This document shows, piece after piece, positions 1 through 54,690 of a stretch of DNA of 54,690 nt (the first letter of the stretch is position 1; the number at the start of each line of letters is the position of its first letter). This stretch comes from Borrelia hermsii DAH. GTDB lineage: Bacteria > Spirochaetota > Spirochaetia > Borreliales > Borreliaceae. The stretch is from positions 1 to 54,690 of the forward strand of contig NZ_CP073139.1 of the NCBI RefSeq assembly GCF_023035675.1. Reading direction: 5' to 3'. The notes beneath the pieces were generated by a model. The model was given only the letters and a program-made list of their open reading frames with translations, was not told where the DNA came from and made no database searches. The translations under genes and the position numbers were made by a program.

Positions 1-1110
1 ATGAGGAGCACAAAAAAGCCTACCAAAAAACATCAATATAAATTAATCGTTTTAATATCTACACTAAACTACATGAACTTAAATCTTAAAAAATACACCC
101 AAAGCAACATACTTTATTACTTTAATAACAATATGAAAAGAAATGGCCAAAAACTTGCTAAGCTTAAAACACTTCAAAAATATCTTTATAAATTAGAAAA
201 AGAATTAGGTGTCACAATTAATTATTACAGACATTTGGGTGTTAACATGGGAACTGAAATTCACTATGACCTTAAGTATTCTAAAAAAGAATGTCATCAC
301 ATAATCAATAAATACTTCAAAGAAAAAAAAGAAGAGAGACACAAAGATCGTGTAAATGCTAGTCTTGAAAAAAGATGTAATAAAAAGGGGAGTGTAGAAA
401 AGGGGGAGTGTATATATAATATATATAATAATAAAAAAGAAGAAAAGAAAGACATAAAAGAAATAGAAAAACTGCAAGTAAAAAAGTACGCTAAGAAATG
501 CAATTTTAGATCAAATGCTTTCTTCTCTATTTTGAATTTAAAACTAGAAAAAGATGTTACAATTAAAGTGCTTAAGATACTTAAAAGGACAGAAAACTTC
601 ATCGAAAAAACTAAACACAAGAAAAAAATCAATATTAAGTCACAAGAAAACAAGCTTGCAAGTAAGCAAAAGGAATTAAGTAGAATACTGGATGAAACAA
701 AAGTCATCTTAAAAAATGAAGGCTATAACAGTAAACAGTTGGAAATCCAAATACAAAAGGTATATGAGCAATATAAAGATAAACCACACTTTATCATAGA
801 AAACAATAAGTACAATGACTTAGAAAAGATAATAGGGAAGCTTAAAAAGACGGTTGAACGTGTTAAAGTAACCGCAAAAGAAGATGAGAAAGAAATTAGG
901 AATAACCTATTTAGCATACTTCTTGAACAATTAAGACATAAAGTAGACACATCAGTTTTAGTACCAATACTGAAAGATTATTTAAACAAACAGAACAAAT
1001 TGGAGTATAACAAGGTATTTAATAATCATTATTACTACGAAATTTTAGAGTTAGTAGAGAGTGGTGGGAATTATTTAAAATTAGGAGAACCCAAAAAAAT
1101 TACGAGTTAA
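1..1110 (+). CDS. Borrelia plasmid replication/maintenance protein, PF57/62 family
   Basis: A 369-residue basic, Lys/Asn-rich protein that opens the maintenance operon. In Borrelia, members of this family (Pfam Borrelia_orfA, from memory) are needed for autonomous replication and are regarded as initiators. The first 110 residues look like a compact helical DNA-binding part (basic segments at 46-67 and 93-112), followed by a charged coiled-coil-like middle (about 180-300). The start is supported by GGAG at 54680-54683, seven bases upstream across the circle junction. The TAA stop forms part of the TAAGGA ribosome site of the next gene, so the two are translationally linked. An A8 run at 323-330 is shortened in copy B. 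Confidence 0.85.
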   Translation: MRSTKKPTKKHQYKLIVLISTLNYMNLNLKKYTQSNILYYFNNNMKRNGQKLAKLKTLQKYLYKLEKELGVTINYYRHLGVNMGTEIHYDLKYSKKECHHIINKYFKEKKEERHKDRVNASLEKRCNKKGSVEKGECIYNIYNNKKEEKKDIKEIEKLQVKKYAKKCNFRSNAFFSILNLKLEKDVTIKVLKILKRTENFIEKTKHKKKINIKSQENKLASKQKELSRILDETKVILKNEGYNSKQLEIQIQKVYEQYKDKPHFIIENNKYNDLEKIIGKLKKTVERVKVTAKEDEKEIRNNLFSILLEQLRHKVDTSVLVPILKDYLNKQNKLEYNKVFNNHYYYEILELVESGGNYLKLGEPKKITS

Positions 1111-1119
1111 GGATTAGTT

Positions 1120-1677
1120 GTGGAGAGTGTATTAGAACGCCTCAAGAAAAAGGAATCAGAGATTAAAGAGAAAAGAGATAAACCCATCTTTGTTAAGATA
1201 GAAAGTCATAATGACAGGACATTATATCACACAAAAATTATGACAGATTTTTATGCATTTGGCATTAATAAAAAGCAAAATAAATTTTTTATTTTGCTTA
1301 GAACATTATTTAATAGAAAGAAAGCGGAATTTTTTAATCTATTTCCTGCAAGAGAAGATGATAAATTTTTAGGTATTTTTTACGGATATAGGAAACCAAT
1401 CAAGAATGTTGTAACAAGATATGAGGAGAACGGGATTATGAAAGCATCTACCTTTTCAAAGGTTTACTACATAGAATTTAGGTTCAAGAAAGGTAGCGTG
1501 TTTTGCTATATTGTAGGAATTTCTTATTTACTTAGAAAGGATAAAACCGATACGAAATATTGCAAATCTTTAGTTGAGAATCTTGCAAACTTAGAAAAGG
1601 AAGTATATGAATTTTATGGTAAAAAATTATCAGACGGAGGGCGCATAAATAAATGGATAGAAAAAAACCTAAGATAA
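1120..1677 (+). CDS. Plasmid partition-associated protein, PF50 family (DUF226-like)
   Basis: A 185-residue protein recognised as the Borrelia PF50 family by its position between PF57/62 and parA and by the central aromatic-rich core (FYAFGINKKQNKFF at about 41-54 and FYGYRKPIKNVV at 89-100). The family works in plasmid maintenance alongside ParA; its biochemical role is not established. It starts at GTG, with AAGGA at 1109-1113 overlapping the stop of the upstream gene; no ATG is suitably placed. Its 3' end overlaps parA by 25 bases, which supports coupled expression. Confidence 0.82.
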   Translation: MESVLERLKKKESEIKEKRDKPIFVKIESHNDRTLYHTKIMTDFYAFGINKKQNKFFILLRTLFNRKKAEFFNLFPAREDDKFLGIFYGYRKPIKNVVTRYEENGIMKASTFSKVYYIEFRFKKGSVFCYIVGISYLLRKDKTDTKYCKSLVENLANLEKEVYEFYGKKLSDGGRINKWIEKNLR

Positions 1678-2402
1678 TCACTATAGCATCAATTAAAGGG
1701 GGTGTTGGGAAAAGTACAAGTTCAATCATATTTGCAACACTATTGGCCCAAAAGCATAAAGTGCTTTTAATTGATATGGATACCCAAGCTTCTACTACTA
1801 GTTATTTTTATGAAAAAATAGAGGATCAAAATATAGATTTAAGAATAAATAACATATATGAAGTTTTAATAGATAAATTAAACGTCAATAGTTCAATTCT
1901 AAATGTTGAAAGTAATTTAGATTTAATCCCTAGTTATTTGACCTTACATAGTATAAATGCATTTGGATATAAGCATACTCTTAGTGAATTTAAATTAAAG
2001 AATGACCTGAAATATTTGAATATTAAGTATGATTACATAGTAATTGATACTCCCCCAAGTTTAGATTTCACATTAACTAGTTCTTTAATTTGTTGTAATT
2101 ATGTAATAGTGCCGATGACAGCTGAAAAATGGACAATTGAAAGCTTTGACCTTTTAAAATTTTTTATGGAAAAAATAGCTTTAGAACTTCCTATTTTTTT
2201 TATTATTACTAGGTTTAAGAAAAACAATACACATAAACGATTATTAGAAATGATTAATTCAAAAAGTAATTTTTTGGGAACTATATCAGAACGGGAAGAC
2301 TTGAATAAAAGAATAGCAGAAAACAATATTTTTGATTTTGGAAAAGACTATATTAAAGAATATGAAAATTCTTTAATAAATTTTTTTAAAAGAGTTGATT
2401 GA
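1653..2402 (+). CDS. parA: ParA-family partition ATPase (PF32)
   Basis: A 249-residue Walker-type ATPase that segregates the plasmid. The deviant Walker A motif KGGVGKST is at residues 15-22, the A' motif LIDMDTQAS at 39-47 and the Walker B strand VIDTPPS near 131-137. GGAGG at 1636-1640 sits 12 bases before the ATG, inside the PF50 gene. PF32 sequence normally defines plasmid compatibility group in Borrelia, so two identical copies could persist together only as a joined molecule. The extreme C terminus (NFFKRVD) depends on a T7 run at 2381-2387. Copy B has T6, which would give a longer end reading LKELIDLNISSTR; which is correct is open. Confidence 0.93.
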   Translation: MDRKKPKIITIASIKGGVGKSTSSIIFATLLAQKHKVLLIDMDTQASTTSYFYEKIEDQNIDLRINNIYEVLIDKLNVNSSILNVESNLDLIPSYLTLHSINAFGYKHTLSEFKLKNDLKYLNIKYDYIVIDTPPSLDFTLTSSLICCNYVIVPMTAEKWTIESFDLLKFFMEKIALELPIFFIITRFKKNNTHKRLLEMINSKSNFLGTISEREDLNKRIAENNIFDFGKDYIKEYENSLINFFKRVD

Positions 2403-2403
2403 T

Positions 2404-2439
2404 TTAAATATTAGTTCAACGCGTTGAACTAATATTTAA
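2404..2439. promoter_or_regulatory. 36-bp perfect palindrome, candidate parS/partition site
   Basis: Every base pairs about the centre between 2421 and 2422 (core GTTCAACG/CGTTGAAC). It lies between the parA stop and the PF49 start. A perfect dyad between parA and the parB-like gene is the expected position for a partition centre or an operon operator. It is not followed by a T run, so a simple terminator is unlikely. It is conserved in copy B. Confidence 0.6.
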
Positions 2440-2459
2440 TATAATTCAAGAGGTTCGAT

Positions 2460-3038
2460 ATGAAAAATAATAAAGAATTAAAAATTAATAAAAGAAATAT
2501 TGATTCAAAAGGGAATGCATTACTTACTGCATCTGATGATAATGAAGAAGGTGCGGGAACAGTTCGTTATAATGCATTGAAAAAGAAATTATATATAAAT
2601 CTTAGGGAAGGAATCTATAACAGAATAGAGTGTATGAAGATTTTAAAAGAAATAAAAGATAATGAATATTATAAGTTAGATGGATATAAAAGTTTTGATG
2701 CTTTTATAAGAAATTATGATGTTGCAAAAACCCAAGCTTATAATTATTTAAAAATTGCAACAGCCTTAGAAGAAGGATTGTTAGAGGAGCAATATGTACT
2801 AGAAAATGGATTTAGACAAATATTAAGCTTACTAAAGGATAAAGAAAGTGCAACAATAAAGAAATCAAAAGTAAATCCAATAAAACCATTAAGGTTTCAA
2901 CTTAAAAGTCAAGAAAGTTATGGTTTTTATAAGAGCAATGCTAAATTTACTAGTTTTTTAATGGATGAACTTTTTGAAAATCAAAAAGATTTGCTTGATA
3001 AGCTTTTGAAGAAGTATAAAGAATTAAAAGGGGAATGA
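2460..3038 (+). CDS. PF49-family partition protein (ParB-like role)
   Basis: A 192-residue protein, the fourth gene of the Borrelia maintenance set. Residues about 58-105 hold a helix-rich stretch (YKSFDAFIRNYDVAKTQAYN) that looks like a helix-turn-helix DNA-binding segment; the C-terminal 30 residues are strongly charged. No ParB nuclease-like motifs are visible, so calling it the centromere-binding partner of ParA is inference from gene order and from the palindrome 20 bases upstream. AGAGG at 2449-2453 is a usable ribosome site. The TGA stop is followed at once by the AAGGA of bdr. Confidence 0.8.
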   Translation: MKNNKELKINKRNIDSKGNALLTASDDNEEGAGTVRYNALKKKLYINLREGIYNRIECMKILKEIKDNEYYKLDGYKSFDAFIRNYDVAKTQAYNYLKIATALEEGLLEEQYVLENGFRQILSLLKDKESATIKKSKVNPIKPLRFQLKSQESYGFYKSNAKFTSFLMDELFENQKDLLDKLLKKYKELKGE

Positions 3039-3051
3039 TAAGGACGTATTT

Positions 3052-3666
3052 ATGAGTAATTTAGCATATAAAACATATAGAACAGAAGATTTAAGGGTAG
3101 AGTTTTTAAATAAGGGGTTTACTGAAGAAGCAGTAGATTTCATTTTACTTCATAATGATAATTCTAATTTTGAAGTCTTAAGGGAAAAGATGAATTCATT
3201 AGAACAACAAATGATTAATGTAGAACAGAACTTAGAAAAAGATATTGAATTCATTAGGATGGAATTTAACAATAAACTAGAAAATTTGGATACTAAGATA
3301 GACAATGTAGAGAAGAATTTACAGAAAGACATATCTAATTTAGAGCGCAGTTTACTTAAAGAAATAGAAAGAAATAATGCAGTCTTAAGAGAAGAAATGA
3401 AAAAAGATAATGCAATCTTAAGAGAAGAAATGAAAAGAGATAATGCAGTCTTAAGAGAAGAAATGAAAAAAGATAATGCAGTCTTAAGAGAAGAAATGAA
3501 AAAAGATAATGCAGTACTATTAGAAAAGCTTGATATGTCAAATAAAGTTTTATTAGAAAAGCTTAAGATAGGGAATAGGATGTTAAACCTTATTTCATTG
3601 ATAGGAATGCCCATCATTACTTCTATTCTTGTATACATAATAACAAACTATTTTGGGAGGGGGTAA
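3052..3666 (+). CDS. bdr: Bdr repeat protein, partition-operon copy
   Basis: A 204-residue Borrelia direct repeat protein. Residues 1-40 form the conserved helical head, 40-107 a coiled coil, and 108-151 four near-perfect 11-residue repeats (consensus DNAVLREEMKK) followed by two decayed units. A hydrophobic segment at about 178-201 is a likely single inner-membrane anchor. Bdr proteins are membrane-associated and their cellular role is unknown. The ribosome site is AAGGA at 3040-3044. It is the last gene of the maintenance operon. In copy B the repeats and membrane anchor are deleted. Confidence 0.88.
   Translation: MSNLAYKTYRTEDLRVEFLNKGFTEEAVDFILLHNDNSNFEVLREKMNSLEQQMINVEQNLEKDIEFIRMEFNNKLENLDTKIDNVEKNLQKDISNLERSLLKEIERNNAVLREEMKKDNAILREEMKRDNAVLREEMKKDNAVLREEMKKDNAVLLEKLDMSNKVLLEKLKIGNRMLNLISLIGMPIITSILVYIITNYFGRG
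3373..3570 (+). repeat. 33-bp tandem repeats inside bdr
   Basis: Four full units (3373-3405, 3406-3438, 3439-3471, 3472-3504) differ by only a few bases. Two degenerate units follow to 3570. The period is exactly 11 codons, so changes in repeat number keep the frame. Confidence 0.9.
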
Positions 3667-3780
3667 TGATACTGAAAATACAGGTAGTTGATTTTACTTT
3701 ATATTTGGTGTACGATAATTATCGTTAGTAGTGCTATTCGTTTTAGGACTACCTATTTTATGATCACCATCAGTGGGCCT

Positions 3781-3832
3781 TAGAGCTTAGTTAAGGATTC
3801 TTTTAAGAGTTTTTAATTAAGCTCTAAATTTT
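3781..3832 (+). terminator. Probable terminator of the maintenance operon
   Basis: A 14-pair stem (3781-3794 with 3813-3826, one G-T pair) with an 18-base loop, followed by AATTTTT. It lies 115 bases after the bdr stop and before the recT promoter. Confidence 0.5.
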
Positions 3833-3893
3833 TATCTTCAAGTTTAATAATGCAATATTTTGCTATCTTTTTATGATTTTTTTGTTAATAGTA

Positions 3894-3948
3894 TTGCAAA
3901 ATTTTAGTTTTTGTTATATATTATTTTTAATAATTCATAAAATAGGAG
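3894..3948 (+). promoter_or_regulatory. recT promoter and leader
   Basis: TTGCAA at 3894-3899, a 17-base spacer and TATATT at 3917-3922 make a good sigma-70 type promoter. The following leader to GGAG (3945-3948) is the same as the leader of the nuclease gene: 30 of 32 bases match 27792-27823 read on the other strand. Confidence 0.6.
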
Positions 3949-3956
3949 ATTAAACC

Positions 3957-5183
3957 ATGAATAATAATATGACAAAACCTGAGATATCAAATACGATTAG
4001 TACAATAACAGAAAAAATGAATTCAAGTAATATTTATGAGGTATGGGAAGCATATAAGAGTATGCATGGACTTAAAAGGATGGATACTCAATCAGAGAGA
4101 GAAATCTTAACTTTACTACAAGTAAATAATCTAAATCCATTCAAGAAGGAAGCATACATAATCCCATTTAATGGGAGATATGCAGTTGTGGTAGCATATC
4201 AAACATTACTTATAAGGGCATATGAGGCAGGGTATAGTAAATATAGCCTTGAATTTAAAGAAGAGATGGTTAAGACAATTAAAATTGATTCTAAAGGTAA
4301 TAAAATGGTACAAGAAGATTGGCAATGTACAGCTTACTTCAAATCAGAGCATGGTAATATTTATAGTTTTTCTGTTTTATTTAATGAGTATTACAAAAAC
4401 TCACCTATTTGGAGAGAGAAACCAGTATTTATGTTAAGGAAATGTGCAGTTAGTTGTCTATGCAGAACTTTGCCAGGCGCGGGGCTTGAGAGTATGCCCT
4501 ATATAAGAGAAGAGTTAGGAGATACAGATGATCTTTATGAAGCTCATAAGGCACAACAAATAGGGCATACTGAAACTGAAAAAATAGTGACTAAAGAGAT
4601 GCGCCCTGTTGATTATGAGTCTGTTACCAAAAGTGATAATAAGCATGTACCATCCAATCTATCAATTGAGAGTGAGGAAGATAATGATGCAAATACCTTA
4701 GGAACTAGACAAGACACAACACAGGAACAATCTAAGGGTGTAGAAACCCCACCTGTAGATGTGAATAGAGTTGTGAAATCTAATAATACTAATACAGTAG
4801 GAGTAAATAAAGATAATAAAGCTAATTCAATTAAGTTTAGTTGCTATAAAAGTCTTCTTATAGCAGCACGTGGTATGCATAAGCATTTGGTTGATAAACC
4901 ATTTAAGAGTATATCGCAGATAAATGCATATTTAAGTGCTATAAAGAAGGGGGATGATTCTTCCTTTTTAGAGTATTTTAATATGAACAAAGCTTTAAGG
5001 AGTGTTAACTATTGGATAGAACTCATTAGAGAATATATATTTAAGAATAATCATCTTATGAGGAAGTTAGATCAATTTGAGGCATTTATAGCGCTTATGC
5101 AGCCTAAATATGAGGATAGTCCACTCAGATTATTTGGATTCTTGTCAAGAGAAGAAGAATTAAGATATTTATTTGATACATAG
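3957..5183 (+). CDS. RecT/Bet-like single-strand annealing protein with C-terminal extension
   Basis: A 408-residue protein. Residues about 25-190 match the RecT family, which anneals complementary single strands during phage recombination: LNPFKKEAYIIPF at 59-71, YQTLLIRA at 81-88 and a Cys-rich helix with TLPGAG near 160-178. Residues 190-275 are a low-complexity Asn/Asp/Thr linker. Residues about 278-408 form a separate helical domain I do not recognise. It is expressed from its own promoter and ends at a convergent terminator. Its likely partners are the YqaJ-type nuclease and SSB on the far side of the origin region, which share its leader sequence. Confidence 0.8.
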   Translation: MNNNMTKPEISNTISTITEKMNSSNIYEVWEAYKSMHGLKRMDTQSEREILTLLQVNNLNPFKKEAYIIPFNGRYAVVVAYQTLLIRAYEAGYSKYSLEFKEEMVKTIKIDSKGNKMVQEDWQCTAYFKSEHGNIYSFSVLFNEYYKNSPIWREKPVFMLRKCAVSCLCRTLPGAGLESMPYIREELGDTDDLYEAHKAQQIGHTETEKIVTKEMRPVDYESVTKSDNKHVPSNLSIESEEDNDANTLGTRQDTTQEQSKGVETPPVDVNRVVKSNNTNTVGVNKDNKANSIKFSCYKSLLIAARGMHKHLVDKPFKSISQINAYLSAIKKGDDSSFLEYFNMNKALRSVNYWIELIREYIFKNNHLMRKLDQFEAFIALMQPKYEDSPLRLFGFLSREEELRYLFDT

Positions 5184-5202
5184 ATGATAATTTAAAGCAA
5201 AT

Positions 5203-5220
5203 AAGCCCCATTAGGGGCTT
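5203..5220. terminator. Bidirectional terminator between recT and the late operon
   Basis: A 7-bp GC-rich stem (AAGCCCC / GGGGCTT) with an ATTA loop in a strongly AT-rich setting, placed 19 bases after the recT stop and 9 bases past the end of the leftward operon. It serves convergent transcripts. Confidence 0.75.
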
Positions 5221-5229
5221 TAAATAATA

Positions 5230-5583
5230 TTAATTTTGTAATTTTGAATATTTTTTGTAAACCGCTTCAGCAATAGGTTTAGTTATCTTGATGTATGCTT
5301 TGAAAATGTTGATATTAAACATTAAATCCTGGATTGTCTGTTCAGACTTGAGTGTAGAAGAATCAAAATAAGTAAACTTAGGATACTTTGGGTCATTAAC
5401 TTTCTTTTTTGTACGTGTTAAGAATACTTGCAAGTACATAACATAATCAGCTAGCTTAGCTTCATAAGTACTTAATTCTGTGAGGGTTTGGGTTTTAGGA
5501 AATGTTGGTTCTTCCGTTAGAGAAGCAATAGATGTACATGAGAAGATAAGCGTTAAGAAAGTTAAATTTACTAGTTTTTTCAA
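5230..5583 (-). CDS. Small putative lipoprotein at the end of the lysis cassette
   Basis: A 117-residue protein with a basic start, a hydrophobic core and a spirochaete-type lipobox (IFSC, Cys16), so probably exported and lipidated. The rest is helical and charged, with no second membrane segment. It is the last gene of the leftward operon, one base after the stop of its upstream neighbour. It corresponds in position to the conserved gene following blyB in cp32 plasmids. No enzymatic motif is seen. Because Borrelia has two membranes, an outer-membrane lysis role (spanin-like) is a possibility but unproven. Confidence 0.7.
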   Translation of the reverse strand: MKKLVNLTFLTLIFSCTSIASLTEEPTFPKTQTLTELSTYEAKLADYVMYLQVFLTRTKKKVNDPKYPKFTYFDSSTLKSEQTIQDLMFNINIFKAYIKITKPIAEAVYKKYSKLQN

Positions 5584-5584
5584 A

Positions 5585-5920
5585 TTAGGCCTCCTTTAAC
5601 ATTTTGATGTAAGTACTCATGAGCTTATTACGTTTAGCTCTAAGTTGAGAAATGTATTTTGAATAATCATCATAATCCCCAGCAGTTTCTATTATCTCGA
5701 TGTTGAGCCTTAGTATTTCTTCAATTTCAGAGAGTAGTTTGATAGCTTCCTTTTGTTCCATTTGATATACACTTGCCTCATATAGTGAGTAAAAATAATT
5801 AACCACTTTGGTGAAAATATTAATGTAGGTTACGGTGTTTTTACCTTGGTGGTTATTTTTTATAATTTCTGTAAATTTGTTTAGGATATCAACACTTAAT
5901 TTAGCAGTACTTAATTTCAT
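5585..5920 (-). CDS. Conserved lysis-cassette protein, function unknown
   Basis: A 111-residue, wholly helical, soluble-looking protein. It overlaps blyB by four bases (ATGA arrangement), so translation is coupled. Charged heptad-like spacing over residues 55-105 suggests a helical bundle. There is no signal peptide or membrane segment. Its conserved place between blyB and the lipoprotein gene is the only clue to function. Confidence 0.7.
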   Translation of the reverse strand: MKLSTAKLSVDILNKFTEIIKNNHQGKNTVTYINIFTKVVNYFYSLYEASVYQMEQKEAIKLLSEIEEILRLNIEIIETAGDYDDYSKYISQLRAKRNKLMSTYIKMLKEA

Positions 5921-6237
5921 TTGACCTCCTTTTCAATTGATGAGATTTCTAATGGTAATTGCATATTATCTGGATTGCTATTAACCTTTTCTATAAATTT
6001 TTTGATTTTAGTTTGGATAGGTTCAAGTGTTTCTCTTATTTGCGGAGTTAAGGCATTCTCTAACCTTTCCATATTTTGTGTATAGATAATCTGATATTCT
6101 GTGTAAATGTCGTTTAGTAGCATGAATGTTTTATGAGCATTTTCATTAAACGACCCATCTTCAAAATTAGATAGTGTGTCAAATAATGTTACGATTGCAT
6201 TTAAAGCAGTATCTAAAGAATTACGATCAAGTATCAT
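5917..6237 (-). CDS. blyB: BlyB, holin-associated protein
   Basis: A 106-residue helical protein without a membrane segment, coded directly after BlyA and overlapping it by four bases. It is recognised as BlyB from size, composition and position; in B. burgdorferi BlyB is described as a soluble accessory that promotes BlyA activity. AGGAGG lies on the coding strand a few bases before the ATG, within blyA. Confidence 0.8.
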   Translation of the reverse strand: MILDRNSLDTALNAIVTLFDTLSNFEDGSFNENAHKTFMLLNDIYTEYQIIYTQNMERLENALTPQIRETLEPIQTKIKKFIEKVNSNPDNMQLPLEISSIEKEVK

Positions 6238-6431
6238 AAATCCTCCTTTTCTTTGTCTCTGTCATGTATTTTTATCTTACTTAATAAGATACTTAGCATA
6301 TCTTTGATTACTGGTTTGAAAATCAAACCCAAACTTAATATAAAAATACTAATAATGATTAACTTCACTTCATTGATGTTAATTAGTTGAAGTAAAAAAT
6401 CTAATATGTTATTAATACTTAATTCATTCAA
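6234..6431 (-). CDS. blyA: BlyA, phage holin
   Basis: A small membrane protein with one strong hydrophobic segment (VKLIIISIFILSLGLIF), a short amphipathic segment and a highly charged C-terminal tail, as in BlyA of cp32. Holins form the membrane lesion that ends the infection. I place the start at TTG (65 residues) because a near-ideal Shine-Dalgarno, GAGGTGA, sits about five bases upstream. The in-frame GTG at 6440-6438, three codons earlier, lies inside that Shine-Dalgarno and is unlikely to be used. The 70 bases upstream of this TTG form a gap with two direct AACTATATA repeats and may hold a promoter. Confidence 0.85.
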   Translation of the reverse strand: MNELSINNILDFLLQLININEVKLIIISIFILSLGLIFKPVIKDMLSILLSKIKIHDRDKEKEDL

Positions 6432-6501
6432 CTTTATCACCTCGTGTTTATAATTGGTAAGCTACAACTATATAGCAAAGAATAGCAAAAACTATATAAA
6501 G

Positions 6502-7329
6502 TTATAACTTTACTAAAACCGGAACACGATTACCATTTATATATCCACGTTTTTGAATGTACCATCCTCTAAGTACTGGACATAAAATATCTACATAAGC
6601 ATTTTTAGCACCGTAATAATATGCTGTTGACTTTTGTGAGCTATCAGTGTATTTAAGTGCTACTTTTTTTGCATATTTAGTACCAGACGCATTGATTGTG
6701 AGAGCAACAGTAATGTCTAAATAAATAGGGTTATCATCATCAGATGTATAAAATAAGAGTTCAACTTCTTGATTTGAATATTCTGATGTCATGTCTAATA
6801 CGTAAGCTTGATTCTTAAAATAAGATGGGTAAATATATGAACTTGTAGTTTTGCTTTTTGTTGTAGTAAACCCAGAAGGAATTCCTGTTAAATATTCAGG
6901 TACTGGGGATTTTTGTAGCGTACTATAATTCATAATTACAAACTTATCATTTTTAGTTAATGTAGTTGATGATATATTTCCTATAATTCTGTCTCTTACT
7001 TTATCAGAAATATTATAAACACCGTTATTGGCATTGTTGAGTAATTTTTCAAGCACTTTATTATAAGCTTGATTTATAAAGTTTTCATTTGCTAATAGTT
7101 CAGTAGCAATTGTATCTTTAATGACTTCTTTGAAATACTCAAGTCCTTCATTTTTGAAGATTTTGTCTTTAGTTTTTTTAAGAAAATTTTCATATGTAAT
7201 TGCATTGCAATTAGAACTTCCATCATCAAGTAGCATTAAATCAGTTTTTTGAATATCACCAACTCTGTTTAGGTTGTTGATTTGGATAAATTCTTCTTCA
7301 TCAATTAAGAGTTTCTCTTCACTTGACAT
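6502..7329 (-). CDS. Putative tail fibre/tip protein (DUF685-like)
   Basis: A 275-residue protein at the distal end of the tail module, directly after the tail protein I candidate and before the lysis genes: the usual place of the fibre or receptor-binding gene. The N-terminal 120 residues are helical and polar and may attach to the baseplate. Residues about 130-275 are Ser/Thr/Tyr-rich with alternating hydrophobics, suggesting a beta-rich tip. I associate it with the Borrelia family DUF685 from memory. Receptor binding is inference from position. Confidence 0.65.
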   Translation of the reverse strand: MSSEEKLLIDEEEFIQINNLNRVGDIQKTDLMLLDDGSSNCNAITYENFLKKTKDKIFKNEGLEYFKEVIKDTIATELLANENFINQAYNKVLEKLLNNANNGVYNISDKVRDRIIGNISSTTLTKNDKFVIMNYSTLQKSPVPEYLTGIPSGFTTTKSKTTSSYIYPSYFKNQAYVLDMTSEYSNQEVELLFYTSDDDNPIYLDITVALTINASGTKYAKKVALKYTDSSQKSTAYYYGAKNAYVDILCPVLRGWYIQKRGYINGNRVPVLVKL

Positions 7330-7340
7330 TAATGTTCTCC

Positions 7341-7943
7341 TTAATTAAAAGTAATAATTTCTATGTTTTCATTATTTGTAATTTTTAAGACACGTCCTAT
7401 AGGAATGAGATTTTTTATAAATGCATAAATTGAGTGTGAATATCCTTTAGGAAGGAAATTGAATGTTAAAAATTTATATGCCGTTTTAAATCCTTTTTTT
7501 GTTTGATGTAATCGAATACGTTTTGGTTTATGCCCTTTAACGGTGCTAGGAGAGATAAAGGAAATAAAGTTAGTTTTTATCCTGTTTAATAATTTTATGT
7601 TAATTACACCAGCTTGTGGGGTAGTAACTTCAATATCGACATTTAAGAAGGCCTTAAAAAGTCTTATAAATGATTCATCAGTGCCAATATGACGTAAAGC
7701 AAAAAGTACACTATCAATGTTTGCTACAAGTGATTCGAGTGGTTGGCTTTCAGAGTAAAAGATTCTAAATAGATTGGATAACCAAATGGCAATAAAACGT
7801 GATGAGCAGTGGCGTGTAGCAGTAATGCTTGTGAAATTAGAATTTAGACTTTTTAGTTCTAGGTACATTGTATTTGCATACTCTAATTCATTTTGTATGA
7901 ACTTTTCAACCCCAGTATCTTGAAGATGGATGGGTATTTGCAT
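7341..7943 (-). CDS. Putative baseplate/tail protein I (DUF735-like)
   Basis: A 200-residue protein between the baseplate J candidate and the fibre gene, matching the J-I-fibre order of P2-like phages. The LRHIGTDESFIRLFKAFL segment (about 88-105) resembles the helical core of gpI-type proteins, and the basic stretch at 139-155 is distinctive. Family assignment (DUF735) is from memory, function from synteny. Confidence 0.6.
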   Translation of the reverse strand: MQIPIHLQDTGVEKFIQNELEYANTMYLELKSLNSNFTSITATRHCSSRFIAIWLSNLFRIFYSESQPLESLVANIDSVLFALRHIGTDESFIRLFKAFLNVDIEVTTPQAGVINIKLLNRIKTNFISFISPSTVKGHKPKRIRLHQTKKGFKTAYKFLTFNFLPKGYSHSIYAFIKNLIPIGRVLKITNNENIEIITFN

Positions 7944-7957
7944 TTTTAATAGCTCCT

Positions 7958-8836
7958 TTAAGTTGTAATGTCAATGATTAATCTGTCAGTAAGATTGAAG
8001 ATAAGTATTTCCTCAGGCTTAACTTCAATATTAGTATTTTCCTTAAATTCTGAATCAGTAATGCTTGCAATTTTAGTGTCATCTGTGTCTTTAATGCAAG
8101 CATATATTTTCATACTCTTAATTCCCTTAATCTCATTAACAGGAGCTATAAAATCTTGATATTCAAAGCTGATGCCCATATCAGGATAGTTATTAGTTAC
8201 AATACGTTTGTATATATCTCTTATTTGCATGTCTATGTTAAGATATATGTGATTCTTAAGATCAAGTTGATATTTTACTTTAAGGTATACGTATTTTTTC
8301 TTTCCTAAAGATATTTTATAGCTTTTGAGTTGATTATGAGTGTTAAGGCCATCAATTGTGATACTACCATTAAAGAGTGTACCTACAGGCATAGTTGAAT
8401 AAAGCACTTTCCAAAGTTTGGCTTTAAATGTAGAATCAGTGATATCAGTTTTACTAGAATTTAGTAAAGAGTCATTTAATATAAGATAAATATCAGCTGT
8501 TCCGGCTTTAGAATCAATATTGACGTACTCTATTTCTTTAAGTTTAAGCAATGATGAACGAACCGCATCAAAGGTAGTACTCTTAACACTTATGTGCTCT
8601 TCGATTGCCTTAAAGTATTCGCCACCGGGACTTACTTTAGAGAAAAATGAATTAAGTTCATCAATGATTTGTTCTTCAATTGTTGCAAGTGAGGTTGCAA
8701 TAATATTGTAAATGGAGGATGGGTCATTATTAATGACAATCCCATGCATATCTCGTAAGTATGCTCGTTTGGCATTAACTATTTGTTGGATATTCTGTTT
8801 TAGAATACCAAAATCAGGATCAAAAAGAATGCTCAT
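7958..8836 (-). CDS. Baseplate J-like protein (DUF276-like)
   Basis: A 292-residue protein. The N-terminal pattern (a helix, then ND at 37-38, ATSLATIEEQIIDELNSFF around 47-65, then SPGGEYFKAIEEHISV at 69-84) is typical of baseplate J/gp47 proteins, which form the baseplate wedge ring. A beta-rich middle and a C-terminal domain follow. It overlaps the upstream gp25/W-like gene by four bases, and that W-J pairing supports both calls. Confidence 0.68.
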   Translation of the reverse strand: MSILFDPDFGILKQNIQQIVNAKRAYLRDMHGIVINNDPSSIYNIIATSLATIEEQIIDELNSFFSKVSPGGEYFKAIEEHISVKSTTFDAVRSSLLKLKEIEYVNIDSKAGTADIYLILNDSLLNSSKTDITDSTFKAKLWKVLYSTMPVGTLFNGSITIDGLNTHNQLKSYKISLGKKKYVYLKVKYQLDLKNHIYLNIDMQIRDIYKRIVTNNYPDMGISFEYQDFIAPVNEIKGIKSMKIYACIKDTDDTKIASITDSEFKENTNIEVKPEEILIFNLTDRLIIDITT

Positions 8837-9165
8837 ATTCTAATCTCCATATCTAAAGTGTCGTTTGCAAATTCAAATATAATGTTTAATGTGTTATTTT
8901 TAGTAATTGTTTCAATGTTGACAACATCAATCTTGAGGTCTTGTATAATGCTTGAAAAGTAAGTTTTAATTTGTGTTAAAGAGCTTGTCTTAGCAAACCT
9001 TGTAAAGAAATTATAATCAAATCCCCAATTAGGAGCATTCTTAAGACTACCCTTTGGAGTTCTTAAAAATATAAATAAACGTTGCTTTTGTTCATTTATT
9101 CCACTAGTTAATGCTAAGTCTTTTTTAAAAACCAAATTAAATTGGTTGTCAATCTGTAAATCCAA
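8833..9165 (-). CDS. Baseplate wedge protein, gp25/GpW-like
   Basis: A 110-residue protein with the layout of gp25/W lysozyme-like wedge proteins: an early DLALTSGINEQKQRLFIFL segment (15-33), then TPKGSLKNAPNWGFD (36-50). These proteins join the baseplate to the tail tube. The start is TTG; AAGG lies seven bases upstream on the coding strand and no ATG is better placed. Confidence 0.65.
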   Translation of the reverse strand: MDLQIDNQFNLVFKKDLALTSGINEQKQRLFIFLRTPKGSLKNAPNWGFDYNFFTRFAKTSSLTQIKTYFSSIIQDLKIDVVNIETITKNNTLNIIFEFANDTLDMEIRI

Positions 9166-9235
9166 TCTTTAACCTTTTAATGATTCTAATTTAACCTTTA
9201 ACCGGTAGTAAATATAGCACTATTTTGGCAAAAAC

Positions 9236-9778
9236 CTATTTTAGTAACATATTTATTTTAGTTGTAATTTTTACAAGATTGCTGTAAAAGCTAGGTTCAA
9301 CACTAGCATTTCCAATGACCCGTAAATTTTGTAGACAAGAAACAATTTCTTCTAATACTGCCCTTAAGCTTGTATTGTTAGCTTTAATGTCTATGGGGTT
9401 TTGTATGTCAATTGCAAAGTCATTAACTTTGATAGTAGCATTTTGCATGTTAATTGGCCTTAGAATATAAAAATAGTTTTTGTCAAAATAATGATTATCA
9501 TCCTCATTAAAAAGGTTAATACTACTTTGAAGTAAGATTACCCCGTCATTTTCTTTAAGATTAAAATGCATGTTTGATATATTGCGTGTCTTAATTTCTA
9601 AGTCTGTGTGTCCAGAGAGCAAAACAACACCTTCTTGTGTAGAGGCGTTAAAAGATTTGATTATTCCTATTTTAGAGATAAAAATGTTTCTATAAGTCCA
9701 TAGTTTTATTTCTTCTTGTGTTAACGGGGAGCCTTTCATTTGGCTATTCATTCTGTATATTTCATAATTCAAGTTCAT
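9236..9778 (-). CDS. Putative baseplate/spike assembly protein (DUF777-like)
   Basis: A 180-residue protein. After a polar helical start, residues 35-110 alternate hydrophobic and polar residues with glycines (IGIIKSFNASTQEGVVLLSG), consistent with the OB-like domain of gpV/gp5-type spike proteins. Its stop abuts the start of the next gene upstream. Located between the hub candidate and W/J genes, it is best read as a spike or baseplate hub adaptor, by position. Confidence 0.55.
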   Translation of the reverse strand: MNLNYEIYRMNSQMKGSPLTQEEIKLWTYRNIFISKIGIIKSFNASTQEGVVLLSGHTDLEIKTRNISNMHFNLKENDGVILLQSSINLFNEDDNHYFDKNYFYILRPINMQNATIKVNDFAIDIQNPIDIKANNTSLRAVLEEIVSCLQNLRVIGNASVEPSFYSNLVKITTKINMLLK

Positions 9779-10765
9779 TTATTTAGCTGTCCCATTTATT
9801 TCTAAGTAATTAGAGTCATCATAAAGCTTAAGGATAAGTGAGCATTCACCAGTATTGCTTAAGATAGCATTAGACTCTATAATACTGCTCTTAACTTCTT
9901 TTCCAAGCGAGTCAATGAATTTTACCCTGTCACCAACTTTCAGTTTGTGTGTGTACATAACTTTGGCATTCCAATATATAAATCTTATACTTAAAGTACT
10001 GCCAATAGTAATCTCTTGTTGAGGAATAAACTCAAGACCAAAATCTTCAAGAGGTAGATAATTTGTATTTTGCTCTGCAGGTGTGGCGTTAGTAAAAATG
10101 TAATTACACTCAACATGAGTGTTCCCGAGAGCCGATTCTTTAATAAGTTGTGTATGCTCCTTAGGTACAATATCTGTTCTAACACTTTGAACATACTTTT
10201 TAGTTATCTTTTCAAGAAACTCAAGAGGAGTATTTGCACAAAAACTTTCTGTTATAATTTTTGTTCTCTCAGCATAGCTCATATTGATAATGCATTTACC
10301 AGGAAAAGCTGATTTAATTGCATTCTCTACACTCATTCCCTGGAATTGATTTATTTTAAGCTTGCGATTGAAATAATTACTTTTTGTTGCCAAATGAATT
10401 TCAAGGTCAACACTAAAATCTCCATTGGGATAATCAGTACTCATAGGAACACCCAAATAACCTGCCATAATAAAGTCATAATCTTTAGAGTCTGCGAACT
10501 TTTTATAAGATATTTTTACAATATCTCCTTCATTTACATTATCAGTAAAGTCTATAGGTAGGTTCCAAAGGGTTAGCTTGCTTTTCTTTGCACACACATA
10601 ATTGTTACTTGAGTACATATCAGATATTGATATGTCAATGTGTATTCCATCTTCAGTTTTAATTATAATTTTAGGCTTTTCTTCTGATGTGATATTCTTA
10701 GTGCTAGTTTTACTTGGATTATAAAATTCGATTTTGAAGTCGTATTTGATAAGTCTACATTCCAT
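9779..10765 (-). CDS. Putative tail hub/late control D-like protein (DUF693-like)
   Basis: A 328-residue beta-rich protein between the DUF792-like gene and the spike candidate. The N-terminal half has an ordered strand pattern with ISISDMYSSNNYV and WNLPIDFTDNVNEGDIVKI, resembling the opening domain of gpD/gp27-type hub proteins, where short linkers join beta barrels. DUF693 is from memory, and the hub role rests on synteny with P2-like tails (tape measure - X - D - V - W - J). Confidence 0.58.
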   Translation of the reverse strand: MECRLIKYDFKIEFYNPSKTSTKNITSEEKPKIIIKTEDGIHIDISISDMYSSNNYVCAKKSKLTLWNLPIDFTDNVNEGDIVKISYKKFADSKDYDFIMAGYLGVPMSTDYPNGDFSVDLEIHLATKSNYFNRKLKINQFQGMSVENAIKSAFPGKCIINMSYAERTKIITESFCANTPLEFLEKITKKYVQSVRTDIVPKEHTQLIKESALGNTHVECNYIFTNATPAEQNTNYLPLEDFGLEFIPQQEITIGSTLSIRFIYWNAKVMYTHKLKVGDRVKFIDSLGKEVKSSIIESNAILSNTGECSLILKLYDDSNYLEINGTAK

Positions 10766-10769
10766 GAAG

Positions 10770-11405
10770 TTATCCTTTATATATTGAAAATGTTTTAAGA
10801 ACTTCTAAGGTAAGACTAATTTCAACCTCATCAAGGTATACTGTGTCCTTAAGGGTAAGAGAGGTAATTGCAACAATACCCCTAAACCCTAAAGTTGGAC
10901 TGTAGAAACTAAATGGTACACTCTCTTCAACTCTATTAATAAGTTGTTGTTTTGCCAGATTACTGGTATGAGGAAAGATTAACTTTCCAAAAGCCGTATT
11001 AGCCGAGAATTTAAGCAGTTCCTTATAAGCACTAGTTAATACAGCATTATTTAATGTGATAACTTCACCAGTGAAAGTTGGATTGTAACTTACATATTCA
11101 GATTTACGTGTGTAGTAGTCAATTACAGGACGCTTTGAACATGTTGTGGTGTAAGTTGTGCTAATTAGTTCAGTTTTGGGTAAGATGAAAAATCCTTGTG
11201 GAACGTATCCCAGTCCCTTAAAGTCCATCCTTGGACATAAACTTAAGAAGTTATATGCCATAAACACACTAGAAATTTCATTGAATGTTTCTTTAAGGAT
11301 ACTTGTTACTTGTGATGGAGTAAGCTTTAAGAAGTCTAGTGTTGCCTTTACTGGTGCTGTGTCTTTATATTTATGAATGAAGTCTGTTGTAAGCTGTGGT
11401 ATCAT
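10770..11405 (-). CDS. Putative tail assembly/tape-measure-proximal protein (DUF792-like)
   Basis: A 211-residue protein directly downstream of the tape measure gene and four bases from the hub gene. It is mixed alpha/beta with a C-terminal TLKDTVYLDEVEISLTLEVLKTFSI strand region. In many tailed phages this slot encodes a distal tail or LysM-type adaptor protein, but no LysM motif is evident here. Family assignment from memory. Confidence 0.55.
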   Translation of the reverse strand: MIPQLTTDFIHKYKDTAPVKATLDFLKLTPSQVTSILKETFNEISSVFMAYNFLSLCPRMDFKGLGYVPQGFFILPKTELISTTYTTTCSKRPVIDYYTRKSEYVSYNPTFTGEVITLNNAVLTSAYKELLKFSANTAFGKLIFPHTSNLAKQQLINRVEESVPFSFYSPTLGFRGIVAITSLTLKDTVYLDEVEISLTLEVLKTFSIYKG

Positions 11406-11418
11406 ATTTAAATGCTCC

Positions 11419-12765
11419 TTAAGGTGTTCTTATGCTTGCGTCTGTTTCTAATTTTGATTCAGTATCAGTACTTAAGAGTGGTGAATGGCTTTTATCTGTT
11501 GTAGGTTTTGAACCAAATAACCATTTGTATGCCCAATTAGGCAGTGTTAATTTTAGAATTTGATTTCCAAGCTTTATAAGCCATTCGTTAATGTCACCGA
11601 AAAAACTTTTAATTCCGTCTATTATGGGCTCAACAATATGTGTTTTGACGGTAAAACCTGTTAACCATTTAGCTATGGTTTCTATTTTTTCCAACATGGG
11701 TTGGAATACACTAGCTGAAAGTTTTCCAAATGAATCTTGAGCTTTATCCAGACTATCCTTAATTTTTTCAGCTTCACTAGCATAAGTAGGAAACTCAAGA
11801 GAGTTCCAGTCCTTAATAATTTCTTTTAATTTGTCTGTTCTGTAATCAAAGGTATAACCAGTTGCTACTCTGTCATATTCCATTTCGGCTCGTTCATTAT
11901 ATTTATCAGTAAATTTATTAAATGAACTCATAATGTTATAAAGAGAACCGCTTTTGCCTTGCAAGAATTCTGCTACTGCAGTAATAGCAGAATTCTTATC
12001 ACTAACAACCCCGGTAGATTTAAGCTTTGCAGCAAATGCTACAGCCTGCTTAAGATTATCGTCATTGTTTTGACCTAAGTGTTGTAATACTTTTCTAAGA
12101 GTCCCAGCAGAGTTGAGAAAATCTTCTCTTTCAATGCTGTTCCCAAAACCAGGTATGCCTTGAAGCATGCTATCAAGTTTGCTCTTTTCATTTGTTTTAA
12201 ATACTCTTGAAGTAATTAAGTCAAGCTTTTGAAATCTAGCATCATTAAGTATAGATTTTTTTGCAAAATTCAAGATATCACCAATACCACTTTGAAAGGT
12301 ATGACCCACTATATGTCCAAGAGCAGTTCCAGTAGCAATTTTCAAAATGCTACCGCCTTTAAGAATACTTTTTTGGATAGCTTTGTGAAGTATTGTTTCC
12401 TTATGCTTGCCACTTTTCATTTCTTCATATTCTAATCGTCTTCGGTCTTTACTTGACATAAGTGAACGCTTGAATGCTTTTTTTCTAGCTTCCTCAAATT
12501 TGTATCCTAGCTTAACAAGTTTTTTAGTTTCAGTAAATCTAAACTTTTCTACCCTTTCTCGTAATTTCTCATATTTGGTTTGTTTGGCTAGTTCACGTTT
12601 CTTCTCAGATAAGTTATGTTTTAAGATATCTTTAGTGCTCTTTAGAGAAGATTTTTTAGGTTTAATTAAATGTTCTAGTTTAGAAATGTCTTTTTCTAAT
12701 GATTTGCGAGTTGATGCATGATCTAGCACTCCTGTAAATTTAATTGTAAATTTTGGAGTATTCAT
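11419..12765 (-). CDS. Tail tape measure protein (DUF759-like)
   Basis: A 448-residue protein, the longest of the tail module after the terminase. It is mostly helical with a basic N-terminal third (many Lys/Arg, 20-120), a Gly/Ala-rich hydrophobic stretch (ILKIATGTALGHIVGHTF at about 140-157) and a further hydrophobic segment near 365-420. This composition and the position between tail tube chaperone genes and the baseplate are typical of tape measures, which set tail length. At about 1.5 angstrom per residue, it predicts a tail of roughly 65-70 nm. Confidence 0.7.
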   Translation of the reverse strand: MNTPKFTIKFTGVLDHASTRKSLEKDISKLEHLIKPKKSSLKSTKDILKHNLSEKKRELAKQTKYEKLRERVEKFRFTETKKLVKLGYKFEEARKKAFKRSLMSSKDRRRLEYEEMKSGKHKETILHKAIQKSILKGGSILKIATGTALGHIVGHTFQSGIGDILNFAKKSILNDARFQKLDLITSRVFKTNEKSKLDSMLQGIPGFGNSIEREDFLNSAGTLRKVLQHLGQNNDDNLKQAVAFAAKLKSTGVVSDKNSAITAVAEFLQGKSGSLYNIMSSFNKFTDKYNERAEMEYDRVATGYTFDYRTDKLKEIIKDWNSLEFPTYASEAEKIKDSLDKAQDSFGKLSASVFQPMLEKIETIAKWLTGFTVKTHIVEPIIDGIKSFFGDINEWLIKLGNQILKLTLPNWAYKWLFGSKPTTDKSHSPLLSTDTESKLETDASIRTP

Positions 12766-12992
12766 AACATTCCCTTAGAGAGAGTCATTTCAAATATTTG
12801 CTTTTCAAGTTTCAGATTCGATATTTTGTAAACCTCATTTAGTTCTTCGTAGTTCAATGTTTTGACTTCATTTAAAGTGCAAATACCCATGATAACAGGA
12901 AAGAAATATTTGTTTTGTTTTATCTCTTCAAGTAACTTAAAATATTCAAGTTTGGTTTCATTAAAGATTTTACTTCCATTATGGATTTTCAT
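12762..12992 (-). CDS. Small tail assembly chaperone candidate (DUF1322-like)
   Basis: A 76-residue helical protein that overlaps the preceding gene by 14 bases and the tape measure gene by four. Two small overlapping genes between tail tube and tape measure are the hallmark of the G/GT tail-chaperone pair, which often uses a -1 frameshift. I did not find a clear slippery heptamer in the overlap, so separate initiation is assumed. Confidence 0.6.
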   Translation of the reverse strand: MKIHNGSKIFNETKLEYFKLLEEIKQNKYFFPVIMGICTLNEVKTLNYEELNEVYKISNLKLEKQIFEMTLSKGML

Positions 12993-13437
12993 CCTGTATC
13001 CCCATTGATGTTTGTTGTGACTTGATATTTTGTATTATCTGTTCATAATTCCAACTATCATTAATGTAATCAAATTGTACAAATCCATCAGCATTATTTA
13101 GATAATGGCTTAAGTAAACTAAAGTTGGTTTCTTAAAGTCAGGATCTGATTTGAATACATCAAACTGAATTGAGTAAAGTATGTACTTAAGATAATCTTT
13201 GTAGTAAGTAATGTACTCTCTATTTTCATTTAAAATAAAGTAAAATTCATCTAAAAAGCCAGGTTTAATCATAAGGTCTGTTATTGCTCTTAAGTATTCA
13301 AGATTATTAAGTTTTTTGATGCCTTCATTTTGTGAAAATCCTAATATAGAGTCCCATTCGTAAACGGGCAGTACTCTTACTTCAAATGTAAAAGTCTTAT
13401 CTTTAGTTAATATATTCATTTTGTAACGCGTAATCAT
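12979..13437 (-). CDS. Tail assembly chaperone candidate (DUF1473-like)
   Basis: A 152-residue acidic protein following the tail tube candidate, with the composition expected of the gpG-type chaperone that binds the tape measure. GGAGG on the coding strand, about six bases before the ATG, gives a clear start. Assignment by position; the family name is from memory. Confidence 0.6.
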   Translation of the reverse strand: MITRYKMNILTKDKTFTFEVRVLPVYEWDSILGFSQNEGIKKLNNLEYLRAITDLMIKPGFLDEFYFILNENREYITYYKDYLKYILYSIQFDVFKSDPDFKKPTLVYLSHYLNNADGFVQFDYINDSWNYEQIIQNIKSQQTSMGIQDENP

Positions 13438-13461
13438 AAAATCCTCCTTAAGCGTTCAAAA

Positions 13462-13887
13462 TTAGGTGTTTACTGTGCAGTTAACCGCTCTGATTTCAAA
13501 TGTAACCTTTTCAGCTTCAGCAGAATAACTTCTTGAAGGTTCTTCTGCAAAAAATGCATATTGAGATACAATTTTGATGTCTTCTAAGTCATTGAATACT
13601 AAATCTAACATCTTTGCAGTTTTACTTTGATGAGTATTATAAAATTGGTCTTTTGAAAGCTTTGTTAGCAATTTGTACTCATAAGATCCAATTGTAACTT
13701 CAATATTGAATATGAAAGTAATGGTTCTAGGATCCCTGAAGCTAACTACGGGGAAACCCCTATCTTCACTGCTAGCTACCGCTCTTGTTGTAGGTTCACT
13801 TGTAAGTTCTAACTTACCACCTTGAACTTCATTCCCACCAATTGAAAAAAATATGTTCCTTAAATCATAGTATTGTTCCATTCTCAA
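13462..13887 (-). CDS. Tail tube protein candidate (DUF1463-like)
   Basis: A 141-residue, beta-rich protein (VSFRDPRTITFIFNIEV, VTFEIRAVNCTV at the end) with size and strand pattern typical of tail tube subunits. It overlaps the 375-residue sheath candidate by four bases. Sheath-then-tube order is characteristic of contractile-tailed phages. Confidence 0.62.
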   Translation of the reverse strand: MRMEQYYDLRNIFFSIGGNEVQGGKLELTSEPTTRAVASSEDRGFPVVSFRDPRTITFIFNIEVTIGSYEYKLLTKLSKDQFYNTHQSKTAKMLDLVFNDLEDIKIVSQYAFFAEEPSRSYSAEAEKVTFEIRAVNCTVNT

Positions 13888-15011
13888 TTCTCCTTCAAGC
13901 TATTTAGATAACTATTTATATCTTGTGCTGTAATGTTTAAAAGGACAGCGTTCATAGAGTGGTTATAAGTAATCTCTATTGATAAGAAAAGCTTTAGCTC
14001 GGGTGTTGGTGATATGTGAATCTTAAGCTTGGAGTAAGCAACAATAATATTCCTATCAATGAAACGTTTAAGCATACATTCAACAGCAGCACTGTAAGCA
14101 TTATCTCTTTTTCCTGAGAGTTGTAGTTCTGATAGTTTACTATTCTGTCTACCATTAACATTCCATACTCTAATAAGCTCGGATGTAAGTTCAGATTTGA
14201 TATAATGATAAGTAAATAATTCGTCAATGGGAGTTCCTTCAAGAGTTACTCCTTCCTTAAAAGCCATAACACCATCAAGACCAGTCTCATTAAGCAATGA
14301 GTAAAAGTTAATATTAGCATTCCTAAGTTTACAGGTTATAGAATCATCAGTAATAGGACTCATACCGCTAAACTTAAGTCCATAAGGGTTTACAGCATGA
14401 AATATACTCGCTTCATGTAAGTATTTAGATATAAATCTTAAGTGTAAGTATTCCTCTCCTTTAGAGTGGATAACAATAATTTTAGATTTAGAATTCGTAC
14501 CATTTTTAAACAACGCTTTTATTTCAGATTCTTTTGTTGCAAATACAAAGAAGTGAGCAGGGTCTTTAAAATGAGTATAATCATCCTTATATATTGTAAG
14601 CCCATCACCACCATCACTGTTACTTGAATAAGTATTAATAAGGGCAACAAAAGTATATCTATTGTCTCTAAGTTGGGTTTTAATTGCCTTTGCTTCGGTT
14701 CCCTCTTTATATATAAGTAGCTTGACTGATCTAAGTCCGGCATCACCTGCTGAGAAGAATGCTTGCATTGCTTTTTTTAGGTATTCTCTCTCCTTATTAA
14801 ATTCATCCTCACCATTACTTCCTTCTTTTTCAAGTGCCTCGATTTGTTTTTCAAAGCTATTTATATTTAAGTTTAATATCTTTACCTTAGGTGTTGAATC
14901 ATTGAGTTTGATCTTTGCACATTTATACACTAGTAAGGGTGTATAGTAACTTACATAGTTTATATCTAATTCAGAATGTGCCAAATTCACACTGATTGTA
15001 TCTTGTGGCAT
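13884..15011 (-). CDS. Putative tail sheath protein (DUF787-like)
   Basis: A 375-residue protein upstream of the tail tube candidate. Features consistent with a sheath are its size, a flexible N-terminal strand with ISVN, a central Rossmann-like half with alternating strands and helices (about 115-250) and a C-terminal beta segment (LSIEITYNHSMNAVLLNITAQD) that could interlock neighbours. No sheath signature is strong enough to be certain. If correct, the particle has a contractile tail. Confidence 0.55.
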   Translation of the reverse strand: MPQDTISVNLAHSELDINYVSYYTPLLVYKCAKIKLNDSTPKVKILNLNINSFEKQIEALEKEGSNGEDEFNKEREYLKKAMQAFFSAGDAGLRSVKLLIYKEGTEAKAIKTQLRDNRYTFVALINTYSSNSDGGDGLTIYKDDYTHFKDPAHFFVFATKESEIKALFKNGTNSKSKIIVIHSKGEEYLHLRFISKYLHEASIFHAVNPYGLKFSGMSPITDDSITCKLRNANINFYSLLNETGLDGVMAFKEGVTLEGTPIDELFTYHYIKSELTSELIRVWNVNGRQNSKLSELQLSGKRDNAYSAAVECMLKRFIDRNIIVAYSKLKIHISPTPELKLFLSIEITYNHSMNAVLLNITAQDINSYLNSLKEN

Positions 15012-15564
15012 TCTGTTCTTCCTCCTTAATTTGGTTTTCTTTTACTTGCACATTAGCTTTAAAACCACAACTTGCACAGTATGCCAACTGACTATAATTG
15101 CTCTTGATATCAATAAGACCAGAATTTTGCATATTGGTTGTAGCATAAATGTAAAACTTTAGATCTATTTCATGAGTGCTTATACCTTCTTCAGGTTTGA
15201 ATGTAAACCGTTGGGTACCTAAGTCATGTAAAAAATCACTAAATAACGTATAAAGTGACATAAGTCTCTTATATGCATTCTTATTAACGTTTGCAAATGC
15301 CATGAAATAGATTTGGAAACAGATACCAAATTCATTTACATTTTTGTAAAATGAACCGGTTCTTAAGTTGTGATTAAAGAGACCTAAGGTATTTTCAAAT
15401 TTTATTGCAAGGATATTGGGCTTTTTTATTGTATGTTCAGACATGTATGGATGGTTATGCGTATTTATAATATCAACATCAAGTTTATGAATGCTTGCAA
15501 ATTTAGTGAAGTCTTTTAAAACTGATATTAGAGATTGATTTATAGTAGCAATATCCAGTATCAT
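14971..15564 (-). CDS. Putative neck/tail terminator protein
   Basis: A 197-residue protein between the gp10-like and sheath genes, the usual slot for the tail terminator. It overlaps the sheath candidate by 41 bases at its acidic C-terminal tail (KENQIKEEEQNATRYNQ), so the last residues may be dispensable. It contains two CxxC-like cysteines in CASCGF at about 165-170 (Cys165, Cys168), an uncommon feature that may bind metal. The function is inferred from position. Confidence 0.55.
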   Translation of the reverse strand: MILDIATINQSLISVLKDFTKFASIHKLDVDIINTHNHPYMSEHTIKKPNILAIKFENTLGLFNHNLRTGSFYKNVNEFGICFQIYFMAFANVNKNAYKRLMSLYTLFSDFLHDLGTQRFTFKPEEGISTHEIDLKFYIYATTNMQNSGLIDIKSNYSQLAYCASCGFKANVQVKENQIKEEEQNATRYNQCEFGTF

Positions 15565-15950
15565 TCATTTATCCTATATTCAATGGTCTTAAGCATAAGT
15601 CCGCTGCAACTGAGTGGTACCTCAGGTGTTTTGCTACCCCTTCTCTTTTTTAAAGCAATTGTCTTAGGAGAGAGTGCAGGTTTTACTTTAGATGCTAATA
15701 CGTAATTTTTATAATATTCTATAAATGCATTTCCCAAAGCATTCATACCATTTTTAATGCCTTTATTAAATTCGTTATTCATATAATTGGTATTAACGTA
15801 TTCTCTAAACTGAGAAGAATTAGCTACTTCAGTCAAGTGCTTACGTATAGGTAAATTCTTAGTACCCATTTCATGTATAAATGCTACCAAAGCACGTCCC
15901 CCAAACCAACCAATCTCTAATTCTACTTCTCTAAAACCTTTTATCTCCAT
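15561..15950 (-). CDS. Neck/tail completion protein, HK97 gp10-like
   Basis: A 129-residue basic protein. The C-terminal pattern (ALSPKTIALKKRRGS at about 93-107, then PLSCSGLMLKTIEYRI at 112-127) matches the conserved end of HK97 gp10/Mu gpG-like tail completion proteins (P-L-T...K...PL...G.L..SI). It also has the family's GTKNLPIRKHL segment near 29-39. It overlaps the upstream gene by ten bases. Confidence 0.65.
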   Translation of the reverse strand: MEIKGFREVELEIGWFGGRALVAFIHEMGTKNLPIRKHLTEVANSSQFREYVNTNYMNNEFNKGIKNGMNALGNAFIEYYKNYVLASKVKPALSPKTIALKKRRGSKTPEVPLSCSGLMLKTIEYRINE

Positions 15951-16315
15951 TCCAAACCCCGTAAAATTAAAGTCTTATAACCAACGCTAGAGTCAATCTT
16001 TATAATTTCAAAAAATGAACCCTCAAGTGATACTCTGTCTTTAATTTCAAAATTAATCTCAGCATTTGTGTAAAGCTTTGATAAGTTTTCCAAGTCATAA
16101 ATATTAGAGTCATTAATTTTTACAAGTTCTTGTGGAGAGATATCGATAATAATTCCAACAAATTGAGTGTAATTATTTTTATCGAAATTAATCTCAGGGC
16201 TTTCAAACTCATCATCATGCGAATATGTTCCTTTGTAAAACCGGAAGTATGATTCTTCACGAAACCTGCCAATCATGCGATCTGCCATACTAGCAAGTCT
16301 TTCTCTTGTACTCAT
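15941..16315 (-). CDS. Putative head-tail connector (DUF1506-like)
   Basis: A 124-residue protein whose start overlaps the previous stop by one base. A short helix (1-20) is followed by a beta-rich domain (about 45-124) ending in SVGYKTLILRGLEWR, similar to head-closure proteins of the SPP1 gp16/HK97 type. Position between connector and gp10-like genes supports this. Confidence 0.58.
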   Translation of the reverse strand: MSTRERLASMADRMIGRFREESYFRFYKGTYSHDDEFESPEINFDKNNYTQFVGIIIDISPQELVKINDSNIYDLENLSKLYTNAEINFEIKDRVSLEGSFFEIIKIDSSVGYKTLILRGLEWR

Positions 16316-16728
16316 TACACAACACCTATGCAGTAAGTCTTACGTGCTCCTGACTTAATTTGTGTGAGAAGCTCTTCAAAAGAAGAGCAATAATCTTTAC
16401 CCCCACAATTCAATTCGGTGCCTGAGGATGGATAATAATCAATCTCAAGCTCACCAAATTTTTCTTTTTTGATTTGTTCAAGACCAAACTCACGAATCAC
16501 ACCAGAACGCTTTAGATGGCAACCTATGTGATAATAAAGCAGTAGAGATGCTTGACTAATATTTAATGTGCTAAGGTTAACACCACGTGTATTAAGTATC
16601 ATCTCAAGTAGCTTTGCTTGTTCTTCAAACTTTGCAAAACTTAAATCCTCTTCAGATAAATCTAAGAGAGCTTTAATTCGTAAGTAAAGCTCTCCAAAAC
16701 CTTCTGATGATTCTACATCACTATCCAT
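16315..16728 (-). CDS. Putative head-tail adaptor, gp6-like
   Basis: A 137-residue protein just after the capsid gene. It is largely helical (FGELYLRIKALLDLSEEDLSF; QASLLLYYHIGCHLKRSG) with a short C-terminal tail, as expected of adaptor proteins that dock under the portal. Helical content and order capsid - adaptor - closure - gp10 are the evidence; the family itself is not recognised. Confidence 0.58.
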   Translation of the reverse strand: MDSDVESSEGFGELYLRIKALLDLSEEDLSFAKFEEQAKLLEMILNTRGVNLSTLNISQASLLLYYHIGCHLKRSGVIREFGLEQIKKEKFGELEIDYYPSSGTELNCGGKDYCSSFEELLTQIKSGARKTYCIGVV

Positions 16729-16741
16729 AAGTCACAATTCC

Positions 16742-18067
16742 TTAACTTTGCTTAATATCAACTCTTAAAATAGTCTTCTGTGTTGCCAAAAGTCCACCAA
16801 GTACAAAATCAATGTATGAATGAGCAATATCAGTTGAATCCTTATCAACTTGTTCATTTGGCATTGGTAACATATATTTACTTGGTTTGAATTTAATTAG
16901 TTCTGCATTTAATGGATAAATTAGTATCTGATTTGAGAGTAAGTTACTTGTCTGTATATATACTTCTTGTCTATTATTTACAGCTTTAATAGTCTTAACC
17001 AAAAAGTCTTCCCAAGAGTCAGTTGAAAAATAAATATTAGATGATGAGGACGCATTTGGTATTGCATATGGTTTTACAAGTTTCAAACTGGTTGCTTGGT
17101 CAACTAATACCATCATAGGAGTAGAAAATTCATCACCAAGTTCTAACTTTGCAAGTCCTGATTCAATCTTTTCAAAGATCTTATCCATCTTATCTTTATC
17201 ACTACTGCTTACTTCTTCTTTGACTTGATCTGGCATATTAAGTAGGCCATACATATTAGGAAGCATACGTTTTTGATTCTTTCCATCTTTTTGGATTGAA
17301 ACAGTACCCGTTAATATGAAGTGATTTATAAGTTTAATAATCTCATTACTTGCAAGCTTATATGCTTCCTTGAAAGGCAATAAATTATTATTTACATCGC
17401 CTGCATAATCATTATTTTTATAAAACTTATTTCTTCTATCTTTATAAGCATTAGCAATAGAAATATTAAACTCATTAAAGTTTTGAGGACTAAAGTTAGG
17501 ATCTAAGATTGATATATCCTCATTTGTTAAGTTAAGTTTAATCTCACCTTTGGAACTGATACTTGTAGCTTGGATCCTTTTCTTTATATTTACTTTAGCA
17601 AGGTTTACAAGTTGTTCAAGCACTTCTCCATCTAAATGACTAGTATCTCTTACCTTAGCAATAGCTTGAATGTCTTCAGCTGGTACGTACTTTCTAACAA
17701 GTTCCCTACGTTGTGCTTGCATTATATCTTTTAATAAGTAGCCTTTAGCAAGTAGTGTCTCTTTATTAAAATGCGAACTTAAATGTTTGCGTGCTAAAGT
17801 ATCAATCTCATTAATACGAGAAGCCTCACTTAATAATTTATTTTCTTCTTCCAAGCGTGCTTGCGTATCGGCAAGCGCCTTTGATATCCTCTCATTAATA
17901 CTTAAATTCTGACTATCAGATTCTCTTGTTGCTTTATATGCTTTATATTCTTCATATTCCTTTAAACTTAAAGTAATACTATTTTTATCCTCTTTATTAT
18001 CCTCTGTACTTTGCATCAAGTTATCCTCTTGTGTATTATTTACATTTTCTTGTGTTTTTTTGTTCAT
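16742..18067 (-). CDS. Major capsid protein candidate with N-terminal scaffold-like region
   Basis: A 441-residue protein. Residues 1-110 are highly charged and probably coiled coil (EYEEYKAYKATRE; ISKALADTQARLEEENKLL), like a scaffold or delta domain that is often cleaved. Residues about 165-441 form the candidate coat domain, ending in HSYIDFVLGGLLATQKTILRVDI, which resembles the C-terminal strand of DUF2184-type capsid proteins. It is the only gene between portal and connectors large enough to be the coat. Proteolytic maturation is possible, but no protease gene is seen nearby. Confidence 0.62.
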   Translation of the reverse strand: MNKKTQENVNNTQEDNLMQSTEDNKEDKNSITLSLKEYEEYKAYKATRESDSQNLSINERISKALADTQARLEEENKLLSEASRINEIDTLARKHLSSHFNKETLLAKGYLLKDIMQAQRRELVRKYVPAEDIQAIAKVRDTSHLDGEVLEQLVNLAKVNIKKRIQATSISSKGEIKLNLTNEDISILDPNFSPQNFNEFNISIANAYKDRRNKFYKNNDYAGDVNNNLLPFKEAYKLASNEIIKLINHFILTGTVSIQKDGKNQKRMLPNMYGLLNMPDQVKEEVSSSDKDKMDKIFEKIESGLAKLELGDEFSTPMMVLVDQATSLKLVKPYAIPNASSSSNIYFSTDSWEDFLVKTIKAVNNRQEVYIQTSNLLSNQILIYPLNAELIKFKPSKYMLPMPNEQVDKDSTDIAHSYIDFVLGGLLATQKTILRVDIKQS

Positions 18068-18078
18068 AAAATCTCCTT

Positions 18079-19287
18079 TTAGCCTTCATAAAAAAATAAT
18101 TTTGCTCTTAAAGCGTCAAGTTCTCTTTGACTTAACGTATTGCTTGATTCTAATTCCTTATATTTAAGGGTTAATTCTATAAGTCGCAAATCTCTCTCAT
18201 ACTTTTCTTCTTCAGTTAGCACATGCAATGAATTAAATCTCATGTCTAAGTAGTAATGCTTACCCAGTTTACTATTACAATTAATTTCTAGCTCTTCTTG
18301 AACACCTTTTAGAAAGTCATAGTAATTCGATCTGTCCCCCTTACCATCACTTCCCAGTCCCTTAACTTGTTCATTAAAGCTCCTTGTTAGTGGTTCTTTT
18401 GTGTCAGCACCTATCTTTGCTTTTACTAATGCTAATGCTTCCTTTAAATAGGTTAAGTCATACTTAATAACCTCCAGTGAGGCATCTGGTGTGCCACTGT
18501 AAAATATTCCTTCATTATTTAAGTTGGATTTAAGTCTAGAAAGCTCTCTTTCTAAATCTCTATTTACACTCTTAAACGTGCTTATATGATTCTCATTTAA
18601 ATCATTTCTTTTAAAGATATTAGGAAATATGCTCGCCCTATCATTAACACCCTTAGTTAAAAGTTCTAATGAGGTTGTAGCATTACTTAAGGCATCTTGT
18701 AATGATACTAATGATTCATCCCTGTAAAATAAAAAGTTATGACTCTCTATTCGCTTTTCTATTTCTTTATATATTTGTTCAAAAAGATATATATTAAGCA
18801 AAAAGCTTTGCGTATAACATGGGCTGTATGCTTTAAGCACATAATCATAATTGGAGTGTATGATTACCCTGCTCTTATGAATCTGTATTTCCTTATAAGA
18901 TATCTTCCCATCTGTATTTACTTTTAAAGTATATGTTATATAAGTAGCATCAGGCCCCTCATCACGAACATTACTATAATCAAGATACATAAACCCAATA
19001 GGCAATTCTTTATTTACTTCCAAGTGTAAATCTTGTAGCTGATCTGCTGTTTTAACTAAAATGTATCCAACACCATTAAAACGATAACTAATAAGACACT
19101 GCAATAATGTTGCTTTTAGCTCTATTTTTAACGTTTCTAAAGCATCATTAACATTCAAAGCAGTAGTTACACTATTTAAAGTGATTCCATTCTTAAGGCA
19201 ATCTTCTGCTACATTTGAAATGTAGTTTCTAAAAAATATTGAATATTTATATAAATCTCTTGAATTAATCTTAAAATTTAAGCTCAT
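18079..19287 (-). CDS. Portal protein (DUF1073-like)
   Basis: A 402-residue protein, first gene of the leftward late operon. The segment LTRSFNEQVKGLGSDGKGDR at about 309-328, followed by NYYDFLKGVQEEL, matches the conserved P-x-R-x-x-G-x...G...GE-x-D...YY...Q region of DUF1073/SPP1-type portals. The position next to terminase and before the capsid agrees. The portal forms the dodecameric DNA channel at one capsid vertex. The coding strand has AAAGG a short distance before the ATG and a promoter about 30 bases upstream. Confidence 0.75.
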   Translation of the reverse strand: MSLNFKINSRDLYKYSIFFRNYISNVAEDCLKNGITLNSVTTALNVNDALETLKIELKATLLQCLISYRFNGVGYILVKTADQLQDLHLEVNKELPIGFMYLDYSNVRDEGPDATYITYTLKVNTDGKISYKEIQIHKSRVIIHSNYDYVLKAYSPCYTQSFLLNIYLFEQIYKEIEKRIESHNFLFYRDESLVSLQDALSNATTSLELLTKGVNDRASIFPNIFKRNDLNENHISTFKSVNRDLERELSRLKSNLNNEGIFYSGTPDASLEVIKYDLTYLKEALALVKAKIGADTKEPLTRSFNEQVKGLGSDGKGDRSNYYDFLKGVQEELEINCNSKLGKHYYLDMRFNSLHVLTEEEKYERDLRLIELTLKYKELESSNTLSQRELDALRAKLFFYEG

Positions 19288-19313
19288 GGCTTATTTAACC
19301 TTTAACGATAGCA

Positions 19314-19342
19314 AGTATAATGCAATATTTAATTTTTGCTAA
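19314..19342 (-). promoter_or_regulatory. Late-operon promoter
   Basis: On the minus strand TTAGCA, a 17-base spacer and TATACT lie 27 bases before the portal start. It is the only good promoter I see ahead of the 14-kb leftward block, although internal promoters are possible in the gaps at 9166-9235 and 6432-6501. Confidence 0.5.
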
Positions 19343-19395
19343 TTATTTCTAACAAAAAATTAAATAATTTTTGTAAAAAAATGACGGAAAAAAAT

Positions 19396-19414
19396 AATTG
19401 ACAGAAAGTCAATT
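19396..19414 (-). terminator. Terminator after the second bdr
   Basis: On the minus strand a 7-bp stem (AATTGAC / GTCAATT, five-base loop) is followed by a T7 run. It lies 25 bases past the bdr stop and separates the terminase-bdr transcript from the late operon. Confidence 0.65.
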
Positions 19415-19438
19415 AAATAAGGGGCTAGTTAAATAAAT

Positions 19439-20026
19439 TTACTTTACTAATAGTGATATTAATGCTAAAAATATTCCTATATTAAGGGTGATAAGAGTCC
19501 CAAACATCCAATTATGTAGTCTTAATGTACTCTTAAATTCCATTCTGTTAAATTCCATATCTTTTCTAACAAGAGAAATTTCATTGCTCACAGATGCAAT
19601 GTCAGATTTTAATTCATTTCTAACAGTATCAATCTTTACATTTAGATTATTCTCAACATTATTGATTTTATTATCAAGTTCATTGAATTTAGTATCAATC
19701 TTGTTATCTAGTTCAGTAAATTTAGTATCAATCTTGTTATCTAGTTCAGTAAATTTAGTATCAATCTTGTTATCTAGTTCAGTAAATTTAGTATCAATCT
19801 TGTTATCAAGCTCAGTTTTGACTGCTTTAATCTCAGCTTGCAAGCTTGACTCTACCTTTTCAAGTTTTATATCAAAGTTTTCTTTTAAAAACTCAATATC
19901 TTTATGAGTAAGCTCATTACGATAATATCTGTAAGACAGATCAATAGCAATCTCTCTATTTATCCCAGCTTTGGTAAGTTCTGCTATAACCATTTGTTGT
20001 GTAATTACTGGTTGTGCAAGTCCCAT
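19439..20026 (-). CDS. bdr: Second Bdr repeat protein, terminase-linked copy
   Basis: A 195-residue Bdr protein. The head (GLAQPVITQQMVIAELTKAG; then a YYRNELTHKDIEFLKENFD segment) is the classic Bdr start, followed by a coiled coil, four 11-residue repeats (ELDNKIDTKFT type, about 72-116) and a C-terminal membrane anchor (MFGTLITLNIGIFLALISLL). It differs in repeat sequence and orientation from the Bdr at 3052 but has the same architecture. It sits between the large terminase and portal genes, a place not explained by any packaging function. Confidence 0.88.
   Translation of the reverse strand: MGLAQPVITQQMVIAELTKAGINREIAIDLSYRYYRNELTHKDIEFLKENFDIKLEKVESSLQAEIKAVKTELDNKIDTKFTELDNKIDTKFTELDNKIDTKFTELDNKIDTKFNELDNKINNVENNLNVKIDTVRNELKSDIASVSNEISLVRKDMEFNRMEFKSTLRLHNWMFGTLITLNIGIFLALISLLVK
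19679..19810 (-). repeat. 33-bp tandem repeats inside the second bdr
   Basis: Four adjoining 33-bp units (19679-19711, 19712-19744, 19745-19777, 19778-19810). The middle two are identical and the outer ones differ at a few bases. The period equals that of the repeats in the first bdr although the sequences are unrelated. Confidence 0.9.
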
Positions 20027-20066
20027 AAAAATCTCCTTATTTAATTATTATATAATATTTTAAGTG

Positions 20067-21419
20067 TTATAGGAACCTTCTTTTAGTAAAATGTGCTTTA
20101 AGAGAACGTATACCCAAAGTCAATAACATATATGCTGCTGAGAGGCTATCTAATGAATCATCAGCACTCTTTCCATCTCCTTTGTACTTATAAATATCAG
20201 CAATAGCTGACTTGCTTGAATAGTCTAGAATACTTAAGTTAGAACTTGCAAATGGTCCTATTAACGTAGCAATTCTAGTAAATTTATTACTTATAGGTTT
20301 AATTGGCGCAATTCTAAACTCATGACTCATACCTGCTCTAAGTTTAAGAAAGGTTTTAGTCACATTCCCATGCCCAGAAGTATCATCCCTATCTTCAACA
20401 TATAGTGTATGTACATTAAGGTTTGTCAAAATAGTTTTAATTGTATTTAATACCTTAGGATCACTGACTGGTAACTTCTCTTGAAATATAAATGCATAAT
20501 ACTTTTGATCTACTCTTTCTAAAACACAAAGGGCAGTATTATCACCTCCAATGCTGTATGCAGGATCTAAATATGCTATTGGACTTATAAATTCATGATT
20601 ACTTGTAAGATTAATATTGGTAAATATCGAATCGTATGAGGCAACCCATTCTCCCAAAAGTACCCTTGCTTTATATGTTGGCATGTCTTTATAAATCTCT
20701 TCTTGGGTTTTAATAAATTCTTTTGATATTAGTTCATTATCATATGTTGTAAAGTTATATGTAGCATAAGTTTTTTTATTATCAATAAAATCAGTTTTAA
20801 AAAAATGTTCTGGACTGTCTGGATTTGTATCAAATATAATAGTTTCCATACCTACTCTAAGTCTCTTTAAACATTCTATTAATGTTTCTTTATGCAGTGT
20901 AGTTGCTTCATTAACGTAAATAAGAGCGGAATTACTTCCTCTAAACCTTTCAAAATCACTTGCCTTATCTCCACCATATAGATTGACTCTTAAGGAGTCT
21001 ATTTCAAAATATGATGTATTAGAAAACTTTGGCGTAAAGGGTACTCTTAGCATGCTAGCAATCTTTTCAAACTGCCCTAAAACATTAATCTCTAATGATT
21101 TTTGGGAATTACCTAATATAAAATTATTGGTATCCTGCTTATAAAGATGTCTATTCTTAATGAGCATCTTTAGATATAAATAGCAAGCCAAGAATGTTTT
21201 ACCACTGGCAATACCACCTGACAGGATAATTTTACTTCGATTATTATTCTCAATTAATTTTAAAACCTCACATTGTTTCTTAGTTAAATATGTCTTTTCA
21301 AACCCTCTAAAATCAATAACAGTTGCTTTCAGTTTAATTAAATCTGCTATATCAATACCAAATTCACGCTTGTATTCTTTTTGCATTTCCTTAAAAAGAG
21401 GTAGTTTATATATATCCAT
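20067..21419 (-). CDS. Terminase large subunit
   Basis: A 450-residue DNA-packaging motor. The Walker A motif SGGIASGKT is at 67-75, the Walker B strand ALIYVNEA at 165-172 with Glu171, and the coupling motif IIFDTNPD at 194-201. The RNase H-like nuclease domain has Asp285 in YLDPAYS, Glu342/Asp343 in YVEDRDD and Asp421/Asp424 in SADDSLDSLSAA. All expected catalytic acids are present, so it should be functional. It follows the small subunit by 16 bases. Confidence 0.9.
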   Translation of the reverse strand: MDIYKLPLFKEMQKEYKREFGIDIADLIKLKATVIDFRGFEKTYLTKKQCEVLKLIENNNRSKIILSGGIASGKTFLACYLYLKMLIKNRHLYKQDTNNFILGNSQKSLEINVLGQFEKIASMLRVPFTPKFSNTSYFEIDSLRVNLYGGDKASDFERFRGSNSALIYVNEATTLHKETLIECLKRLRVGMETIIFDTNPDSPEHFFKTDFIDNKKTYATYNFTTYDNELISKEFIKTQEEIYKDMPTYKARVLLGEWVASYDSIFTNINLTSNHEFISPIAYLDPAYSIGGDNTALCVLERVDQKYYAFIFQEKLPVSDPKVLNTIKTILTNLNVHTLYVEDRDDTSGHGNVTKTFLKLRAGMSHEFRIAPIKPISNKFTRIATLIGPFASSNLSILDYSSKSAIADIYKYKGDGKSADDSLDSLSAAYMLLTLGIRSLKAHFTKRRFL

Positions 21420-21435
21420 TTCCTAACCTTTAAAT

Positions 21436-21996
21436 TTAAAATTTAGATCTCACATCAACATCAGTAGCTTTAAGCTTAAGCATTGTCTTATAATAAAGTG
21501 ACATCTTCTTAAGTTCTCTTTCCCTTTTAAGTTCATCCAGTTTAAGTTTTAATTCTTCAAGCCTCTTACTCTCTTCATCTGAATGCGAAAGATTATTATC
21601 TCTAATTTTATTATCAAAACTTATAATCTTAGATTCTAATACTTCTATCTCGTGATTATGGGCTTTAAGTTCCAACTCTAAATAACGACTAAATGAATTT
21701 ATAAATTCAATTCCCAACATGCTTCTGGCCATACTAAACTGACTTTTAAGATCACGCGCTTGGGCTGTACTTTGTGAAGCATGAATCAAAATATTAGTTA
21801 AAGTATCCTCACGAATAGTAAGCTTAGCAGTTTCTTTAACGTATTCAGGGTCATCCTTAACCTCTTCCCACTTGCGTCTCATCTTTCCTACATTAACACG
21901 ACTTACTCCCAGCTCTTTTGCTATTTGTGCGTCATTAAGCCTGCCTTCTTTAAAATACACAACATAATCATCAAATGACTTCTTTACTCTTCTCAT
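21436..21996 (-). CDS. Terminase small subunit
   Basis: A 186-residue protein. An N-terminal helix-turn-helix (LNDAQIAKELGVSRVNVGKM at about 19-38) should bind the packaging site. The rest is helical with a coiled coil at 100-165 for ring assembly. Its place ahead of the large subunit and its length fit the family. In the cp32 phage this pair recognises the pac site, which is likely nearby but not visible to me. Confidence 0.8.
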   Translation of the reverse strand: MRRVKKSFDDYVVYFKEGRLNDAQIAKELGVSRVNVGKMRRKWEEVKDDPEYVKETAKLTIREDTLTNILIHASQSTAQARDLKSQFSMARSMLGIEFINSFSRYLELELKAHNHEIEVLESKIISFDNKIRDNNLSHSDEESKRLEELKLKLDELKRERELKKMSLYYKTMLKLKATDVDVRSKF

Positions 21997-22040
21997 ATCT
22001 CTTTAACCCTAGTCTAAATTAACAAAACTTAACAAAAACT

Positions 22041-22068
22041 AATATAAACTCTATAACAAAACAATCAA
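22041..22068 (-). promoter_or_regulatory. Terminase operon promoter
   Basis: On the minus strand TTGATT, a 16-base spacer and TATATT, 45 bases ahead of the small-subunit ATG. Confidence 0.5.
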
Positions 22069-22135
22069 CTTTACAAAAACAATTAAGACTTATAAATAAT
22101 ATAGATAGAATCCAAGAAAAAACCCTAGTATAGGT

Positions 22136-22141
22136 TATACT
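22136..22141 (+). promoter_or_regulatory. mlp promoter -10 element
   Basis: TATACT, 30 bases before the lipoprotein start, with no recognisable -35 at the proper distance. In B. burgdorferi, mlp genes are RpoS-dependent and such promoters often lack a clear -35; that link is inference. Confidence 0.35.
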
Positions 22142-22170
22142 GTATCTAAAGATTAAAAAAGGAGAATATT

Positions 22171-22596
22171 ATGAATAAACATATAATATTATTAATACTT
22201 TTCAGTGCATTATTCTTGTATTGTCGTAATGGGGATGAAACAACACAAAGGAAAGCTAATCATGAAACAATAAACGGGTTAACAGAAAATACAGGAACAA
22301 CTCAAAAAACACCTGAGGAAACATTAAGAGACAAGTTAAATGCTATCGAAAAATCAAATCTAGATTTCTTAAAAGATGCTTTAAATGATAAGGAAAAGTT
22401 TAATCAACTTCTAAATCTAGATGAAGGAAAGATAAAAGCTGCACTTGAGCATATAAAGAATCAACTTGCAAATTGTAATGACGAACAAAAGAAAACTTTT
22501 AAACAAGTTTTACAAGGATACTTTGACACAATGAGCGATAATAAGTTAGATGAAATTCAAGCAAACGCAATCAGTGGTTGTCAAGCAGGTGGTTAA
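22171..22596 (+). CDS. mlp: Mlp-family surface lipoprotein
   Basis: A 141-residue lipoprotein. A hydrophobic signal (about 5-17) ends at Cys18, although the Tyr at -1 is an unusual lipobox residue. It is followed by a polar Thr/Asn tether (20-50) and a helical core with the Mlp hallmarks: TPEETLRDKL, SNLDFLKDAL, CNDEQKKTFKQVLQGYF and the SGCQ ending. Mlp proteins are outer-surface lipoproteins produced during mammalian infection. GGAG at 22161-22164 lies seven bases before the ATG. It stands alone on its strand. Confidence 0.85.
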   Translation: MNKHIILLILFSALFLYCRNGDETTQRKANHETINGLTENTGTTQKTPEETLRDKLNAIEKSNLDFLKDALNDKEKFNQLLNLDEGKIKAALEHIKNQLANCNDEQKKTFKQVLQGYFDTMSDNKLDEIQANAISGCQAGG

Positions 22597-23100
22597 AAGC
22601 ACCTCTTATAATCACAGATGAAAGTTAAGAAATAGTATTTAAGAAAGGAAGATTTAAAAGAGTAAAGCCACAAACAAAGATAAAGAAAACAAATAAGGAA
22701 AATAAACGAATAGGGATTGTTAGAAAAAATAGTAAAGATAAATAAATTAAACTGGTTACAAAAATGGTAAAAGAAGATAAAAAGTAAACAATTGGTTAAC
22801 AAAGAGAAAGAGGTTAAATTTTAAAGAGCAATACGTACCATTGTAAAATGAAGATCCACTAAAAAGACAAATAGAGTATATGTAGAGGATATTTTCAAGT
22901 ATTTGTTAAAGATAGGATAAAGTATACTAGAAATATTAACCTAACATATCAAAAAGTACCCTTTCTATCTACATAAAGTACCTTAGAGGGGGTATTTTAT
23001 ATACAATGAAGCGACGTTAGAATTGACTTACAATACAAGTATTTGCTAACATTTTTGTAACTAATTTTAAATATTTTTAAAATCTTTAGTTAACAATAAA
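22597..23100. other. Gene-free region between mlp and the recombinase
   Basis: About 500 bases without a credible gene. The first 250 are purine-rich on the plus strand. One frame stays open for 38 codons without a start (Lys/Asn-rich, ending at the TAA near 22742) and neighbouring frames are cut by stops, so it may be a decayed coding sequence. The second part holds the direct repeat AAAGTACC (22953-22960, 22975-22982) and a hairpin at 22953-22998. No ribosome site precedes the recombinase start. Confidence 0.5.
22953..22998 (+). other. Hairpin upstream of the recombinase gene
   Basis: A 14-pair stem (22953-22966 with 22985-22998, three G-T pairs) and an 18-base loop. The descending arm ends in GGGGGTATTTT. 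It could terminate transcription from mlp, structure the recombinase mRNA or form part of a recombination site; the sequence does not decide. Confidence 0.4.
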
Positions 23101-23868
23101 ATGCATGAAAAGGAACTCTTAACTAACAGTAATCTTAACTTTATAAATGAACTAATAAAGCAAAATGAATGCCTCAATGAAGAATTGTCACAACTTAAAA
23201 GTACACTTAAGAGTAAAAATAAAGCTTCAAAACAATCAAAAAACACTCCTGTAAGATTCTATCTAAATGACAAAACAACCAAACTAGTAAAAAAATGTAT
23301 AAAAAAGCTTATACAAATCAACCCAATCTCTGGATGGTTTGTATATATCTTAAGTATTACTGGTTGCAGAGGTGTTGAGATACAAAATGTAAGACTATCT
23401 GATGTATCAAAAGAAACAAGCAGCGATGGTGAAGTATTCTATTCTCTTCGTGTTAATGTAGCAAAAAAGAGAAGTAGTATCTGCATAAGAGAAGTAGTTA
23501 TTAGTGAGTCTGAATTTGATGCTATTATGCAAATACATCAAGAACATTTTGCAAGCAAAGGAAAAGACAAAAGGCGTACTTATCTTTTTCAAAAGAGTAA
23601 ACACAAATTCCGTGACAATAGAATTAGCATAATTAAGATTTCAAAACAATTTAAATCATTGCTTCTTAAAGCAGGATTTAGGTATCGTAAATCTTTACAT
23701 ATATGTAGAAATATATTTATTGCCTCACTAAAGTCTAAAGGATACAACTCATTTGAAATTAAAGAACTTATGAAATACTCATCTACTACTGAGATTGATA
23801 ATGTTTATGGACTCTCCCCTGCAAGTAAAATTAATGCTTACAAAGATATCAAAACTAGCTTGAAATAA
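23101..23868 (+). CDS. Tyrosine recombinase (phage integrase family)
   Basis: A 255-residue site-specific recombinase. After a short helical N-terminal arm (1-48) the catalytic domain shows Arg90 in ITGCRGVEI, a Lys at 122-123, His200-x-x-Arg203 in LHICRN, and the nucleophile Tyr236 in NVYGL. The second His/Trp box is replaced by MKYSS (224-228), as in many integrases. All key residues are present. It may resolve plasmid dimers, integrate the element or recombine related plasmids. It has no Shine-Dalgarno at the ATG. It is flanked by the gene-free region upstream and a terminator downstream. Confidence 0.82.
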   Translation: MHEKELLTNSNLNFINELIKQNECLNEELSQLKSTLKSKNKASKQSKNTPVRFYLNDKTTKLVKKCIKKLIQINPISGWFVYILSITGCRGVEIQNVRLSDVSKETSSDGEVFYSLRVNVAKKRSSICIREVVISESEFDAIMQIHQEHFASKGKDKRRTYLFQKSKHKFRDNRISIIKISKQFKSLLLKAGFRYRKSLHICRNIFIASLKSKGYNSFEIKELMKYSSTTEIDNVYGLSPASKINAYKDIKTSLK

Positions 23869-23953
23869 CTTACAATTTTTGCTAATTTATTATATACTTC
23901 TACTAAAGTTATTATCAAAATTCATTTTACCGCATATAAATATGTACAAATAT

Positions 23954-23986
23954 AAATACCTAAGAACCAATCCTTAGGTATTTTTT
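23954..23986 (+). terminator. Terminator of the recombinase gene
   Basis: An 11-bp perfect stem (23954-23964 with 23973-23983, including ACCTAAG / CTTAGGT), an eight-base loop and a T6 run. It lies 86 bases after the recombinase stop. Confidence 0.75.
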
Positions 23987-24035
23987 CTAACAATAAATTA
24001 TTTGCTAAGCTCTAGTTTTTGTCAATTATTTAGTG

Positions 24036-24131
24036 TATAATACATATAAATCCTGAAAGTTTCAACCAATATTTCATTTTTAAAATAAAAAAAGACTCTA
24101 CTTCTCTCAATCTTTTAGAGTCTTTTTTTAT
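24036..24131 (+). ncRNA. Candidate small RNA
   Basis: A perfect TATAAT at 24036-24041 (weak -35) is followed, with no open frame, by a 14-16-bp hairpin ending in T7 (24085-24131). Transcription from about 24048 would give an RNA of some 80-85 bases with its own terminator. Nothing else explains a rightward promoter here. Confidence 0.3.
24085..24131. terminator. Bidirectional terminator after the methylase
   Basis: A stem of 16 pairs (24085-24100 with 24116-24131; core AGACTCTA / TAGAGTCT) flanked by A7 and T7 runs, so it can stop transcription in both directions. It closes the leftward early operon. Confidence 0.8.
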
Positions 24132-24153
24132 ACAACAAATTAAGAATACAAAT

Positions 24154-24972
24154 TCACGCTTGCACTTTAAACATTTCAAGTTGAATATAACGAGTATTTT
24201 TACAACTCATACTTGATTTACTGGTTCTATATGAAGTTGCAAGTATTTCATGTTTAGTATGCCCAAAAGTATTAGCAATGCCAGTTGAACGAGCTATATA
24301 ATTAACATTAAGATTATATTTCAAGAAAAGTTCTAAAACCCTTAAATCATCAAATTCACTTATTGCAAATTGCCAATTATATCTCTTCATCTCTACAATG
24401 AGCCTCTCAAGAGAATCTAAATTCCACCCCCGATTATCAGCAAGACTTCCACGTGAAATTGAATATGGTGGATCAAGATATACAAATGTTGAAGCAATCT
24501 TATCACGCTTAGGTAGAGCACCCAGAAAATCAAATATATCACGCGAAGTAAATATTGCACAATCAAGCATCTCTTTTGCTCTAGACTTATAAGTCTTAAG
24601 CATACCCAGAAATAATCTCTTAGAATTGCTTCTATCTAACCTCATAGTTAAGTTACATGAACCATATAGAGAATACAAACTTCTTAAAACCATATATTCT
24701 ATCTTGTCTTGATTTTCATTTATAATTCTGTCATAAATAATTGCGTCTCTTACCTTCTTGTAAAGAACATCAGGATTGCGTCGCAAATAATAAAAAAACT
24801 TATAAATAAACTGAGAATTATCATTGAGTATATTGTAACAAGCTAATGGTTTTGCAAAAAAGATTGCGCCTGTTCCAAAAAATCCTTCAATATATGCAGT
24901 ATGCTTAGGAAAAAGACTTATAATACCCTTACTATAACGATACTTATTTCCTTCTCTAGCTAGCAGTTTCAA
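24154..24972 (-). CDS. Dam-type N6-adenine DNA methyltransferase
   Basis: A 272-residue methyltransferase of the D12 class. Motif I (FFGTGAIF) at 31-38 binds S-adenosylmethionine, Asp51 in LNDNS follows, and the catalytic DPPY is at 167-170. No restriction enzyme is coded nearby, so it is a solitary modifier: its role may be protection from host restriction, marking of replicated DNA or gene control. The target site cannot be read from sequence; GATC is common in this class. It is the last gene of the early operon and overlaps the upstream gene by four bases. Confidence 0.85.
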   Translation of the reverse strand: MKLLAREGNKYRYSKGIISLFPKHTAYIEGFFGTGAIFFAKPLACYNILNDNSQFIYKFFYYLRRNPDVLYKKVRDAIIYDRIINENQDKIEYMVLRSLYSLYGSCNLTMRLDRSNSKRLFLGMLKTYKSRAKEMLDCAIFTSRDIFDFLGALPKRDKIASTFVYLDPPYSISRGSLADNRGWNLDSLERLIVEMKRYNWQFAISEFDDLRVLELFLKYNLNVNYIARSTGIANTFGHTKHEILATSYRTSKSSMSCKNTRYIQLEMFKVQA

Positions 24973-25385
24973 TGTTTCCTAAACACTCTCCTTGATGTAA
25001 TTTGATATTCAACTCCTCTTTCCTTAAGCATAAGTGAATCATAAAGCACTCTGGAATCGTTAGTTGCTATAAAATGATATCCTGATACACCTTTGATTTT
25101 TACTTCACTTATCTCAAATTCATGACTTGCGCATCTGTAAGAATGACTTATCCAACGCACACTTGTCTTAATGCCAAAATTTTGAAGTATACTGCATGGA
25201 TTTACAATATAACAATTACTTTTAATGTATCCTAAACCAACAAATTTATGATAATTATTGTTAATATCATTGATACTAAACTGCAATTTTTTAAATTGTT
25301 CTATGTAATAATGAAGACATAAAAAGTAACATCCCCACTGACGTATTTCTAAAATTAACTTTGGATTATTTTGCGTTATTTTCAT
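24969..25385 (-). CDS. DUF261-like protein with a possible papain-like (C39-type) fold
   Basis: A 138-residue protein that I associate with the Borrelia family DUF261 from memory. RQWGCYFLCL at 15-24 resembles the Gln/Cys helix start of C39-like cysteine peptidases. GYHFIATNDSRVLYDSL at 102-118 resembles their His strand (His104) followed by Asp116. These give a plausible Cys19-His104-Asp116 triad. The protein also has many other cysteines (23, 58, 64, 85). A peptidase or amidase activity is inferred, not shown. It is coupled to the methylase by a four-base overlap and preceded by TTAAAGG-type repeats. Confidence 0.6.
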   Translation of the reverse strand: MKITQNNPKLILEIRQWGCYFLCLHYYIEQFKKLQFSINDINNNYHKFVGLGYIKSNCYIVNPCSILQNFGIKTSVRWISHSYRCASHEFEISEVKIKGVSGYHFIATNDSRVLYDSLMLKERGVEYQITSRRVFRKH

Positions 25386-25425
25386 CTTTAACCTCTAACC
25401 TTTAATCTTTAACCTCTACTATCAA
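25386..25425 (-). repeat. Short GGTTAAAG-type repeats in the DUF261 leader
   Basis: On the minus strand three to four imperfect heptamers of the type AGGTTAA / GATTAAAG follow one another before the ATG. They include the ribosome site and overlap the 3' end of the upstream gene in the copy A reading. Confidence 0.5.
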
Positions 25426-25761
25426 ATTTAATACTTTGAAATTCAACTTCAAACAGCGATAAATCTTCAAAAAAATTAACATAAGGTCCACAAACATAGA
25501 AGACCTGAAATGCTTATTTACAGAAAGACTTTTTTCCTTAATCTTAGTTATTCCACATATAGCTTTAATATGTGGATTCCTTAGGCAAAACCTTAAAAAA
25601 ATATCAAGATAATGCCTCGCTAATGAACAAGTAAATTCCTCATCGTAAGGTTTCACAAGCACTACCGCTCCCTTCTCAACTACCTTGCTCAATAAAACTT
25701 CTTCAAATTCATCTCTTTGGTCCATCATCTTCTCTACAAGTTCAATTTTTGCATAGAGCAT
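25402..25761 (-). CDS. Conserved early-operon protein, function unknown (3' end uncertain)
   Basis: A protein of about 119 residues that I do not recognise. It is mixed helical, with a conserved-looking middle (VVLVKPYDEEFT; IKAICGITKIKEKSL). I start it at the ATG at 25761 because AAGGAG lies eight bases upstream; the in-frame TTG two codons earlier is only two bases from that site. The C terminus differs between copies because of an A7/A8 run (25469-25475 here). The copy A reading ends in a Lys/Leu-rich string that runs into the leader repeats. The copy B reading (FFEDLSLFEVEFQSIKFD) looks more protein-like, so this copy may carry the error. Confidence 0.6.
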   Translation of the reverse strand: MLYAKIELVEKMMDQRDEFEEVLLSKVVEKGAVVLVKPYDEEFTCSLARHYLDIFLRFCLRNPHIKAICGITKIKEKSLSVNKHFRSSMFVDLMLIFLKIYRCLKLNFKVLNLIVEVKD

Positions 25762-25810
25762 ACTCAAAACTCCTTAGCTTACAATTATTTTTGATTGCAA
25801 TATATCATTC

Positions 25811-26206
25811 CTAAAAAGGGATATCCTCATGAAACCCTTCATCAGAATCAACCTTATTAGTTGCTCTTAAAGCAGGTAATGGGCTTAGTATTTGAATCTC
25901 ATCCACTAAAATGCTGCTCTTGCTTCTCTTATCACCAGTGCGCTTGTCATCCCAACTCTCATACCTTAAAGACCCATTAACTACAACTTGTTTCCCCTTT
26001 AAAAGAAATGCTATTAGTCTTTCTGCTCTACTCCCAAAAAGCACACAATCAAAAAATTGAGCATAATCTATCCATTCATTATTCCTTTTTATTCTCCTAT
26101 TATTAGCTAAACCAAACTTCAAAATAGGAATGCTGTTGTTAACGTAAGTAATTTCACTGTCTCTAGTCAGACGCCCTGATAAGACTACTGAATTAATATC
26201 AGACAT
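25811..26206 (-). CDS. ssb: Single-stranded DNA-binding protein
   Basis: A 131-residue SSB. The OB-fold start (INSVVLSGRLTRDSEITY at 4-21), the FDCVLFGSRAERL segment near 52-64 and KGKQVVVNGSLRYESW at 70-85 are typical. The acidic tip ending in DIPF recruits partner proteins. It overlaps the small upstream gene by eight bases. With the nuclease and RecT it forms a phage recombination set distinct from the host SSB. Confidence 0.92.
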   Translation of the reverse strand: MSDINSVVLSGRLTRDSEITYVNNSIPILKFGLANNRRIKRNNEWIDYAQFFDCVLFGSRAERLIAFLLKGKQVVVNGSLRYESWDDKRTGDKRSKSSILVDEIQILSPLPALRATNKVDSDEGFHEDIPF

Positions 26207-26408
26207 GAGAGCTCTCCTTATCCCTTAATCTACTCATAATTTCCATGAGTCTTAAATCATGATCAAGTCTTCTCATATCCTCTAAAAATTCTTGTCTTGA
26301 GTAATAATCATAAATTATTTTTTCTAAAGTTCTTTTGCTAAATTTACATAAAAACTTCACAACCTGATAAGTCATTAGTAAAAGTACTACCATAAAGCTA
26401 ATCCTCAT
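26199..26408 (-). CDS. Small membrane-anchored early protein
   Basis: A 69-residue protein. Residues 2-22 (ISFMVVLLLMTYQVVKFL) are a single membrane anchor; the rest is a charged helix (EFLEDMRRLDHDLRLMEIM). It is coded between the nuclease and SSB genes, overlapping SSB by eight bases. A guanine-rich ribosome site precedes the ATG. Function unknown. Confidence 0.65.
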   Translation of the reverse strand: MRISFMVVLLLMTYQVVKFLCKFSKRTLEKIIYDYYSRQEFLEDMRRLDHDLRLMEIMSRLRDKESSHV

Positions 26409-26422
26409 AAGCCCCCACCACC

Positions 26423-27784
26423 TTAAGCACTTACAATGGGAGTTGCAATATCAGACCATTGCTGCACTGAATCTAAACTACTAGCAAGAAAACTGATATT
26501 GCCACTTAACGATTTGAATCTATCTTTAATAGCTCGCTTGGTTGTATCTAAAGAAAATAGATTACCTTCAAAGCAATAATTTACATGCTCCATTAATGAA
26601 AATTCTGCAAATATTTCATCTATTCGGGATTTAAGTTTATCTTTCATAGGTTTTGTTGTCTTATATAACTCTTGTGTATGTCTATTCTTAGCTATCTCTT
26701 CTGCTTCTTCTATCTCTGTTTGCAAAGCACTAATTTCACTAAGACATCCTTTCAACAGATTATCCTTCTCTTTATCAATCTCCAGGTCAGTACATCTTAC
26801 AAATTCTAAAAAGTCATCTTTATACTCTGATTCTGAAAAATATTTGTATATCTCACTACTCTCAATCCCTTCTTGAATTAGTTCACTTAAACTATCTAAA
26901 TCTATATTCTCAATATCATACTTTGCTCTTAAAGTTTTGGCAATGCGACTTACTTCCGCTTCCATTCTTGAAACATCAAACATTACTTCATTAATAAACT
27001 TATCATCCCTCTCAATTACACAATTAATAGCTTCATTACCTATTAGAAAAAACAGATTCCCCTTACTTAAACCTGTACATAAAAGTTGTATTTGCACTTG
27101 AACGTAATACTTGAAAAAATATTTGTTTTCTAAGAAGTTACCATTCTTATTGTATTCAATTACAGCACTCTTTAAATGAATATTATCACTGCATTTAATT
27201 TCTAAAAGTTCTGCTTCCCCTTCTTGGTTTTCAAACCAACCATCAATTGTTGAACCAACCAAATTATCCCGTCCCTTAAACTTCTTGAAGTAATTATACT
27301 TATCTATCCCATTTGCATATTTATTCTTATGTAAAACAGCAATCTCATCAGAGTGTATACGTACAAATTCATCAAACCCTAAATTCTCAAGTATCTTTCC
27401 TTTCCTCATGCTTAAGTTCTCTTCAAATGAAATCTCTCTTCCTAATAATTTCAAGACCCTATCAAGCATTAATTTTGAAACACTCTCTGCTCCAATAAAC
27501 ATACTCCCAACTTCACTTGCTCCTATACGCTTTAATGAATTCCTTTGAATGTTAAAATCAACTTTGCTATTAAACTTGAAACATTCAGTTTTGCCAATTC
27601 TTGATAGCTTGCGTCCTATTCTGCTTATTTTACTTACACTTTTTTGTCTCTTATTAATCTGGTCTTGACTTTGATGTGCAAATGAATCAAATCCTTCAAA
27701 CATTTTTTGATCATACAAACCTGGCTGCTCCATCCCTACCTCTACTATTTTCTCTTTTGTTTTTGTTGCTTTTATATTTGTCAT
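26423..27784 (-). CDS. YqaJ-like recombination exonuclease (DUF244-like)
   Basis: A 453-residue protein, first gene of the early operon. Residues 86-200 show the YqaJ/lambda-exonuclease PD-(D/E)XK core: RIGASEVGSM at 86-95, Glu133 in GKILENLG, Asp181 in STIDGW and Glu195-x-Lys197 in LLEIKC. A long helical region (260-420, partly coiled coil) follows. Such nucleases resect double-strand ends and hand the strand to a RecT-type annealase. Here RecT is coded at 3957 across the origin region under a near-identical promoter-leader. The first 80 residues are a basic extension not typical of the family. Confidence 0.75.
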   Translation of the reverse strand: MTNIKATKTKEKIVEVGMEQPGLYDQKMFEGFDSFAHQSQDQINKRQKSVSKISRIGRKLSRIGKTECFKFNSKVDFNIQRNSLKRIGASEVGSMFIGAESVSKLMLDRVLKLLGREISFEENLSMRKGKILENLGFDEFVRIHSDEIAVLHKNKYANGIDKYNYFKKFKGRDNLVGSTIDGWFENQEGEAELLEIKCSDNIHLKSAVIEYNKNGNFLENKYFFKYYVQVQIQLLCTGLSKGNLFFLIGNEAINCVIERDDKFINEVMFDVSRMEAEVSRIAKTLRAKYDIENIDLDSLSELIQEGIESSEIYKYFSESEYKDDFLEFVRCTDLEIDKEKDNLLKGCLSEISALQTEIEEAEEIAKNRHTQELYKTTKPMKDKLKSRIDEIFAEFSLMEHVNYCFEGNLFSLDTTKRAIKDRFKSLSGNISFLASSLDSVQQWSDIATPIVSA

Positions 27785-27811
27785 TTGTAAACTCCTATTT
27801 TATGAACTACT

Positions 27812-27865
27812 AAAAATAATATAGCAAAAAATTGTTTTTGTCAAAACTTTTGCTATATTATTTTT
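27812..27865. repeat. 18-bp inverted repeat around the early promoter, operator candidate
   Basis: Arms 27812-27829 and 27848-27865 are perfect complements (core ATAGCAAAA / TTTTGCTAT) with an 18-base spacer. The leftward -10 lies in one arm and the -35 in the spacer. A weaker rightward promoter (TTGTTT, 16 bases, TATATT) mirrors it, so a dimeric repressor bound here could control both directions. Confidence 0.6.
27816..27844 (-). promoter_or_regulatory. Early (nuclease-SSB-methylase) operon promoter
   Basis: On the minus strand a consensus TTGACA, a 17-base spacer and TATTAT, the best promoter match in the unit. The transcript would start about 25 bases before the nuclease ATG. Confidence 0.65.
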
Positions 27866-27870
27866 TTGTT

Positions 27871-27912
27871 ATTTTTAATAAAAACATTTTATAAAATGTT
27901 TTTATTAAAAAT
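27871..27912. repeat. 42-bp perfect palindrome
   Basis: All 21 pairs match about the centre between 27891 and 27892 (core ACATTTTATAAAATGT). It could extrude as a cruciform, bind the initiator, or end transcripts. It is repeated intact at 54581-54622. Confidence 0.75.
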
Positions 27913-27915
27913 GGA

Positions 27916-27945
27916 TTTACTTTTTAACGGGTATTGCATTATCAT
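27916..27945 (+). promoter_or_regulatory. Replication gene promoter
   Basis: TTTACT at 27916-27921, an 18-base spacer and TATCAT at 27940-27945, 36 bases before the PF57/62 start. Confidence 0.35.
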
Positions 27946-27980
27946 GATTAGTAGTAAATTCATAAAATAGGAGATTTAAT

Positions 27981-29089
27981 ATGAGGAGCACAAAAAAGCC
28001 TACCAAAAAACATCAATATAAATTAATCGTTTTAATATCTACACTAAACTACATGAACTTAAATCTTAAAAAATACACCCAAAGCAACATACTTTATTAC
28101 TTTAATAACAATATGAAAAGAAATGGCCAAAAACTTGCTAAGCTTAAAACACTTCAAAAATATCTTTATAAATTAGAAAAAGAATTAGGTGTCACAATTA
28201 ATTATTACAGACATTTGGGTGTTAACATGGGAACTGAAATTCACTATGACCTTAAGTATTCTAAAAAAGAATGTCATCACATAATCAATAAATACTTCAA
28301 AGAAAAAAAGAAGAGAGACACAAAGATCGTGTAAATGCTAGTCTTGAAAAAAGATGTAATAAAAAGGGGAGTGTAGAAAAGGGGGAGTGTATATATAATA
28401 TATATAATAATAAAAAAGAAGAAAAGAAAGACATAAAAGAAATAGAAAAACTGCAAGTAAAAAAGTACGCTAAGAAATGCAATTTTAGATCAAATGCTTT
28501 CTTCTCTATTTTGAATTTAAAACTAGAAAAAGATGTTACAATTAAAGTGCTTAAGATACTTAAAAGGACAGAAAACTTCATCGAAAAAACTAAACACAAG
28601 AAAAAAATCAATATTAAGTCACAAGAAAACAAGCTTGCAAGTAAGCAAAAGGAATTAAGTAGAATACTGGATGAAACAAAAGTCATCTTAAAAAATGAAG
28701 GCTATAACAGTAAACAGTTGGAAATCCAAATACAAAAGGTATATGAGCAATATAAAGATAAACCACACTTTATCATAGAAAACAATAAGTACAATGACTT
28801 AGAAAAGATAATAGGGAAGCTTAAAAAGACGGTTGAACGTGTTAAAGTAACCGCAAAAGAAGATGAGAAAGAAATTAGGAATAACCTATTTAGCATACTT
28901 CTTGAACAATTAAGACATAAAGTAGACACATCAGTTTTAGTACCAATACTGAAAGATTATTTAAACAAACAGAACAAATTGGAGTATAACAAGGTATTTA
29001 ATAATCATTATTACTACGAAATTTTAGAGTTAGTAGAGAGTGGTGGGAATTATTTAAAATTAGGAGAACCCAAAAAAATTACGAGTTAA
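27981..29089 (+). pseudogene. PF57/62 replication gene, copy B, frameshifted
   Basis: Matches the gene at 1-1110 except that the A8 run is A7 (28303-28309). The reading frame leaves the family sequence after about residue 111 and stops at 28334 (117 residues). The rest remains readable in the shifted frame to 29089. A homopolymer loss like this is typical of long-read error, so the gene may be intact in reality. Confidence 0.8.
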
Positions 29090-29098
29090 GGATTAGTT

Positions 29099-29656
29099 GT
29101 GGAGAGTGTATTAGAACGCCTCAAGAAAAAGGAATCAGAGATTAAAGAGAAAAGAGATAAACCCATCTTTGTTAAGATAGAAAGTCATAATGACAGGACA
29201 TTATATCACACAAAAATTATGACAGATTTTTATGCATTTGGCATTAATAAAAAGCAAAATAAATTTTTTATTTTGCTTAGAACATTATTTAATAGAAAGA
29301 AAGCGGAATTTTTTAATCTATTTCCTGCAAGAGAAGATGATAAATTTTTAGGTATTTTTTACGGATATAGGAAACCAATCAAGAATGTTGTAACAAGATA
29401 TGAGGAGAACGGGATTATGAAAGCATCTACCTTTTCAAAGGTTTACTACATAGAATTTAGGTTCAAGAAAGGTAGCGTGTTTTGCTATATTGTAGGAATT
29501 TCTTATTTACTTAGAAAGGATAAAACCGATACGAAATATTGCAAATCTTTAGTTGAGAATCTTGCAAACTTAGAAAAGGAAGTATATGAATTTTATGGTA
29601 AAAAATTATCAGACGGAGGGCGCATAAATAAATGGATAGAAAAAAACCTAAGATAA
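29099..29656 (+). CDS. PF50 partition-associated protein, copy B
   Basis: All 185 residues equal the protein at 1120-1677, with the same GTG start and AAGGA site. It is one of only two intact genes in the copy B maintenance operon. Confidence 0.82.
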   Translation: MESVLERLKKKESEIKEKRDKPIFVKIESHNDRTLYHTKIMTDFYAFGINKKQNKFFILLRTLFNRKKAEFFNLFPAREDDKFLGIFYGYRKPIKNVVTRYEENGIMKASTFSKVYYIEFRFKKGSVFCYIVGISYLLRKDKTDTKYCKSLVENLANLEKEVYEFYGKKLSDGGRINKWIEKNLR

Positions 29657-30404
29657 TCACTATAGCATCAATTAAAGGGGGTGTTGGGAAAAGTACAAGT
29701 TCAATCATATTTGCAACACTATTGGCCCAAAAGCATAAAGTGCTTTTAATTGATATGGATACCCAAGCTTCTACTACTAGTTATTTTTATGAAAAAATAG
29801 AGGATCAAAATATAGATTTAAGAATAAATAACATATATGAAGTTTTAATAGATAAATTAAACGTCAATAGTTCAATTCTAAATGTTGAAAGTAATTTAGA
29901 TTTAATCCCTAGTTATTTGACCTTACATAGTATAAATGCATTTGGATATAAGCATACTCTTAGTGAATTTAAATTAAAGAATGACCTGAAATATTTGAAT
30001 ATTAAGTATGATTACATAGTAATTGATACTCCCCAAGTTTAGATTTCACATTAACTAGTTCTTTAATTTGTTGTAATTATGTAATAGTGCCGATGACAGC
30101 TGAAAAATGGACAATTGAAAGCTTTGACCTTTTAAAATTTTTTATGGAAAAAATAGCTTTAGAACTTCCTATTTTTTTTATTATTACTAGGTTTAAGAAA
30201 AACAATACACATAAACGATTATTAGAAATGATTAATTCAAAAAGTAATTTTTTGGGAACTATATCAGAACGGGAAGACTTGAATAAAAGAATAGCAGAAA
30301 ACAATATTTTTGATTTTGGAAAAGACTATATTAAAGAATATGAAAATTCTTTAATAAATTTTTTAAAAGAGTTGATTGATTTAAATATTAGTTCAACGCG
30401 TTGA
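29632..30404 (+). pseudogene. parA: parA (PF32), copy B, frameshifted
   Basis: Matches the gene at 1653-2402 but C5 is C4 at 30031-30034. The frame ends at 30042 in the Walker B motif (IDTPQV instead of IDTPPS). A second change, T7 to T6 at 30359-30364, alters the C-terminal reading, which would then run to 30404 inside the palindrome. The 136-residue product would lack the second half of the ATPase fold. Confidence 0.85.
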
Positions 30405-30416
30405 ACTAATATTTAA
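30381..30416. promoter_or_regulatory. 36-bp palindrome, candidate parS, copy B
   Basis: Identical to 2404-2439. A real dimer would therefore carry two partition sites but one intact parA. Confidence 0.6.
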
Positions 30417-30436
30417 TATAATTCAAGAGGTTCGAT

Positions 30437-31015
30437 ATGAAAAATAATAAAGAATTAAAAATTAATAAAAGAAATATTGATTCAAAAGGGAATGCATTAC
30501 TTACTGCATCTGATGATAATGAAGAAGGTGCGGGAACAGTTCGTTATAATGCATTGAAAAAGAAATTATATATAAATCTTAGGGAAGGAATCTATAACAG
30601 AATAGAGTGTATGAAGATTTTAAAAGAAATAAAAGATAATGAATATTATAAGTTAGATGGATATAAAAGTTTTGATGCTTTTATAAGAAATTATGATGTT
30701 GCAAAAACCCAAGCTTATAATTATTTAAAAATTGCAACAGCCTTAGAAGAAGGATTGTTAGAGGAGCAATATGTACTAGAAAATGGATTTAGACAAATAT
30801 TAAGCTTACTAAAGGATAAAGAAAGTGCAACAATAAAGAAATCAAAAGTAAATCCAATAAAACCATTAAGGTTTCAACTTAAAAGTCAAGAAAGTTATGG
30901 TTTTTATAAGAGCAATGCTAAATTTACTAGTTTTTTAATGGATGAACTTTTTGAAAATCAAAAAGATTTGCTTGATAAGCTTTTGAAGAAGTATAAAGAA
31001 TTAAAAGGGGAATGA
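30437..31015 (+). CDS. PF49 partition protein, copy B
   Basis: All 192 residues equal the protein at 2460-3038. Confidence 0.8.
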   Translation: MKNNKELKINKRNIDSKGNALLTASDDNEEGAGTVRYNALKKKLYINLREGIYNRIECMKILKEIKDNEYYKLDGYKSFDAFIRNYDVAKTQAYNYLKIATALEEGLLEEQYVLENGFRQILSLLKDKESATIKKSKVNPIKPLRFQLKSQESYGFYKSNAKFTSFLMDELFENQKDLLDKLLKKYKELKGE

Positions 31016-31028
31016 TAAGGACGTATTT

Positions 31029-31350
31029 ATGAGTAATTTAGCATATAAAACATATAGAACAGAAGATTTAAGGGTAGAGTTTTTAAATAAGGGGTTTACT
31101 GAAGAAGCAGTAGATTTCATTTTACTTCATAATGATAATTCTAATTTTGAAGTCTTAAGGGAAAAGATGAATTCATTAGAACAACAAATGATTAATGTAG
31201 AACAGAACTTAGAAAAAAAGATATTGAATTCATTAGGATGGAATTTAACAATAAACTAGAAAATTTGGATACTAAGATAGACAATGTAGAGAAGAATTTA
31301 CAAGAAAGACATATCTAATTTAGAGCGCAGTTTACTTAAAGAAATAGAAA
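31029..31350 (+). pseudogene. bdr: bdr, copy B, frameshifted and truncated
   Basis: Keeps the first 106 codons of the gene at 3052. A5 has become A7 at 31213-31219 and an A is added at 31302-31303. The first change causes a stop at 31257-31259 (76 residues); the two together restore the frame. The repeats, membrane anchor and stop are deleted at 31350. Confidence 0.85.
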
Positions 31351-31351
31351 A
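31350..31351. other. Deletion junction (1,271 bp lost relative to copy A)
   Basis: Position 31350 equals 3370 and 31351 equals 4642. Only one base of homology (A) exists at the join. Lost are the bdr repeats and anchor, the intergenic terminator and promoter, and the RecT catalytic domain. The join is codon-in-phase. Confidence 0.9.
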
Positions 31352-31892
31352 GCATGTACCATCCAATCTATCAATTGAGAGTGAGGAAGATAATGATGCA
31401 AATACCTTAGGAACTAGACAAGACACAACACAGGAACAATCTAAGGGTGTAGAAACCCCACCTGTAGATGTGAATAGAGTTGTGAAATCTAATAATACTA
31501 ATACAGTAGGAGTAAATAAAGATAATAAAGCTAATTCAATTAAGTTTAGTTGCTATAAAAGTCTTCTTATAGCAGCACGTGGTATGCATAAGCATTTGGT
31601 TGATAAACCATTTAAGAGTATATCGCAGATAAATGCATATTTAAGTGCTATAAAGAAGGGGGATGATTCTTCCTTTTTAGAGTATTTTAATATGAACAAA
31701 GCTTTAAGGAGTGTTAACTATTGGATAGAACTCATTAGAGAATATATATTTAAGAATAATCATCTTATGAGGAAGTTAGATCAATTTGAGGCATTTATAG
31801 CGCTTATGCAGCCTAAATATGAGGATAGTCCACTCAGATTATTTGGATTCTTGTCAAGAGAAGAAGAATTAAGATATTTATTTGATACATAG
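31351..31892 (+). pseudogene. recT remnant, copy B (linker and C-terminal domain only)
   Basis: Codes for RecT residues 230-408, identical to copy A. It has no promoter or ribosome site of its own; a GTG at 31470 would allow a 140-residue product. Without the annealing domain it cannot act as RecT. Confidence 0.85.
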
Positions 31893-31911
31893 ATGATAAT
31901 TTAAAGCAAAT

Positions 31912-31929
31912 AAGCCCCATTAGGGGCTT
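31912..31929. terminator. Bidirectional terminator, copy B
   Basis: Identical to 5203-5220. Confidence 0.75.
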
Positions 31930-31938
31930 TAAATAATA

Positions 31939-32292
31939 TTAATTTTGTAATTTTGAATATTTTTTGTAAACCGCTTCAGCAATAGGTTTAGTTATCTTGA
32001 TGTATGCTTTGAAAATGTTGATATTAAACATTAAATCCTGGATTGTCTGTTCAGACTTGAGTGTAGAAGAATCAAAATAAGTAAACTTAGGATACTTTGG
32101 GTCATTAACTTTCTTTTTTGTACGTGTTAAGAATACTTGCAAGTACATAACATAATCAGCTAGCTTAGCTTCATAAGTACTTAATTCTGTGAGGGTTTGG
32201 GTTTTAGGAAATGTTGGTTCTTCCGTTAGAGAAGCAATAGATGTACATGAGAAGATAAGCGTTAAGAAAGTTAAATTTACTAGTTTTTTCAA
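31939..32292 (-). CDS. Lysis-cassette lipoprotein, copy B
   Basis: All 117 residues equal the protein at 5230-5583, including the Cys16 lipobox. Confidence 0.7.
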   Translation of the reverse strand: MKKLVNLTFLTLIFSCTSIASLTEEPTFPKTQTLTELSTYEAKLADYVMYLQVFLTRTKKKVNDPKYPKFTYFDSSTLKSEQTIQDLMFNINIFKAYIKITKPIAEAVYKKYSKLQN

Positions 32293-32293
32293 A

Positions 32294-32629
32294 TTAGGCC
32301 TCCTTTAACATTTTGATGTAAGTACTCATGAGCTTATTACGTTTAGCTCTAAGTTGAGAAATGTATTTTGAATAATCATCATAATCCCCAGCAGTTTCTA
32401 TTATCTCGATGTTGAGCCTTAGTATTTCTTCAATTTCAGAGAGTAGTTTGATAGCTTCCTTTTGTTCCATTTGATATACACTTGCCTCATATAGTGAGTA
32501 AAAATAATTAACCACTTTGGTGAAAATATTAATGTAGGTTACGGTGTTTTTACCTTGGTGGTTATTTTTTATAATTTCTGTAAATTTGTTTAGGATATCA
32601 ACACTTAATTTAGCAGTACTTAATTTCAT
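32294..32629 (-). CDS. Lysis-cassette protein of unknown function, copy B
   Basis: All 111 residues equal the protein at 5585-5920. Confidence 0.7.
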   Translation of the reverse strand: MKLSTAKLSVDILNKFTEIIKNNHQGKNTVTYINIFTKVVNYFYSLYEASVYQMEQKEAIKLLSEIEEILRLNIEIIETAGDYDDYSKYISQLRAKRNKLMSTYIKMLKEA

Positions 32630-32946
32630 TTGACCTCCTTTTCAATTGATGAGATTTCTAATGGTAATTGCATATTATCTGGATTGCTATTAACCTTTTC
32701 TATAAATTTTTTGATTTTAGTTTGGATAGGTTCAAGTGTTTCTCTTATTTGCGGAGTTAAGGCATTCTCTAACCTTTCCATATTTTGTGTATAGATAATC
32801 TGATATTCTGTGTAAATGTCGTTTAGTAGCATGAATGTTTTATGAGCATTTTCATTAAACGACCCATCTTCAAAATTAGATAGTGTGTCAAATAATGTTA
32901 CGATTGCATTTAAAGCAGTATCTAAAGAATTACGATCAAGTATCAT
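32626..32946 (-). CDS. blyB: BlyB, copy B
   Basis: All 106 residues equal the protein at 5917-6237. Confidence 0.8.
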   Translation of the reverse strand: MILDRNSLDTALNAIVTLFDTLSNFEDGSFNENAHKTFMLLNDIYTEYQIIYTQNMERLENALTPQIRETLEPIQTKIKKFIEKVNSNPDNMQLPLEISSIEKEVK

Positions 32947-33140
32947 AAATCCTCCTTTTCTTTGTCTCTGTCATGTATTTTTATCTTACTTAATAAGATA
33001 CTTAGCATATCTTTGATTACTGGTTTGAAAATCAAACCCAAACTTAATATAAAAATACTAATAATGATTAACTTCACTTCATTGATGTTAATTAGTTGAA
33101 GTAAAAAATCTAATATGTTATTAATACTTAATTCATTCAA
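32943..33140 (-). CDS. blyA: BlyA holin, copy B
   Basis: Equal to the protein at 6234-6431. The same TTG start behind GAGGTGA is chosen. Confidence 0.85.
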   Translation of the reverse strand: MNELSINNILDFLLQLININEVKLIIISIFILSLGLIFKPVIKDMLSILLSKIKIHDRDKEKEDL

Positions 33141-33210
33141 CTTTATCACCTCGTGTTTATAATTGGTAAGCTACAACTATATAGCAAAGAATAGCAAAAA
33201 CTATATAAAG

Positions 33211-34038
33211 TTATAACTTTACTAAAACCGGAACACGATTACCATTTATATATCCACGTTTTTGAATGTACCATCCTCTAAGTACTGGACATAAAATATC
33301 TACATAAGCATTTTTAGCACCGTAATAATATGCTGTTGACTTTTGTGAGCTATCAGTGTATTTAAGTGCTACTTTTTTTGCATATTTAGTACCAGACGCA
33401 TTGATTGTGAGAGCAACAGTAATGTCTAAATAAATAGGGTTATCATCATCAGATGTATAAAATAAGAGTTCAACTTCTTGATTTGAATATTCTGATGTCA
33501 TGTCTAATACGTAAGCTTGATTCTTAAAATAAGATGGGTAAATATATGAACTTGTAGTTTTGCTTTTTGTTGTAGTAAACCCAGAAGGAATTCCTGTTAA
33601 ATATTCAGGTACTGGGGATTTTTGTAGCGTACTATAATTCATAATTACAAACTTATCATTTTTAGTTAATGTAGTTGATGATATATTTCCTATAATTCTG
33701 TCTCTTACTTTATCAGAAATATTATAAACACCGTTATTGGCATTGTTGAGTAATTTTTCAAGCACTTTATTATAAGCTTGATTTATAAAGTTTTCATTTG
33801 CTAATAGTTCAGTAGCAATTGTATCTTTAATGACTTCTTTGAAATACTCAAGTCCTTCATTTTTGAAGATTTTGTCTTTAGTTTTTTTAAGAAAATTTTC
33901 ATATGTAATTGCATTGCAATTAGAACTTCCATCATCAAGTAGCATTAAATCAGTTTTTTGAATATCACCAACTCTGTTTAGGTTGTTGATTTGGATAAAT
34001 TCTTCTTCATCAATTAAGAGTTTCTCTTCACTTGACAT
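33211..34038 (-). CDS. Putative tail fibre protein, copy B
   Basis: All 275 residues equal the protein at 6502-7329. Fibre genes usually diversify fast, so identity here argues for a very recent or artificial duplication. Confidence 0.65.
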   Translation of the reverse strand: MSSEEKLLIDEEEFIQINNLNRVGDIQKTDLMLLDDGSSNCNAITYENFLKKTKDKIFKNEGLEYFKEVIKDTIATELLANENFINQAYNKVLEKLLNNANNGVYNISDKVRDRIIGNISSTTLTKNDKFVIMNYSTLQKSPVPEYLTGIPSGFTTTKSKTTSSYIYPSYFKNQAYVLDMTSEYSNQEVELLFYTSDDDNPIYLDITVALTINASGTKYAKKVALKYTDSSQKSTAYYYGAKNAYVDILCPVLRGWYIQKRGYINGNRVPVLVKL

Positions 34039-34049
34039 TAATGTTCTCC

Positions 34050-34652
34050 TTAATTAAAAGTAATAATTTCTATGTTTTCATTATTTGTAATTTTTAAGAC
34101 ACGTCCTATAGGAATGAGATTTTTTATAAATGCATAAATTGAGTGTGAATATCCTTTAGGAAGGAAATTGAATGTTAAAAATTTATATGCCGTTTTAAAT
34201 CCTTTTTTTGTTTGATGTAATCGAATACGTTTTGGTTTATGCCCTTTAACGGTGCTAGGAGAGATAAAGGAAATAAAGTTAGTTTTTATCCTGTTTAATA
34301 ATTTTATGTTAATTACACCAGCTTGTGGGGTAGTAACTTCAATATCGACATTTAAGAAGGCCTTAAAAAGTCTTATAAATGATTCATCAGTGCCAATATG
34401 ACGTAAAGCAAAAAGTACACTATCAATGTTTGCTACAAGTGATTCGAGTGGTTGGCTTTCAGAGTAAAAGATTCTAAATAGATTGGATAACCAAATGGCA
34501 ATAAAACGTGATGAGCAGTGGCGTGTAGCAGTAATGCTTGTGAAATTAGAATTTAGACTTTTTAGTTCTAGGTACATTGTATTTGCATACTCTAATTCAT
34601 TTTGTATGAACTTTTCAACCCCAGTATCTTGAAGATGGATGGGTATTTGCAT
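34050..34652 (-). CDS. Putative tail protein I, copy B
   Basis: All 200 residues equal the protein at 7341-7943. Confidence 0.6.
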   Translation of the reverse strand: MQIPIHLQDTGVEKFIQNELEYANTMYLELKSLNSNFTSITATRHCSSRFIAIWLSNLFRIFYSESQPLESLVANIDSVLFALRHIGTDESFIRLFKAFLNVDIEVTTPQAGVINIKLLNRIKTNFISFISPSTVKGHKPKRIRLHQTKKGFKTAYKFLTFNFLPKGYSHSIYAFIKNLIPIGRVLKITNNENIEIITFN

Positions 34653-34666
34653 TTTTAATAGCTCCT

Positions 34667-35545
34667 TTAAGTTGTAATGTCAATGATTAATCTGTCAGTA
34701 AGATTGAAGATAAGTATTTCCTCAGGCTTAACTTCAATATTAGTATTTTCCTTAAATTCTGAATCAGTAATGCTTGCAATTTTAGTGTCATCTGTGTCTT
34801 TAATGCAAGCATATATTTTCATACTCTTAATTCCCTTAATCTCATTAACAGGAGCTATAAAATCTTGATATTCAAAGCTGATGCCCATATCAGGATAGTT
34901 ATTAGTTACAATACGTTTGTATATATCTCTTATTTGCATGTCTATGTTAAGATATATGTGATTCTTAAGATCAAGTTGATATTTTACTTTAAGGTATACG
35001 TATTTTTTCTTTCCTAAAGATATTTTATAGCTTTTGAGTTGATTATGAGTGTTAAGGCCATCAATTGTGATACTACCATTAAAGAGTGTACCTACAGGCA
35101 TAGTTGAATAAAGCACTTTCCAAAGTTTGGCTTTAAATGTAGAATCAGTGATATCAGTTTTACTAGAATTTAGTAAAGAGTCATTTAATATAAGATAAAT
35201 ATCAGCTGTTCCGGCTTTAGAATCAATATTGACGTACTCTATTTCTTTAAGTTTAAGCAATGATGAACGAACCGCATCAAAGGTAGTACTCTTAACACTT
35301 ATGTGCTCTTCGATTGCCTTAAAGTATTCGCCACCGGGACTTACTTTAGAGAAAAATGAATTAAGTTCATCAATGATTTGTTCTTCAATTGTTGCAAGTG
35401 AGGTTGCAATAATATTGTAAATGGAGGATGGGTCATTATTAATGACAATCCCATGCATATCTCGTAAGTATGCTCGTTTGGCATTAACTATTTGTTGGAT
35501 ATTCTGTTTTAGAATACCAAAATCAGGATCAAAAAGAATGCTCAT
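34667..35545 (-). CDS. Baseplate J-like protein, copy B
   Basis: All 292 residues equal the protein at 7958-8836. Confidence 0.68.
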   Translation of the reverse strand: MSILFDPDFGILKQNIQQIVNAKRAYLRDMHGIVINNDPSSIYNIIATSLATIEEQIIDELNSFFSKVSPGGEYFKAIEEHISVKSTTFDAVRSSLLKLKEIEYVNIDSKAGTADIYLILNDSLLNSSKTDITDSTFKAKLWKVLYSTMPVGTLFNGSITIDGLNTHNQLKSYKISLGKKKYVYLKVKYQLDLKNHIYLNIDMQIRDIYKRIVTNNYPDMGISFEYQDFIAPVNEIKGIKSMKIYACIKDTDDTKIASITDSEFKENTNIEVKPEEILIFNLTDRLIIDITT

Positions 35546-35874
35546 ATTCTAATCTCCATATCTAAAGTGTCGTTTGCAAATTCAAATATAATGTTTAATG
35601 TGTTATTTTTAGTAATTGTTTCAATGTTGACAACATCAATCTTGAGGTCTTGTATAATGCTTGAAAAGTAAGTTTTAATTTGTGTTAAAGAGCTTGTCTT
35701 AGCAAACCTTGTAAAGAAATTATAATCAAATCCCCAATTAGGAGCATTCTTAAGACTACCCTTTGGAGTTCTTAAAAATATAAATAAACGTTGCTTTTGT
35801 TCATTTATTCCACTAGTTAATGCTAAGTCTTTTTTAAAAACCAAATTAAATTGGTTGTCAATCTGTAAATCCAA
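35542..35874 (-). CDS. Baseplate wedge gp25/W-like protein, copy B
   Basis: All 110 residues equal the protein at 8833-9165, with the same TTG start. Confidence 0.65.
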   Translation of the reverse strand: MDLQIDNQFNLVFKKDLALTSGINEQKQRLFIFLRTPKGSLKNAPNWGFDYNFFTRFAKTSSLTQIKTYFSSIIQDLKIDVVNIETITKNNTLNIIFEFANDTLDMEIRI

Positions 35875-35944
35875 TCTTTAACCTTTTAATGATTCTAATT
35901 TAACCTTTAACCGGTAGTAAATATAGCACTATTTTGGCAAAAAC

Positions 35945-36487
35945 CTATTTTAGTAACATATTTATTTTAGTTGTAATTTTTACAAGATTGCTGTAAAAGC
36001 TAGGTTCAACACTAGCATTTCCAATGACCCGTAAATTTTGTAGACAAGAAACAATTTCTTCTAATACTGCCCTTAAGCTTGTATTGTTAGCTTTAATGTC
36101 TATGGGGTTTTGTATGTCAATTGCAAAGTCATTAACTTTGATAGTAGCATTTTGCATGTTAATTGGCCTTAGAATATAAAAATAGTTTTTGTCAAAATAA
36201 TGATTATCATCCTCATTAAAAAGGTTAATACTACTTTGAAGTAAGATTACCCCGTCATTTTCTTTAAGATTAAAATGCATGTTTGATATATTGCGTGTCT
36301 TAATTTCTAAGTCTGTGTGTCCAGAGAGCAAAACAACACCTTCTTGTGTAGAGGCGTTAAAAGATTTGATTATTCCTATTTTAGAGATAAAAATGTTTCT
36401 ATAAGTCCATAGTTTTATTTCTTCTTGTGTTAACGGGGAGCCTTTCATTTGGCTATTCATTCTGTATATTTCATAATTCAAGTTCAT
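35945..36487 (-). CDS. Putative spike/baseplate protein, copy B
   Basis: All 180 residues equal the protein at 9236-9778. Confidence 0.55.
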   Translation of the reverse strand: MNLNYEIYRMNSQMKGSPLTQEEIKLWTYRNIFISKIGIIKSFNASTQEGVVLLSGHTDLEIKTRNISNMHFNLKENDGVILLQSSINLFNEDDNHYFDKNYFYILRPINMQNATIKVNDFAIDIQNPIDIKANNTSLRAVLEEIVSCLQNLRVIGNASVEPSFYSNLVKITTKINMLLK

Positions 36488-37474
36488 TTATTTAGCTGTC
36501 CCATTTATTTCTAAGTAATTAGAGTCATCATAAAGCTTAAGGATAAGTGAGCATTCACCAGTATTGCTTAAGATAGCATTAGACTCTATAATACTGCTCT
36601 TAACTTCTTTTCCAAGCGAGTCAATGAATTTTACCCTGTCACCAACTTTCAGTTTGTGTGTGTACATAACTTTGGCATTCCAATATATAAATCTTATACT
36701 TAAAGTACTGCCAATAGTAATCTCTTGTTGAGGAATAAACTCAAGACCAAAATCTTCAAGAGGTAGATAATTTGTATTTTGCTCTGCAGGTGTGGCGTTA
36801 GTAAAAATGTAATTACACTCAACATGAGTGTTCCCGAGAGCCGATTCTTTAATAAGTTGTGTATGCTCCTTAGGTACAATATCTGTTCTAACACTTTGAA
36901 CATACTTTTTAGTTATCTTTTCAAGAAACTCAAGAGGAGTATTTGCACAAAAACTTTCTGTTATAATTTTTGTTCTCTCAGCATAGCTCATATTGATAAT
37001 GCATTTACCAGGAAAAGCTGATTTAATTGCATTCTCTACACTCATTCCCTGGAATTGATTTATTTTAAGCTTGCGATTGAAATAATTACTTTTTGTTGCC
37101 AAATGAATTTCAAGGTCAACACTAAAATCTCCATTGGGATAATCAGTACTCATAGGAACACCCAAATAACCTGCCATAATAAAGTCATAATCTTTAGAGT
37201 CTGCGAACTTTTTATAAGATATTTTTACAATATCTCCTTCATTTACATTATCAGTAAAGTCTATAGGTAGGTTCCAAAGGGTTAGCTTGCTTTTCTTTGC
37301 ACACACATAATTGTTACTTGAGTACATATCAGATATTGATATGTCAATGTGTATTCCATCTTCAGTTTTAATTATAATTTTAGGCTTTTCTTCTGATGTG
37401 ATATTCTTAGTGCTAGTTTTACTTGGATTATAAAATTCGATTTTGAAGTCGTATTTGATAAGTCTACATTCCAT
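36488..37474 (-). CDS. Putative tail hub protein, copy B
   Basis: All 328 residues equal the protein at 9779-10765. Confidence 0.58.
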   Translation of the reverse strand: MECRLIKYDFKIEFYNPSKTSTKNITSEEKPKIIIKTEDGIHIDISISDMYSSNNYVCAKKSKLTLWNLPIDFTDNVNEGDIVKISYKKFADSKDYDFIMAGYLGVPMSTDYPNGDFSVDLEIHLATKSNYFNRKLKINQFQGMSVENAIKSAFPGKCIINMSYAERTKIITESFCANTPLEFLEKITKKYVQSVRTDIVPKEHTQLIKESALGNTHVECNYIFTNATPAEQNTNYLPLEDFGLEFIPQQEITIGSTLSIRFIYWNAKVMYTHKLKVGDRVKFIDSLGKEVKSSIIESNAILSNTGECSLILKLYDDSNYLEINGTAK

Positions 37475-37478
37475 GAAG

Positions 37479-38114
37479 TTATCCTTTATATATTGAAAAT
37501 GTTTTAAGAACTTCTAAGGTAAGACTAATTTCAACCTCATCAAGGTATACTGTGTCCTTAAGGGTAAGAGAGGTAATTGCAACAATACCCCTAAACCCTA
37601 AAGTTGGACTGTAGAAACTAAATGGTACACTCTCTTCAACTCTATTAATAAGTTGTTGTTTTGCCAGATTACTGGTATGAGGAAAGATTAACTTTCCAAA
37701 AGCCGTATTAGCCGAGAATTTAAGCAGTTCCTTATAAGCACTAGTTAATACAGCATTATTTAATGTGATAACTTCACCAGTGAAAGTTGGATTGTAACTT
37801 ACATATTCAGATTTACGTGTGTAGTAGTCAATTACAGGACGCTTTGAACATGTTGTGGTGTAAGTTGTGCTAATTAGTTCAGTTTTGGGTAAGATGAAAA
37901 ATCCTTGTGGAACGTATCCCAGTCCCTTAAAGTCCATCCTTGGACATAAACTTAAGAAGTTATATGCCATAAACACACTAGAAATTTCATTGAATGTTTC
38001 TTTAAGGATACTTGTTACTTGTGATGGAGTAAGCTTTAAGAAGTCTAGTGTTGCCTTTACTGGTGCTGTGTCTTTATATTTATGAATGAAGTCTGTTGTA
38101 AGCTGTGGTATCAT
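37479..38114 (-). CDS. Tape-measure-proximal tail protein, copy B
   Basis: All 211 residues equal the protein at 10770-11405. Confidence 0.55.
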   Translation of the reverse strand: MIPQLTTDFIHKYKDTAPVKATLDFLKLTPSQVTSILKETFNEISSVFMAYNFLSLCPRMDFKGLGYVPQGFFILPKTELISTTYTTTCSKRPVIDYYTRKSEYVSYNPTFTGEVITLNNAVLTSAYKELLKFSANTAFGKLIFPHTSNLAKQQLINRVEESVPFSFYSPTLGFRGIVAITSLTLKDTVYLDEVEISLTLEVLKTFSIYKG

Positions 38115-38127
38115 ATTTAAATGCTCC

Positions 38128-39474
38128 TTAAGGTGTTCTTATGCTTGCGTCTGTTTCTAATTTTGATTCAGTATCAGTACTTAAGAGTGGTGAATGGCTT
38201 TTATCTGTTGTAGGTTTTGAACCAAATAACCATTTGTATGCCCAATTAGGCAGTGTTAATTTTAGAATTTGATTTCCAAGCTTTATAAGCCATTCGTTAA
38301 TGTCACCGAAAAAACTTTTAATTCCGTCTATTATGGGCTCAACAATATGTGTTTTGACGGTAAAACCTGTTAACCATTTAGCTATGGTTTCTATTTTTTC
38401 CAACATGGGTTGGAATACACTAGCTGAAAGTTTTCCAAATGAATCTTGAGCTTTATCCAGACTATCCTTAATTTTTTCAGCTTCACTAGCATAAGTAGGA
38501 AACTCAAGAGAGTTCCAGTCCTTAATAATTTCTTTTAATTTGTCTGTTCTGTAATCAAAGGTATAACCAGTTGCTACTCTGTCATATTCCATTTCGGCTC
38601 GTTCATTATATTTATCAGTAAATTTATTAAATGAACTCATAATGTTATAAAGAGAACCGCTTTTGCCTTGCAAGAATTCTGCTACTGCAGTAATAGCAGA
38701 ATTCTTATCACTAACAACCCCGGTAGATTTAAGCTTTGCAGCAAATGCTACAGCCTGCTTAAGATTATCGTCATTGTTTTGACCTAAGTGTTGTAATACT
38801 TTTCTAAGAGTCCCAGCAGAGTTGAGAAAATCTTCTCTTTCAATGCTGTTCCCAAAACCAGGTATGCCTTGAAGCATGCTATCAAGTTTGCTCTTTTCAT
38901 TTGTTTTAAATACTCTTGAAGTAATTAAGTCAAGCTTTTGAAATCTAGCATCATTAAGTATAGATTTTTTTGCAAAATTCAAGATATCACCAATACCACT
39001 TTGAAAGGTATGACCCACTATATGTCCAAGAGCAGTTCCAGTAGCAATTTTCAAAATGCTACCGCCTTTAAGAATACTTTTTTGGATAGCTTTGTGAAGT
39101 ATTGTTTCCTTATGCTTGCCACTTTTCATTTCTTCATATTCTAATCGTCTTCGGTCTTTACTTGACATAAGTGAACGCTTGAATGCTTTTTTTCTAGCTT
39201 CCTCAAATTTGTATCCTAGCTTAACAAGTTTTTTAGTTTCAGTAAATCTAAACTTTTCTACCCTTTCTCGTAATTTCTCATATTTGGTTTGTTTGGCTAG
39301 TTCACGTTTCTTCTCAGATAAGTTATGTTTTAAGATATCTTTAGTGCTCTTTAGAGAAGATTTTTTAGGTTTAATTAAATGTTCTAGTTTAGAAATGTCT
39401 TTTTCTAATGATTTGCGAGTTGATGCATGATCTAGCACTCCTGTAAATTTAATTGTAAATTTTGGAGTATTCAT
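38128..39474 (-). CDS. Tail tape measure protein, copy B
   Basis: All 448 residues equal the protein at 11419-12765. Confidence 0.7.
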   Translation of the reverse strand: MNTPKFTIKFTGVLDHASTRKSLEKDISKLEHLIKPKKSSLKSTKDILKHNLSEKKRELAKQTKYEKLRERVEKFRFTETKKLVKLGYKFEEARKKAFKRSLMSSKDRRRLEYEEMKSGKHKETILHKAIQKSILKGGSILKIATGTALGHIVGHTFQSGIGDILNFAKKSILNDARFQKLDLITSRVFKTNEKSKLDSMLQGIPGFGNSIEREDFLNSAGTLRKVLQHLGQNNDDNLKQAVAFAAKLKSTGVVSDKNSAITAVAEFLQGKSGSLYNIMSSFNKFTDKYNERAEMEYDRVATGYTFDYRTDKLKEIIKDWNSLEFPTYASEAEKIKDSLDKAQDSFGKLSASVFQPMLEKIETIAKWLTGFTVKTHIVEPIIDGIKSFFGDINEWLIKLGNQILKLTLPNWAYKWLFGSKPTTDKSHSPLLSTDTESKLETDASIRTP

Positions 39475-39701
39475 AACATTCCCTTAGAGAGAGTCATTTC
39501 AAATATTTGCTTTTCAAGTTTCAGATTCGATATTTTGTAAACCTCATTTAGTTCTTCGTAGTTCAATGTTTTGACTTCATTTAAAGTGCAAATACCCATG
39601 ATAACAGGAAAGAAATATTTGTTTTGTTTTATCTCTTCAAGTAACTTAAAATATTCAAGTTTGGTTTCATTAAAGATTTTACTTCCATTATGGATTTTCA
39701 T
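39471..39701 (-). CDS. Small tail chaperone candidate, copy B
   Basis: All 76 residues equal the protein at 12762-12992, with both overlaps kept. Confidence 0.6.
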   Translation of the reverse strand: MKIHNGSKIFNETKLEYFKLLEEIKQNKYFFPVIMGICTLNEVKTLNYEELNEVYKISNLKLEKQIFEMTLSKGML

Positions 39702-40146
39702 CCTGTATCCCCATTGATGTTTGTTGTGACTTGATATTTTGTATTATCTGTTCATAATTCCAACTATCATTAATGTAATCAAATTGTACAAATCCATCAG
39801 CATTATTTAGATAATGGCTTAAGTAAACTAAAGTTGGTTTCTTAAAGTCAGGATCTGATTTGAATACATCAAACTGAATTGAGTAAAGTATGTACTTAAG
39901 ATAATCTTTGTAGTAAGTAATGTACTCTCTATTTTCATTTAAAATAAAGTAAAATTCATCTAAAAAGCCAGGTTTAATCATAAGGTCTGTTATTGCTCTT
40001 AAGTATTCAAGATTATTAAGTTTTTTGATGCCTTCATTTTGTGAAAATCCTAATATAGAGTCCCATTCGTAAACGGGCAGTACTCTTACTTCAAATGTAA
40101 AAGTCTTATCTTTAGTTAATATATTCATTTTGTAACGCGTAATCAT
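39688..40146 (-). CDS. Tail assembly chaperone candidate, copy B
   Basis: All 152 residues equal the protein at 12979-13437. Confidence 0.6.
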   Translation of the reverse strand: MITRYKMNILTKDKTFTFEVRVLPVYEWDSILGFSQNEGIKKLNNLEYLRAITDLMIKPGFLDEFYFILNENREYITYYKDYLKYILYSIQFDVFKSDPDFKKPTLVYLSHYLNNADGFVQFDYINDSWNYEQIIQNIKSQQTSMGIQDENP

Positions 40147-40170
40147 AAAATCCTCCTTAAGCGTTCAAAA

Positions 40171-40596
40171 TTAGGTGTTTACTGTGCAGTTAACCGCTCT
40201 GATTTCAAATGTAACCTTTTCAGCTTCAGCAGAATAACTTCTTGAAGGTTCTTCTGCAAAAAATGCATATTGAGATACAATTTTGATGTCTTCTAAGTCA
40301 TTGAATACTAAATCTAACATCTTTGCAGTTTTACTTTGATGAGTATTATAAAATTGGTCTTTTGAAAGCTTTGTTAGCAATTTGTACTCATAAGATCCAA
40401 TTGTAACTTCAATATTGAATATGAAAGTAATGGTTCTAGGATCCCTGAAGCTAACTACGGGGAAACCCCTATCTTCACTGCTAGCTACCGCTCTTGTTGT
40501 AGGTTCACTTGTAAGTTCTAACTTACCACCTTGAACTTCATTCCCACCAATTGAAAAAAATATGTTCCTTAAATCATAGTATTGTTCCATTCTCAA
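40171..40596 (-). CDS. Tail tube candidate, copy B
   Basis: All 141 residues equal the protein at 13462-13887. Confidence 0.62.
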   Translation of the reverse strand: MRMEQYYDLRNIFFSIGGNEVQGGKLELTSEPTTRAVASSEDRGFPVVSFRDPRTITFIFNIEVTIGSYEYKLLTKLSKDQFYNTHQSKTAKMLDLVFNDLEDIKIVSQYAFFAEEPSRSYSAEAEKVTFEIRAVNCTVNT

Positions 40597-41720
40597 TTCT
40601 CCTTCAAGCTATTTAGATAACTATTTATATCTTGTGCTGTAATGTTTAAAAGGACAGCGTTCATAGAGTGGTTATAAGTAATCTCTATTGATAAGAAAAG
40701 CTTTAGCTCGGGTGTTGGTGATATGTGAATCTTAAGCTTGGAGTAAGCAACAATAATATTCCTATCAATGAAACGTTTAAGCATACATTCAACAGCAGCA
40801 CTGTAAGCATTATCTCTTTTTCCTGAGAGTTGTAGTTCTGATAGTTTACTATTCTGTCTACCATTAACATTCCATACTCTAATAAGCTCGGATGTAAGTT
40901 CAGATTTGATATAATGATAAGTAAATAATTCGTCAATGGGAGTTCCTTCAAGAGTTACTCCTTCCTTAAAAGCCATAACACCATCAAGACCAGTCTCATT
41001 AAGCAATGAGTAAAAGTTAATATTAGCATTCCTAAGTTTACAGGTTATAGAATCATCAGTAATAGGACTCATACCGCTAAACTTAAGTCCATAAGGGTTT
41101 ACAGCATGAAATATACTCGCTTCATGTAAGTATTTAGATATAAATCTTAAGTGTAAGTATTCCTCTCCTTTAGAGTGGATAACAATAATTTTAGATTTAG
41201 AATTCGTACCATTTTTAAACAACGCTTTTATTTCAGATTCTTTTGTTGCAAATACAAAGAAGTGAGCAGGGTCTTTAAAATGAGTATAATCATCCTTATA
41301 TATTGTAAGCCCATCACCACCATCACTGTTACTTGAATAAGTATTAATAAGGGCAACAAAAGTATATCTATTGTCTCTAAGTTGGGTTTTAATTGCCTTT
41401 GCTTCGGTTCCCTCTTTATATATAAGTAGCTTGACTGATCTAAGTCCGGCATCACCTGCTGAGAAGAATGCTTGCATTGCTTTTTTTAGGTATTCTCTCT
41501 CCTTATTAAATTCATCCTCACCATTACTTCCTTCTTTTTCAAGTGCCTCGATTTGTTTTTCAAAGCTATTTATATTTAAGTTTAATATCTTTACCTTAGG
41601 TGTTGAATCATTGAGTTTGATCTTTGCACATTTATACACTAGTAAGGGTGTATAGTAACTTACATAGTTTATATCTAATTCAGAATGTGCCAAATTCACA
41701 CTGATTGTATCTTGTGGCAT
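40593..41720 (-). CDS. Putative tail sheath protein, copy B
   Basis: All 375 residues equal the protein at 13884-15011. Confidence 0.55.
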   Translation of the reverse strand: MPQDTISVNLAHSELDINYVSYYTPLLVYKCAKIKLNDSTPKVKILNLNINSFEKQIEALEKEGSNGEDEFNKEREYLKKAMQAFFSAGDAGLRSVKLLIYKEGTEAKAIKTQLRDNRYTFVALINTYSSNSDGGDGLTIYKDDYTHFKDPAHFFVFATKESEIKALFKNGTNSKSKIIVIHSKGEEYLHLRFISKYLHEASIFHAVNPYGLKFSGMSPITDDSITCKLRNANINFYSLLNETGLDGVMAFKEGVTLEGTPIDELFTYHYIKSELTSELIRVWNVNGRQNSKLSELQLSGKRDNAYSAAVECMLKRFIDRNIIVAYSKLKIHISPTPELKLFLSIEITYNHSMNAVLLNITAQDINSYLNSLKEN

Positions 41721-42273
41721 TCTGTTCTTCCTCCTTAATTTGGTTTTCTTTTACTTGCACATTAGCTTTAAAACCACAACTTGCACAGTATGCCAACTGA
41801 CTATAATTGCTCTTGATATCAATAAGACCAGAATTTTGCATATTGGTTGTAGCATAAATGTAAAACTTTAGATCTATTTCATGAGTGCTTATACCTTCTT
41901 CAGGTTTGAATGTAAACCGTTGGGTACCTAAGTCATGTAAAAAATCACTAAATAACGTATAAAGTGACATAAGTCTCTTATATGCATTCTTATTAACGTT
42001 TGCAAATGCCATGAAATAGATTTGGAAACAGATACCAAATTCATTTACATTTTTGTAAAATGAACCGGTTCTTAAGTTGTGATTAAAGAGACCTAAGGTA
42101 TTTTCAAATTTTATTGCAAGGATATTGGGCTTTTTTATTGTATGTTCAGACATGTATGGATGGTTATGCGTATTTATAATATCAACATCAAGTTTATGAA
42201 TGCTTGCAAATTTAGTGAAGTCTTTTAAAACTGATATTAGAGATTGATTTATAGTAGCAATATCCAGTATCAT
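41680..42273 (-). CDS. Putative tail terminator protein, copy B
   Basis: All 197 residues equal the protein at 14971-15564, including the CASC cysteine pair. Confidence 0.55.
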   Translation of the reverse strand: MILDIATINQSLISVLKDFTKFASIHKLDVDIINTHNHPYMSEHTIKKPNILAIKFENTLGLFNHNLRTGSFYKNVNEFGICFQIYFMAFANVNKNAYKRLMSLYTLFSDFLHDLGTQRFTFKPEEGISTHEIDLKFYIYATTNMQNSGLIDIKSNYSQLAYCASCGFKANVQVKENQIKEEEQNATRYNQCEFGTF

Positions 42274-42659
42274 TCATTTATCCTATATTCAATGGTCTTA
42301 AGCATAAGTCCGCTGCAACTGAGTGGTACCTCAGGTGTTTTGCTACCCCTTCTCTTTTTTAAAGCAATTGTCTTAGGAGAGAGTGCAGGTTTTACTTTAG
42401 ATGCTAATACGTAATTTTTATAATATTCTATAAATGCATTTCCCAAAGCATTCATACCATTTTTAATGCCTTTATTAAATTCGTTATTCATATAATTGGT
42501 ATTAACGTATTCTCTAAACTGAGAAGAATTAGCTACTTCAGTCAAGTGCTTACGTATAGGTAAATTCTTAGTACCCATTTCATGTATAAATGCTACCAAA
42601 GCACGTCCCCCAAACCAACCAATCTCTAATTCTACTTCTCTAAAACCTTTTATCTCCAT
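42270..42659 (-). CDS. Neck/tail completion gp10-like protein, copy B
   Basis: All 129 residues equal the protein at 15561-15950. Confidence 0.65.
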   Translation of the reverse strand: MEIKGFREVELEIGWFGGRALVAFIHEMGTKNLPIRKHLTEVANSSQFREYVNTNYMNNEFNKGIKNGMNALGNAFIEYYKNYVLASKVKPALSPKTIALKKRRGSKTPEVPLSCSGLMLKTIEYRINE

Positions 42660-43024
42660 TCCAAACCCCGTAAAATTAAAGTCTTATAACCAACGCTAGA
42701 GTCAATCTTTATAATTTCAAAAAATGAACCCTCAAGTGATACTCTGTCTTTAATTTCAAAATTAATCTCAGCATTTGTGTAAAGCTTTGATAAGTTTTCC
42801 AAGTCATAAATATTAGAGTCATTAATTTTTACAAGTTCTTGTGGAGAGATATCGATAATAATTCCAACAAATTGAGTGTAATTATTTTTATCGAAATTAA
42901 TCTCAGGGCTTTCAAACTCATCATCATGCGAATATGTTCCTTTGTAAAACCGGAAGTATGATTCTTCACGAAACCTGCCAATCATGCGATCTGCCATACT
43001 AGCAAGTCTTTCTCTTGTACTCAT
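42650..43024 (-). CDS. Putative head-tail connector, copy B
   Basis: All 124 residues equal the protein at 15941-16315. Confidence 0.58.
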   Translation of the reverse strand: MSTRERLASMADRMIGRFREESYFRFYKGTYSHDDEFESPEINFDKNNYTQFVGIIIDISPQELVKINDSNIYDLENLSKLYTNAEINFEIKDRVSLEGSFFEIIKIDSSVGYKTLILRGLEWR

Positions 43025-43437
43025 TACACAACACCTATGCAGTAAGTCTTACGTGCTCCTGACTTAATTTGTGTGAGAAGCTCTTCAAAAGAAGAGCAAT
43101 AATCTTTACCCCCACAATTCAATTCGGTGCCTGAGGATGGATAATAATCAATCTCAAGCTCACCAAATTTTTCTTTTTTGATTTGTTCAAGACCAAACTC
43201 ACGAATCACACCAGAACGCTTTAGATGGCAACCTATGTGATAATAAAGCAGTAGAGATGCTTGACTAATATTTAATGTGCTAAGGTTAACACCACGTGTA
43301 TTAAGTATCATCTCAAGTAGCTTTGCTTGTTCTTCAAACTTTGCAAAACTTAAATCCTCTTCAGATAAATCTAAGAGAGCTTTAATTCGTAAGTAAAGCT
43401 CTCCAAAACCTTCTGATGATTCTACATCACTATCCAT
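43024..43437 (-). CDS. Putative head-tail adaptor, copy B
   Basis: All 137 residues equal the protein at 16315-16728. Confidence 0.58.
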   Translation of the reverse strand: MDSDVESSEGFGELYLRIKALLDLSEEDLSFAKFEEQAKLLEMILNTRGVNLSTLNISQASLLLYYHIGCHLKRSGVIREFGLEQIKKEKFGELEIDYYPSSGTELNCGGKDYCSSFEELLTQIKSGARKTYCIGVV

Positions 43438-43450
43438 AAGTCACAATTCC

Positions 43451-44776
43451 TTAACTTTGCTTAATATCAACTCTTAAAATAGTCTTCTGTGTTGCCAAAA
43501 GTCCACCAAGTACAAAATCAATGTATGAATGAGCAATATCAGTTGAATCCTTATCAACTTGTTCATTTGGCATTGGTAACATATATTTACTTGGTTTGAA
43601 TTTAATTAGTTCTGCATTTAATGGATAAATTAGTATCTGATTTGAGAGTAAGTTACTTGTCTGTATATATACTTCTTGTCTATTATTTACAGCTTTAATA
43701 GTCTTAACCAAAAAGTCTTCCCAAGAGTCAGTTGAAAAATAAATATTAGATGATGAGGACGCATTTGGTATTGCATATGGTTTTACAAGTTTCAAACTGG
43801 TTGCTTGGTCAACTAATACCATCATAGGAGTAGAAAATTCATCACCAAGTTCTAACTTTGCAAGTCCTGATTCAATCTTTTCAAAGATCTTATCCATCTT
43901 ATCTTTATCACTACTGCTTACTTCTTCTTTGACTTGATCTGGCATATTAAGTAGGCCATACATATTAGGAAGCATACGTTTTTGATTCTTTCCATCTTTT
44001 TGGATTGAAACAGTACCCGTTAATATGAAGTGATTTATAAGTTTAATAATCTCATTACTTGCAAGCTTATATGCTTCCTTGAAAGGCAATAAATTATTAT
44101 TTACATCGCCTGCATAATCATTATTTTTATAAAACTTATTTCTTCTATCTTTATAAGCATTAGCAATAGAAATATTAAACTCATTAAAGTTTTGAGGACT
44201 AAAGTTAGGATCTAAGATTGATATATCCTCATTTGTTAAGTTAAGTTTAATCTCACCTTTGGAACTGATACTTGTAGCTTGGATCCTTTTCTTTATATTT
44301 ACTTTAGCAAGGTTTACAAGTTGTTCAAGCACTTCTCCATCTAAATGACTAGTATCTCTTACCTTAGCAATAGCTTGAATGTCTTCAGCTGGTACGTACT
44401 TTCTAACAAGTTCCCTACGTTGTGCTTGCATTATATCTTTTAATAAGTAGCCTTTAGCAAGTAGTGTCTCTTTATTAAAATGCGAACTTAAATGTTTGCG
44501 TGCTAAAGTATCAATCTCATTAATACGAGAAGCCTCACTTAATAATTTATTTTCTTCTTCCAAGCGTGCTTGCGTATCGGCAAGCGCCTTTGATATCCTC
44601 TCATTAATACTTAAATTCTGACTATCAGATTCTCTTGTTGCTTTATATGCTTTATATTCTTCATATTCCTTTAAACTTAAAGTAATACTATTTTTATCCT
44701 CTTTATTATCCTCTGTACTTTGCATCAAGTTATCCTCTTGTGTATTATTTACATTTTCTTGTGTTTTTTTGTTCAT
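43451..44776 (-). CDS. Major capsid candidate, copy B
   Basis: All 441 residues equal the protein at 16742-18067. Confidence 0.62.
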   Translation of the reverse strand: MNKKTQENVNNTQEDNLMQSTEDNKEDKNSITLSLKEYEEYKAYKATRESDSQNLSINERISKALADTQARLEEENKLLSEASRINEIDTLARKHLSSHFNKETLLAKGYLLKDIMQAQRRELVRKYVPAEDIQAIAKVRDTSHLDGEVLEQLVNLAKVNIKKRIQATSISSKGEIKLNLTNEDISILDPNFSPQNFNEFNISIANAYKDRRNKFYKNNDYAGDVNNNLLPFKEAYKLASNEIIKLINHFILTGTVSIQKDGKNQKRMLPNMYGLLNMPDQVKEEVSSSDKDKMDKIFEKIESGLAKLELGDEFSTPMMVLVDQATSLKLVKPYAIPNASSSSNIYFSTDSWEDFLVKTIKAVNNRQEVYIQTSNLLSNQILIYPLNAELIKFKPSKYMLPMPNEQVDKDSTDIAHSYIDFVLGGLLATQKTILRVDIKQS

Positions 44777-44787
44777 AAAATCTCCTT

Positions 44788-45996
44788 TTAGCCTTCATAA
44801 AAAAATAATTTTGCTCTTAAAGCGTCAAGTTCTCTTTGACTTAACGTATTGCTTGATTCTAATTCCTTATATTTAAGGGTTAATTCTATAAGTCGCAAAT
44901 CTCTCTCATACTTTTCTTCTTCAGTTAGCACATGCAATGAATTAAATCTCATGTCTAAGTAGTAATGCTTACCCAGTTTACTATTACAATTAATTTCTAG
45001 CTCTTCTTGAACACCTTTTAGAAAGTCATAGTAATTCGATCTGTCCCCCTTACCATCACTTCCCAGTCCCTTAACTTGTTCATTAAAGCTCCTTGTTAGT
45101 GGTTCTTTTGTGTCAGCACCTATCTTTGCTTTTACTAATGCTAATGCTTCCTTTAAATAGGTTAAGTCATACTTAATAACCTCCAGTGAGGCATCTGGTG
45201 TGCCACTGTAAAATATTCCTTCATTATTTAAGTTGGATTTAAGTCTAGAAAGCTCTCTTTCTAAATCTCTATTTACACTCTTAAACGTGCTTATATGATT
45301 CTCATTTAAATCATTTCTTTTAAAGATATTAGGAAATATGCTCGCCCTATCATTAACACCCTTAGTTAAAAGTTCTAATGAGGTTGTAGCATTACTTAAG
45401 GCATCTTGTAATGATACTAATGATTCATCCCTGTAAAATAAAAAGTTATGACTCTCTATTCGCTTTTCTATTTCTTTATATATTTGTTCAAAAAGATATA
45501 TATTAAGCAAAAAGCTTTGCGTATAACATGGGCTGTATGCTTTAAGCACATAATCATAATTGGAGTGTATGATTACCCTGCTCTTATGAATCTGTATTTC
45601 CTTATAAGATATCTTCCCATCTGTATTTACTTTTAAAGTATATGTTATATAAGTAGCATCAGGCCCCTCATCACGAACATTACTATAATCAAGATACATA
45701 AACCCAATAGGCAATTCTTTATTTACTTCCAAGTGTAAATCTTGTAGCTGATCTGCTGTTTTAACTAAAATGTATCCAACACCATTAAAACGATAACTAA
45801 TAAGACACTGCAATAATGTTGCTTTTAGCTCTATTTTTAACGTTTCTAAAGCATCATTAACATTCAAAGCAGTAGTTACACTATTTAAAGTGATTCCATT
45901 CTTAAGGCAATCTTCTGCTACATTTGAAATGTAGTTTCTAAAAAATATTGAATATTTATATAAATCTCTTGAATTAATCTTAAAATTTAAGCTCAT
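44788..45996 (-). CDS. Portal protein, copy B
   Basis: All 402 residues equal the protein at 18079-19287. Confidence 0.75.
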   Translation of the reverse strand: MSLNFKINSRDLYKYSIFFRNYISNVAEDCLKNGITLNSVTTALNVNDALETLKIELKATLLQCLISYRFNGVGYILVKTADQLQDLHLEVNKELPIGFMYLDYSNVRDEGPDATYITYTLKVNTDGKISYKEIQIHKSRVIIHSNYDYVLKAYSPCYTQSFLLNIYLFEQIYKEIEKRIESHNFLFYRDESLVSLQDALSNATTSLELLTKGVNDRASIFPNIFKRNDLNENHISTFKSVNRDLERELSRLKSNLNNEGIFYSGTPDASLEVIKYDLTYLKEALALVKAKIGADTKEPLTRSFNEQVKGLGSDGKGDRSNYYDFLKGVQEELEINCNSKLGKHYYLDMRFNSLHVLTEEEKYERDLRLIELTLKYKELESSNTLSQRELDALRAKLFFYEG

Positions 45997-46022
45997 GGCT
46001 TATTTAACCTTTAACGATAGCA

Positions 46023-46051
46023 AGTATAATGCAATATTTAATTTTTGCTAA
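46023..46051 (-). promoter_or_regulatory. Late-operon promoter, copy B
   Basis: TTAGCA, 17 bases, TATACT on the minus strand, as at 19314-19342. Confidence 0.5.
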
Positions 46052-46104
46052 TTATTTCTAACAAAAAATTAAATAATTTTTGTAAAAAAATGACGGAAAA
46101 AAAT

Positions 46105-46123
46105 AATTGACAGAAAGTCAATT
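46105..46123 (-). terminator. Terminator after second bdr, copy B
   Basis: Same stem and T7 run as at 19396-19414. Confidence 0.65.
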
Positions 46124-46147
46124 AAATAAGGGGCTAGTTAAATAAAT

Positions 46148-46735
46148 TTACTTTACTAATAGTGATATTAATGCTAAAAATATTCCTATATTAAGGGTGA
46201 TAAGAGTCCCAAACATCCAATTATGTAGTCTTAATGTACTCTTAAATTCCATTCTGTTAAATTCCATATCTTTTCTAACAAGAGAAATTTCATTGCTCAC
46301 AGATGCAATGTCAGATTTTAATTCATTTCTAACAGTATCAATCTTTACATTTAGATTATTCTCAACATTATTGATTTTATTATCAAGTTCATTGAATTTA
46401 GTATCAATCTTGTTATCTAGTTCAGTAAATTTAGTATCAATCTTGTTATCTAGTTCAGTAAATTTAGTATCAATCTTGTTATCTAGTTCAGTAAATTTAG
46501 TATCAATCTTGTTATCAAGCTCAGTTTTGACTGCTTTAATCTCAGCTTGCAAGCTTGACTCTACCTTTTCAAGTTTTATATCAAAGTTTTCTTTTAAAAA
46601 CTCAATATCTTTATGAGTAAGCTCATTACGATAATATCTGTAAGACAGATCAATAGCAATCTCTCTATTTATCCCAGCTTTGGTAAGTTCTGCTATAACC
46701 ATTTGTTGTGTAATTACTGGTTGTGCAAGTCCCAT
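46148..46735 (-). CDS. bdr: Second Bdr protein, copy B
   Basis: All 195 residues equal the protein at 19439-20026. The repeat number is the same (four), although such repeats often change in number. Confidence 0.88.
   Translation of the reverse strand: MGLAQPVITQQMVIAELTKAGINREIAIDLSYRYYRNELTHKDIEFLKENFDIKLEKVESSLQAEIKAVKTELDNKIDTKFTELDNKIDTKFTELDNKIDTKFTELDNKIDTKFNELDNKINNVENNLNVKIDTVRNELKSDIASVSNEISLVRKDMEFNRMEFKSTLRLHNWMFGTLITLNIGIFLALISLLVK
46388..46519 (-). repeat. 33-bp tandem repeats in second bdr, copy B
   Basis: Four units, identical to 19679-19810. Confidence 0.9.
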
Positions 46736-46775
46736 AAAAATCTCCTTATTTAATTATTATATAATATTTTAAGTG

Positions 46776-48128
46776 TTATAGGAACCTTCTTTTAGTAAAA
46801 TGTGCTTTAAGAGAACGTATACCCAAAGTCAATAACATATATGCTGCTGAGAGGCTATCTAATGAATCATCAGCACTCTTTCCATCTCCTTTGTACTTAT
46901 AAATATCAGCAATAGCTGACTTGCTTGAATAGTCTAGAATACTTAAGTTAGAACTTGCAAATGGTCCTATTAACGTAGCAATTCTAGTAAATTTATTACT
47001 TATAGGTTTAATTGGCGCAATTCTAAACTCATGACTCATACCTGCTCTAAGTTTAAGAAAGGTTTTAGTCACATTCCCATGCCCAGAAGTATCATCCCTA
47101 TCTTCAACATATAGTGTATGTACATTAAGGTTTGTCAAAATAGTTTTAATTGTATTTAATACCTTAGGATCACTGACTGGTAACTTCTCTTGAAATATAA
47201 ATGCATAATACTTTTGATCTACTCTTTCTAAAACACAAAGGGCAGTATTATCACCTCCAATGCTGTATGCAGGATCTAAATATGCTATTGGACTTATAAA
47301 TTCATGATTACTTGTAAGATTAATATTGGTAAATATCGAATCGTATGAGGCAACCCATTCTCCCAAAAGTACCCTTGCTTTATATGTTGGCATGTCTTTA
47401 TAAATCTCTTCTTGGGTTTTAATAAATTCTTTTGATATTAGTTCATTATCATATGTTGTAAAGTTATATGTAGCATAAGTTTTTTTATTATCAATAAAAT
47501 CAGTTTTAAAAAAATGTTCTGGACTGTCTGGATTTGTATCAAATATAATAGTTTCCATACCTACTCTAAGTCTCTTTAAACATTCTATTAATGTTTCTTT
47601 ATGCAGTGTAGTTGCTTCATTAACGTAAATAAGAGCGGAATTACTTCCTCTAAACCTTTCAAAATCACTTGCCTTATCTCCACCATATAGATTGACTCTT
47701 AAGGAGTCTATTTCAAAATATGATGTATTAGAAAACTTTGGCGTAAAGGGTACTCTTAGCATGCTAGCAATCTTTTCAAACTGCCCTAAAACATTAATCT
47801 CTAATGATTTTTGGGAATTACCTAATATAAAATTATTGGTATCCTGCTTATAAAGATGTCTATTCTTAATGAGCATCTTTAGATATAAATAGCAAGCCAA
47901 GAATGTTTTACCACTGGCAATACCACCTGACAGGATAATTTTACTTCGATTATTATTCTCAATTAATTTTAAAACCTCACATTGTTTCTTAGTTAAATAT
48001 GTCTTTTCAAACCCTCTAAAATCAATAACAGTTGCTTTCAGTTTAATTAAATCTGCTATATCAATACCAAATTCACGCTTGTATTCTTTTTGCATTTCCT
48101 TAAAAAGAGGTAGTTTATATATATCCAT
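46776..48128 (-). CDS. Terminase large subunit, copy B
   Basis: All 450 residues equal the protein at 20067-21419. Confidence 0.9.
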   Translation of the reverse strand: MDIYKLPLFKEMQKEYKREFGIDIADLIKLKATVIDFRGFEKTYLTKKQCEVLKLIENNNRSKIILSGGIASGKTFLACYLYLKMLIKNRHLYKQDTNNFILGNSQKSLEINVLGQFEKIASMLRVPFTPKFSNTSYFEIDSLRVNLYGGDKASDFERFRGSNSALIYVNEATTLHKETLIECLKRLRVGMETIIFDTNPDSPEHFFKTDFIDNKKTYATYNFTTYDNELISKEFIKTQEEIYKDMPTYKARVLLGEWVASYDSIFTNINLTSNHEFISPIAYLDPAYSIGGDNTALCVLERVDQKYYAFIFQEKLPVSDPKVLNTIKTILTNLNVHTLYVEDRDDTSGHGNVTKTFLKLRAGMSHEFRIAPIKPISNKFTRIATLIGPFASSNLSILDYSSKSAIADIYKYKGDGKSADDSLDSLSAAYMLLTLGIRSLKAHFTKRRFL

Positions 48129-48144
48129 TTCCTAACCTTTAAAT

Positions 48145-48705
48145 TTAAAATTTAGATCTCACATCAACATCAGTAGCTTTAAGCTTAAGCATTGTCTTAT
48201 AATAAAGTGACATCTTCTTAAGTTCTCTTTCCCTTTTAAGTTCATCCAGTTTAAGTTTTAATTCTTCAAGCCTCTTACTCTCTTCATCTGAATGCGAAAG
48301 ATTATTATCTCTAATTTTATTATCAAAACTTATAATCTTAGATTCTAATACTTCTATCTCGTGATTATGGGCTTTAAGTTCCAACTCTAAATAACGACTA
48401 AATGAATTTATAAATTCAATTCCCAACATGCTTCTGGCCATACTAAACTGACTTTTAAGATCACGCGCTTGGGCTGTACTTTGTGAAGCATGAATCAAAA
48501 TATTAGTTAAAGTATCCTCACGAATAGTAAGCTTAGCAGTTTCTTTAACGTATTCAGGGTCATCCTTAACCTCTTCCCACTTGCGTCTCATCTTTCCTAC
48601 ATTAACACGACTTACTCCCAGCTCTTTTGCTATTTGTGCGTCATTAAGCCTGCCTTCTTTAAAATACACAACATAATCATCAAATGACTTCTTTACTCTT
48701 CTCAT
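48145..48705 (-). CDS. Terminase small subunit, copy B
   Basis: All 186 residues equal the protein at 21436-21996. Confidence 0.8.
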   Translation of the reverse strand: MRRVKKSFDDYVVYFKEGRLNDAQIAKELGVSRVNVGKMRRKWEEVKDDPEYVKETAKLTIREDTLTNILIHASQSTAQARDLKSQFSMARSMLGIEFINSFSRYLELELKAHNHEIEVLESKIISFDNKIRDNNLSHSDEESKRLEELKLKLDELKRERELKKMSLYYKTMLKLKATDVDVRSKF

Positions 48706-48749
48706 ATCTCTTTAACCCTAGTCTAAATTAACAAAACTTAACAAAAACT

Positions 48750-48777
48750 AATATAAACTCTATAACAAAACAATCAA
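48750..48777 (-). promoter_or_regulatory. Terminase promoter, copy B
   Basis: Same TTGATT / TATATT pair as at 22041-22068. Confidence 0.5.
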
Positions 48778-48844
48778 CTTTACAAAAACAATTAAGACTT
48801 ATAAATAATATAGATAGAATCCAAGAAAAAACCCTAGTATAGGT

Positions 48845-48850
48845 TATACT
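48845..48850 (+). promoter_or_regulatory. mlp promoter -10, copy B
   Basis: TATACT, as at 22136-22141. Confidence 0.35.
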
Positions 48851-48879
48851 GTATCTAAAGATTAAAAAAGGAGAATATT

Positions 48880-49305
48880 ATGAATAAACATATAATATTA
48901 TTAATACTTTTCAGTGCATTATTCTTGTATTGTCGTAATGGGGATGAAACAACACAAAGGAAAGCTAATCATGAAACAATAAACGGGTTAACAGAAAATA
49001 CAGGAACAACTCAAAAAACACCTGAGGAAACATTAAGAGACAAGTTAAATGCTATCGAAAAATCAAATCTAGATTTCTTAAAAGATGCTTTAAATGATAA
49101 GGAAAAGTTTAATCAACTTCTAAATCTAGATGAAGGAAAGATAAAAGCTGCACTTGAGCATATAAAGAATCAACTTGCAAATTGTAATGACGAACAAAAG
49201 AAAACTTTTAAACAAGTTTTACAAGGATACTTTGACACAATGAGCGATAATAAGTTAGATGAAATTCAAGCAAACGCAATCAGTGGTTGTCAAGCAGGTG
49301 GTTAA
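48880..49305 (+). CDS. mlp: Mlp-family lipoprotein, copy B
   Basis: All 141 residues equal the protein at 22171-22596. Confidence 0.85.
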   Translation: MNKHIILLILFSALFLYCRNGDETTQRKANHETINGLTENTGTTQKTPEETLRDKLNAIEKSNLDFLKDALNDKEKFNQLLNLDEGKIKAALEHIKNQLANCNDEQKKTFKQVLQGYFDTMSDNKLDEIQANAISGCQAGG

Positions 49306-49809
49306 AAGCACCTCTTATAATCACAGATGAAAGTTAAGAAATAGTATTTAAGAAAGGAAGATTTAAAAGAGTAAAGCCACAAACAAAGATAAAGAAAACA
49401 AATAAGGAAAATAAACGAATAGGGATTGTTAGAAAAAATAGTAAAGATAAATAAATTAAACTGGTTACAAAAATGGTAAAAGAAGATAAAAAGTAAACAA
49501 TTGGTTAACAAAGAGAAAGAGGTTAAATTTTAAAGAGCAATACGTACCATTGTAAAATGAAGATCCACTAAAAAGACAAATAGAGTATATGTAGAGGATA
49601 TTTTCAAGTATTTGTTAAAGATAGGATAAAGTATACTAGAAATATTAACCTAACATATCAAAAAGTACCCTTTCTATCTACATAAAGTACCTTAGAGGGG
49701 GTATTTTATATACAATGAAGCGACGTTAGAATTGACTTACAATACAAGTATTTGCTAACATTTTTGTAACTAATTTTAAATATTTTTAAAATCTTTAGTT
49801 AACAATAAA
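49306..49809. other. Gene-free region between mlp and recombinase, copy B
   Basis: Same length and content as 22597-23100, including the hairpin (49662-49707). Confidence 0.5.
49662..49707 (+). other. Hairpin upstream of the recombinase, copy B
   Basis: Identical to 22953-22998. If this were the recombinase target, the dimer would hold two directly repeated sites suited to resolution. Confidence 0.4.
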
Positions 49810-50577
49810 ATGCATGAAAAGGAACTCTTAACTAACAGTAATCTTAACTTTATAAATGAACTAATAAAGCAAAATGAATGCCTCAATGAAGAATTGTCAC
49901 AACTTAAAAGTACACTTAAGAGTAAAAATAAAGCTTCAAAACAATCAAAAAACACTCCTGTAAGATTCTATCTAAATGACAAAACAACCAAACTAGTAAA
50001 AAAATGTATAAAAAAGCTTATACAAATCAACCCAATCTCTGGATGGTTTGTATATATCTTAAGTATTACTGGTTGCAGAGGTGTTGAGATACAAAATGTA
50101 AGACTATCTGATGTATCAAAAGAAACAAGCAGCGATGGTGAAGTATTCTATTCTCTTCGTGTTAATGTAGCAAAAAAGAGAAGTAGTATCTGCATAAGAG
50201 AAGTAGTTATTAGTGAGTCTGAATTTGATGCTATTATGCAAATACATCAAGAACATTTTGCAAGCAAAGGAAAAGACAAAAGGCGTACTTATCTTTTTCA
50301 AAAGAGTAAACACAAATTCCGTGACAATAGAATTAGCATAATTAAGATTTCAAAACAATTTAAATCATTGCTTCTTAAAGCAGGATTTAGGTATCGTAAA
50401 TCTTTACATATATGTAGAAATATATTTATTGCCTCACTAAAGTCTAAAGGATACAACTCATTTGAAATTAAAGAACTTATGAAATACTCATCTACTACTG
50501 AGATTGATAATGTTTATGGACTCTCCCCTGCAAGTAAAATTAATGCTTACAAAGATATCAAAACTAGCTTGAAATAA
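49810..50577 (+). CDS. Tyrosine recombinase, copy B
   Basis: All 255 residues equal the protein at 23101-23868. Confidence 0.82.
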   Translation: MHEKELLTNSNLNFINELIKQNECLNEELSQLKSTLKSKNKASKQSKNTPVRFYLNDKTTKLVKKCIKKLIQINPISGWFVYILSITGCRGVEIQNVRLSDVSKETSSDGEVFYSLRVNVAKKRSSICIREVVISESEFDAIMQIHQEHFASKGKDKRRTYLFQKSKHKFRDNRISIIKISKQFKSLLLKAGFRYRKSLHICRNIFIASLKSKGYNSFEIKELMKYSSTTEIDNVYGLSPASKINAYKDIKTSLK

Positions 50578-50662
50578 CTTACAATTTTTGCTAATTTATT
50601 ATATACTTCTACTAAAGTTATTATCAAAATTCATTTTACCGCATATAAATATGTACAAATAT

Positions 50663-50695
50663 AAATACCTAAGAACCAATCCTTAGGTATTTTTT
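50663..50695 (+). terminator. Recombinase terminator, copy B
   Basis: Identical to 23954-23986. Confidence 0.75.
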
Positions 50696-50744
50696 CTAAC
50701 AATAAATTATTTGCTAAGCTCTAGTTTTTGTCAATTATTTAGTG

Positions 50745-50840
50745 TATAATACATATAAATCCTGAAAGTTTCAACCAATATTTCATTTTTAAAATAAAAA
50801 AAGACTCTACTTCTCTCAATCTTTTAGAGTCTTTTTTTAT
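50745..50840 (+). ncRNA. Candidate small RNA, copy B
   Basis: Same TATAAT and terminator as at 24036-24131. Confidence 0.3.
50794..50840. terminator. Bidirectional terminator after methylase, copy B
   Basis: Identical to 24085-24131. Confidence 0.8.
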
Positions 50841-50862
50841 ACAACAAATTAAGAATACAAAT

Positions 50863-51681
50863 TCACGCTTGCACTTTAAACATTTCAAGTTGAATATAAC
50901 GAGTATTTTTACAACTCATACTTGATTTACTGGTTCTATATGAAGTTGCAAGTATTTCATGTTTAGTATGCCCAAAAGTATTAGCAATGCCAGTTGAACG
51001 AGCTATATAATTAACATTAAGATTATATTTCAAGAAAAGTTCTAAAACCCTTAAATCATCAAATTCACTTATTGCAAATTGCCAATTATATCTCTTCATC
51101 TCTACAATGAGCCTCTCAAGAGAATCTAAATTCCACCCCCGATTATCAGCAAGACTTCCACGTGAAATTGAATATGGTGGATCAAGATATACAAATGTTG
51201 AAGCAATCTTATCACGCTTAGGTAGAGCACCCAGAAAATCAAATATATCACGCGAAGTAAATATTGCACAATCAAGCATCTCTTTTGCTCTAGACTTATA
51301 AGTCTTAAGCATACCCAGAAATAATCTCTTAGAATTGCTTCTATCTAACCTCATAGTTAAGTTACATGAACCATATAGAGAATACAAACTTCTTAAAACC
51401 ATATATTCTATCTTGTCTTGATTTTCATTTATAATTCTGTCATAAATAATTGCGTCTCTTACCTTCTTGTAAAGAACATCAGGATTGCGTCGCAAATAAT
51501 AAAAAAACTTATAAATAAACTGAGAATTATCATTGAGTATATTGTAACAAGCTAATGGTTTTGCAAAAAAGATTGCGCCTGTTCCAAAAAATCCTTCAAT
51601 ATATGCAGTATGCTTAGGAAAAAGACTTATAATACCCTTACTATAACGATACTTATTTCCTTCTCTAGCTAGCAGTTTCAA
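50863..51681 (-). CDS. Dam-type adenine methyltransferase, copy B
   Basis: All 272 residues equal the protein at 24154-24972. Confidence 0.85.
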   Translation of the reverse strand: MKLLAREGNKYRYSKGIISLFPKHTAYIEGFFGTGAIFFAKPLACYNILNDNSQFIYKFFYYLRRNPDVLYKKVRDAIIYDRIINENQDKIEYMVLRSLYSLYGSCNLTMRLDRSNSKRLFLGMLKTYKSRAKEMLDCAIFTSRDIFDFLGALPKRDKIASTFVYLDPPYSISRGSLADNRGWNLDSLERLIVEMKRYNWQFAISEFDDLRVLELFLKYNLNVNYIARSTGIANTFGHTKHEILATSYRTSKSSMSCKNTRYIQLEMFKVQA

Positions 51682-52094
51682 TGTTTCCTAAACACTCTCC
51701 TTGATGTAATTTGATATTCAACTCCTCTTTCCTTAAGCATAAGTGAATCATAAAGCACTCTGGAATCGTTAGTTGCTATAAAATGATATCCTGATACACC
51801 TTTGATTTTTACTTCACTTATCTCAAATTCATGACTTGCGCATCTGTAAGAATGACTTATCCAACGCACACTTGTCTTAATGCCAAAATTTTGAAGTATA
51901 CTGCATGGATTTACAATATAACAATTACTTTTAATGTATCCTAAACCAACAAATTTATGATAATTATTGTTAATATCATTGATACTAAACTGCAATTTTT
52001 TAAATTGTTCTATGTAATAATGAAGACATAAAAAGTAACATCCCCACTGACGTATTTCTAAAATTAACTTTGGATTATTTTGCGTTATTTTCAT
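51678..52094 (-). CDS. DUF261-like protein, copy B
   Basis: All 138 residues equal the protein at 24969-25385. Confidence 0.6.
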   Translation of the reverse strand: MKITQNNPKLILEIRQWGCYFLCLHYYIEQFKKLQFSINDINNNYHKFVGLGYIKSNCYIVNPCSILQNFGIKTSVRWISHSYRCASHEFEISEVKIKGVSGYHFIATNDSRVLYDSLMLKERGVEYQITSRRVFRKH

Positions 52095-52117
52095 CTTTAA
52101 CCTCTAACCTTTAATCT

Positions 52118-52471
52118 TTAACCTCTACTATCAAATTTAATACTTTGAAATTCAACTTCAAACAGCGATAAATCTTCAAAAAAAATTAACATAAGGTCCA
52201 CAAACATAGAAGACCTGAAATGCTTATTTACAGAAAGACTTTTTTCCTTAATCTTAGTTATTCCACATATAGCTTTAATATGTGGATTCCTTAGGCAAAA
52301 CCTTAAAAAAATATCAAGATAATGCCTCGCTAATGAACAAGTAAATTCCTCATCGTAAGGTTTCACAAGCACTACCGCTCCCTTCTCAACTACCTTGCTC
52401 AATAAAACTTCTTCAAATTCATCTCTTTGGTCCATCATCTTCTCTACAAGTTCAATTTTTGCATAGAGCAT
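52118..52471 (-). CDS. Conserved early-operon protein, copy B, alternative C terminus
   Basis: Same as the protein at 25402-25761 up to LMLIF, then an A8 run (52178-52185) instead of A7 gives the ending FEDLSLFEVEFQSIKFDSRG. This ending has the amphipathic pattern of a real protein and stops just before the leader repeats, so it may be the true form. ATG start at 52471 as argued for copy A; 117 residues. Confidence 0.65.
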   Translation of the reverse strand: MLYAKIELVEKMMDQRDEFEEVLLSKVVEKGAVVLVKPYDEEFTCSLARHYLDIFLRFCLRNPHIKAICGITKIKEKSLSVNKHFRSSMFVDLMLIFFEDLSLFEVEFQSIKFDSRG

Positions 52472-52520
52472 ACTCAAAACTCCTTAGCTTACAATTATTT
52501 TTGATTGCAATATATCATTC

Positions 52521-52916
52521 CTAAAAAGGGATATCCTCATGAAACCCTTCATCAGAATCAACCTTATTAGTTGCTCTTAAAGCAGGTAATGGGCTTAGTA
52601 TTTGAATCTCATCCACTAAAATGCTGCTCTTGCTTCTCTTATCACCAGTGCGCTTGTCATCCCAACTCTCATACCTTAAAGACCCATTAACTACAACTTG
52701 TTTCCCCTTTAAAAGAAATGCTATTAGTCTTTCTGCTCTACTCCCAAAAAGCACACAATCAAAAAATTGAGCATAATCTATCCATTCATTATTCCTTTTT
52801 ATTCTCCTATTATTAGCTAAACCAAACTTCAAAATAGGAATGCTGTTGTTAACGTAAGTAATTTCACTGTCTCTAGTCAGACGCCCTGATAAGACTACTG
52901 AATTAATATCAGACAT
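52521..52916 (-). CDS. ssb: Single-stranded DNA-binding protein, copy B
   Basis: All 131 residues equal the protein at 25811-26206. Confidence 0.92.
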   Translation of the reverse strand: MSDINSVVLSGRLTRDSEITYVNNSIPILKFGLANNRRIKRNNEWIDYAQFFDCVLFGSRAERLIAFLLKGKQVVVNGSLRYESWDDKRTGDKRSKSSILVDEIQILSPLPALRATNKVDSDEGFHEDIPF

Positions 52917-53118
52917 GAGAGCTCTCCTTATCCCTTAATCTACTCATAATTTCCATGAGTCTTAAATCATGATCAAGTCTTCTCATATCCTCTAAAAATT
53001 CTTGTCTTGAGTAATAATCATAAATTATTTTTTCTAAAGTTCTTTTGCTAAATTTACATAAAAACTTCACAACCTGATAAGTCATTAGTAAAAGTACTAC
53101 CATAAAGCTAATCCTCAT
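52909..53118 (-). CDS. Small membrane-anchored early protein, copy B
   Basis: All 69 residues equal the protein at 26199-26408. Confidence 0.65.
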   Translation of the reverse strand: MRISFMVVLLLMTYQVVKFLCKFSKRTLEKIIYDYYSRQEFLEDMRRLDHDLRLMEIMSRLRDKESSHV

Positions 53119-53132
53119 AAGCCCCCACCACC

Positions 53133-54494
53133 TTAAGCACTTACAATGGGAGTTGCAATATCAGACCATTGCTGCACTGAATCTAAACTACTAGCAAGAA
53201 AACTGATATTGCCACTTAACGATTTGAATCTATCTTTAATAGCTCGCTTGGTTGTATCTAAAGAAAATAGATTACCTTCAAAGCAATAATTTACATGCTC
53301 CATTAATGAAAATTCTGCAAATATTTCATCTATTCGGGATTTAAGTTTATCTTTCATAGGTTTTGTTGTCTTATATAACTCTTGTGTATGTCTATTCTTA
53401 GCTATCTCTTCTGCTTCTTCTATCTCTGTTTGCAAAGCACTAATTTCACTAAGACATCCTTTCAACAGATTATCCTTCTCTTTATCAATCTCCAGGTCAG
53501 TACATCTTACAAATTCTAAAAAGTCATCTTTATACTCTGATTCTGAAAAATATTTGTATATCTCACTACTCTCAATCCCTTCTTGAATTAGTTCACTTAA
53601 ACTATCTAAATCTATATTCTCAATATCATACTTTGCTCTTAAAGTTTTGGCAATGCGACTTACTTCCGCTTCCATTCTTGAAACATCAAACATTACTTCA
53701 TTAATAAACTTATCATCCCTCTCAATTACACAATTAATAGCTTCATTACCTATTAGAAAAAACAGATTCCCCTTACTTAAACCTGTACATAAAAGTTGTA
53801 TTTGCACTTGAACGTAATACTTGAAAAAATATTTGTTTTCTAAGAAGTTACCATTCTTATTGTATTCAATTACAGCACTCTTTAAATGAATATTATCACT
53901 GCATTTAATTTCTAAAAGTTCTGCTTCCCCTTCTTGGTTTTCAAACCAACCATCAATTGTTGAACCAACCAAATTATCCCGTCCCTTAAACTTCTTGAAG
54001 TAATTATACTTATCTATCCCATTTGCATATTTATTCTTATGTAAAACAGCAATCTCATCAGAGTGTATACGTACAAATTCATCAAACCCTAAATTCTCAA
54101 GTATCTTTCCTTTCCTCATGCTTAAGTTCTCTTCAAATGAAATCTCTCTTCCTAATAATTTCAAGACCCTATCAAGCATTAATTTTGAAACACTCTCTGC
54201 TCCAATAAACATACTCCCAACTTCACTTGCTCCTATACGCTTTAATGAATTCCTTTGAATGTTAAAATCAACTTTGCTATTAAACTTGAAACATTCAGTT
54301 TTGCCAATTCTTGATAGCTTGCGTCCTATTCTGCTTATTTTACTTACACTTTTTTGTCTCTTATTAATCTGGTCTTGACTTTGATGTGCAAATGAATCAA
54401 ATCCTTCAAACATTTTTTGATCATACAAACCTGGCTGCTCCATCCCTACCTCTACTATTTTCTCTTTTGTTTTTGTTGCTTTTATATTTGTCAT
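53133..54494 (-). CDS. YqaJ-like exonuclease, copy B
   Basis: All 453 residues equal the protein at 26423-27784. Confidence 0.75.
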   Translation of the reverse strand: MTNIKATKTKEKIVEVGMEQPGLYDQKMFEGFDSFAHQSQDQINKRQKSVSKISRIGRKLSRIGKTECFKFNSKVDFNIQRNSLKRIGASEVGSMFIGAESVSKLMLDRVLKLLGREISFEENLSMRKGKILENLGFDEFVRIHSDEIAVLHKNKYANGIDKYNYFKKFKGRDNLVGSTIDGWFENQEGEAELLEIKCSDNIHLKSAVIEYNKNGNFLENKYFFKYYVQVQIQLLCTGLSKGNLFFLIGNEAINCVIERDDKFINEVMFDVSRMEAEVSRIAKTLRAKYDIENIDLDSLSELIQEGIESSEIYKYFSESEYKDDFLEFVRCTDLEIDKEKDNLLKGCLSEISALQTEIEEAEEIAKNRHTQELYKTTKPMKDKLKSRIDEIFAEFSLMEHVNYCFEGNLFSLDTTKRAIKDRFKSLSGNISFLASSLDSVQQWSDIATPIVSA

Positions 54495-54521
54495 TTGTAA
54501 ACTCCTATTTTATGAACTACT

Positions 54522-54575
54522 AAAAATAATATAGCAAAAAATTGTTTTTGTCAAAACTTTTGCTATATTATTTTT
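54522..54575. repeat. 18-bp inverted repeat operator candidate, copy B
   Basis: Identical to 27812-27865. Confidence 0.6.
54526..54554 (-). promoter_or_regulatory. Early-operon promoter, copy B
   Basis: TTGACA, 17 bases, TATTAT on the minus strand, as at 27816-27844. Confidence 0.65.
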
Positions 54576-54580
54576 TTGTT

Positions 54581-54622
54581 ATTTTTAATAAAAACATTTT
54601 ATAAAATGTTTTTATTAAAAAT
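54581..54622. repeat. 42-bp perfect palindrome, copy B
   Basis: Identical to 27871-27912. Confidence 0.75.
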
Positions 54623-54625
54623 GGA

Positions 54626-54655
54626 TTTACTTTTTAACGGGTATTGCATTATCAT
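54626..54655 (+). promoter_or_regulatory. Replication gene promoter serving position 1
   Basis: Same TTTACT / TATCAT pair as at 27916-27945. Confidence 0.35.
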
Positions 54656-54690
54656 GATTAGTAGTAAATTCATAAAATAGGAGATTTAAT

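Follow-up and report, generated by a model that had tools for sequence, protein, structure and literature searches.

Contig C4 of this genome, apparently plasmid cp55 of Borrelia hermsii DAH, probably represents one 27,980-bp circular phage-plasmid that was written almost twice by the assembler. Judged from the sequence, the differences between its two units look like the frayed end of a contig and not like a real double plasmid; the junction would then be a contig end, and the molecule a monomer. An earlier note on this DNA bore the title of a head-to-tail dimer and named a covalent dimer or an assembly duplication as the choices. That choice was correctly framed, but the title is not sustained: the evidence leans to duplication, because the recT deletion and the frameshifts cluster at one junction as they would at a contig end.

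Layout and gene content of the two units

The window (the whole stretch of DNA analysed, 54,690 bp) is the entire contig, and it contains the following features.

1–27980: unit 1, a complete cp32-like phage-plasmid unit with every partition and maintenance frame open
27981–54690 (26,710 bp): unit 2, the sequence of unit 1 minus 1,270 bp, with six small indels and no substitutions
1–1110, + strand: PF57/62 (Borrelia_orfA), 369 aa in unit 1; the unit 2 copy ends after 117 aa
1653–2402, + strand: ParA / PF32, 249 aa in unit 1; the unit 2 copy ends after 136 aa
2460–3038, + strand: PF50 (Plasmid_parti), 192 aa; the unit 2 copy is identical
3371–4640: the 1,270 bp of unit 1 that unit 2 lacks (Bdr end, spacer, recT start); the region is present in B. 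hermsii HS1
3957–5183, + strand: RecT, 408 aa in unit 1; unit 2 lacks the gene start
20067–21419, − strand: TerL (large terminase); second copy at 46776–48128
23101–23868, + strand: tyrosine recombinase (PF00589); second copy at 49810–50577
26423–27784, − strand: DUF244 protein containing a YqaJ-like recombinase domain; unit 2 copy at 53133–54494
27871–27912: perfect palindrome of 42 bp in the space separating the divergent DUF244 and PF57/62 genes; repeated at 54581–54622

Alignment bears out the two units of 27,980 and 26,710 bp and the coordinates given for them previously: they lie head to tail in the same orientation, and their repetition is far beyond chance. Positions 4641–27980 align with 31350–54690 over 23,341 columns with one indel, and positions 1–3370 with 27981–31350 with five indels; neither alignment contains a substitution. 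The six indels, each of 1–2 bp, are the only small differences across 26.7 kb, and the absence of 3371–4640 from unit 2 is the sole large one. The regions that precede 27981 and the end of the window, described earlier as identical, do match over their final 2,512 bases. The deposited circle contains two complete units running in the same direction, its circularity itself depending on the assembly.

The earlier note also claimed identical proteins in almost all of 39 genes. Of the 39 genes compared here, 34 are identical in DNA; the five that differ are PF57/62, ParA (PF32), Bdr, RecT and a small ORF at 25402–25767. This 39-gene set reflects our own choice of ORFs, with names following the HS1 cp28 annotation. 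By its predicted gene content the unit is a cp32-like phage-plasmid, possessing the cp32-like partition and maintenance genes PF32, PF50, PF57/62 and DUF226 (Pfam: PF02414, PF02890, AAA_31/ParA-like, PF01672). The terminase was found by Pfam, and the portal, BlyA/BlyB and the late block by alignment with the annotated HS1 cp28. The cp32 plasmids of B. burgdorferi are reported to be packaged into virions by a headful mechanism from a pac site (PMC11008901). Positions 1–25000 have no near match in the phage collection searched.

A larger parent replicon is ruled out, the window being the whole contig. Plasmid cp90 (C5) is not a multimer of the cp55 unit, as the pieces common to both are at most 2.4 kb long and mostly 74–91% identical.

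The junction at 31350

The two units are distinguished chiefly at a single place.

31350: the only junction, where unit position 3370 is joined to 4641, with 1 bp common to both sides
27981–31349: the part of unit 2 leading up to the junction; it carries five of the six small indels, and here the reading frames of PF57/62, ParA and Bdr are interrupted

Five of the six indels fall within the 3.37 kb preceding the junction, the last two at most 135 bp from it, and the 20,827 bp that follow contain none. By length, the chance that at least five of six would fall in this tail is 1.7e-4; reckoned by homopolymer runs it is 1.1e-3. Both figures are post hoc. At four of the five indel sites in the tail, HS1 agrees with unit 1; at the remaining one (site 323) HS1 shares the length of unit 2, inside a diverged patch. 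The sixth indel is far from the junction, and the minority form there is that of unit 1, not of unit 2. This sixth indel and the HS1 match at site 323 both run against an artefact.

A 401-bp junction query reached 80% coverage in none of 25 matching plasmid records (10 of the 25 listed). Loss of the 1,270 bp through recombination between the 33-bp Bdr repeats is ruled out, because only the left end touches the repeats and the joint shares 1 bp. Nor is a genuine decay of unit 2, like that in the cp26 of B. lusitaniae, favoured, since decay should yield substitutions and none are seen.

Probable assembly duplication and its alternatives

Under assembly duplication, the linear contig would start at unit position 4641, run to 27980, make a full lap and continue to 3370, amounting to 1.95 laps of a 27,980-bp circle, and its ends would then have been joined as though the contig were circular. 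The "recT deletion" of 1,270 bp would be the gap between the two contig ends. The frameshifts that break PF57/62, ParA and Bdr in unit 2 would be consensus errors in a thinly supported tail, where short-read polishing would presumably fail because the clean copy attracts the reads. What is observed or documented for this reading comprises the layout, the lack of substitutions, the one-sided clustering of differences and the assembler with its reported habit: the copies are identical save for the putative assembly errors (no substitutions, six indels), and there is one gap junction with the differences on its tail side. Also counting toward an artefact are the open partition frames of the two monomers in the same genome (C2 and C3), the single base shared at the joint, the agreement of HS1 with unit 1 at four of the five tail sites, the monomeric form of the HS1 relative and the lack of the junction in the plasmid records matched.

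The cp55 assembly was produced with Canu v2.0 from ONT reads (PMC9158201), and Canu v2.1 is among the assemblers described by Wick and Holt as sometimes rendering small plasmids at about 200% contiguity (PMC6966772). Such contigs resemble cp55 in that the same assembler set out one plasmid twice, head to tail, within one contig; they differ in that cp55 stops 1,270 bp before completing its second lap, was deposited closed and came from v2.0 instead of v2.1. Against an artefact, the authors report trimming of end overlaps with apc.pl and self dot plots, which should catch a 26.7-kb overlap (PMC9158201). They retained cp55 as a replicon and reported long-read dimers with read support for other plasmids (PMC9158201).

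If the duplication is an artefact, the genome record of B. hermsii DAH is inflated by 26.7 kb; the broken PF57/62, ParA and Bdr of unit 2 are then false pseudogenes, its recT deletion is equally false, and the record could wrongly suggest two partition loci of the same type on one replicon.

A true covalent head-to-tail homodimer, formed by recombination of two cp28 copies within identical sequence, is unlikely. Recombination might have been aided by the plasmid's RecT, YqaJ-type protein and SSB, and the cp55 unit does encode RecT and a YqaJ-like domain. The dimer could have persisted for want of Xer-type resolution, with unit 2 later losing part of recT and the PF57/62 and ParA frames. In a genome-wide profile search, PF00589 matches were confined to C2, C3 and both units of C4, with none on the chromosome, although a diverged Xer below the search threshold could escape; no PF00239 resolvase was found in the genome. 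The tyrosine recombinase of cp55 itself appears intact, however, and might resolve dimers. The record was accepted as cp55, and circular dimers are not in themselves new in Borrelia: cp32 fusions occur, the JD1 case being confirmed by Southern (PMC3303823), and degraded cp26 dimers are described in B. lusitaniae, along with laboratory dimers of cp26 that are said to persist stably (PMC12958805, citing Tilly 1998 for those of B31). The cp32 dimers are, however, described as fusions of different cp32s and not dimerization of one plasmid (PMC12958805). The zero substitutions, the crowding of indels on one side of the sole junction and the absence of the recT deletion from every plasmid record found, among the matches listed, also weigh against a homodimer. 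The available text of PMC9158201 yielded no gel, Southern or long-read evidence of a dimer-sized cp55, and no statement on whether cp55 is a homodimer was found in the accessible literature. The fuller proposal, a stably kept homodimer at an early single-replicon stage, with one working partition locus of two and one recT lost, in a host without recognised Xer-type resolution, is more doubtful still; a true homodimer would be a natural system for testing how dimers are resolved and partitioned where no chromosomal PF00589 recombinase is found.

Least probable is a mixture, within one culture or cell, of monomer variants of 27,980 and 26,710 bp; the assembler would have strung them into one circle since most reads are shorter than the 26.7 kb they share. 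The earlier note had argued that separate plasmids of one PF32 type should be incompatible; this argument is weaker than stated. In exponential culture, B. burgdorferi contains several copies per cell of each of 16 plasmids (PMC9712426), and one form that a merodiploid may take is given as "two separate, coexisting cp26 monomers" (PMC2229028); both permit coexisting variants. For YOR and SLO plasmids, independent forms across a polyclonal population were not ruled out by the authors (PMC9158201). A mixture accounts for two recT forms within otherwise identical sequence, but it gives no reason for the small indels to gather in the 3.37 kb ahead of the deletion, and the missing deletion among the listed plasmid matches counts against it as well.

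Comparison with other Borrelia plasmids

The nearest record, B. hermsii HS1 cp28 (NZ_CP014351), covers the query 1–25000 fully at 98.2%. It possesses the same partition gene set as the cp55 unit and an intact recT region, but its record is a monomer of 27,881 bp. Differences between the two are scattered, with strong divergence at about 22,090–22,860, including the Mlp gene.

Like cp55, JD1 cp32-1+5 contains two full-length cp32-type units in a circle of about 60 kb; unlike cp55, it joins two distinct cp32s whose partition types differ, and the fusion was confirmed by Southern (PMC3303823). A heterodimer fusion of two cp32s is rejected for cp55, whose partition regions differ by five small indels and no substitutions. 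The B. lusitaniae cp26 dimer is also unlike cp55, having divergent halves in which 14 of 26 gene pairs have one broken member (PMC12958805).

The combination of zero substitutions, one junction and one-sided errors may serve as a quick screen for deposited "dimers". Our survey considered records of 48–62 kb with exactly two terminase places, taken from 60 of 540 records in each of two listings. Ten of the 11 listed were compared (NZ_CP075081 was left out), four whole and six over their first 50,000 bases; NZ_CP075386 was compared but left out of the binned difference comparison. The duplication signature fits B. puertoricensis SUM cp61 (NZ_CP075389) from the same study, with two near-identical units and one ParA accession occurring twice. 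It mirrors cp55 in having one junction, at 38690, with 96 of 99 differences in the preceding 1.3 kb and one in the following 21,951 bp, and departs from it in showing an 862-bp overlap instead of a gap. Its tail differences are mostly substitutions (70), of which cp55 has none, an observation that speaks against an artefact in cp55. The signature also partly fits the start of B. burgdorferi B31_NRZ cp32-1_1.

Layout of cp55 and differences between its units

The window, taken as plasmid cp55 of B. hermsii DAH, occupies an entire contig of a 1.50-Mb genome assembled in 12 contigs (927,976; 29,472; 29,738; 54,690; 89,551; 12,304; 184,687; 25,951; 26,534; 27,874; 30,908 and 58,883 bp). The replicons described for DAH are the chromosome, cp30-1, cp30-2, cp55, cp90, lp12, lp185, lp26, lp27, lp28, lp31 and lp59 (PMC9158201). 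The earlier note had divided the window into units of 27,980 and 26,710 bp running in the same direction, and this layout was confirmed: the units show no substitutions relative to each other and differ by six small indels and a single stretch of 1,270 bp. Near-total gene identity (DNA identical in 34 of 39 genes) and identical unit ends (final 2,512 bases the same) were likewise borne out. Bases 1–25000 matched 417 plasmid records (Borrelia, 263; Borreliella, 151; 'Candidatus', 3), the top match being B. hermsii HS1 cp28 (NZ_CP014351), deposited as a 27,881-bp monomer.

Small indels between the units, in coordinates of unit 1:
323, small indel
2052, small indel
2381, small indel
3236, small indel
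3323, small indel
~25,468, small indel in an A-run

Five of the six lie inside the 3,370 bp ending at the gap, where unit 2 joins position 3370 to 4641 (window 31350), the last two at most 135 bp from it; the 20,827 bp following the gap contain no small indels. Judged by length, the probability of at least five of six falling in this 3,370-bp stretch is 1.7e-4; judged by homopolymer runs, it is 1.1e-3. Both values were computed post hoc, with the data already seen. All but the indel at 3323 are run-length changes in runs of at least 4. The five indels disrupt the PF57/62, ParA and Bdr frames of unit 2, all of which are open in unit 1. HS1 cp28 carries the unit-1 form at four of the five clustered sites; at position 323 it has the shorter, unit-2 form, within a diverged patch, and the contig taken as cp30-1 and YOR cp60 (NZ_CP073151) have the unit-1 length. 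Site ~25,468 has 8 A in unit 2, the contigs taken as cp30-1 and cp30-2, and HS1 cp28, and 7 A in unit 1 and YOR cp60.

A 401-bp query across the joint matched 25 plasmid records, none covering 80% of it, in a collection that may omit records very near the window; among the matches listed (the best 10 of 25), alignment runs only from the joint rightwards. The intact stretch 3000–5200 is covered fully by HS1 cp28 at 98.6%.

Assembly duplication, homodimer or two monomers

We consider an assembly duplication of a 28-kb monomer the probable reading. Going round from window 31350, the sequence follows unit positions 4641–27980, then 1–27980, then 1–3370, or 1.95 laps. A linear contig with joined ends would leave exactly one junction, at an arbitrary place, with no real homology and with errors on the tail side; the window matches this pattern, its joint sharing 1 bp. 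Assembly relied on ONT R9.4.1 rapid-barcoding reads and Canu v2.0, followed by apc.pl trimming, self dot plots, Racon, Medaka and Pilon (PMC9158201). According to Wick and Holt, contiguity with Canu v2.1 usually exceeds 100% by thousands of bases, and smaller plasmids sometimes reach ~200%, an outcome seen most often for Canu and NextDenovo/NextPolish (PMC6966772). Tail errors may have survived Pilon because error-free short reads would map better to the clean copy. However, a 26.7-kb end overlap should have been caught by apc.pl and the dot plots.

That the window is a true homodimer seems unlikely to us: of the covalent dimer proposed in the earlier note, the two-unit layout stands, while the dimer itself ranks below assembly duplication. 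It could form via recombination by the plasmid's RecT and YqaJ-type protein. PF00589 matches in the genome number four, found only on the contigs taken as cp30-1 and cp30-2 and in the two units of cp55 (search positive in 14 of 14 control genomes); PF00239 gave no match in this genome in a search positive in 10 of 14 controls. The plasmid's tyrosine recombinase keeps R90, H200, R203 and Y236, which we take to be the catalytic residues, invariant in nine aligned rows that include the window's two identical copies. Dimers of phage P1 are resolved by Cre, and the plasmid's recombinase might resolve dimers itself. Circular dimers are already known in Borrelia (PMC12958805, PMC11389397, PMC3303823), so a real cp55 dimer would add one more example to an established class. 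The assembly's authors reported reads of monomer and dimer forms for plasmids of YOR and SLO, and could not rule out that these exist independently across the population; we found no mention of cp55 among such reports in the available portion of that article (PMC9158201).

A mix of two monomers is improbable, and the incompatibility of PF32 types, which the earlier note had raised against two separate same-type plasmids, does not decide the matter, given that growing B. burgdorferi holds several copies per cell of each of 16 plasmids (PMC9712426) and that a dimer and coexisting monomers were both named as possible outcomes in cp26 merodiploids (PMC2229028).

Other two-unit circles

Halves were compared in 10 of 11 listed two-terminase records of 48–62 kb, four of which were read to the end. 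One record of the set, B. puertoricensis SUM cp61 (NZ_CP075389), has a single ParA accession present twice. Its units meet at a single junction at 38690 with an 862-bp overlap; of their 99 differences, 96 are crowded into the 1.3 kb that precede the junction, and the 21,951 bp that follow contain 1. This plasmid, from the same study, mirrors cp55, comprising two laps plus the 862-bp overlap. Several of its annotated genes are split at 38690.

Half-versus-half mismatches over the first 50 kb number 0 in cp55, 73 in cp61 and 111 to 1,171 in the other nine, counts that in the nine take in paralogous blocks. Partition-region blocks are ~73–91% alike in the eight of these nine where the region was read twice (the B31_NRZ comparison reached only part of the way into the second PF57/62 gene), as would be expected for fusions of different plasmids.

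Four records blur this split. In YOR cp60 there is an additional 1-kb block (1–1008 again at 29643–30653, 99.6%), annotated as fragments and directly preceding the second unit's own PF57/62 region (88%); it is either an untrimmed overlap or a real rearrangement. B. turicatae BTE5EL cp60 has two 99.9%-identical blocks flanking a 1.5-kb difference, with no error tail. There, ~1.5 kb of unit 2 (37754–39283) is missing from unit 1 at 8046, where DUF276 and DUF693 genes meet.

In the third, B. burgdorferi B31_NRZ cp32-1_1 (NZ_CP019756), a block of 16.5 kb is free of substitutions, and its 3 indels all lie within the first 2 kb, which looks like a contig end. Positions 1–2007 carry no annotated genes; in the other half, the corresponding stretch holds genes for portal and DUF1357 proteins. 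The fourth, B. miyamotoi MN18 cp59, has 56 indels in its main block, nearly as many as the 63 substitutions there. In BTE5EL cp60 (29278–32483) and SLO cp58 (29.6–34 kb), the second partition locus is broken up relative to the first by many substitutions and indels, and its annotation is fragmented; should this breakage be real, fused circles would be losing one of their two partition loci to decay.

Gene content and other repeats of the genome

The unit is a cp32-like phage-plasmid. Ten of its proteins were scanned with Pfam, which recognised Borrelia_orfA (PF57/62), DUF226, ParA-type ATPase (PF32), Plasmid_parti (PF50), RecT, Phage_integrase, terminase, DUF603 and, in the DUF244 protein, a YqaJ-like domain; Bdr was without a match. 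The structural block aligns to HS1 cp28, whose annotation includes portal, BlyA/BlyB, SSB and a DNA adenine methylase. The PF57/62 gene of HS1 cp28 (18275–19379) is annotated in three pieces, like that of unit 2 but broken elsewhere.

Repeats present in both units:
27871–27912 and 54581–54622, perfect 42-bp palindrome separating the DUF244 gene from the divergently oriented PF57/62 gene
2395–2449 and 30372–30426, imperfect 55-bp inverted repeat between parA and PF50

The palindrome is a candidate operator or origin element, and the inverted repeat a possible partition site or terminator. HS1 cp28 differs from the window in the stretch of the palindrome.

The contig taken as cp30-1 is 97–99% identical to unit 1 across most phage genes and at most 88% in the partition region, offering ample substrate for recombination between plasmids in one cell. 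The contig taken as cp90 (89,551 bp) is a mosaic with many internal repeats (for example, 32720–36828 inverted at 83537–87648, 99.6%) and was rejected as a multimer of the window's plasmid. In the contig taken as lp12 (12,304 bp), the 5.96-kb halves are inverted copies, 99.97–99.98% identical; inverted duplications of this kind have been described for the F27 family (PMC10580987).
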